Positions 1 through 32,775 of a DNA stretch of 32,775 nt are shown here, one piece after another. The notes under the pieces were generated by a model. It did no database searches. It was given only the letters and a program-made list of their open reading frames with translations, and had not been told where the DNA came from. Both the position numbers and the translations under genes were made by a program. Positions within the stretch are counted from its first letter, which is position 1. Each line of letters starts with the position of its first letter. The stretch is taken from the NCBI GenBank assembly GCA_003167215.1, contig PMTV01000068.1, forward strand, positions 1-32,775, in the 5' to 3' direction. This stretch comes from Acidobacteriota bacterium (GTDB lineage Bacteria > Acidobacteriota > Terriglobia > Acidiferrales > UBA7541).

Positions 1-691
1 CGGTCGCCATTTCGTAGAGCACCACGCCAAAGGAAAACAGATCGGTGCGGGCATCGAGTTCCTTCCCGCGAACTTGCTCGGGCGACATGTACGCGACCGT
101 GCCCACGGCCACGCCCGGGCTCGTGAGATCTTCCGGACGCACTCCCGCGGTCATCTGCGCGGCGTGGGTTGCATCCTGCGTCATCGAATGGACTGCGGCG
201 AGGCGAATTTGTTTGGCAAGTCCGAAGTCCAGAATTTTGGCGCGACCGCGCTCGGTGACGAAAATGTTGGCGGGCTTGATGTCGCGATGAACGATTCCTT
301 TACTGTGTGCGGCGTCGAGTGCGTCCGCAATCCCAATCGCCAAACCCACCAGGATATCCGTCTCGACAGGGTTTCCAGAGATGCGGTGCTTAAGCGTCGT
401 GCCTTCCAAAAATTCCATGGCGATAAACGCTTCGCCGTGCTGATCGTCAATTTCGTAGATCGTGCAGATGTCCGGATGATTCAGGGCCGAAGCCGCCTTG
501 GCTTCGCGCTGAAAGCGGCTGAGGGCTTGCGGGTCTTTGGCTACGTCGTCAGGCAGGAACTTGAGGGCTACAAAGCGGCCGAGCTTCAGATCCTCAGCCT
601 TGTACACCACACCCATTCCGCCGCCGCCGAGCTTTTCGACGATGCGGTAGTGGGAAATGGTGCGGCCGATGAAAGAGGAAGAGTCCGTCAT
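1..691 (-). CDS. Serine/threonine protein kinase, PknB-like (5' part, runs off the left edge)
   Basis: Translating the minus strand from an ATG at 691 gives an open frame of 230 codons to the window edge. It is a eukaryotic-type protein kinase N-terminal catalytic domain. The glycine-rich loop GGGGMGVVY lies at residues 22-30, the ATP-binding lysine is K44 (VALKF), the catalytic loop HRDIKPAN has its base at D137, the metal-binding DFG is 155-157, and a [10 protein letters not shown] segment forms the activation/P+1 region. Such kinases phosphorylate Ser/Thr of cytoplasmic targets; in Acidobacteriota many are long, with a transmembrane helix and C-terminal sensor repeats, which lie outside this window. 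I see no strong Shine-Dalgarno before the ATG, but the residues before the glycine loop ([14 protein letters not shown]) are a typical kinase beginning. The target is unknown. It is divergent from the ABC exporter genes. Confidence 0.93.
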
Positions 692-816
692 TTGGCGCGC
701 TCATATTAGGTTGGAGCAGGAGCCAAGTCAACGGCTCGAACTCAGGTGGATACAATCCGATTCACCAATCCAGGATTTTGTGAGCTATTACGCCCGTGCT
801 CGAAGCTGATAGAATC

Positions 817-849
817 GCCAGCGTGAGATCGACGATCCTCACAGCTGGC
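817..849. repeat. Strong imperfect inverted repeat in the kinase/ABC divergent spacer
   Basis: Left arm 817-830 can pair with 834-849 to give 14 base pairs with two single-base bulges (A843, C837) and a three-base loop (831-833). It lies in the non-coding spacer 692-922, about 73 bases before the ABC ATPase start. No T-tract follows on either strand, so it is not a normal intrinsic terminator. It could be an operator or an RNA hairpin in the exporter leader. Nothing else stood out in the spacer. Confidence 0.4.
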
Positions 850-922
850 GGCCTCAAGAGATGACACTTCGACCGAGCCAACCGCCGGAGCAATTCTCGA
901 CTCAGTATCCCACGAGAATTGA

Positions 923-1858
923 ATGAACTCCCTCAGGACCTCTGTTCCCGTAATTCAGGTTTCCGGAATCCGAAAGACCTATGGCCGAACGGTAGCAGTC
1001 GACGAGGTGTCGTTCGAGGTCAACGACGGCGAGATATTCGGTTTGATCGGACCGAACGGCGCCGGGAAGACCACCACGATGGAGTGCATCGAGGGTATTC
1101 GCAAGCCCGATCGCGGCAGCATCTCCGTTCTAGGTCTTGATCCCTTCCGCCAGGTATACAAGTTGCAGGAGCGGATTGGAGTGCAGCTTCAGCAGGCGCA
1201 GCTGCAGAAACGAATAAAAGTGTGGGAGGCCGTGGATCTTTGGGCTTCCCTTTACCGAAAGAAGTCAATAGACGGCGAGCGCTTACTCGAACAGCTGGGC
1301 CTCGTCGACAAGCGGGACGCTTGGTTCATGAACCTCTCGGGTGGCCAGAAGCAGCGACTGTTTATTGCACTTGCCCTGATCAACGATCCGGAAGTGGTGT
1401 TTCTCGACGAGCTGACGACCGGGCTGGACCCACAGGCACGCCGGGCGATCTGGGAACTGGTGCGAGGCATCCGCGAGCGCGGCAAGACGGTGTTTTTGAC
1501 GACTCATCTGATGGAAGAGGCGGAGCGGCTGTGCGACCGGGTGGCAATCATCGAGCACGGCCGGATTATTGACATCGACACGCCGCAGAGGCTCGTGGAC
1601 CGGCACTGCCCTGAACGAATCGTCGCGCTGGCCACGGCTGACCCGGCCGCCGAGGAACGTTTCGGAGCGATCCCGCAGGTTGAGTCGGTGGTCCGCAGCG
1701 ATTTGCAATTCACGATTCGCGGCCGGGGCGAAGATTTCGTGACAGAAGTGATCCATTGTCTGTCTGAGAATCGGATACGGGTCACTGACTTTCGCATGAT
1801 CGTCCCGAACCTTGAGGACGTGTTTCTCAAACTGACCGGCCACTCGATTCGAGACTAG
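923..1858 (+). CDS. ABC transporter ATP-binding protein, ABC-2/DrrA-type exporter
   Basis: This 311-residue cytoplasmic ATPase powers an exporter whose membrane part is the next gene. Walker A GPNGAGKT is at 43-50, the ABC signature LSGGQ begins at L138, Walker B ends at D162 with catalytic E163, and the switch histidine is H195 in TTHLMEEAE. About 100 C-terminal residues follow and end in EDVFLKLTG, the tail common to DrrA/NodI/CcmA-like ATPases. One oddity: the residue after the catalytic glutamate is leucine (DELTTGLDP) where proline is usual. The ATG at 923 is followed directly by the family N-terminus (IQVSGIRKTYG). Eight bases separate it from the permease gene, implying one operon. Substrate is unknown; lipids, drugs and peptides are all handled by this family. 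Confidence 0.93.
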   Translation: MNSLRTSVPVIQVSGIRKTYGRTVAVDEVSFEVNDGEIFGLIGPNGAGKTTTMECIEGIRKPDRGSISVLGLDPFRQVYKLQERIGVQLQQAQLQKRIKVWEAVDLWASLYRKKSIDGERLLEQLGLVDKRDAWFMNLSGGQKQRLFIALALINDPEVVFLDELTTGLDPQARRAIWELVRGIRERGKTVFLTTHLMEEAERLCDRVAIIEHGRIIDIDTPQRLVDRHCPERIVALATADPAAEERFGAIPQVESVVRSDLQFTIRGRGEDFVTEVIHCLSENRIRVTDFRMIVPNLEDVFLKLTGHSIRD

Positions 1859-1866
1859 GATCCAAA

Positions 1867-2619
1867 ATGATGCTGCGCGGGCTCTGGAAACTGACCTGGA
1901 TCGAGATCAAGGTCTTCATGCGCGAGCCGCTTGGAGCGTTCGGGACCATCGGTTTCCCCGTCCTGGTGTTCCTCGTAGTGGGTCGAGCAGCCGGCCGTAA
2001 CGTCGCCGCACCCTCGCTCGCCGCCAGCGGTTTTCTCCGCGTGGGCCTGCCCGTTCTCGCGTCGCTCCTGATCGCGGTCAGCTCTGTGCTGTCCCTCGTC
2101 ACGATCATCTCGATTTATCGCGAGGGCGGCATTCTCAAACGGCTCCGCGCCACTCCGCTACGGCCACAGACAATCCTGAGCGCCCAAGTAATCGTAAAGC
2201 TGATGCTCACGGCGGCCACACTGGGCTTGATGGTGCTTGCGGGAAAACGGTACTACCCGATCAGCGTCCATGTTCCATTGTTCGGATTTACGATTGCGCT
2301 GCTGATCAGCACTTTGAGCATCCTGTCGGTTGGCTTTCTAATCGCCAGTATCGTTCCCACGGCGCGCTTTGCACAACCGATTGGCGCAGCGATTTTGTAT
2401 CCGATGATCGCTGTCTCGGGACTTTTCACGCCGGTTAACTCGATGCCGCCAGTCCTTCAAGCGGTGGCCCGAGTGCTGCCGATGACTTACGCGGTGTCGC
2501 TCATGGAGGGAATATGGAAGGGCGACGCGTGGTGGCCGCACATGGGCGACGTAGCGGCACTGGCCGTGGTGTTTGTCATTTGCACGGCCCTCTCCGCGAA
2601 AGTGTTTCGTTGGGAATAA
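1867..2619 (+). CDS. ABC-2 type transporter permease
   Basis: This 250-residue protein has about six hydrophobic helices, with an amphipathic N-terminus (WKLTWIEIKVFMREPLGAF) and the helices spread from about residue 20 to 245. The length and the stretch around GLFTPVNSMPPVLQAVARVLPMTY, typical of the second half of ABC-2 permeases, support the call. It would dimerise and pair with the upstream ATPase to export an unknown substrate across the inner membrane. AGGAT sits a few bases before the ATG at 1867; a second ATG follows immediately at 1870 and could be used instead. Confidence 0.9.
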   Translation: MMLRGLWKLTWIEIKVFMREPLGAFGTIGFPVLVFLVVGRAAGRNVAAPSLAASGFLRVGLPVLASLLIAVSSVLSLVTIISIYREGGILKRLRATPLRPQTILSAQVIVKLMLTAATLGLMVLAGKRYYPISVHVPLFGFTIALLISTLSILSVGFLIASIVPTARFAQPIGAAILYPMIAVSGLFTPVNSMPPVLQAVARVLPMTYAVSLMEGIWKGDAWWPHMGDVAALAVVFVICTALSAKVFRWE

Positions 2620-2625
2620 CACAGA

Positions 2626-2856
2626 TTGCCTGTATTTCTCTCGTTAGCGGGGAATTGGCCGGCGAATGGCGGAGTTTACCCCGCAGATCAAACGATCATC
2701 GACGGTGTTTTGGAGGAGGCCGGCAAGCGCTCGATAGAAGAACTTGAACTGGAGCGTGCGCGCGTGCTATTAGGATTGCTCACCACGCGTCCGGGAGGCG
2801 AGAAGGTTGCGCAGGCGGCAACGGCACACGGCGGGACACCGGCTCGAACCAAATGA
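2626..2856 (+). CDS. Doubtful small ORF between ABC permease and coxB
   Basis: A 76-residue frame opens with TTG at 2626, six bases after the permease stop, and its stop overlaps the coxB start codon in an ATGA arrangement, as expected for translational coupling. The product has a charged helical middle (SIEELELERARVLLGLL) and a Lys/Arg-containing tail. I do not recognise it, no convincing ribosome binding site precedes the TTG, and the N-terminal part is not convincing as protein. It may be non-coding leader carrying the respiratory operon promoter. Confidence 0.25.
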   Translation: MPVFLSLAGNWPANGGVYPADQTIIDGVLEEAGKRSIEELELERARVLLGLLTTRPGGEKVAQAATAHGGTPARTK

Positions 2857-3917
2857 AACCCAGCGAGCAAACTCGCAGCCTTGGGAGAAGCATAGCAGGC
2901 ATCGCTGTACTGCTTGCGGGCTTCTTGCTTGCCGCTACGCTCTGCTTCGGCTCTTCCCCCAATGCCTCTCAAATTCCTAGCATCTTCAAGCCGCAATCAA
3001 CGCCCGCTGACTCGATCTTTCGTTTGTCGCTATTGGTTCTGACAATTACCGGTCTCATTTTTTTGATTGTCTTTAGCCTGCTAGCGTATACCGTCACGAA
3101 GTACCGCAGGCGCGACGGCGACGATGGCCGCGAGCCTCCGCAAGTGTATGGCAGCAATCAGGTAGAACTCGCTTGGACCGTGATTCCTGTCCTGATCGTG
3201 TTGGTGCTGTTTCTCGCTACTGCGCGCGTTATCCATTCTATTCAGGATGCCCCCAAACCTCCCGGGACGATCGAAGTTATCGCCATCGGCCATCAGTTCT
3301 GGTGGGAATTTCGTTATCCCGCTCTAGGTGTGGTTACTGCGAACGAACTGCACGTCCCGGTGAGCGATTCATCGAATCCTTCACCCACTTTCATTACCTT
3401 GCTTTCGGCTGATACCGACCACAGCTTTTGGGTGCCACGTCTTGCGGGAAAAACGGACCTGATTCCAAACCGCGAAAACCACACATGGATCGACCCCCAC
3501 GAGACGGGACTCTATCTCGGTCAATGCGCGCAGTATTGCGGCACGCAGCACGCCAAAATGCTGTTGCGTGTGTACGTTGATTCGCGCGAACAGTTCGATC
3601 GATGGGTGCAGAACGAAAAAAAACCAGCCGTTGTTAGCGATGAAGTGGGCGAAGGCCGCCGGATATTTGAGACCACTGCTTGCTTGAATTGCCATGCAGT
3701 CTCGGGAACAGTGGCGGACGGGCATTTCGGTCCTGATCTCACTCATTTGATGAGTCGCACTACGATCGCGTCAGGCGCCGCACCGAACACTCCCGAACAA
3801 CTCAAGATGTGGATTCAAAATCCCGACTCCATCAAGCCAGGCTCGTTAATGCCCGCGATGAAGTTGGATGAAAAGGATTTGGACGCGCTCACCGCATACC
3901 TTGTGACGTTGCGATGA
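2853..3917 (+). CDS. coxB: Cytochrome c oxidase subunit II fused to cytochrome c (caa3 type)
   Basis: This 354-residue protein accepts electrons for the terminal oxidase. Hydrophobic segments at about 13-33 (signal or anchor), 58-80 and 107-128 are followed by a periplasmic cupredoxin domain. The CuA ligands are all visible: H190, C225, C229, H233 and M236, in GQCAQYCGTQHAKM. Glutamine at 227 replaces the more usual glutamate, but that position binds copper through its backbone. A C-terminal cytochrome c domain carries CLNCH at 277-281 and a likely axial methionine at M343 (LMPAM). The fused haem domain marks it as caa3 rather than plain aa3. It is the first gene of the operon; ctaD follows after 16 bases. 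Confidence 0.95.
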   Translation: MKPSEQTRSLGRSIAGIAVLLAGFLLAATLCFGSSPNASQIPSIFKPQSTPADSIFRLSLLVLTITGLIFLIVFSLLAYTVTKYRRRDGDDGREPPQVYGSNQVELAWTVIPVLIVLVLFLATARVIHSIQDAPKPPGTIEVIAIGHQFWWEFRYPALGVVTANELHVPVSDSSNPSPTFITLLSADTDHSFWVPRLAGKTDLIPNRENHTWIDPHETGLYLGQCAQYCGTQHAKMLLRVYVDSREQFDRWVQNEKKPAVVSDEVGEGRRIFETTACLNCHAVSGTVADGHFGPDLTHLMSRTTIASGAAPNTPEQLKMWIQNPDSIKPGSLMPAMKLDEKDLDALTAYLVTLR

Positions 3918-3933
3918 GAGCGACAGAATAGCC

Positions 3934-5607
3934 ATGGCCTCAGACACCATCGCGCTCGGGATAGCGGACCCCGACGCACGACCGATCGGCGAGAGGCTGC
4001 ACGATTGGGTTGTCACCGTCGATCACAAGAAGCTCGGGATTCTTTACATCCTCTACTCGCTTTTTATGCTCGTCATCGGTGGCGTCGAAGCGACGATCAT
4101 GCGCATACAACTCATCGTTCCGCATAACCATTTCGTTTCGCCACAAGTTTTCAACCGCATGTTCACGATGCACGGCACCACGATGATCTTTTTCGTGGCC
4201 ATGCCGATCCTATTTGGCTTCGGCACCTACTTAATTCCGCTGATGATTGGTACTCGCGATATGGCGTTTCCGCGGTTGAATGCCTTCAGTTTTTGGATGA
4301 CCGCTTTCGGCGGGCTGCTTTTGTACTTCAGCTTTATCGGTGGGAATGGACTTTACGGCGCTGGCAATGCGCCCGACGTGGGATGGTTCGCCTATGCGCC
4401 ACTCACTTCCCGCGCATTCTCGCCCGGTCATAGCACCGATTTCTGGACGCTGGCCCTTCTAGTCTCTGGTATCGGTAGCATCGGAACCGCGGTCAACTTC
4501 ATCACAACTATTTTGTGCATGCGCTGCCCGGGGATGACTCTGGGGAAAATGCCGCTGCTGGCGTGGCTAAATCTGGTCACGGGTGGGTTGGTCATCCTGG
4601 CCGTATCGCCCCTCACTGCGGCCCAGATCATGCTTTCAATCGATCGCTACCTCGGCGGCCACTTCTTCGACACGCAGGCCGGAGGAGCCGCCGTCCTCTG
4701 GATGCACTTCTTCTGGATTTTTGGTCACCCAGAGGTCTATGTCCTGATTATCCCGTGCTTCGCGTTTGCTTCCGAAATTATTCCGGTTTTTTCCCGCAAG
4801 CCGATCTTTGGATATCCAGTGATGGTGGGCGCGACTGTGGCTATCGGGTTCATAAGCATGAGCGTTTGGGCTCACCACATGTTCACAGTCGGCATGTCCT
4901 CCTACGGAAACGCATTCTTTACGGCGACTACGATGGTCATCGCTGTTCCCACCGGGATCAAGATTTTCAACTGGATCGGGACGATGTGGGGCGGCAAGAT
5001 TCAGTTCAGGGCTCCCATGCTTTTCTGCATTGCTTTCTTGTTCCAATTCCTGATCGCGGGCTTAACCGGAATTATGCTGGGAGCTTCCCCGTTTAACTGG
5101 CAACTCAGCAACTCTTATTTTGTTGTGGCGCATTTTCATTACGTCATCGTCGGGGGAATTCTCTTTACCGTCTTCGGAGCTTTCTACTACTGGTTCCCCA
5201 AAATGAGCGGACGGATGTACAACGACGCCCTCGCGAAATGGCACTTCTGGCTTTTCTTAATCGGCTTCCATCTGACTTTTGATTTCATGCACATCCCGGG
5301 AATGTTGGGGATGCCTCGCCGGATCTACACCTATGAGCCAGGCCGCGGATGGGACATCTGGAACTTGATCATCACGATCGGCGTGTTTTTTCAAATTGCC
5401 GGTGTGCTCGTATTCGTCGGCAATCTTTTGTGGTCACTCTTAAAAGGGGAACCTGCCGGGAATGATCCCTGGGATGCGTGGACGCTGGAGTGGTCCACGA
5501 CCTCGCCTCCACCGGATTATAACTTTGCAAAGATCCCGGTGGTCGAAAGCCGGCGTCCGCTTTGGGACATCAAGCACCCGGAAGATCCGGATTGGAAATA
5601 TGAATAA
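3934..5607 (+). CDS. ctaD: Cytochrome c oxidase subunit I
   Basis: This is the 557-residue catalytic subunit of a haem-copper oxidase, with about 12 transmembrane helices, reducing oxygen to water with proton pumping. The low-spin haem histidines are H80 and H402; the high-spin haem ligand is H400. CuB ligands are H265, H314 and H315, and Y269 can form the His-Tyr cross-link. D109 (RDMAFPRLN), E267 (HPEVY) and K343 (GIKIFNW) correspond to the D- and K-channel residues of A1-type oxidases, so the enzyme looks fully active and A1-like. The family N-terminus (DWVVTVDHKKLGILY) begins about 24 residues after the ATG. ctaE follows after 15 bases. Confidence 0.97.
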   Translation: MASDTIALGIADPDARPIGERLHDWVVTVDHKKLGILYILYSLFMLVIGGVEATIMRIQLIVPHNHFVSPQVFNRMFTMHGTTMIFFVAMPILFGFGTYLIPLMIGTRDMAFPRLNAFSFWMTAFGGLLLYFSFIGGNGLYGAGNAPDVGWFAYAPLTSRAFSPGHSTDFWTLALLVSGIGSIGTAVNFITTILCMRCPGMTLGKMPLLAWLNLVTGGLVILAVSPLTAAQIMLSIDRYLGGHFFDTQAGGAAVLWMHFFWIFGHPEVYVLIIPCFAFASEIIPVFSRKPIFGYPVMVGATVAIGFISMSVWAHHMFTVGMSSYGNAFFTATTMVIAVPTGIKIFNWIGTMWGGKIQFRAPMLFCIAFLFQFLIAGLTGIMLGASPFNWQLSNSYFVVAHFHYVIVGGILFTVFGAFYYWFPKMSGRMYNDALAKWHFWLFLIGFHLTFDFMHIPGMLGMPRRIYTYEPGRGWDIWNLIITIGVFFQIAGVLVFVGNLLWSLLKGEPAGNDPWDAWTLEWSTTSPPPDYNFAKIPVVESRRPLWDIKHPEDPDWKYE

Positions 5608-5622
5608 GGCGGGAGAACTCGA

Positions 5623-6219
5623 TTGAGCAGTGCAACATTAGCCCGATCATCGAATGAGTCCGCCTGGGCGCTTCCCTCGCGTGGGCGCGTGGGCATGTTT
5701 TCCCTGATTGCCGCTGAATCTGCAGTCTTCACGATTTTTGTGGTCGCTCACATTTACTATATAGGGAAAAGCCTGTCGGGCCCCACGCCAAAGGATTTGC
5801 TCGAGCTACCCATCTTTAGCACGGTCTGCCTGCTATCAAGCAGTCTGACGATTCATTTAGCTGTTAGAGCTCTGCGAAAGGCAAAGGTCGGCGTGTTCGG
5901 ATTATGGTGGTTCCTGACGATGGCTCTGGGCGCGATTTTTCTAGTGGCAACGGGCCGCGAATGGCAACACTTGATTTACGAAAAAGGTTTCACCATCAGC
6001 ACGAATCTTTTTGGCACGACGTATTACTCGCTTGTGGGTCTGCATGCTTTTCACGTCACCGTAGGTCTGCTCGCTATCGCTCTTGCCATGATTTTCACTC
6101 TTCTAGGCAAAGTGAAGCCGGAGCACAGCGAGCGGTTGGATGTCTTTTCGTTGTATTGGCATTTCGTTGATGTGGTCTGGGTCATTGTGTTCACCGTGGT
6201 CTACGTTATCGGTCGCTGA
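5623..6219 (+). CDS. ctaE: Cytochrome c oxidase subunit III
   Basis: This 198-residue integral membrane protein has about five helices. The signature GREWQHLIYEKGFTIS and the segment LFGTTYYSLVGLHAFHVTVG (roughly 127-146) are typical of subunit III of bacterial caa3/aa3 oxidases, as is the C-terminal YWHFVDVVWVIVF. The start is TTG at 5623, preceded by a purine-rich GGCGGGAG ribosome binding site about seven bases upstream; no in-frame ATG fits better. It stabilises subunit I and supports proton uptake. The next gene starts 15 bases after its stop. Confidence 0.94.
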   Translation: MSSATLARSSNESAWALPSRGRVGMFSLIAAESAVFTIFVVAHIYYIGKSLSGPTPKDLLELPIFSTVCLLSSSLTIHLAVRALRKAKVGVFGLWWFLTMALGAIFLVATGREWQHLIYEKGFTISTNLFGTTYYSLVGLHAFHVTVGLLAIALAMIFTLLGKVKPEHSERLDVFSLYWHFVDVVWVIVFTVVYVIGR

Positions 6220-6234
6220 GGAAAACCAAGTCGC

Positions 6235-7101
6235 ATGCATCGCTCTGATTCACGAACGGAAACACCCGAAGCCACCCCAGGCACGATCAAGCTGCCGGCG
6301 CCGACAGCTTGGCCCATCGTCTTTGCCTTCGGCATTACGCTGCTTTTGGCCGGACTGCTCACGAGTCCTTCGGTCAGCATTCTCGGAGCGATCCTGGCTG
6401 TGACTGGGTGTATCGGCTGGTTCCAGGACGTGCTCCCCCACGAAATGGAGGAGACGGTCGAAGTCAAAGCGGAAGTGTTCGTGATCACTACTCCGCGACG
6501 CGAAGTCGAAAGGCTGCCGGTAGCACCCGAGCTTCCGCGAGCTCTGCTTCCACTCGAGACATATCCGGTATCCGCAGGAATTAAAGGTGGGCTGGCTGGC
6601 AGCGTGGCCATGGCTGTTCTCGCGTGCCTCTACGGTGTTCTCAAGCAACGGAGCATTTGGTATCCGATCAACCTGCTGGCCGCGACGATCTATGGGCAGT
6701 CGCTGCAGTTGACGCCGGCGACGCTGAACGCGTTTCACCTAGGCAGTTTCGTGGTCGCGAGCTTCATTCATCTGCTTACGTCCTTATTAGTGGGATTGCT
6801 GTACGGAGCCATGCTGCCGATGTTCCCTCGCCGCCCAATTCTTCTGGGAGGCGTTATAGCGCCGATTCTCTGGACAGGATTACTCTACAGCGTCCTGGGA
6901 CTTCTAAATCCCTTGCTGAATAAGGTCATTGATTGGCGGTGGTTCATTGCTTCGCAATTTGCCTTCGGTATCGTCGCGGGATTGGTCGTGGTGCGCCAGC
7001 AGCGCGTGCGTATCCGCCAGTTCGTACCTTTTTTGATGCGCGCTGGTTTCGAAGGGCCGGGGATCACGAAAGAAAAGCCGGAGAAGGACGGGTCGCGATG
7101 A
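6235..7101 (+). CDS. Six-helix membrane protein of the respiratory operon, unknown function
   Basis: This 288-residue protein is not one I can name. It has two N-terminal helices (about 26-46 and 48-67) with a short connection, a hydrophilic stretch (about 70-115), then four more helices up to about 260 and a basic tail. The first 70 residues resemble in size and layout the small subunit IV found after ctaE in many oxidase operons, so this may be a subunit IV-like part extended by a four-helix domain. Its position between ctaE and the cytochrome c gene, with an ATGA overlap to the latter, argues for a role in the oxidase or its assembly. I see no haem or copper motif. Confidence 0.75.
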   Translation: MHRSDSRTETPEATPGTIKLPAPTAWPIVFAFGITLLLAGLLTSPSVSILGAILAVTGCIGWFQDVLPHEMEETVEVKAEVFVITTPRREVERLPVAPELPRALLPLETYPVSAGIKGGLAGSVAMAVLACLYGVLKQRSIWYPINLLAATIYGQSLQLTPATLNAFHLGSFVVASFIHLLTSLLVGLLYGAMLPMFPRRPILLGGVIAPILWTGLLYSVLGLLNPLLNKVIDWRWFIASQFAFGIVAGLVVVRQQRVRIRQFVPFLMRAGFEGPGITKEKPEKDGSR

Positions 7102-7832
7102 GGATTCCTCCGCTCATCCTCGCGGTATGCATCTCTGCACTTGGTTTGTGCGGATGCACTAACGCACCCGGGCGGCCGACTCCGGGGGATGTTCCAATCG
7201 TTCCCAGCGAGATTTCAGATTTCAACATTCTGTATGCGCAGAACTGTTCGGGCTGTCACGGGTCGGAAGGGAAGGGTGGAGCTGCAATCCCACTCGGCGA
7301 TCCTGTGTACCTGGCGATTGCAGACGATGAGGTCCTGCATCGCGCGGCGACGAACGGAATTCCCGGGACGTCCATGCCTGCTTTTGCGCAGAGCGCCGGA
7401 GGCATGCTTACTGACAAACAGGTTGATGTGATAGTGCACGGAATTCGCGAACGCTGGTCCAAGCCAGACGTTTTGCAAGGAGCGAACCCGCCACCTTACT
7501 CTTCTTCCGAGCTGGGCGATGCTTCGCGCGGATCGAAAACTTATTCCGAATATTGCTCTTTCTGTCATGGCGACGGCGGTCGCGGAGGCCGAAAAGCAGG
7601 TTCCATCGTGAATGGATCCTTCCTTGCTCTACTAAACGATCAAGAGCTTCGCACCATTGTAATTGTGGGACGCCCTGAATTGGGAGCGCCGGACTGGCGC
7701 GGTGATATTCCGGGAAAGCCAATGTCCGCACAGGATGTTTCCGACGTCGTGGCTTGGCTCGCCTCCCAGCGGCCGAAATTCCCGGGCCAGCCTTATTTGA
7801 ACACCGCCAAATCGACGGGAGAAGTCCGATGA
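7098..7832 (+). CDS. Dihaem cytochrome c lipoprotein
   Basis: This 244-residue protein starts at the ATG overlapping the previous stop (ATGA). A lipoprotein signal peptide ends in a lipobox LCGC with C20 as the lipidated residue, so the mature protein is anchored in a membrane facing the periplasm. Two cytochrome c domains follow: CSGCH at 50-54 with likely axial M93 (SMPAF), and CSFCH at 153-157 with likely axial M209 (KPMS). It probably carries electrons between the cytochrome b/Rieske module and CoxB, replacing both a cytochrome c1 and a soluble cytochrome c. The frame remains open further upstream, to about 6933, but that would overlap the preceding gene and remove the signal peptide. Confidence 0.92.
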   Translation: MRIPPLILAVCISALGLCGCTNAPGRPTPGDVPIVPSEISDFNILYAQNCSGCHGSEGKGGAAIPLGDPVYLAIADDEVLHRAATNGIPGTSMPAFAQSAGGMLTDKQVDVIVHGIRERWSKPDVLQGANPPPYSSSELGDASRGSKTYSEYCSFCHGDGGRGGRKAGSIVNGSFLALLNDQELRTIVIVGRPELGAPDWRGDIPGKPMSAQDVSDVVAWLASQRPKFPGQPYLNTAKSTGEVR

Positions 7833-8371
7833 CTCTTCCAGCAGGTTTTAGCAGGCGCGATCTTTTCATGAAGATCGGGATTTTCTTGAACGGCATCGTT
7901 GCGGTGATTCTAGGAGTGCCGATTGTGCGCTACCTCCTCTCTCCCGTTGCCCACGAGCGGAAAGGAAGCTATGACTCCTGGGTACCCCTCGGCAGTCTCG
8001 AACAGTTTCCCTCGGGTCAGACTCGCCTTGCCATGTATCGAGATCCTATTGTGAGTCCAACGGATGGGGAAACGGCAGATATCGCCTGCTGGGTCCGAAA
8101 TGTGGATGGACAAACTTTCCAGGTGTTTGCGATTAACTGCGCGCACCTCGGATGTCCTGTTCGCTGGTTCCCGCAATCTAACCTGTTCCTGTGCCCCTGC
8201 CATGGCGGAGCCTACTACCAGGATGGCTCCCGCGCCTCCGGCCCTCCCGAGCGCGGATTGTTCGAATATCACTACAAGATTGAGAATGGAAAACTATTAA
8301 TTAGGGCCGGCGAGATGCCCACTCCGGGCCAGGCCTCAAACATCGTTCGCGAGATACGTCCATGCGTCTGA
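7829..8371 (+). CDS. Rieske iron-sulfur protein of a bc-type complex
   Basis: This 180-residue protein starts at the ATG overlapping the cytochrome c stop (ATGA). An N-terminal SRRDLFMK followed by one hydrophobic helix (about 15-37) resembles the Tat-type anchor of Rieske subunits. The cluster-binding boxes are CAHLGC (C104 and H106 ligands, C109 disulfide) and CPCHGG (C122 and H125 ligands, C124 disulfide). The second box has glycine where high-potential Rieske proteins have serine (CPCHGS), a change expected to lower the redox potential, fitting menaquinol. It ends ten bases inside the next gene, so the two are probably translationally coupled. Confidence 0.94.
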   Translation: MTLPAGFSRRDLFMKIGIFLNGIVAVILGVPIVRYLLSPVAHERKGSYDSWVPLGSLEQFPSGQTRLAMYRDPIVSPTDGETADIACWVRNVDGQTFQVFAINCAHLGCPVRWFPQSNLFLCPCHGGAYYQDGSRASGPPERGLFEYHYKIENGKLLIRAGEMPTPGQASNIVREIRPCV

Positions 8372-9849
8372 TTGCATCGATCGGCAAGTGGCTGGACGCG
8401 CGCCTTCAGCTTGGCGCTACCATCCGCGACACAGCCGAGCACTCCGTTCCGCGCGAAACCGCGAGCTGGTTTTACGTTTTTGGCAGTGCTGCATTCGTCG
8501 TGTTCATGCTTCAGATCGTGACGGGCATCATGCTGGCACTCATTTACGTGCCTTCCGCCGGTGAAGCCTGGAATAGTCTCCAGACTCTTAATCACAGCGT
8601 CGTGCTAGGTTGGTTTATTCGAGGTCTCCACGGTTGGGGCTCGGATTTTATGGTTGCAATCGTTCTGATCCATATGGTCCAAGTCTTTTTGTTCGGCGCG
8701 TACAAGTACCCGCGTGAACTGACTTGGATTGTGGGGGTCTTTCTCCTGCTCGTGACTCTTGGAATGGCCTTCACGGGCCAAGTTCTGCGATTCGATCAAG
8801 ATGCCTATTGGGGCCTAGGAATTGGAGCGTCGATTGCAAGTCGCGTTCCCCTGATGGGACCTTCCATCGTGAATTTGATGTTGGGCGGCCCGATCATCGC
8901 AGGAGCAACTCTTTCGCGGTTCTTCGCCCTTCATGTATTCGTCATTCCCGGGCTTTTGATCGCCTTCGTGGCCGTGCATTTGCTGATGGTCATTAAGCTG
9001 GGGATCAATGAATGGCCGATGCCGGGACGCGTGGTCCGCAAGGCCACCTATATTAAGGAGTATCACGAACTCACGAAAAAAGACGGGATTCCGTTCGTTC
9101 CCGGCGCGGTTTGGAAAGACCTTTTTTTCTCAGCCTTCATCTTGCTCTCGGTCGCCGCTTGCGCCGTTTACTTCGGACCTTTTGGCCCGTCAGGCCCTCC
9201 GAATCCTACGATTATTCAAACCGCGCCGCGTCCGGATTTCTTCTTCTTGTGGCTCTATGCCGTGCTCTCGCTCTTGCCGCCATCCATGGAAACTCCCGCT
9301 TTGCTCATTGGACCGGTGATTGTAATTCTCGGACTCCTGCTCTTGCCGTTCCTTTTCGGTGAAGGCGAGAAGAGCTGGCGGCGCAGGCCCGTTGCCGTGC
9401 TCACGATTCTGCTCGTAGCGGTCGCGTTGGGAACGTTTACGCGTCTCGCTGGAAATGCACCATGGAGCCCGGTGATGGACGCATGGAGCGGGATTCCCAT
9501 TCCCGCCGAGTTTCTCCACAACCGCTCCGCACTCGAACGCCAAGGCGCCCTGGTTTTCCAGGTGAAGCAATGTCACAACTGCCACTCACTCGACAATCAA
9601 GGCGGAAAGCGCGGACCGGCTCTCGATGCGGTGGCCGTTCGGTTGACACAGGATCAACTGATTCGGCAAGTAATCCAAGGCGGTGGCAACATGCCTGCGT
9701 ACGGGAAGAATCTGAGCCCCGCGGAGACGACGGCTTTGGTCGCGTTCCTTGAGACGTTGCATCCTGCAGGACAATCGCCGGCGCGCGACGCCTCGCGTGC
9801 TATCGCGCTCGAACCAGACTCCGCAACGCCATCTTCGGGTCACCCCTAG
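8362..9849 (+). CDS. Cytochrome b fused to a C-terminal cytochrome c domain
   Basis: This 495-residue protein joins a full-length cytochrome b to a haem c domain. The b-haem ligands are H90/H104 and H191/H206. The second pair is spaced as in b6 proteins (14 residues between), not as in mitochondrial cytochrome b. The quinol-site PEWY motif is changed to PDFF at 291-294. After about eight helices, a domain with CHNCH at 404-408 and likely axial M444 (NMPAY) begins near residue 390. It oxidises quinol together with the Rieske protein and passes electrons to c haems. Fusions of b-type and c-type cytochromes are known from Bacillus and other menaquinone users. ctaG follows after seven bases. Confidence 0.94.
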   Translation: MRLIASIGKWLDARLQLGATIRDTAEHSVPRETASWFYVFGSAAFVVFMLQIVTGIMLALIYVPSAGEAWNSLQTLNHSVVLGWFIRGLHGWGSDFMVAIVLIHMVQVFLFGAYKYPRELTWIVGVFLLLVTLGMAFTGQVLRFDQDAYWGLGIGASIASRVPLMGPSIVNLMLGGPIIAGATLSRFFALHVFVIPGLLIAFVAVHLLMVIKLGINEWPMPGRVVRKATYIKEYHELTKKDGIPFVPGAVWKDLFFSAFILLSVAACAVYFGPFGPSGPPNPTIIQTAPRPDFFFLWLYAVLSLLPPSMETPALLIGPVIVILGLLLLPFLFGEGEKSWRRRPVAVLTILLVAVALGTFTRLAGNAPWSPVMDAWSGIPIPAEFLHNRSALERQGALVFQVKQCHNCHSLDNQGGKRGPALDAVAVRLTQDQLIRQVIQGGGNMPAYGKNLSPAETTALVAFLETLHPAGQSPARDASRAIALEPDSATPSSGHP

Positions 9850-9856
9850 AATTTCC

Positions 9857-10759
9857 ATGACCTCTGAGATTCAAATTGTTTTGGAATCCTGGTCCGCTCC
9901 CATCGGAGTGAATGTGTCGTTGTGTCTCGCAGCTCTGGTCTATACCAGAGGCTGGCTTCGTCTCCGCATTGTTTTCCCGCGACTGATTTCAGCGTGGCAG
10001 CTTGGGGCATTTTTGGCTGGAATCATTTCAGTGTGGATCGCAATTGGGTCGCCAGTGGACGCGTTTGACGAGGTCTCGCTCTCCGTTCATATGGTGCAGC
10101 ATCTTTTGCTCATGACAATCGCTCCGGCTCTGATTTGGCTCGGCGCACCAGCACTCCCGCTTCTCAAGGGGCTACCGCACTGGTTAGCTCGCCGCGTCGT
10201 GAGCCCATTTCTCCAGTGGCGTGTAGTGAAATGGTTTGGCCGTTTTCTCGCCAACCCTGCGATTTGTTGGCTCGCCGCCGCGCTCGCCTTGATCGGTTGG
10301 CATGTCCCCGCCGTATTTGAGCTGGCATTGCGCTGGAAGTGGTTGCATGAATTGGAGCACGCATGTTTTTTCGGCGCCGGCCTTCTGTTCTGGTGGCCGG
10401 TCGTTCAGCCCTGGCCAAGTACGCCGAGGTGGCCTCGGTGGGCCATACCCTTGTACCTTTTTTTTGCCACCTTGCCGTGTGACGCGCTCTCAGGGTTTCT
10501 TGTGTTCTGCGATCGCGTTGTCTACGCGTCTTATCTTTCTGCACCTCGACTCTTTGGCATTTCAGCGCTTCAAGATCAGGAATGCGCGGCCGCCTTGATG
10601 TGGACCTGCGTAACGATCATCTTTTTGGTTCCGGCAGTCATTGTCACGCTCCAGATTCTTTCGCCCCAGAAAGAGCAGTTGCCGCCGGGAACCTGGTCCG
10701 GATTCCCCACCGATGTTGAGGCGGCAAGCAAAACCGGAATCGTCAATCCCAGGGCGTAG
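9857..10759 (+). CDS. ctaG: Cytochrome c oxidase assembly factor CtaG (caa3 type)
   Basis: This 300-residue membrane protein has about seven helices. The motif HMVQHLLLMTIAP, followed by LIWLGAPALPLLKGLP, is characteristic of the caa3-CtaG family, which helps insert copper into the oxidase. This family is not homologous to the Cox11 proteins also called CtaG. The frame is open back to 9749, but starting there would overlap the cytochrome b gene by about 100 bases; the ATG at 9857, seven bases after that stop, gives the usual length. It is the last gene of the respiratory operon. Confidence 0.88.
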   Translation: MTSEIQIVLESWSAPIGVNVSLCLAALVYTRGWLRLRIVFPRLISAWQLGAFLAGIISVWIAIGSPVDAFDEVSLSVHMVQHLLLMTIAPALIWLGAPALPLLKGLPHWLARRVVSPFLQWRVVKWFGRFLANPAICWLAAALALIGWHVPAVFELALRWKWLHELEHACFFGAGLLFWWPVVQPWPSTPRWPRWAIPLYLFFATLPCDALSGFLVFCDRVVYASYLSAPRLFGISALQDQECAAALMWTCVTIIFLVPAVIVTLQILSPQKEQLPPGTWSGFPTDVEAASKTGIVNPRA

Positions 10760-10816
10760 AGGTAAATAAAAATCATTCGCGAACCTGCTCCTGATGTGAG
10801 ATATTGCGCGAGTATC

Positions 10817-10838
10817 GTTATGTTTCGTAATATAGCGT
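10817..10838. promoter_or_regulatory. Candidate control site upstream of the first GH36-like gene
   Basis: The spacer 10760-10868 holds a TAATAT that could serve as a -10 element (10828-10833) but no good -35. The 22 bases given here match 14 of 22 ungapped positions of 16025-16046 in the divergent DeoR/kinase control region; the ends GTTA and TAGCGT are common to both. A shared DeoR-family operator would explain this. Low complexity and short length make chance similarity possible. Confidence 0.3.
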
Positions 10839-10868
10839 TTTCTTTCTCTTTATGGCGAGGCGCAAACA

Positions 10869-13139
10869 ATGATTGCAGCATCGTTAGCCAAGCGGCTGAA
10901 GTTTCCGCAATTCTCCGCCACTGTGTTGACGATTCTCGCCGGCGTCACCCTGCTCGCGAACGGATGCGGAAAACAAGCTACGCCCGCGACGCCACCTGCC
11001 GCGCCTTCACCATCGTCGCAGCTCCGCGTGTCCGCGTCCGCCGATGGCGTGGTGGTAGATACATCCACGGCCGAATTCGTGCTGAGACCGACGGGTTACG
11101 TCGCGGCGAGCCTGATATCAAACTACGGGAAACTTTCGCTAGATGATGCGGGCAGCGACCCCGGCATTCAGGTGATAGCTGGTGGGAAACAAATTTCAGA
11201 TGTTGCTTTCGATGTTGCCCACCCTCAAATCTCGGAGCCTAACGGCCGATTGGGAACAAAAGGGAAACGTATCGAGGTGAAGGGTAAGAATTCAGCGGGA
11301 GATATCGACGAATCTCTGATTGTGGAAGTGTACGACGACTTTCCCAACATAGCTCTGGTCTCCAGCACGATTCGGAATTCGGGCCGGAGAGAAGTGAAAC
11401 TCGACACGGTGAATCTGGACCGGCATCGCCTGAACGCATCTTTGGCAGACCCGTCGGCAGCTCCGCACGAAATGTGGTCCTTTCATGGAGCGAGTATCGA
11501 GTGGGGCAAAGATAACGTTTTTAAGATTCCGAAGAAATTCTCGCAACAAAATCAGATGGGCTCGCTCGTGGAAGTGAAAGGAGACCTGGGACGGGTAGGT
11601 GGCGGAATACCCGTCGTTGCGTTTTGGACGAATGCGGTAGGTGAAGCGGTTGGGCACGTCGAAACTCTTCCATTGGTGCTTTCCATTCCTGTGGAAACAC
11701 AACCCGACGGGCGCGTCGATGCCGCCGTTCATCTAACGCCGCACGCTACATTGCAGTCTGGCGAAGCCTATTCCACGCCTCAGACGTTCGTCGCCGTTTA
11801 CTCAGGCGATTACTACGAGCCGCTGCGAATTTATTCCGACGTGATCGACGGGGAAGGCCTGAAAAAGCCCGCGAACAATAGCGAAGACTATGCAGTGAGT
11901 TGGTGTGGCTGGGCCTACCTAGCCAACGTAACTCCCGCTCAAATGCTGGGCACAATTCCAAAATTGAAGGAAATGGGAATTCATTGGGCCACGCTGGACG
12001 ATCGCTGGTTCAACAATTATGGCGACTGGCAGCCGCGTAGCGATACGTTTCCCGATGATGAAATTCGCAAGATGGTTCAACAGTTTCATCAGCAGGGAAT
12101 TAAAGTGCAACTTTGGTGGCTGCCACTAGCAGTAGAAGATGGAGGGCCGGGATACGAATCACATCCGTACGGCGTCTCGGAGGTGGTGAAACAACATCCG
12201 GACTGGCTGATCCTGGACAAAAACGGGAAGCCCGCTCGCATGACGCGAAATCTGGCATCGCTGTGCCCTGCGCTGCCGGAGGTCCAGGCGTATTACAAGC
12301 AACTGACCGAGAGATTCATTCGAGATTGGGACTTCGATGGACACAAGCTCGACAATATTTATAGCGTGCCTGCATGCTACAACCCAAAACATCACCACAA
12401 ATCGCCGAACGACTCGGTCTACGCCATGGGCGAGATTTACAAAACGATTTTTGAAACGACGCGAGCGCTGAAGGCGGATAGCGTTACGCAGAGTTGTCCC
12501 TGTGGCACACCCCCGAGTATCGCGTGGCTGCGCTATATCGATCAGGCCGTCACGGCCGATCCGGTGGGTTCTGTACAGGTTCGTCAGCGAGTGAAAATGT
12601 ACAAGGCGCTGCTGGGCCCGAAGTCTGCAGTGTATGGAGATCATGTCGAGCTGACCCGCATAGCAAATCCGAACGGGAATGAAAAAGATCTCGGATCTGA
12701 TTTTGCTTCTACCGTGGGCACCGGCGGAGTTGTCGGTACAAAGTTCGCGTGGCCCGATTACGGCCCGAAGTTGAGCGACGTGTATCTGACACCTCAAAAA
12801 GAAGAGTACTGGAAAAAGTGGATCGGTCTCTACAACGACAAAATGCTTTCCCGCGGAACGTTCCGCAATCTTTACGTGTACGGCTATGACGTGCCCGAGG
12901 GATATGCGATCGAAAAAGACGGAGCCATGTATTACGCGTTCTTTGCGCCTGCCTCCGATGGCAAAGACACGAAACCAGCCACTTGGGCCGGGGAAATAGA
13001 GCTACGAGGGCTAGCGCCGGGGAAATATCACGTGGTGGACTACGTCAACGGTAAAGACCTGGGGTTTGTGACTGCGCCAGGCGCGCGGCTCGATGCCAGT
13101 TTCTCTGACCATTTGCTCATCGAAGTCACCAAACAATAG
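10869..13139 (+). CDS. GH36-like (alpha-galactosidase superfamily) lipoprotein, copy A
   Basis: This 756-residue protein starts with a signal peptide and a lipobox-like LANGC (lipidated C33), followed by a Pro/Ala/Ser linker, so it should be anchored outside the cytoplasm. A beta-rich N-terminal half (about 50-330) precedes a TIM-barrel half starting near WCGWAY (345-350), as in clan GH-D enzymes. KLD with D495 is the likely nucleophile; D558 or D564 (YIDQAVTADP) is the likely acid/base. A final beta domain ends the protein. GH36 members cleave alpha-galactosides, and some cleave alpha-N-acetylgalactosaminides; substrate here is unknown. The unusual CYNPKHHHKSP (503-513) just after the nucleophile recurs in copy B. 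It starts 109 bases after ctaG and ends convergently with the PfkB gene. Confidence 0.8.
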   Translation: MIAASLAKRLKFPQFSATVLTILAGVTLLANGCGKQATPATPPAAPSPSSQLRVSASADGVVVDTSTAEFVLRPTGYVAASLISNYGKLSLDDAGSDPGIQVIAGGKQISDVAFDVAHPQISEPNGRLGTKGKRIEVKGKNSAGDIDESLIVEVYDDFPNIALVSSTIRNSGRREVKLDTVNLDRHRLNASLADPSAAPHEMWSFHGASIEWGKDNVFKIPKKFSQQNQMGSLVEVKGDLGRVGGGIPVVAFWTNAVGEAVGHVETLPLVLSIPVETQPDGRVDAAVHLTPHATLQSGEAYSTPQTFVAVYSGDYYEPLRIYSDVIDGEGLKKPANNSEDYAVSWCGWAYLANVTPAQMLGTIPKLKEMGIHWATLDDRWFNNYGDWQPRSDTFPDDEIRKMVQQFHQQGIKVQLWWLPLAVEDGGPGYESHPYGVSEVVKQHPDWLILDKNGKPARMTRNLASLCPALPEVQAYYKQLTERFIRDWDFDGHKLDNIYSVPACYNPKHHHKSPNDSVYAMGEIYKTIFETTRALKADSVTQSCPCGTPPSIAWLRYIDQAVTADPVGSVQVRQRVKMYKALLGPKSAVYGDHVELTRIANPNGNEKDLGSDFASTVGTGGVVGTKFAWPDYGPKLSDVYLTPQKEEYWKKWIGLYNDKMLSRGTFRNLYVYGYDVPEGYAIEKDGAMYYAFFAPASDGKDTKPATWAGEIELRGLAPGKYHVVDYVNGKDLGFVTAPGARLDASFSDHLLIEVTKQ

Positions 13140-13170
13140 AAATTTCTAAGAAGCCCGAATTCGTTCACCT

Positions 13171-14109
13171 TCAGCGCTGGTCCAAATGGTCGTGGAAAAA
13201 TTGCTCGACGCTATCGCGATCCGTGAAAGCCTCTGTTCCGCCTTCGCGAGTGGTTGAGAAGGCCCCGGCGATGTCGGCGTATTCAAGACATTCGGCCGGG
13301 CTTGCGCCCTGCAGAAAACGATGGATGAAGCCGGCATCGAAGCTGTCGCCCGCACCGACCGAATCCACTGAAGCCACTCGCATCCCCTGGCGCCGCCATT
13401 CCTCAGAACCCTTGCGAGCGATAGCTCCCTGGGAGCCCAGTTTCACGACCACGAACTGACAGACTTGCGCAAGTTTTCCGATTGCTTGCACCAGGTCGTC
13501 GGTGCCGGCGATCTTTTTAGCCTCACGCTCGTTGGGGAAAAAAATATCGACATACGGCAGCACGTCCAGCAAATCTTTGCCCCACTTGCCTTCGGGATCA
13601 TCGTTGGTGTCAAGCGAGGTCGAAAGGCCCTTGGCTTTGGCTTCGCGAAACAAATCAACGATTTTCGGGCGAAGGGCTCTGTGCAAGAAGTACGACGAGA
13701 GATGCAAATGTCTCGACGAAAAAATGTAATCGAGATCGAGATCGACGTAGCTCAACTCGAACATCGTTCCCGGATAGGTCAGGATGAAACGATGTTCTGG
13801 CTGGGTGAGTATGACGGTCAGGCCCGTGGATGTCTTACTGGAAGTGAAAGAAACATGAGATAAATCAACACCGGCCGAGGCGAGCCAGTCGAACGCCATT
13901 TTTCCCAGAGCATCGGCTCCGATTTTTGAAACCATGCCGACGCCAGTGCCGAGTACGGAAAGATTGTGCGCAAAAATCGCCGACGAACTCCCCAGCGTCA
14001 AGCGAAACCCACCGATCAAGGATTCTTCTTCGGGCTTCAATTCTTTTGGCAAGCCGTAAAGAATCAGATCTGGATTGATTTCTCCGACCACGCACACGTC
14101 GAGAGACAT
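13171..14109 (-). CDS. PfkB-family (ribokinase-like) sugar kinase
   Basis: This 312-residue cytoplasmic kinase has the two-domain ribokinase layout. The C-terminal PfkB signature VGAGDSFDAGF is at 251-261 with catalytic base D255, and the N-terminal GG motif is LIGGFRLTLGSSSAI (31-45). It transfers phosphate from ATP to a sugar or sugar phosphate. Sequence alone does not separate a ketohexokinase-like, a 2-keto-3-deoxygluconate-like or another specificity. It is the third gene of the operon DeoR-SIS-PfkB, 13 bases after the SIS gene, and GAGG precedes the ATG at 14109. The plus-strand GH36 gene ends 31 bases away on the opposite strand; no clear terminator lies between. Confidence 0.88.
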   Translation of the reverse strand: MSLDVCVVGEINPDLILYGLPKELKPEEESLIGGFRLTLGSSSAIFAHNLSVLGTGVGMVSKIGADALGKMAFDWLASAGVDLSHVSFTSSKTSTGLTVILTQPEHRFILTYPGTMFELSYVDLDLDYIFSSRHLHLSSYFLHRALRPKIVDLFREAKAKGLSTSLDTNDDPEGKWGKDLLDVLPYVDIFFPNEREAKKIAGTDDLVQAIGKLAQVCQFVVVKLGSQGAIARKGSEEWRRQGMRVASVDSVGAGDSFDAGFIHRFLQGASPAECLEYADIAGAFSTTREGGTEAFTDRDSVEQFFHDHLDQR

Positions 14110-14122
14110 TCATGAACCTCGA

Positions 14123-15199
14123 TTAGCTTCTGCTCTCCAGCGTTACCACGCGCGATAAGTTGCGAGGTTCGTCAGGATTCAATCCCTTCTTAAGTCCCGT
14201 GTAAAATCCCAGGAGTTGCCCGGCGATCACACTCGCGGCTGCACGGGCGGCTTCAGGAATATCAAGAGACAACTCCACCGTATAGTCGGCAGCCTTGCGA
14301 ATCGCCGCGCTGCATGTATTTGCGACCACCAGCGTTGTGCCGCCCAGCGCCTTGATTTCTTCCAGGACGGCAACCTCAGCGTCGAACCCGGTTTCGCTGA
14401 TGATAAAGGTGATCAGAGTCTCGGGACTTACGATGGCTTTTGGTCCGTGCCTGAATTCCAGCGTATGAAAACACTGCGCGTAGGAACAAGACATTTCCTT
14501 CACCTTCAACATCGATTCTTGCGCGATTCCAAAGAACGGACCTTGGCCGAGGAAGACATAATCCGCGAATGTCCCCGCCTGCACCAGCGATTTTACCGTG
14601 GTTTGGAACTGGCCTAATCGCGCAGCAAATTGCTCGGGAAGCTTGTGAAGGCCGGTCAAGAAATCAGGGTGATCTCCGCGGATGGCGGCGAGCGACTGTA
14701 ATACGATGAGCATGGAAGTGAAAGATCTGGTCATTACTGTACTTTTCTCGTCGGCAGCATGCAGGATGATGTGGTCCGAAGAAAGTTTCTCGATGGGAGT
14801 GTCTGTACCGCAGGTTATCGCGAGAACTTTAAGATTGAGTACACCTTCCAAATACCTGGCTGCCTGCAGAATCTCCGAGGTATGCCCGGAGCGGGTAATC
14901 ATGACTGGCTGGCAGGGGACGGGAAGCAGCTGCGGAAAGAGCATGATTTCGGATGCAGGAATCGCGCGAGATTTCTCGCCCGTGAGAATGGACCAGCTCG
15001 CCGCCGCGCTTTGAGCCAAGTAGAAGCTGGAGCCGCAGCCGATGAACACCCACTCGATATTCCCGGGTAGGTTGTGAGCAAGCAAGCGCAATTCCGCACT
15101 TTTATCCATCGCTTGCAAACACGTAGTCCAGGTGGCGGGCTGGGAGAGAATCTCGGAAATGGTGTTAGCGCCGCTTGCTGATTTCAATTCCGTCAACAT
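14123..15199 (-). CDS. SIS-domain sugar-phosphate isomerase/deaminase, AgaS/GlmS-like
   Basis: The 358-residue product has two SIS domains. GCGSSFYLAQSAA and SGHTSEILQAARYLEG belong to the first, with the conserved DEKSTVMTRSFTSML; EFRHGPKA belongs to the second. These features are typical of the AgaS/GlmS C-terminal group, which isomerise or deaminate hexosamine and ketose phosphates (for example galactosamine-6-phosphate to tagatose-6-phosphate). The frame is open up to a TTG at 15232 that overlaps the DeoR stop, but the ATG at 15199 has a perfect GGAGG three bases upstream, so I choose it. It lacks the glutaminase domain of GlmS. Within this cluster it could feed tagatose-6-phosphate to the divergent FruK/LacC-like kinase. 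Confidence 0.87.
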   Translation of the reverse strand: MLTELKSASGANTISEILSQPATWTTCLQAMDKSAELRLLAHNLPGNIEWVFIGCGSSFYLAQSAAASWSILTGEKSRAIPASEIMLFPQLLPVPCQPVMITRSGHTSEILQAARYLEGVLNLKVLAITCGTDTPIEKLSSDHIILHAADEKSTVMTRSFTSMLIVLQSLAAIRGDHPDFLTGLHKLPEQFAARLGQFQTTVKSLVQAGTFADYVFLGQGPFFGIAQESMLKVKEMSCSYAQCFHTLEFRHGPKAIVSPETLITFIISETGFDAEVAVLEEIKALGGTTLVVANTCSAAIRKAADYTVELSLDIPEAARAAASVIAGQLLGFYTGLKKGLNPDEPRNLSRVVTLESRS

Positions 15200-15228
15200 T
15201 GCCTCCACAATTCCGCAAGCATTAAAGT

Positions 15229-15990
15229 TCAAACAACGATGGTCTTGATATGTGCCGCGCGGAGAGCGCGCAAGTTTTTGGCAGAGATTTTCCTGTCCGT
15301 AATGGTGTGATGCACCGCCGAAATGGGAGCAATGAATGAAAGGCTGCGCCGGCCGAATTTACTCGAATCGCATACGATAATCGTGGTCTTGGCATTTTCC
15401 ATCATGACGCGGTTCACTCGTGCTTCCAGAAGGTTCGGAGTGGTGAGACCATATTCCAGATCGAAACCGTCCACCGCGAGCAACAAAAGATCGGCGGTCA
15501 CGTGACGTAAGGAATCCTCGGCGAGCGGTCCTACTAGCGAAAACGAATTTCTTCTTAGCACGCCTCCCGTTAAAATGACCTCGACGTCGGTGCCGGCCAG
15601 CTCAGCCGCGATATTGACGGCGTTGGTGATCACCGTGAGATTCCGAACATGCTTGATCGCGCGCGCCACCGCTGTAGTAGTAGTGCCTGAATCAAGGATT
15701 ACGACTTGGCCCGGTTGAACGAAGCGCGCGGCCGCCGCGGCGATCTTGAGTTTTTCGCGGCGATGCAATTGCTCTTTCTCGTGCAGCGTAGGATCCCTTA
15801 AGGCGGACGCGTCCATCGGAAGCGCGCCGCCGTGGGCCCGTTGAATTCGGCCCATTTGGTGAAGGGATTCCAAGTCTTTGCGAATCGTGATGAGAGAAGT
15901 GGAGAAGCGCCGTGCAAGGTCTTTGACAACAACCCGTCCATCGCGTTGGGTCAATTCAAGAATTTTTCGGCGCCGTTCTTCTGCCAGCAT
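15229..15990 (-). CDS. DeoR-family transcriptional regulator 1
   Basis: This 253-residue repressor-type protein has an N-terminal winged helix (about 1-57), opening MLAEERRRKILELTQ, with recognition helix near TIRKDLESL, and the DeoR end signature RAHGGA. The C-terminal sugar-phosphate-sensing domain shows VILDSGTTTTAVARAI (about 100-115) and LTVITNAVNIAAEL. DeoR proteins usually release DNA when a pathway sugar phosphate binds. It is the first gene of the operon with the SIS and PfkB genes and is divergent from the FruK/LacC-like kinase, so it probably controls both directions from 15991-16084. Confidence 0.92.
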   Translation of the reverse strand: MLAEERRRKILELTQRDGRVVVKDLARRFSTSLITIRKDLESLHQMGRIQRAHGGALPMDASALRDPTLHEKEQLHRREKLKIAAAAARFVQPGQVVILDSGTTTTAVARAIKHVRNLTVITNAVNIAAELAGTDVEVILTGGVLRRNSFSLVGPLAEDSLRHVTADLLLLAVDGFDLEYGLTTPNLLEARVNRVMMENAKTTIIVCDSSKFGRRSLSFIAPISAVHHTITDRKISAKNLRALRAAHIKTIVV

Positions 15991-16005
15991 GGTTTATGGA
16001 TGTGC

Positions 16006-16038
16006 TTTCGAATTATTACTTTTTGTTACTATTTCGAA
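16006..16038. promoter_or_regulatory. Candidate DeoR operator: paired TTTCGAA repeats
   Basis: The 94 bp spacer between the divergent DeoR 1 and kinase genes contains TTTCGAA at 16006-16012 and again at 16032-16038, 26 bp (about 2.5 turns) apart. Between them lies an A/T-rich stretch with two AGTAA units ten bases apart on the minus strand. The layout suits an operator bound by a DeoR dimer or tetramer. A TTGACA at 16053-16058 has no good -10 at the proper distance. The pairing is seen in the sequence; the operator role is inferred. Confidence 0.4.
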
Positions 16039-16084
16039 CTTAGCGTGATAGCTTGACACAAGTGCACTTCGGGAGCAAGGGCTG

Positions 16085-17044
16085 ATGGCCGATTCAACGA
16101 TCGTTTGCGTAAGCGCAAATCCTGCGATGGACCGCCGGTTGCACGTTGCATCCCTCGAGGCCGGTGAAGTGAATCGCGCTAAAAGCGCCCGCGGCCTGGC
16201 CGGAGGCAAGGCCGCGCACGTGGCGATGGCTGCTCACGCGCTAGGAGCGAATGCGAGCTGGATCGGATTTCTGGGAGGGGCGATCGGCGAAGAGTGCGCT
16301 CGGCAGTTGGAATCAATGGATATTGAAGTGGTTGCGGTGCGCACGACCACTAGCACTCGCGTGAATCTGGAGGTGATCGAAGACTCCGGAAAGGTGACGG
16401 AGATACTTGAACCCGGCGCCGCGCCGACCCGGGAAGAAACCGCCGAATTTGTGCGGGTGTGTTCCGAGCGAATACGGGAAGAGGGGAAGGCGTCGCTGCT
16501 CGTCATTTCCGGGAGCTTACCTTCAGGCATCTCACCAGATTTTTATGTTTCTTTAATTGAAGCTGCGCGAAATGCGGGCGCGAGAGTCTTTATCGATACC
16601 AGCGGCGAGGCTCTGGGCGAGAGCGTGAAAGCCAATCCAGACTTGGTGAAAGTGAATCGCGCCGAGGCCGAAGCTCTGCTGGGAAGATCGCTGAAGTCGA
16701 GACAGGAAACAACTGAGGCCGCTCGTGAAATCATTCGACGAGGATCGAGCAGCGCCGCGATCACATTGGGGAAAGACGGTCTAGTCTGGATCGAGCATCG
16801 AGACGGACCAGTGTGGATAGCGCGTCCCCCCAGCGCGAGAGTGGTCTCGACGGTCGGTTCCGGGGACGCAACTCTGGCAGGATTCGCTTACGCTGCAATT
16901 CAAGGGATCGTTGGCGAAGAGGCAGTACGACTCGCCGCCGCTTGTGGCGCCGCCAATTGCGCGGCAAGCTCGCCGGGCATGATCAATTTTGCAGACGCGC
17001 AAAGACTGCTTCCGCAAATCGAAGTGCAGAAAATGACTTTCTAG
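16085..17044 (+). CDS. 1-phosphofructokinase/tagatose-6-phosphate kinase-like PfkB kinase (FruK/LacC group)
   Basis: This 319-residue kinase has SANPAMDR near the start (10-17), ISGSLPSGI (141-149) and TVGSGDATLAGF (256-267) with catalytic D261. The SGSLPxG motif and the NPAxD start are typical of the FruK/LacC/PfkB2 group, which make a fructose- or tagatose-1,6-bisphosphate from a monophosphate. The substrate-side GGK motif reads GLAGGKAAHVA, compared with the more common GGKGINVA. Its product would be a substrate for the aldolase encoded at 22976. The start at 16085 is preceded by GGGAGCAAGG. Convergent with the amidohydrolase gene; 47 bases separate them. Confidence 0.85.
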   Translation: MADSTIVCVSANPAMDRRLHVASLEAGEVNRAKSARGLAGGKAAHVAMAAHALGANASWIGFLGGAIGEECARQLESMDIEVVAVRTTTSTRVNLEVIEDSGKVTEILEPGAAPTREETAEFVRVCSERIREEGKASLLVISGSLPSGISPDFYVSLIEAARNAGARVFIDTSGEALGESVKANPDLVKVNRAEAEALLGRSLKSRQETTEAAREIIRRGSSSAAITLGKDGLVWIEHRDGPVWIARPPSARVVSTVGSGDATLAGFAYAAIQGIVGEEAVRLAAACGAANCAASSPGMINFADAQRLLPQIEVQKMTF

Positions 17045-17091
17045 ACGCAAGGTAGTGGCCGAGCGGTTCCTGGCAATAACATTTGGCAGTT

Positions 17092-18234
17092 TTACTTCGA
17101 AGAGGAGCTCATTCCAGGGATCCACTGTACGGCGTTGTCATGATAAATTCGGCGGAGGACTGTTTCGGACAAACCGAGGCCATGAACTTGACGGCCGTTG
17201 TATTGGAAGGTGTCGTTGGTGGCTAAAAATCTCCAGTCTCTTGCGTAAGTCTCTTGCCACTCCTTTAGCGCGTCCGCTGTGGATTCATCAGGTAGAAATT
17301 CCAGATCGGTGCCGTAGAGCACTCTGGTCTGATACTTGATCAGAAAGTTCCGCACTTTTTCCCGCGGCTGAATCATCAAATATTCTATTCTCGCCGCAGT
17401 ATCAACTGCAAAATTCGGATAGCGATCGAATCGCTTCGCGATTTCATCCACATCGGTTTCCATGCTTCCCAGGTGCGCGCCGACCACCCGCAGTTTCGGG
17501 TTTTCAGCCAGCAGGTGATCGCGCGCCGCTAAAATGACCTCCTTGCGAGGATGATCGGGATGCAAATACATGTACCACTGAGGATTTTCCTTGTAGTAGT
17601 CGTAGTCCGGGCTGTCAGGATTCGGCGGTTGCCAGCAGGAGGAAGGCTCGGCAAGGTGCGCGACAAGAGTTTTATTGTCGCCCGCGATCGCCCGGTAAAT
17701 GGGTTCCAAAGCCGGATCATCAGGCATGACGTATTTTCCGTCTGGCGTTTTTAGTTCCATGCCGATGTTCTTCCAGATTTTCACCGCAACGGCACCCTGG
17801 GCAAATTCCCGGCGAAGTTGTTCTATCGTTTTTCGCGCGAAATCCGTTCGACTTAAATCAAATGGATCGAAGGTGACGCACAATCGTGCATGGTTCTGAC
17901 TCGCTTGAACAAACCCCTTGGCGCGCGCAATTTCTGTATCCAATTGGCCATAAATTCCGTGGTTATCGGCCACGCAAATATCCAAAACGTTCAATCGAAG
18001 ATGCGTCATCAGATCACTAAACTGAGGATCGGTCTTGAATGCATGAACGTGAGTATCGATCGGCTCCAGCGCGGCGAACGCTTGCAGCAGGTCCCTTGGG
18101 CTGTCTGGTCGAAGTGCTTCAAGGGTTGCTGCATGCAATGCGAGGAAACCAAACGAATGTACGTAGGTCGCCGCGACCGTCGCGATCCCGGCCGCCAACA
18201 ACAAGACGAGCACTTTCTTGAAATCTACACGCAT
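17092..18234 (-). CDS. Membrane-anchored amidohydrolase (amidohydrolase 2 / PF04909-like)
   Basis: This 380-residue protein has a hydrophobic N-terminus (about 8-25) without a clear cleavage site, so the catalytic domain is probably anchored on the periplasmic side. The metal-site pattern of the amidohydrolase superfamily is visible: H62 and H64 (IDTHVH), K152 (VKIWKN), H193 (VAHLAEPS), H254 (GAHLGS) and D310 (YGTD). PF04909 members include lactonases, decarboxylases and amidases; the reaction cannot be chosen from sequence. It is the second gene after DeoR 2, nine bases downstream, so it should be controlled with the glycan operon. A role on a lactone or acyl group of the imported sugar is a guess. 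Confidence 0.85.
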   Translation of the reverse strand: MRVDFKKVLVLLLAAGIATVAATYVHSFGFLALHAATLEALRPDSPRDLLQAFAALEPIDTHVHAFKTDPQFSDLMTHLRLNVLDICVADNHGIYGQLDTEIARAKGFVQASQNHARLCVTFDPFDLSRTDFARKTIEQLRREFAQGAVAVKIWKNIGMELKTPDGKYVMPDDPALEPIYRAIAGDNKTLVAHLAEPSSCWQPPNPDSPDYDYYKENPQWYMYLHPDHPRKEVILAARDHLLAENPKLRVVGAHLGSMETDVDEIAKRFDRYPNFAVDTAARIEYLMIQPREKVRNFLIKYQTRVLYGTDLEFLPDESTADALKEWQETYARDWRFLATNDTFQYNGRQVHGLGLSETVLRRIYHDNAVQWIPGMSSSSK

Positions 18235-18243
18235 CTTGGCAAC

Positions 18244-19092
18244 CTAGTGTTTAGCAGGCCCGGAACGCGCCCGCGTCCTTCCCGGCTCATGTCCATTCGT
18301 ATCATGTGGTTGATCCCGCAGGTCCGCCAGGATTAGTTCGACACCGGCTTCGCGCAGGGGACGTAGATACTTGGGGTCTGTGGCGGAATCGGTGACAAGA
18401 ATATCGACGTCCGTGATGGGACCAACGTAGGCGAAGCCCTGATTCCCGAATTTGCTATGGTCCGCCAGTGCAATGCTGACGCGTGCGGACTTCAAGATCA
18501 TCTTTTTAATCTGCGCTTCGGCCTGGCTCGCAGTGGAAATTCCGTACTGGGGATCGATGGCGCTCACACCCAATACCGCTTTGTCCACGCGTATTTCCGA
18601 CAAGGCTCGCTGCGCCCAGACTCCCGAAAGATAAAATACGTCCTTCTGAAGTTCGCCCCCTGTTGAGATGACCGAGACGTGCTGGCTGCGCTGGAATTCA
18701 TCCACAATCGGCGGCGAATTTGTGATTATGGTCAGCCTGTTGCGATGCAACAGGCGGCGGGCGAGTTCGTAGACTGTGGTGCTGCCTTCCAGGAAAACGG
18801 TCTCACCGTCCAGGATGAGGCGCTCCGCTTCTCGCGCGATGGCCTGTTTTTCGGCTCGATTGCTGCGCCCCAGCGCCTCGTAGGAAGGCTGAAAATTGGT
18901 GCTGGAGGTGCGTGAGACGGCGCCGCCGTGCGAACGCAGCAGCACGCCTTCTTTTTCCAAAACGGCGAGATCGCGCCGGACTGTAGCCGCTGTGACCCCC
19001 AGATCGCGTATCAGATCGGAGGCCGTAACAGTTCGCTCGCGCGACAGAATTTCGCGTATGCGAAACCTCCGTTCTTCTGCCAGAAGGCTCAT
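18244..19092 (-). CDS. DeoR-family transcriptional regulator 2
   Basis: This 282-residue protein has the winged helix MSLLAEERRFRIREIL with recognition helix TAATVRRDLAVL and RSHGGAV at its end (about 54-60). The sensor domain has VFLEGSTTVYELARRL and LTIITNSPPIV, the DeoRC sugar-phosphate site. Its last 20 residues are a basic Arg/Pro tail not usual for the family. GGAGCAG precedes the ATG at 19092. It is divergent from the TonB-dependent receptor gene, so it is the prime candidate regulator of the 12 kb operon to its right. It differs from DeoR 1 in length and recognition helix, so the two probably sense different ligands. Confidence 0.92.
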   Translation of the reverse strand: MSLLAEERRFRIREILSRERTVTASDLIRDLGVTAATVRRDLAVLEKEGVLLRSHGGAVSRTSSTNFQPSYEALGRSNRAEKQAIAREAERLILDGETVFLEGSTTVYELARRLLHRNRLTIITNSPPIVDEFQRSQHVSVISTGGELQKDVFYLSGVWAQRALSEIRVDKAVLGVSAIDPQYGISTASQAEAQIKKMILKSARVSIALADHSKFGNQGFAYVGPITDVDILVTDSATDPKYLRPLREAGVELILADLRDQPHDTNGHEPGRTRARSGPAKH

Positions 19093-19310
19093 TCAGGCTG
19101 CTCCGTCTCCATTAAATGGCCCGAAAAGCACGCGGATTGTGCCACAGATTAGGAGAAATTGATCCCAAAATTACAAAATACACCAAATTAGATAAAAAAA
19201 GTTGACAAACAAACACAATAGGGCTAAGTACGTCAACGATTGGGGTTTTGTCCAACACTCAGCCAGGGTAAGAAAACTTGATACAGCATTGCCTAGGGGA
19301 GGGGTTACCT
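19093..19310. promoter_or_regulatory. A/T-rich divergent control region between DeoR 2 and the TonB-dependent receptor
   Basis: This 218 bp gap contains an A/T-rich block (about 19165-19220) unlike the surrounding coding DNA, with repeated ACAAA units. TTGACA at 19202-19207 is a perfect -35 for the plus strand; 17 bases later stands TAAGTA (19225-19230), a poor -10. GCTAAGT followed by CG two bases later (19223-19232) also occurs on the minus strand of the other DeoR control region (16035-16044). A strong AGGGGAGGGG ribosome binding site ends the region. Confidence 0.4.
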
Positions 19311-22300
19311 GTGACTAAAATGTGCGGCCTTCGTTCATACTCTAGACAGCAGTCCCGGACAGGAATTCTAAGATCCGCAAGCAAGGGACGTTTCCCCGGT
19401 TTCCTCACCGCTTTACTGCTTTTGCCGCTGCTCTTTGCAGGAAGCGCTTGGGCACAGAAAGACACAGGCAACATCGTAGGGGTGGTTACCGATGCTGGAG
19501 GAGGAGTGGTTCCTGGCGCGAAGGTCAGAGTGCGTGACGTGGATCGCGGCACTGAGTTTGAAACAACTACCAACGGAAATGGAGAGTACGTAGCAGGGCC
19601 CTTGAAAGTCGGACGCTATACCGTCACCGTGGAAAAGGCAAATTTCAAGACGGCCGTGGCCGGTCCAGTGCAACTTGACGTGCAGGGCCGAATCGAAGCA
19701 GACGTAAAACTGGAAATAGGCCAGATCTCGCAAAAGGTTGAAGTAAAGGTCCAGAACCCGTTGCTGGAAACCGAGACCAGCACGATGGGCGAGGTGATGG
19801 ACAAAACGCGTATCGAGACACTTCCGCTGAACGGGAGAAATTTCGCGCAGCTGGCGCAGCTCGGGGTCGGCGTTGTGCCCAGCGAACCCGGCTCGCGCGT
19901 GAGCGGGAGTTATGGATTCAGCGTGGACGGTGCCCGCTCGTTGCAGAACAACTTCCTGCTCGATGGAATCGACAACAATTCAAATTTAGGCGACGTGCTG
20001 AATGAATCGTCGTACGTGATTCAACCACCCATTGACGCCATTGAGGAATTTAAAGTTCAAACGAACGACTACAGCGCAGAATTTGGAAGAGGCAACGGAG
20101 CAATTCTAAATGCCGTGATCAAATCGGGCACCAACGGTTATCACGGAGATGTTTTCGAATATTTGCGAAATGATGTTCTTGATTCTTCTCCTTTCTTCAT
20201 TGTTACACCGCAGAAACCACCGTACAAGCAGAACCAGTTCGGCGCTACATTTGGCGGCCCGGTACAGAAGGACAAGACGTTCTTCTTCGTCGATTACGAA
20301 GGATTTCGCTTGCGGCAGGGAATACCGCAAACCGCGTTCGTTCCTGACCAAGACATGGTGGTGGGCAACTTCTCCGAACTTCTGACGAACACGCCGGCGA
20401 TGGCCATTGACCCCAACACCGGCAACCCGACGGGGGCTATCGCTCTTGATTGCAATCATCACCAGACCTTTGTGGGGGAGATCTTCAACGCCAGGCAAAC
20501 CCTGCCAGTACCGGTAACACCCGCCAATCCCTCTGGAATGTGCGGATTTCCGATCGGGGTGGACGGCTCAGGCAACCCCACGAATATTTTCCCTACCGGA
20601 TCCGTGGACCCGCTGGCTGCCCGGCTTGCAGCTCTGATTCCGCCCCCGAACTCGTCCATCAATCCAGCTTTCAATTACATCGCCGTCCCCGTGCGCAGTG
20701 AAACCCGCAACAATTTTGACGTCCGAATGGACCACACTTTTTCGAGCAAGGATTCCATCTTTGGACGGTTCAGCTACGAAAACCAACCCAGTTTTATTCC
20801 ACCGCCTTTCGATAATGTGCTGGATGGCGGCGGGTTTTTCGACGGGAATGAGGATTTCTCTTACCGCAGCGTGGCGTTGAGCGAGACTCACATTCTTGAC
20901 TCAACCCATGTGAACGAGTTTCGTTTTGGCTATAACCGCATCAACGCGCATCGCTACCAAGTTAACTTCAACGAAAACGTCTCAGGGCAGCTTGACTACC
21001 CCGGGGTGCCGTTCGAACCCGGCACATTTAATGGCGGACTTCCAGCTTTGACGTTCAGCGATGGCTCGGCTCCAGAACTTGGCAGCTCGGGCTATTTACC
21101 TTCGATCGAGAAGCAGAATAGCTACGTCTTTACCGACAACTTCACCTGGATCAAAGGTCGTCATTCACTTAAGTTCGGCACCGAGATCCGCTTCGAACAA
21201 TTCACCATTTTTCAACCATCGGCTTCTCGCGGCACCGCCGATTTCAGCACGGGCTTCACCGATAATCCAGCCGCGCCCGGAACTGGCGGTTATGGCTTTG
21301 CGAGTTTCCTCTTGGGCATTTCCGATGGCGGGTCAATCGTAAATCTTCACAACGTTGACTACCATCGGCAAATCTACGCGGGATTCGTTCAGGATGACTT
21401 CAAGAAATCGGAGCGCCTTACGTTCAATCTCGGTTTGCGCTACGAGCTTTATTCCACCGTCAAAGCATCCGGCAATGAACAGGCCAACTTTGATTTTGGA
21501 TGCGGGTGCCTCATTGTTCCTAAGGGACAAAATGCCGTACTCACACCGACCCTTGCCACGCAAATTTCGATTGACCGTAATGGGTCACCGGGTCTGGTCT
21601 CGCCTGATCTCCACAACTTTGCGCCGCGAGTCGGCCTCGCCTACAAAATAAACAACAAACTCGTTCTCCGAACTTCTTACGGGATTTTTTATGGCGGTCA
21701 AGAAAACGGTCCCTACTCCAATCCAAGTCCCGGATTCAATCCGCCATTTTTTGTGACGCAGTCATTCAACATGCCCTGCCTAGGGAATTCCGCGAACCCT
21801 AGTTTTCCCCTAACCAACTGTTCGATCCCGGGCTTCAACTCATTGCAGCAGGGATTCCCGGCGAACTCCTTGGTTGACCCGAATACTCCGTTGCTTTTCT
21901 CCATCAGCCCAAAAATCACTACACCGTTCATGCAGCAATGGTTCCTTGGTTTCCAGTATGAATTGCCATCGAACGTCGTGGCTCAAGTTTCCTACGTGGG
22001 TTCGCACGGCGCAGATCTCTTCGGTCTGTTTAACGGAAACCAGGCCGTCCCTACACCGGACCCCAATAGTCCCACCGCCGGACGACGCCCCGATCCCAAT
22101 ATTGATGCGGGGATCGATACGCTTCGTTCCAACTTATTTTCAAATTACACTGGATTGCAACTTCGCCTGGAGAAGCGCTTTTCCAAGGGTTTGCAGTTTG
22201 AAGCAGCTTACACATACAGTCACGCGCTCGACGATGCTTCAAGTGCCAGTCTCGGCGCTCAGAATCAAGGGGATTTTCGTTTGCAAACGGCTCCACAGCT

Positions 22301-22907
22301 GGAGTATGGCAACGCGGATTTCGATGTTCGACATAGATTCGTCTTCAACTTTGTGTACGACCTGCCATTCGGCAAGGATCAACGATTTGGCTCAAATCTT
22401 TCGGGTTTCCGCAACCAGCTCGTCGGCAACTGGCAAGTCACTGGAATTATCTCGGCGCAGACAGGCAATTGGTTCACGCCCACCGATGATCTGGTGAACA
22501 TCTCTAATTCCGATTGCGGAGGAGAAGTTTTCAATTGTGCGCGTCCCAATGTTGTTGGAAATCCCAACGGAACGCCTTGCCTCCCCGGAACAATATTCAA
22601 CACTTGCGCCTTTGTCCCCAATACCACCGAGGGGACGTTTGGAGACGCAGGTCGAAACATCATTCGGGGTCCCGGACTGCAAAACTGGGACCTGTCTTTC
22701 ATCAAGCAATTCCCCGTTCGCGAACAAATGCGTTTTGAGTTCCGCGCGGAATTGTTCAATATATGGAACCATCCAAACCTGACGTTCACGGATGTGACCA
22801 CGACGGACGAGAACTTCTCCACCGAGCGGGGGACTTCGCAATTTGGCTTTCCTACTGCGTCGTTGCCTCCTCGATTGATCCAATTCGCTCTGAAATTCTA
22901 TTTCTGA
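19311..22907 (+). CDS. Oar-like TonB-dependent receptor with carboxypeptidase-regulatory-like domain
   Basis: This outer-membrane receptor of about 1198 residues should take up the glycan or oligosaccharide degraded by the locus. A signal peptide (hydrophobic core about 31-45, cleavage after AGSAWA near 48) is followed by a carboxypeptidase-regulatory-like Ig domain (about 52-140, GNIVGVVTDAGGGVVPGAKV), a plug domain (FSVDGARSLQNNFLLDGID, then AEFGRGNGAILNAVIKSG), and a very long beta barrel ending in phenylalanine (LKFYF), as needed for barrel assembly. Acidobacteriota carry many such proteins and use them where Bacteroidota use SusC; no SusD partner is present. The frame opens at a TTG at 19278, but GTG at 19311 lies just after AGGGGAGGGG and is preferred; ATG at 19320 is an alternative. 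Confidence 0.92.
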   Translation: MTKMCGLRSYSRQQSRTGILRSASKGRFPGFLTALLLLPLLFAGSAWAQKDTGNIVGVVTDAGGGVVPGAKVRVRDVDRGTEFETTTNGNGEYVAGPLKVGRYTVTVEKANFKTAVAGPVQLDVQGRIEADVKLEIGQISQKVEVKVQNPLLETETSTMGEVMDKTRIETLPLNGRNFAQLAQLGVGVVPSEPGSRVSGSYGFSVDGARSLQNNFLLDGIDNNSNLGDVLNESSYVIQPPIDAIEEFKVQTNDYSAEFGRGNGAILNAVIKSGTNGYHGDVFEYLRNDVLDSSPFFIVTPQKPPYKQNQFGATFGGPVQKDKTFFFVDYEGFRLRQGIPQTAFVPDQDMVVGNFSELLTNTPAMAIDPNTGNPTGAIALDCNHHQTFVGEIFNARQTLPVPVTPANPSGMCGFPIGVDGSGNPTNIFPTGSVDPLAARLAALIPPPNSSINPAFNYIAVPVRSETRNNFDVRMDHTFSSKDSIFGRFSYENQPSFIPPPFDNVLDGGGFFDGNEDFSYRSVALSETHILDSTHVNEFRFGYNRINAHRYQVNFNENVSGQLDYPGVPFEPGTFNGGLPALTFSDGSAPELGSSGYLPSIEKQNSYVFTDNFTWIKGRHSLKFGTEIRFEQFTIFQPSASRGTADFSTGFTDNPAAPGTGGYGFASFLLGISDGGSIVNLHNVDYHRQIYAGFVQDDFKKSERLTFNLGLRYELYSTVKASGNEQANFDFGCGCLIVPKGQNAVLTPTLATQISIDRNGSPGLVSPDLHNFAPRVGLAYKINNKLVLRTSYGIFYGGQENGPYSNPSPGFNPPFFVTQSFNMPCLGNSANPSFPLTNCSIPGFNSLQQGFPANSLVDPNTPLLFSISPKITTPFMQQWFLGFQYELPSNVVAQVSYVGSHGADLFGLFNGNQAVPTPDPNSPTAGRRPDPNIDAGIDTLRSNLFSNYTGLQLRLEKRFSKGLQFEAAYTYSHALDDASSASLGAQNQGDFRLQTAPQLEYGNADFDVRHRFVFNFVYDLPFGKDQRFGSNLSGFRNQLVGNWQVTGIISAQTGNWFTPTDDLVNISNSDCGGEVFNCARPNVVGNPNGTPCLPGTIFNTCAFVPNTTEGTFGDAGRNIIRGPGLQNWDLSFIKQFPVREQMRFEFRAELFNIWNHPNLTFTDVTTTDENFSTERGTSQFGFPTASLPPRLIQFALKFYF

Positions 22908-22975
22908 AGTCTGAAGGTAGGATTCCCCCAAGTTCGTGGCGATATATTCGAAGCGGGCGTCGAAAGGTGCAGTCT

Positions 22976-23791
22976 GTGAGTGACTGTGGTAAGAAAATAC
23001 GGCTGAACCGAATCGTTCGGCCCGGCAGGAAAGCTTTGGTTGTGGCTTTCGATCACGCGCTGGTCCTAGGGCCTATCGCAGGTACTGAAAATCCAGCGGA
23101 TCAGGTCAGACGCTTTACAGACGCCGGGGTTGATGCTGTTTTGTTGAACCTCGGCCTCCTACGAGGATGTCTCAGCTCATTGCTCGGACCGTCGATGCCC
23201 GGAATTATCGCCCGTATTGACTGGACGACTTTGTGGGGACTGCCGGGTGGCGATGGATCCGGCGAACTTAGAAGCTGTCTGCTGGCCCGGCCCGAAGACG
23301 CCATGCGCAACGGCGCGGACGCCGTGCTGACGTACCTTGCGGTTGGCACCGGCGATTCAGATTTCGAAACGAAAGAAGTGGCACGCAACGCGGAAGTGGC
23401 GCGCGAGTGCGAGCGGATCGGCATGCCGCTGATCATTGAAACGCTGGCGCGGGGCAAGAACGTCAAGAGCCCTTCCGCTCCAATGTGGCTGAAGCTACAC
23501 ACCAGAATGGCCGCCGAGCTTGGTGCCGATCTCGTGAAAACCGATTATGCGGGCGATCCGCCGTCCATGCGCGACGTCGTGGAGAATTGTCCGATTCCAA
23601 TTCTCGTTCTTGGTGGCAGCCGGTACTCGTCGGATGCGGAGGCTCTCGCGCTGATCCACGGCGTGGTGGCAGCCGGCGCTGCGGGAGTGTTCTTCGGACG
23701 AAATGTATTTCAGGCGGACGACATGGATGCATTCTTGCAAAACGCTCGCGTTGCATTGGATAAAAGCAAGCCGTCTCCTGCCCGGCGATGA
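22976..23791 (+). CDS. Class I (Schiff-base) aldolase, DhnA/LacD-like
   Basis: This 271-residue TIM-barrel enzyme probably cleaves a ketose phosphate or bisphosphate into two three-carbon units. AFDHALVLGP (24-33) at the first strand, IIETLARG (153-160) and the Schiff-base lysine K188 in GADLVKTDYAGD match the DhnA/FbaB/LsrF group; GGSRY and GVFFGRNVFQ form the C-terminal phosphate-binding strands. The family includes fructose-1,6-bisphosphate aldolases and related transaldolase-like enzymes, so specificity is open. The frame stays open well into the receptor gene, but a GTG at 22976 with GAAAGG eight bases upstream gives the normal family length. Its stop overlaps the next start (ATGA). Confidence 0.85.
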   Translation: MSDCGKKIRLNRIVRPGRKALVVAFDHALVLGPIAGTENPADQVRRFTDAGVDAVLLNLGLLRGCLSSLLGPSMPGIIARIDWTTLWGLPGGDGSGELRSCLLARPEDAMRNGADAVLTYLAVGTGDSDFETKEVARNAEVARECERIGMPLIIETLARGKNVKSPSAPMWLKLHTRMAAELGADLVKTDYAGDPPSMRDVVENCPIPILVLGGSRYSSDAEALALIHGVVAAGAAGVFFGRNVFQADDMDAFLQNARVALDKSKPSPARR

Positions 23792-24975
23792 AAGCGGCAA
23801 GCGCTCGCTCGGGACATGTGTCGATACGACGTGTCGCAAGCGTTTTGGATGGCCGCTCCGGCTATCGATTGAAGGCGCCCTGGGGCCATGTTTCCGTACT
23901 GGAGGGCGGCGGCCACATTTGCGAGTTGAATCTGAACGAGTGTGATGGGGTCAATCCGCTGTGGCGTCCGCAGTGGAAAACGATTGATCCTTACAAATAT
24001 AATGTCGCCAAGCATTCGCGCACGTACGGGTCTCTTCCGGATGGAAGGTTGCTCGCGGGAATCGCGGGGCACAACCTGAGTTTCGACTACTTCGGACCTC
24101 CTTCCAAGGACGAAGTGGCCGCTGGACACAGTACGCACGGGGAAGCACCCTCAGTGAAATGGCAATTCAAGAGCGCATTGGGCACGTCGCCTGCGACTCT
24201 TCACTGTCGTGCTTTGTTGCCGGATGCTCAAATCAAATTTGTGCGAGAGATTTCAGCCGACGAGCGAAACCCGGTGGTCTACTGCGAGGAGACGGCAACG
24301 AATCTAGGTACTTTTGATCGGCCAATTTCCTGGAACGAGCACGTGACTTTCGGGCCCCCCTTTGTCCAGTCTGACGTAACGCTGTTCGATATGCCTGCAA
24401 CCCGCGCAAAAACCTGCCCAGCTTCGTATAGCTCGCGGCCTCTGTTGAAAGCTAATGCTGAGTTTGCTTGGCCGATCGCGCCTGCGGCCCGTGGCGGGTG
24501 TTTGAATCTGCGAACTGTGCCACAAGCCAAATTTGAGCATTACACCGCGCAATTGCTTGACCCCAAACTCAAGGTGGCCTTCATATCGGCCTGCAACCCT
24601 CCCGCTGGTCTTCTCGTGGTCTATTTGTTTCATCGAGCGGACTTTCCCTGGGTAGGGAATTGGGTCGAACGCTTTCACCAGTCGCATGCGCCATGGAACG
24701 GAGGAACCTTTTGTCGAGGCCTTGAGTTCAGCACCACGCCATTCGCAATGCCTCGGCGACAAACGGTGGAACAGCATCGGATGTTTGGAGAAACGGTCTA
24801 TCGCTGGCTTCCCGCGAAGTCCGAACTGAATGTTCGATACGTGATCCTGCTTTTTCGGGTTCCAACTGACTTTCGCGGTGTTAAATCTGCAACGGTTGAA
24901 GGGCGCGAGGCCAAAGTTATCGAGACCGGGCCTCATTCGCGCAAGATTTCTACTCGCGTGAAGCGGTTTCTCTAA
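23788..24975 (+). CDS. Aldose 1-epimerase-like (galactose mutarotase superfamily) protein
   Basis: This 395-residue protein looks like a beta-sandwich mutarotase-type protein, similar to the DUF4432 and YihR-like groups. H117 (THGEAP) and H185 (NEHVTFGPPF) stand where the superfamily has conserved histidines, and the product is almost all beta strands with no signal peptide, so it should act in the cytoplasm. Mutarotases interconvert alpha and beta anomers so the next isomerase or kinase is not rate limited. Its start overlaps the aldolase stop (ATGA), and its stop shares one base with the next gene's ATG (TAATG). The conserved acid/base glutamate is not certain to me, so another sugar-binding role is possible. 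Confidence 0.7.
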   Translation: MKAASARSGHVSIRRVASVLDGRSGYRLKAPWGHVSVLEGGGHICELNLNECDGVNPLWRPQWKTIDPYKYNVAKHSRTYGSLPDGRLLAGIAGHNLSFDYFGPPSKDEVAAGHSTHGEAPSVKWQFKSALGTSPATLHCRALLPDAQIKFVREISADERNPVVYCEETATNLGTFDRPISWNEHVTFGPPFVQSDVTLFDMPATRAKTCPASYSSRPLLKANAEFAWPIAPAARGGCLNLRTVPQAKFEHYTAQLLDPKLKVAFISACNPPAGLLVVYLFHRADFPWVGNWVERFHQSHAPWNGGTFCRGLEFSTTPFAMPRRQTVEQHRMFGETVYRWLPAKSELNVRYVILLFRVPTDFRGVKSATVEGREAKVIETGPHSRKISTRVKRFL

Positions 24976-27281
24976 TGCTAAGGGTTCCAGCGATGCGCAG
25001 TGGAAATACGATTCCGAAGTCGCCCAACATTCGTCGGTTAAATGTCCTGGTGGAGACACCTTTCCAGCAGTTCCGCTGTCTATTGCTTCTTGCTGTTTTT
25101 CTGGTGATCGGAACTGCGGCCTGTCAGAAATCTCCCACGGCGCTGGCGGACCCGACAAAGCCGCAGTCGGCGATATCAATAAGCACTCAATCGGATGGCA
25201 TTTCGATCAAAACGCCGACCGCGGAATTTCAGCTTCTTCCCTCGGGCTATCTTCGCGGCTACTTGAACGTGAATGGCGGCGAGTTGACGATAGACGATCC
25301 GCAGGGGAAGGAGGCAAGTGATCCCGATTACGTTATGATCGATGGCAAAGAGCTCCGTGATTTCGAAATCGATATTGCTCATCCAAAACTTTCCGATGCT
25401 TCCCGCCGCCTCGGCCCATTGGGTAAGCGGATCGACCTCCAGGGCGTTAGCAGATCCAGGCCAGAAATCGAGAAGACGGTTTCGGTGGAGTTTTACGACA
25501 ACTTCCCGTCACTTGCGTTGACTACGGCCTCGTACAAAAATATCGGCAAGACTCCTGCAGCGCTCGAAACGGTGGTCACGCAGCGGCACGAACTGAACGC
25601 ATCTTTGATTGATTCTGCAGTTCGTCCCTTCGCGATGTGGTCATTCCACGGTTCGAGCGAGAAATGGGGAAAGGATAACGTGGTTTTGATTTCCAAGGAT
25701 TTCTCTCGAGCGAATCCCATGGAGCAGGTCATGAAAGGAGACCCTGGCACGGGAGGCGGCATCCCGGTTGTGGCCTTTTGGACTGCCGAGATGGGAGAAG
25801 CGATCGGCCACCTGGAAACTCTGCCGCTCACACTGGCAATTCCCGTTCACGTTGACGCCGGCGAACGCGTCGACGCCTCGATAGAGTTGAAGCCCGAACA
25901 AACGCTCGAGCCCGGTGAAGTCTATTCTACGCCCGTCAGTTTCCTTTCAGTATTTCACGGAGATTTCTACGAGCCGCTGCGAATGTACTCCGACGCGCTG
26001 GCCGCGCAAGGCTGGAAAATCCCAAAACCAAATTCCGCGGATTACGAAGCGAATTGGTGTGGATGGGGTTATGAGCTGAAATTCACGCCCGCGCAAATGA
26101 TCGGCACCATCCCAAAACTGCAGGAAATGGGATTGAAGTGGACAACGCTCGATGCCGGCTGGTTCGACATCAGAGGGGATTGGCTGCCTCGCGCCGGCCT
26201 GGGCGTCGATGGCATCAAGAAAATTGTTGATGCCTTTCACGCGGCGGGGCTTCGAATCACGCTGTGGTGGATTCCCATTGTCGTCGAAGACGGACAGGGA
26301 ATCGACATGCTGGACAACCACACTTACAAACTTGCGGATGTTGTAAAAGAGCATCCCGACTGGCTGATGCTGGACAAGGACGGCAAACACGCCCGCATGA
26401 CGACGGGCCTTGCAGGTTTGTGCCCGGCAGTTCCGGAAGTTCAGGAATATTATCGTGAACTAACGAAACGTTTCATAAGCGACTGGGGATTCGACGGCCA
26501 CAAGCTGGATTTTGCGTTTACCGTGCCGCCCTGTTACAACCCAAAGCACCATCACAAATCTCCTTATGACTCGACGCAAGCAATGGGCGAGATTTATAAG
26601 ATCATTTTTCAGACGACACGTGCCTTGAAACCCGAGAGCGTCACGCAGAGTTGCCCTTGCGGAACTCCACCCAACATGGCCTGGCTTCCTTTCATCGATC
26701 AAGCCGTGACGGGTGATCCCGTAGGTTCCGCGCAAGTGAGGCAGCGAATCAAAATGTACAAAGCTCTTCTGGGACCTTACGCCGCGGTTTACGGCGATCA
26801 CGTTGAACTCACTAAGATCTCCGGAGTTAACTCAAATAACGAACAGGACATCGGACGCGATTTTGCATCCACCGTGGGAGTGGGCGGTGTGCTGGGCACC
26901 AAATTCACGTGGCCGGATTACGGACCGAAACTCAAGAATGTCTATCTCACCACCGAAAAGGAAGCTCTCTGGAAGAAATGGATCGCGATTTACAATCAGA
27001 AAATGCTGTCGCGCGGCGATTTTCGGGACCTGTACACTTACGGGTACGATGTTCCGGAAGCTTATGCCGTGGAGAAGGATGGCAAAATGTATTACGCGTT
27101 CTTCTCGCCGGTCGCGGCATCCAAGTGGCACGGAACAATCGAATTGCGCGGACTTTCGCCCGGCAAATATCGCGTAACCGACTATGAAAACGGCCGCGAG
27201 CTGGGAACGGTCGACAGCGACAATCCCAAACTCACGACGCAATTTCGGGAACATTTGCTGCTCGAAGCCGCAAAAGAGTAG
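24975..27281 (+). CDS. GH36-like (alpha-galactosidase superfamily) lipoprotein, copy B
   Basis: This 768-residue paralogue of the 10869 gene has the same domain order. The hydrophobic signal ends with a lipobox-like GTAAC (C50), after a longer basic N-terminus; ATG at 24993 is an alternative start. WCGWGY begins the barrel at 361. The KLD nucleophile candidate is D512, and D575 or D581 is the acid/base candidate. CYNPKHHHKSP and QSCPCGTPP are identical to copy A. Differences near the active site, such as LPFID in place of LRYID and FAF in place of NIY after the nucleophile, suggest a shifted substrate or linkage. It lies in the middle of the receptor-led operon. Confidence 0.8.
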   Translation: MLRVPAMRSGNTIPKSPNIRRLNVLVETPFQQFRCLLLLAVFLVIGTAACQKSPTALADPTKPQSAISISTQSDGISIKTPTAEFQLLPSGYLRGYLNVNGGELTIDDPQGKEASDPDYVMIDGKELRDFEIDIAHPKLSDASRRLGPLGKRIDLQGVSRSRPEIEKTVSVEFYDNFPSLALTTASYKNIGKTPAALETVVTQRHELNASLIDSAVRPFAMWSFHGSSEKWGKDNVVLISKDFSRANPMEQVMKGDPGTGGGIPVVAFWTAEMGEAIGHLETLPLTLAIPVHVDAGERVDASIELKPEQTLEPGEVYSTPVSFLSVFHGDFYEPLRMYSDALAAQGWKIPKPNSADYEANWCGWGYELKFTPAQMIGTIPKLQEMGLKWTTLDAGWFDIRGDWLPRAGLGVDGIKKIVDAFHAAGLRITLWWIPIVVEDGQGIDMLDNHTYKLADVVKEHPDWLMLDKDGKHARMTTGLAGLCPAVPEVQEYYRELTKRFISDWGFDGHKLDFAFTVPPCYNPKHHHKSPYDSTQAMGEIYKIIFQTTRALKPESVTQSCPCGTPPNMAWLPFIDQAVTGDPVGSAQVRQRIKMYKALLGPYAAVYGDHVELTKISGVNSNNEQDIGRDFASTVGVGGVLGTKFTWPDYGPKLKNVYLTTEKEALWKKWIAIYNQKMLSRGDFRDLYTYGYDVPEAYAVEKDGKMYYAFFSPVAASKWHGTIELRGLSPGKYRVTDYENGRELGTVDSDNPKLTTQFREHLLLEAAKE

Positions 27282-27294
27282 GCTGGCGCGCTGA

Positions 27295-28836
27295 ATGAGC
27301 CTCCTAGCCATCGACATCGGGTCAAGCCAATGCAAAGCAGTCGTCTTTGCCGTGTCCGGCGCAGTAGTTGCGAGGAGCGTCTCCCCTTACTCTCCTGATT
27401 TTCCTCAGCCGACCTTTGCGGAAATGGATCCGGGAAAATTCTGGAATGCCGTTTGTGAGACGTCTCGCGAGGTAACCCGCGATTTAATCCATGACCCAGT
27501 GCAGGCCTTGTGCCTCAGTTCGCACGGAGAAACTTTTATTCCGGTGAACGCTCGGGGCGAGGCAATCGGCCCCGCAATACTGAATATCGATAACCGAGCG
27601 AGCCACGAAGCGAACTGGTGTGAGAACGCAATCGGAGCGCGCCGCATTTTCGAAATAACAGGGCTGGTTGTTCACCCGATGTACCCGATACCCAAGATTC
27701 TGTGGCTACGCCAGCACCGGCCCGAAATTTATTCCAAAGCGATTCGATTCCTCGGCGTAACGGATTTTGTTCACGTCAAACTTGGACTTCCGCCATACAT
27801 CGGATATTCGCTGGCTTCGCGATTCCTCGCCTTTGACGTGATTGGCGACTGCTGGTCTGAAGAAATTTTGAATGCGGTCGGCTTGACCGACGATCAGCTT
27901 CCGCTTGCCGCTCCGGCGGGAGCGATGGCCGGAACGCTTAACTCCGGAGCCGCGAACGCCCTTGGGGTAGGTGTCGGCACGCCTGTCGTCGTCGGCGGCC
28001 ACGATCAGGCGTGCGGAGCTTTGGGCGTCGGTGTGATTAGGTCCGGCCGCGTGTCGGATTCGATGGGAACTTATGAGTGTCTTGTGGCAGCGTCGGATGA
28101 GCCGAGGCTGGGTGAGGGAGCGTTTTCCGCTCGCCTGAACTCTTACAGCCATGTTGTTCCGAGAAAGTTTCTCACTCTTGCATATTTTCCGTCCGGGATC
28201 ATGGTTCAGTGGTTCCGCGATCTGATTTATGGCCGGGGCATACAGTTGAAACACTCAAAGTTTGAAGCGAACGAATCCGATGAGTATTCGCTGCTGGAAA
28301 GAGAATGCACAGCCCTTCCAACCGGCCTGTGTATTACACCGCACCTGTTCGGGACATGTAATCCTGATTTTGATCCGCGCGCTCGCGCGACCATTTTTGG
28401 GCTCTCTTCAGAATCGAACCGAAGCCAAATCTACCAGGGAATCCTCGAAGGAATCGCCTGCGAGCTCGCGCAGGTGGCGGAGCTGCTGGCGAACGCGAGT
28501 GGCGAATTCAAGGATCTTTATGTTATTGGTGGTGGAACGCGTTCACCACTGGGACTGAAACTGCGAGCGGCCCTGACAGGGTGCCGCTTGCACGTGATGC
28601 AATGCGATGAAGCTGTTTGCCTGGGTGCCGCGATACTGGCTGGCGTAGCGGCCGGAGCCTATACGAGAGTTGTGGAGGCCGTGGACCAGGTCATCCGCGA
28701 AAAGGAAGTCGTCGAGCCGGACGCGCAGCTCTCGGCTTCGTACGCGTCCCAGTTGAAACAATATCGGCGCTTATGTGCCGCCTTAAAAATGTTACGTGAT
28801 GTAAATTCTCGCGGCCAATCGGAAGAGGAGAAATAG
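27295..28836 (+). CDS. FGGY-family carbohydrate kinase
   Basis: This 513-residue kinase of the hexokinase/actin fold begins with the phosphate-binding loop AIDIGSSQCKAVVF (5-18). GGHDQACGALGVGV near residue 232 is the FGGY C-terminal boundary motif with its catalytic aspartate, and VIGGGTRSPLGLKLRA near 409 is the adenosine motif. The family phosphorylates ketoses such as xylulose, fuculose, ribulose and tagatose, or glycerol; residues do not decide between them. Its last base is shared with the GTG of the isomerase gene, and kinase plus isomerase are almost surely consecutive steps. The start lies 13 bases after the GH36 gene. Confidence 0.88.
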   Translation: MSLLAIDIGSSQCKAVVFAVSGAVVARSVSPYSPDFPQPTFAEMDPGKFWNAVCETSREVTRDLIHDPVQALCLSSHGETFIPVNARGEAIGPAILNIDNRASHEANWCENAIGARRIFEITGLVVHPMYPIPKILWLRQHRPEIYSKAIRFLGVTDFVHVKLGLPPYIGYSLASRFLAFDVIGDCWSEEILNAVGLTDDQLPLAAPAGAMAGTLNSGAANALGVGVGTPVVVGGHDQACGALGVGVIRSGRVSDSMGTYECLVAASDEPRLGEGAFSARLNSYSHVVPRKFLTLAYFPSGIMVQWFRDLIYGRGIQLKHSKFEANESDEYSLLERECTALPTGLCITPHLFGTCNPDFDPRARATIFGLSSESNRSQIYQGILEGIACELAQVAELLANASGEFKDLYVIGGGTRSPLGLKLRAALTGCRLHVMQCDEAVCLGAAILAGVAAGAYTRVVEAVDQVIREKEVVEPDAQLSASYASQLKQYRRLCAALKMLRDVNSRGQSEEEK

Positions 28837-30218
28837 TGATCCAGCCAACCGTCGGATTTATCGTTTACGGCGTTCACAAAGATGGATTGAAAGATCCGAT
28901 GGGAACGCCGTTTATCGATGATGCAGTCATTCGGCGTTCTAAAAAAGCGTTAAGCGCCGCGGGGTTACAGATTGTCGATCATGATGTGGTAGTGGCAAGC
29001 AAAAAAGAAGCCGAGGCCGCTCTAAAAAAGATGAAGTCCAATGATGCGGTGGACGCTGTGATCTTGTTTTCCGGAACTTGGGTTTGGGCAGCACATCTTG
29101 TCGCCGCCATCCGTGATTTTGCCGCGACGGGCAAAGCCGTCTTGCTGTGGACGCATGACGGCTCGCAGGGTTGGCGGCCCGTTGGCGGTCTGGTGATGCA
29201 CGGAGGATTGCTCGAAATTGGCTTGCAGCATAAATTTGTGTACGGCAGCGCCGATGACCGAGAGGCGGTCGAAAGCATCGTCAGCTACGTGCGCGCGGCT
29301 CATCTGAAAAATATTCTCAACATGGGAACCGTCGGAGCATTTGGCGGGCGCGGCATGGGCCAGACCTGCGGAGCTGCCGACCCATCGCAATGGATGCGAA
29401 TGTTCGGTTTGGACATCGATTCGCGAGATACAACGCAGCTCATCAAAGCGGCCGAGCACATCTCGGCTCAGAAAATCTCGGAGCTAGAACCGCGCCTGAA
29501 GAAGCTGTTCGGGACAGCACCGGAGAAAACCGTCGTTAACGAAAGATCAATCCGATTGTATCTTGCGCTCAAAGAACTAATCGAAGCGGAAAAATTCGAT
29601 TTTTACACCATTCAATCATTTCCGGGGCTGGGTGATGATTACGCTGCCACGTGTTTTGCGCAAAGCATGATGCTCGAAGACGGCTACGGCGCCTCAACGC
29701 TCGGCGATCTGAATACCGCGCTCACAGTGTTTCTTCTCACGAAATTAAGCGAGGAGCGCGTCTATTACGGAGACCTGCAGCACATCGACAAACGCACGAA
29801 GGAAATCAAAATAATTGGAGATGGCGCATGTCCTCCCTCCCTTGCGGGCAAGCTAGGTCCGGCAGGTTTTGCGACGCACGGAATCCCCACAGAAGGAAAA
29901 GCGGGCGGCGTTTCCGTAAAACTGATTTGCAAAGTTGGCGAAGGCGTTCTGGCGCGCCTAGGCCGATTGAATGGAATATTTCAAATGGCCATCACGCGCT
30001 GCACCATTTTTGAGCCGCCGGCCGATCAAGTTGAGCGCCGCCTGAACGAGTGCGGAATTCCTTTCTGGCCTCACGGGTTCGTCACCGCTCATTGCGATAT
30101 CGACGCTCTGATTCAGAGCTGGACCAATGAATATGCCTGCCTGGGCTACGGTGCGGATCTCTACCCCGCGTTGCGAGATTTTTGTGAACTCACCGGCATC
30201 AAACCCATCCTGCTCTGA
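28836..30218 (+). CDS. L-fucose/L-arabinose isomerase-related ketol isomerase (COG2407-like)
   Basis: This 460-residue protein resembles FucI/AraA-type isomerases, which turn an aldose into a ketose with a divalent metal. It has an alternating alpha/beta N-terminal part, FYTIQSFPGLGDDYAATC, the acidic segment GDLNTAL (about 289), GDGACPPSLAG (about 328) and WPHGFVTAHCD (about 411) with the histidine of the C-terminal barrel. The usual Cys-Glu-x-Asp metal motif appears as Thr-Leu-Gly-Asp, so one expected glutamate seems missing. The GTG start follows GGAAGAGGAG at 28821-28830. Relatives act on fucose, arabinose and sulfoquinovose; with GH36-like hydrolases, galactose to tagatose is a reasonable guess only. 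Confidence 0.8.
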   Translation: MIQPTVGFIVYGVHKDGLKDPMGTPFIDDAVIRRSKKALSAAGLQIVDHDVVVASKKEAEAALKKMKSNDAVDAVILFSGTWVWAAHLVAAIRDFAATGKAVLLWTHDGSQGWRPVGGLVMHGGLLEIGLQHKFVYGSADDREAVESIVSYVRAAHLKNILNMGTVGAFGGRGMGQTCGAADPSQWMRMFGLDIDSRDTTQLIKAAEHISAQKISELEPRLKKLFGTAPEKTVVNERSIRLYLALKELIEAEKFDFYTIQSFPGLGDDYAATCFAQSMMLEDGYGASTLGDLNTALTVFLLTKLSEERVYYGDLQHIDKRTKEIKIIGDGACPPSLAGKLGPAGFATHGIPTEGKAGGVSVKLICKVGEGVLARLGRLNGIFQMAITRCTIFEPPADQVERRLNECGIPFWPHGFVTAHCDIDALIQSWTNEYACLGYGADLYPALRDFCELTGIKPILL

Positions 30219-30258
30219 CCCGGGACCATGACTCGGACGATCCCGCCGGACTACCGCA

Positions 30259-31632
30259 ATGAAAACTGAAACGCAGCCTCACTTGACGCGCGGCTTCGGT
30301 TTGCTTCAAGCGACTGCCCTAAACATGATCAACATGATTGGTGTTGGCCCCTTCATTACAATTCCGCTATTGATGGCTTCCATGGGCGGTCCACAATCCA
30401 TGCTGGGCTGGCTGACGGGCGCGCTGATAGTGATTTCCGACGGTCTGATCTGGAGCGAATTGGGGGCGGCGCTGCCAGGCTCCGGCGGCAGCTATCATTT
30501 TCTTCGCGAGGCCTACGGTCACCAAAGTTGGGGCCGTCTCATGGCGTTTCTCTTCATCTGGCAATTCGTTCTAAGCGGCCCCTTGGAAATCGCATCCGGC
30601 ATGATTGGATTCGGAAACTATTCTTCTTATCTTTGGCCGGGGTTGACCGCTCGAGGCCAGCAATACATTGCGGTTGCCGCAGGCCTCGTAGTTTTGTTCC
30701 TCTTGTGCCGGCAGATCAAGTTCTTGAGCAAAATTACCGTGACCCTTTGGGTTGGCACGGTGCTTGCGATGTTAGCTGTCATTGTCACCGGCCTTCCGCA
30801 CTTCAATGTTCATAGGGCGTTCGATTTTCCATCAGGAGCATTCGCTTTTAATCGTGGGTTCGTGCTCGGTCTCGGCAGTGCCACTCTGATCGCCGTCTAC
30901 AACTATCTCGGATATTACGATGTATGTTACATCGGGGATGAGGTGAGGAATCCCTCTTACGTAGTGCCCCGCTCCATTCTGTATTCGCTCGCGATTTGTT
31001 GCGTAGGATATTTAGCGTTGCATCTCGCCATAATCGGGGTAGTGCCGTGGCGGGAAGGAATTCATTCGAACTTCATCGTTTCTGATTTCATGGAACGTCT
31101 TTATGGCAGAGGGGCTGCGATCGCGATAACAATCTTGATCCTCTGGTCGGCGTTCGGATCGGTGTTCGCGCTTCTTCTGGGTTATTCGCGAATCCCTTAT
31201 GCGGCTGCGATCGACGGCTATTTCTTCCGCCCGTTCGCGCAATTGCATCCCACGAAAAATTACCCTCGAGTTTCCCTGTTGGTTTTGGGCGGTGTATCGA
31301 TTGCAGCCGCGTTCCTCAAGCTTGATCAGATCGTGAGCGCATTGATTACTACCAGAATTCTGGTGCAGTTTCTGGGGCAGCTATTTGCCATCCCACTTTT
31401 GCGGAAGAAGTTGCCTGACAGCGCGCGACCGTACAAGATGTGGTTTTATCCCGTGCCCATGATCATCGCTTTTTTTGGATGGGGGTACGTTTTTCTGACT
31501 TCGGGTTGGCTCTACATCAAGATTGGTTTATTGACGTTACTAGTCGGCGTGCTGGTTTTTTTCGTTTGGGCGAAGTGGAAGGGCACCTGGCCCTTCAAAT
31601 CCAGCCAAGAGCATGAGTCAGCGCCACGTTAA
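30259..31632 (+). CDS. APC-family permease
   Basis: This 457-residue inner membrane transporter has about 12 hydrophobic helices. GVGPFITIPLLM in the first helix, PGSGGSYHFLREAYG after the second, and GDEVRNPSYVVPRSI mid-protein are classical APC (amino acid-polyamine-cation) signatures. Most relatives carry amino acids, often by proton symport. Its place as the last gene of a sugar operon, 40 bases after the isomerase, suggests it moves the sugar freed in the periplasm, or an amino-sugar or amino acid linked to the glycan. No ABC, MFS or SSS sugar transporter is present. The start ATG at 30259 has only a weak ribosome binding site. Confidence 0.85.
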   Translation: MKTETQPHLTRGFGLLQATALNMINMIGVGPFITIPLLMASMGGPQSMLGWLTGALIVISDGLIWSELGAALPGSGGSYHFLREAYGHQSWGRLMAFLFIWQFVLSGPLEIASGMIGFGNYSSYLWPGLTARGQQYIAVAAGLVVLFLLCRQIKFLSKITVTLWVGTVLAMLAVIVTGLPHFNVHRAFDFPSGAFAFNRGFVLGLGSATLIAVYNYLGYYDVCYIGDEVRNPSYVVPRSILYSLAICCVGYLALHLAIIGVVPWREGIHSNFIVSDFMERLYGRGAAIAITILILWSAFGSVFALLLGYSRIPYAAAIDGYFFRPFAQLHPTKNYPRVSLLVLGGVSIAAAFLKLDQIVSALITTRILVQFLGQLFAIPLLRKKLPDSARPYKMWFYPVPMIIAFFGWGYVFLTSGWLYIKIGLLTLLVGVLVFFVWAKWKGTWPFKSSQEHESAPR

Positions 31633-31832
31633 CTCGGTTTTCTGAGTTCGTTTACGAGCTTCTTGGCTTCTCTCATTCTTTCTTTGTAGTACGTGGGGCT
31701 TAAAACAATTTCCTTGTCCCCCACGTGCACGCGTTCTTTGATGCCTTCTTTTGACAAAAATAATGCAAGCGCTACATACGTCTTGATTTCCTTTTCCAGG
31801 AACTGAATGGCCTGTCGTTTGGACTCATCCAT
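31629..31832 (-). CDS. Small hypothetical protein
   Basis: This 67-residue charged protein is mostly helical, with many Lys and Glu (DESKRQAIQFLEKEIKTYV and YYKERMREAKKLVNEL). I do not recognise a family, and there is no signal or membrane segment. GAGGTG lies six bases before the ATG at 31832, which supports expression. It converges with the APC permease gene and overlaps its stop by four bases. Confidence 0.7.
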   Translation of the reverse strand: MDESKRQAIQFLEKEIKTYVALALFLSKEGIKERVHVGDKEIVLSPTYYKERMREAKKLVNELRKPS

Positions 31833-31868
31833 TTTTCACCTCAGAGTGCGGATAAATGGCAAAGGTTG

Positions 31869-31897
31869 AAAATAAAAAAGGGCTGATTCAGCCTCGA
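31869..31897 (-). terminator. Likely intrinsic terminator after the DUF3309-type gene
   Basis: On the minus strand a GGCTG/CAGCC stem (31881-31893, three-base loop) is followed directly by CTTTTTTATTTT (31869-31880). The stem is short but the T-tract is good. It lies about 100 bases downstream of the small membrane peptide gene and before the start of the next minus-strand gene. The rest of the 31833-31992 gap shows nothing I can name. Confidence 0.5.
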
Positions 31898-31992
31898 GCC
31901 TTGCCTGATTCTGGGCACTCGCTTGGTCGAGTGACTTGGACGAAAGGGGACTCAGTCACGTGGACTCCGCTGATGCTGGTGCCTACGCGTTT

Positions 31993-32148
31993 CTAGATGC
32001 GGCCGAGAAGCAGCAGAATAACGACGATGACCAGGATCAGCCCGACTCCGCCAGTCGGGGCATAACCCCAGTCCCGGCTATGCGACCACCTGGGCAACAC
32101 ACCGAGAAGTGCCAGCACCAAGATCACGATCAATATAGTCCCGAGCAT
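31993..32148 (-). CDS. DUF3309-type small membrane protein
   Basis: This 51-residue peptide has one helix at each end: MLGTILIVILVLALLGVLP, a polar middle with WSHSRDWGYAPTGGVG, then LILVIVVILLLLGRI. This is the DUF3309 layout, a widespread family of very small membrane proteins of unknown function. The frame is open to 32196, but an AGGAGGAA ribosome binding site stands two bases upstream of the ATG at 32148 and the family starts exactly there. Confidence 0.85.
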   Translation of the reverse strand: MLGTILIVILVLALLGVLPRWSHSRDWGYAPTGGVGLILVIVVILLLLGRI

Positions 32149-32269
32149 TGTTCCTCCTGTTTCTCTCTTCGCCCAAGTAACGAGCGGAGCTCTCACGTTC
32201 TCCCAGCACCGCCAGGGCGACTCGGCCTGACTGCACGCCTGTCGCCCTGAAGCTGGCCGAAAACGCTGG

Positions 32270-32775
32270 TTAGATCACAACGCTAATGCCAACGCGAGCG
32301 CCGGGATAGTACGGGTTGCACAGATAATAGCCGCCGTCGATGTAATCAACGTAAACGTTATCGGTGTAGTACCAGCCCTCCGGCCACGGATTCTCGAATC
32401 CAAACCAAAAACCACCGTATTGGAATCGTGAAAAACCGCCGACCATCACTGGCTGGTTGATTACGAAGGTGTGCTCCGAACCAAAATTGGCGCGGAATCG
32501 ATCGTCAGGTATGCGAGCGCTGCTTCTGGCGCTGAGCCGAAGTGCCGGCTCTGAGCGTTGCTTCTGCTCTGCGGCTGCACTGCGCTGAGGCTGACCATGT
32601 TCCTGCGCTGTTGCTTCCTTGCCGCGCCCTTCCTGATTTTCAGTCTTAGCCTGCTTCTCTTGCTCTGCTGGCTTGGCCTGTTTCTCTTGTTTCGCTGGCT
32701 TAGCCTTTGCTTCTTCCTCTTGCTTCGCTGGCTTGGCCTTGGCTTGTTCCTCTTGCTTTGCAGGTTTGGCCTTGG
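32270..32775 (-). CDS. Lys/Ala/Gln-repeat protein with a conserved Tyr/Trp-rich C-terminal domain (3' part, runs off the right edge)
   Basis: Read on the minus strand, an open frame of 168 codons ends with TAA at 32270-32272. It starts within four tandem units of about 11 residues of the type KAKPAKQEEQA, then a polar linker, then a globular end of about 80 residues with IPDDRFRANFGSEHTFVI, FQYGGFWFGF, PWPEGWYYTDNVYVDYID and GGYYLCNPYYPG. I recall similar aromatic-rich ends in acidobacterial exported proteins of unknown function, but the N-terminus, where a signal peptide would be, is outside the window. The 120 bp gap to the DUF3309-type gene holds no evident feature. Confidence 0.85.
   Translation of the reverse strand, partial: KAKPAKQEEQAKAKPAKQEEEAKAKPAKQEKQAKPAEQEKQAKTENQEGRGKEATAQEHGQPQRSAAAEQKQRSEPALRLSARSSARIPDDRFRANFGSEHTFVINQPVMVGGFSRFQYGGFWFGFENPWPEGWYYTDNVYVDYIDGGYYLCNPYYPGARVGISVVI
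32648..32773 (-). repeat. In-frame tandem repeat, about 33 bp period
   Basis: Two exact-length 33 bp units and two 30 bp units encode KAKPAKQEEQA-like peptides on the minus strand. The array reaches the window edge, so the full copy number is unknown. It probably arose by slippage or unequal recombination, and copy number may vary between strains. Confidence 0.8.

Follow-up and report, generated by a model that had tools for sequence, protein, structure and literature searches.

The locus described here lies at positions 10869 to 31632 of the window, the whole 32,775-nucleotide stretch of acidobacterial DNA that was analysed (contig PMTV01000068.1). Each of the 14 ORFs is open at the coordinates given below or close to them, and family matches agree with the assigned names for 13 of them, the exception being a 395-aa protein that the first-pass annotation had called mutarotase-like. 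Apart from this protein, the genes, motifs and gene order reported in that annotation were confirmed.

10869..13139, forward strand: GH36a, an FpGalNase-like lipoprotein with the canonical 'DD' C6 pocket (LDDRW; Pfam Melibiase 7.4e-16, motif alignment)
13171..14109, reverse strand: PfkB1, sugar kinase of the ribokinase-like type, proposed to act on galactosamine (Pfam PfkB 6.6e-48)
14123..15232, reverse strand: SIS protein, GlmD/GlmS/AgaS-like, proposed galactosamine-6-phosphate deaminase/isomerase (NCBIfam matches)
15229..15990, reverse strand: DeoR1, AgaR-type regulator (NCBIfam AgaR 263.9 bits, passing the cut-off of 260)
16085..17044, forward strand: PfkB2, phosphohexose kinase of the 1-PFK/LacC type, proposed to act on tagatose-6-phosphate (TIGR03168 273.4 bits, cut-off 216.4)
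17092..18234, reverse strand: amidohydrolase with an N-terminal hydrophobic anchor (Amidohydro_2, PF04909, 7.2e-13)
18244..19092, reverse strand: DeoR2, regulator proposed for module B (Pfam DeoRC 7.1e-48)
19278..22907, forward strand: TonB-dependent receptor with a CarboxypepD_reg domain (Pfam PF25183 2.9e-234, PF13620)
22967..23791, forward strand: class I (Schiff-base, DhnA/archaeal-FBPA-like) aldolase (DeoC/LacD-type, Pfam DeoC 1e-30; PDB MJ0400 3.5e-41)
23788..24975, forward strand: mutarotase-like protein, 395 aa, no named family
24975..27281, forward strand: GH36b, an FpGalNase-like lipoprotein with LDAGW and Arg400 (PDB 9awt 1.7e-72; alignments)
27295..28836, forward strand: FGGY kinase, xylulokinase-like, proposed ketose 1-kinase (Pfam FGGY_N 5.3e-46; XylB 269.7 bits, cut-off 380)
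28836..30218, forward strand: AraA/FucI-fold sugar isomerase (AlphaFold2 pLDDT 89.8; Foldseek)
30259..31632, forward strand: APC permease, proposed inner-membrane sugar importer (Pfam AA_permease_2 5e-34)

Judged from gene spacing and strand, the locus comprises several transcription units, including PfkB1-SIS-DeoR1 and DeoR2-amidohydrolase on the reverse strand and aldolase-mutarotase-GH36b-FGGY-isomerase-APC on the forward strand, the first five genes of which overlap or are separated by 13 bp. The listed ORF of the aldolase begins at 22763, 145 bp within the TonB receptor gene, and its true start is probably the GTG at 22967 or 22976. Two modules, not one chain, make up the locus. Module A consists of GH36a, PfkB1, SIS and DeoR1, with PfkB2 probably a further member; module B contains the TonB receptor, the class I aldolase, the mutarotase-like protein, GH36b, the FGGY kinase, the AraA-fold isomerase and the APC permease, with DeoR2 and the amidohydrolase nearby. 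The modules are found apart in other genomes, so that the single linear pathway for one sugar proposed in the first-pass annotation is not supported. We consider it an even call whether the locus encodes two catabolic branches that both end in triose phosphates.

Module A looks like a system for galactosamine use via tagatose-6-phosphate, because GH36a is related to the GH36 galactosaminidase FpGalNase of Flavonifractor plautii and because the trio of GH36, PfkB1 and SIS recurs in three other Acidobacteriota genomes (loci L114, L117 and L118). GH36a is 58% identical to GH36b, the PDB match of which is FpGalNase (9awt, 1.7e-72, over the catalytic domain). Alignments using the key residues reported for FpGalNase (PMC11762096) showed that the equivalents of K461, D463, C513 and D532 are kept, and the catalytic residues are common to GH36a and GH36b. 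In this predicted branch, galactosamine would be freed outside the cytoplasm by GH36a and phosphorylated by PfkB1 to galactosamine-6-phosphate, which the SIS protein would deaminate and isomerise to tagatose-6-phosphate; PfkB2 would then form tagatose-1,6-bisphosphate for cleavage by an aldolase, under the putative control of DeoR1. The SIS protein stays under the cut-off of all three of its NCBIfam relatives (GlmD 139.9 bits against 580, GlmS 130.1 bits, AgaS 103.7 bits against 529), and PfkB2 passes the 1-PFK subfamily model (273 against 216) but not the LacC equivalog (137 bits against 410). With the tagatose-6-phosphate (Aga/Gam, Lac) pathway, module A shares the AgaS-like SIS protein, the 1-PFK/LacC-type kinase and the AgaR-type regulator, whereas no PTS, deacetylase or LacD orthologue was seen in it and it carries a separate PfkB kinase beside SIS. 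The tagatose-6-phosphate-like branch recognised in the first-pass annotation is in this respect supported, as is its prediction that alpha-galacto-type glycosides are hydrolysed outside the cytoplasm.

Foldseek comparison of the structural model placed the module B isomerase closest to AraA (TM about 0.8) and then to FucI. Its family-model matches to AraA and FucI are weak, and it falls far short of the curated AraA model NF002795 (35.1 bits, cut-off 622). The best curated match is the sulfoquinovose isomerase SftI/SqvD (NF048012), at 75.3 bits against a cut-off of 700. Relatives with 67-88% identity number 80 among the matches listed, all in metagenome-assembled genomes, which are labelled with more than 10 phyla. 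An FGGY kinase is present in 58-60 of these 80 listed loci, usually next to the isomerase; among acidobacterial isomerase loci of at least 8 kb, the flank contains FGGY in 37 of 38 and an aldolase in 31 of 38. Neither FGGY nor a DhnA-type aldolase was matched in 222 kb of acidobacterial control DNA, and the grouping therefore exceeds chance. Module B is, on these gene neighbourhoods, a conserved cassette. The neighbourhood comparison suggested in the first-pass annotation thus found the isomerase-FGGY-aldolase set conserved, the opposite of homologues that never occur together.

Two non-homologous enzymes fill the aldolase position, a class I type in 28 acidobacterial loci and a class II type (PF01116) in 10 loci outside Acidobacteriota, and aldol cleavage is therefore the favoured reaction. 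K259 of the class I enzyme (long-ORF numbering) is conserved, and the class II enzymes keep the metal and DHAP-site motifs together with an invariant KVNIWTxxER. The latter would be compatible with a substrate without a distal phosphate, a reading drawn from motif comparison; residue roles for the Giardia aldolase were not found in the literature searched. Phosphorylation at C1 by the FGGY kinase is assumed, and the closest sequence, XylB, is a C5 kinase, as xylulokinase phosphorylates C5.

We infer for module B a route from aldose to ketose to ketose-1-phosphate and on to DHAP and an aldehyde. GH36b would free an alpha-galacto-configured sugar with C6 absent or altered, which may enter through the TonB receptor and the APC permease; the mutarotase would open the ring, the isomerase form the ketose, the FGGY kinase phosphorylate C1 and the Schiff-base aldolase release DHAP and an aldehyde, with DeoR2 as the putative regulator. 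Genes for processing an aldehyde are not conserved in the isomerase loci. The L-fucose and L-rhamnose pathways (FucI/RhaA, FucK/RhaB, FucA/RhaD) resemble this branch in having an aldose isomerase, an FGGY kinase, a ketose-1-phosphate aldolase and DHAP as product, but the isomerase of branch B belongs to a separate AraA-fold family and its aldolase is of the DhnA class I or FBA-type class II kind, not PF00596. The combination had been singled out as non-standard, and no named pathway matched it; likewise, no matching route was found among the papers searched on D-fucose, L-ribulose-1-phosphate and FGGY-plus-isomerase pathways.

Information about the sugar comes from the C6 pocket of the GH36 enzymes. 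GH36a retains the D346-D347 pair of FpGalNase, while in GH36b the second Asp is replaced by Ala and an Arg is present; no deacetylase partner was identified adjoining. In GH27 enzymes the space for the hydroxymethyl at C6 is provided by the equivalent Asp (PMC5853685; PMC4598101). This Asp is absent in 33 of 34 isomerase-linked GH36 enzymes, which fall into two subfamilies, and kept in 9 of 10 unlinked ones, although the sequences compared are related and not independent, so that Fisher p values overstate the significance. The exceptions are L038, a DD enzyme close to an isomerase, and L112, a non-Asp enzyme with no isomerase detected in an 84% complete genome. An Arg lies near the C6 site in 8/8 Ala-type GH36b enzymes, 23/23 TmGalA-type enzymes and none of the DD enzymes, and in 31 of the 33 isomerase-linked enzymes without the Asp. 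The residue pattern limits the sugar to a few candidates: it may be D-fucose, beta-L-arabinopyranose, or a sugar with an anionic C6, sulfofucose for example. The substrate of branch B seems to resemble galactose but to lack C6 or carry it in modified form.

Use of L-arabinose, released from beta-L-arabinopyranosides and degraded through L-ribulose-1-phosphate to DHAP and glycolaldehyde, is a tentative explanation that we regard as rather unlikely. L-arabinose isomerase is the nearest fold, but the AraA metal-ligand positions are not obviously kept. Canonical AraA exceeds its cut-off in only 1 of 40 isomerase-bearing genomes, but this is uninformative because AraA is rare phylum-wide (8/199). 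The replacement of the C6-Asp by Glu, Leu or Tyr parallels the Glu, Ile or Tyr of GH27 beta-L-arabinopyranosidases (PMC5853685; PMC4598101), whereas the Ala of GH36b is not bulky, the nearby Arg is left unexplained, and the rarity of the cassette sits poorly with a sugar as common as arabinose.

Plain D-galactose, converted by the AraA-like isomerase to tagatose, phosphorylated and cleaved in place of Leloir metabolism, is doubtful. AraA-type enzymes do convert galactose to tagatose, and an engineered route of this kind supports growth of E. coli (PMC10101011). The genome carrying the locus has no GalK that could be found, but it does have two GalT-family genes, and GalK occurs in 32/40 isomerase-bearing acidobacterial genomes against 91/199 phylum-wide. 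A Leloir bypass is weakened by this co-occurrence, and the missing Leloir genes to which the first-pass annotation had pointed lose their explanatory value. Because GalK is commoner in isomerase-bearing genomes and the Asp accommodating C6 is lost from the linked GH36 enzymes, the sugar of branch B is probably not plain galactose; the same loss argues against GalNAc, which had also been proposed.

A sulfo-EMP-like route for sulfofucose, in which FGGY would replace YihV/SqiK and the aldolase would yield DHAP and sulfolactaldehyde, appears equally improbable. SftI is the best curated match of the isomerase, but at about 75 of the 700 bits set as cut-off. The exchange of class I and class II aldolases parallels that between sulfo-EMP and sulfo-EMP2 (PMC9594981), and those pathways also share with branch B a mutarotase, a FucI-type isomerase, a C1 kinase, an alpha-glycosidase and a DeoR-type regulator. 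They use PfkB/PfkA kinases and GH31, however, where branch B has FGGY and GH36, and sulfolactaldehyde reductase (YihU) or exporter (YihP) matches are absent at 1e-5 from all 80 listed loci. The Arg next to the C6 pocket, present in two lineages of GH36, would suit a sulfonate, while the bulky Leu, Phe or Glu of many linked enzymes suits a missing C6 better, and alignment of GH36b to the YihQ sulfonate site was uninformative (hhalign prob. 0.3). More broadly, there is a slim chance that branch B represents an undescribed pathway of wide distribution that acts on a galacto-configured sugar with an anionic C6 (sulfofucose or a uronic or sulfo analogue). Its isomerase would then form a new family, its FGGY enzyme would be a 1-kinase, its class I and class II aldolases would be interchangeable, and two subfamilies of its GH36 feeders would have gained the Arg independently. 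Chance assembly of unrelated sugar genes, to which the several transcription units and separable modules might point, is highly improbable against an adjacency conserved over many loci and control DNA devoid of FGGY and DhnA-type aldolase.

The isomerase is about 70% conserved over genomes labelled with more than 10 phyla, keeps its kinase and aldolase partners and has no good curated match. It points to a sugar that is apparently a substrate for many bacteria of soils and sediments, by a route that we could not match to described catabolism. In the source organism, a soil acidobacterium, the predicted galactosamine pathway stands beside this second isomerase-kinase-aldolase pathway, which is undescribed. 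The presence of both modules suggests that galactosamine and the branch B sugar occur together in a natural polymer.

Among the remaining genes, the mutarotase-like ORF is open while its name is less secure: it had no Pfam or NCBIfam match and only a weak likeness to DUF4432 (hhalign prob. 56). It is conserved in about 20 acidobacterial loci. In about 20 loci the aldolase-FGGY-isomerase genes have a DeoR2 orthologue upstream, and orthologues of the APC permease (86-91% identical) are divergent from DeoR2 in seven. The amidohydrolase gave no PDB match by sequence and generic superfamily matches in the fold search (TM about 0.45); its residues D60/H62/H64, H193, H254 and D310 are conserved, and it occurs at 39 of the 80 listed isomerase loci, mostly adjoining.

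The locus holds a real, conserved catabolic module built around an isomerase, apparently undescribed so far, next to a galactosamine-type module. All of the genes listed in the first-pass annotation, which had proposed a single glycan-to-triose locus, were found in the window (contig C43, 1-32775), whose genome (3.78 Mb, 68 contigs, 95.7% complete) is placed in the Acidobacteriota. From gene order and strand, the following units were defined. GH36a, PfkB1, SIS, DeoR1 and probably PfkB2 form module A; the last unit is branch B, with the amidohydrolase and DeoR2 nearby.

GH36a, plus strand, standing alone as a unit
PfkB1, SIS and DeoR1, minus strand, one unit
PfkB2, plus strand, its own unit
Amidohydrolase with DeoR2, minus strand, one unit
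TonB receptor, aldolase, mutarotase-like protein, GH36b, FGGY kinase, isomerase and APC permease, plus strand, one unit

From the aldolase onward, the genes of the last unit overlap or are separated by gaps of 13-40 bp. The aldolase reading frame, as listed, overlaps the TonB receptor gene; translation more likely begins at GTG 22967 or GTG 22976. The 395-aa mutarotase-like protein had no match in Pfam or NCBIfam, and its likeness to DUF4432 is weak. At the window end, a partial repetitive protein rich in Lys, Ala, Pro and Glu (32270-32773, minus strand) runs off the sequence.

The set of GH36, PfkB1 and SIS, with an Asp pair (DD) in the GH36 motif, was found again in three control loci, one of which carries a class II FBA-like gene. 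Module A fits a role in galactosamine use, since FpGalNase, to which GH36b is homologous, is a described galactosaminidase and the module has no recognisable gene for an N-acetyl deacetylase.

The isomerase at the center of branch B matched the curated models weakly (SftI, 75.3 bits with a cut-off of 700; AraA, 35.1 bits with a cut-off of 622). The best structural matches to its AlphaFold2 model (pLDDT 89.8) were L-arabinose isomerases (TM about 0.8), followed by L-fucose isomerases. A scan of GTDB species genomes, with a query that picks up close relatives only, returned 171 loci, of which the best 80 are 67-88% identical and all sit in MAGs. The records among these 80 are labeled as Acidobacteria, Armatimonadetes, Chloroflexi, Clostridia, Spirochaetes, Lentisphaerae, Bacteroidetes, Planctomycetota, Atribacteria, KSB1 and others. 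The isomerase is rare in the Acidobacteriota, with no close copy in other genomes among 297 evenly drawn from that phylum. Some genomes hold branch B twice, as seen in the same-assembly locus pairs L037 and L065, and L035 and L043 (PKUV01, JAIQFF01).

Isomerases from beyond the Acidobacteriota keep about 70% identity to that of the window, compared with 33% for the FGGY kinase and 30% for the amidohydrolase, which argues that the isomerase is unusually constrained. Its companions across loci are the FGGY kinase, an aldolase, a mutarotase-like protein and DeoR2, often with the amidohydrolase. The aldolase is of the class I DhnA type in Acidobacteriota and of class II (PF01116) elsewhere, and in non-acidobacterial loci the unnamed mutarotase-like family of the window is replaced by DUF4432 or by another mutarotase-like protein, the latter assigned by eye from sequence. 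For acidobacterial and non-acidobacterial FGGY kinases alike, the top model was xylulokinase, under its cut-off. The motif KVNIWTxxER is invariant in the class II aldolase family, whereas the compared enzymes have K[VI]NxxT followed by other residues; its Glu occupies what we take to be the position of the distal-phosphate-binding Arg in the Giardia FBP aldolase. This exchange of partners around one isomerase fits a sequence of isomerisation, phosphorylation and aldol cleavage, and we consider this class of chemistry fairly likely for branch B.

The substrate was approached through the GH36 active sites. GH36a and GH36b are 58% identical, and in the alignment both retain the equivalents of FpGalNase residues K461, D463, C513 and D532 (PMC11762096). 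Within the DD pair, GH36a keeps the second Asp (LDDRW), and GH36b has Ala in its place (LDAGW). Families GH27 and GH36 are homologous within clan GH-D, and the motif aligns with IDDAY in TmGalA; the GH27 reading of this Asp was therefore applied to GH36. In GH27, the equivalent Asp makes room for the C6 hydroxymethyl group, and in the beta-L-arabinopyranosidases of that family it is replaced by Glu, Ile or Tyr (PMC5853685; PMC4598101).

The Asp is absent from 10 of 11 isomerase-linked FpGalNase-type enzymes (GH36b included) and from all 23 isomerase-linked enzymes of a second, PKD domain-bearing subfamily (TmGalA-type), and is present in 9/10 GH36 not linked to the isomerase. The exceptions are an isomerase-linked DD enzyme (L038:1-1374) and the GH36 of locus L112, which has Phe and adjoins an APC permease; the isomerase was not detected in the L112 genome (84% complete). 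Bulky residues in place of the Asp would suggest a sugar without C6. Six residues past this position, an Arg is found in all Ala-type GH36b (8/8) and TmGalA-type enzymes (23/23), as against Tyr or Glu in the DD enzymes, and this Arg may suggest an anionic group at C6. Sulfo-EMP2 provides a close parallel (PMC9594981), but no YihU or YihP homologues were found in the isomerase loci, and the alignment of GH36b with YihQ was not informative.

Branch B does not behave as a substitute for the Leloir pathway, since GalK is present in 32 of 40 other isomerase-bearing acidobacterial genomes compared with 91 of 199 across the phylum. AraA exceeded its cut-off in 1/40 and 8/199, respectively, a comparison that is uninformative. 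No GalK was detectable in the window's own genome, which holds two GalT-family genes:

G000:C43:72857-73117 (L108), GalT-family uridylyltransferase
G000:C15:51588-52124 (L107), GalT-family uridylyltransferase

Their motifs are HTHSQ and HAHSQ; the classical GalT motif is HPHxQ.

Additional genes accompany the isomerase at some loci. A Gfo/Idh/MocA oxidoreductase of about 475-500 aa, with weak likeness to the BT_2158 glycoside 3-dehydrogenase family, lies 3' of the isomerase at L034:11417-12841 and in the same position in L069, and the gene was found in some acidobacterial isomerase loci that also bear a TmGalA-type GH36. In 8-9 loci (among them L106, L104, L083, L037 and L054), a NagB-like deaminase and an extra PfkB kinase occur near the isomerase, a pair that is perhaps an analogue of the SIS and PfkB1 module.
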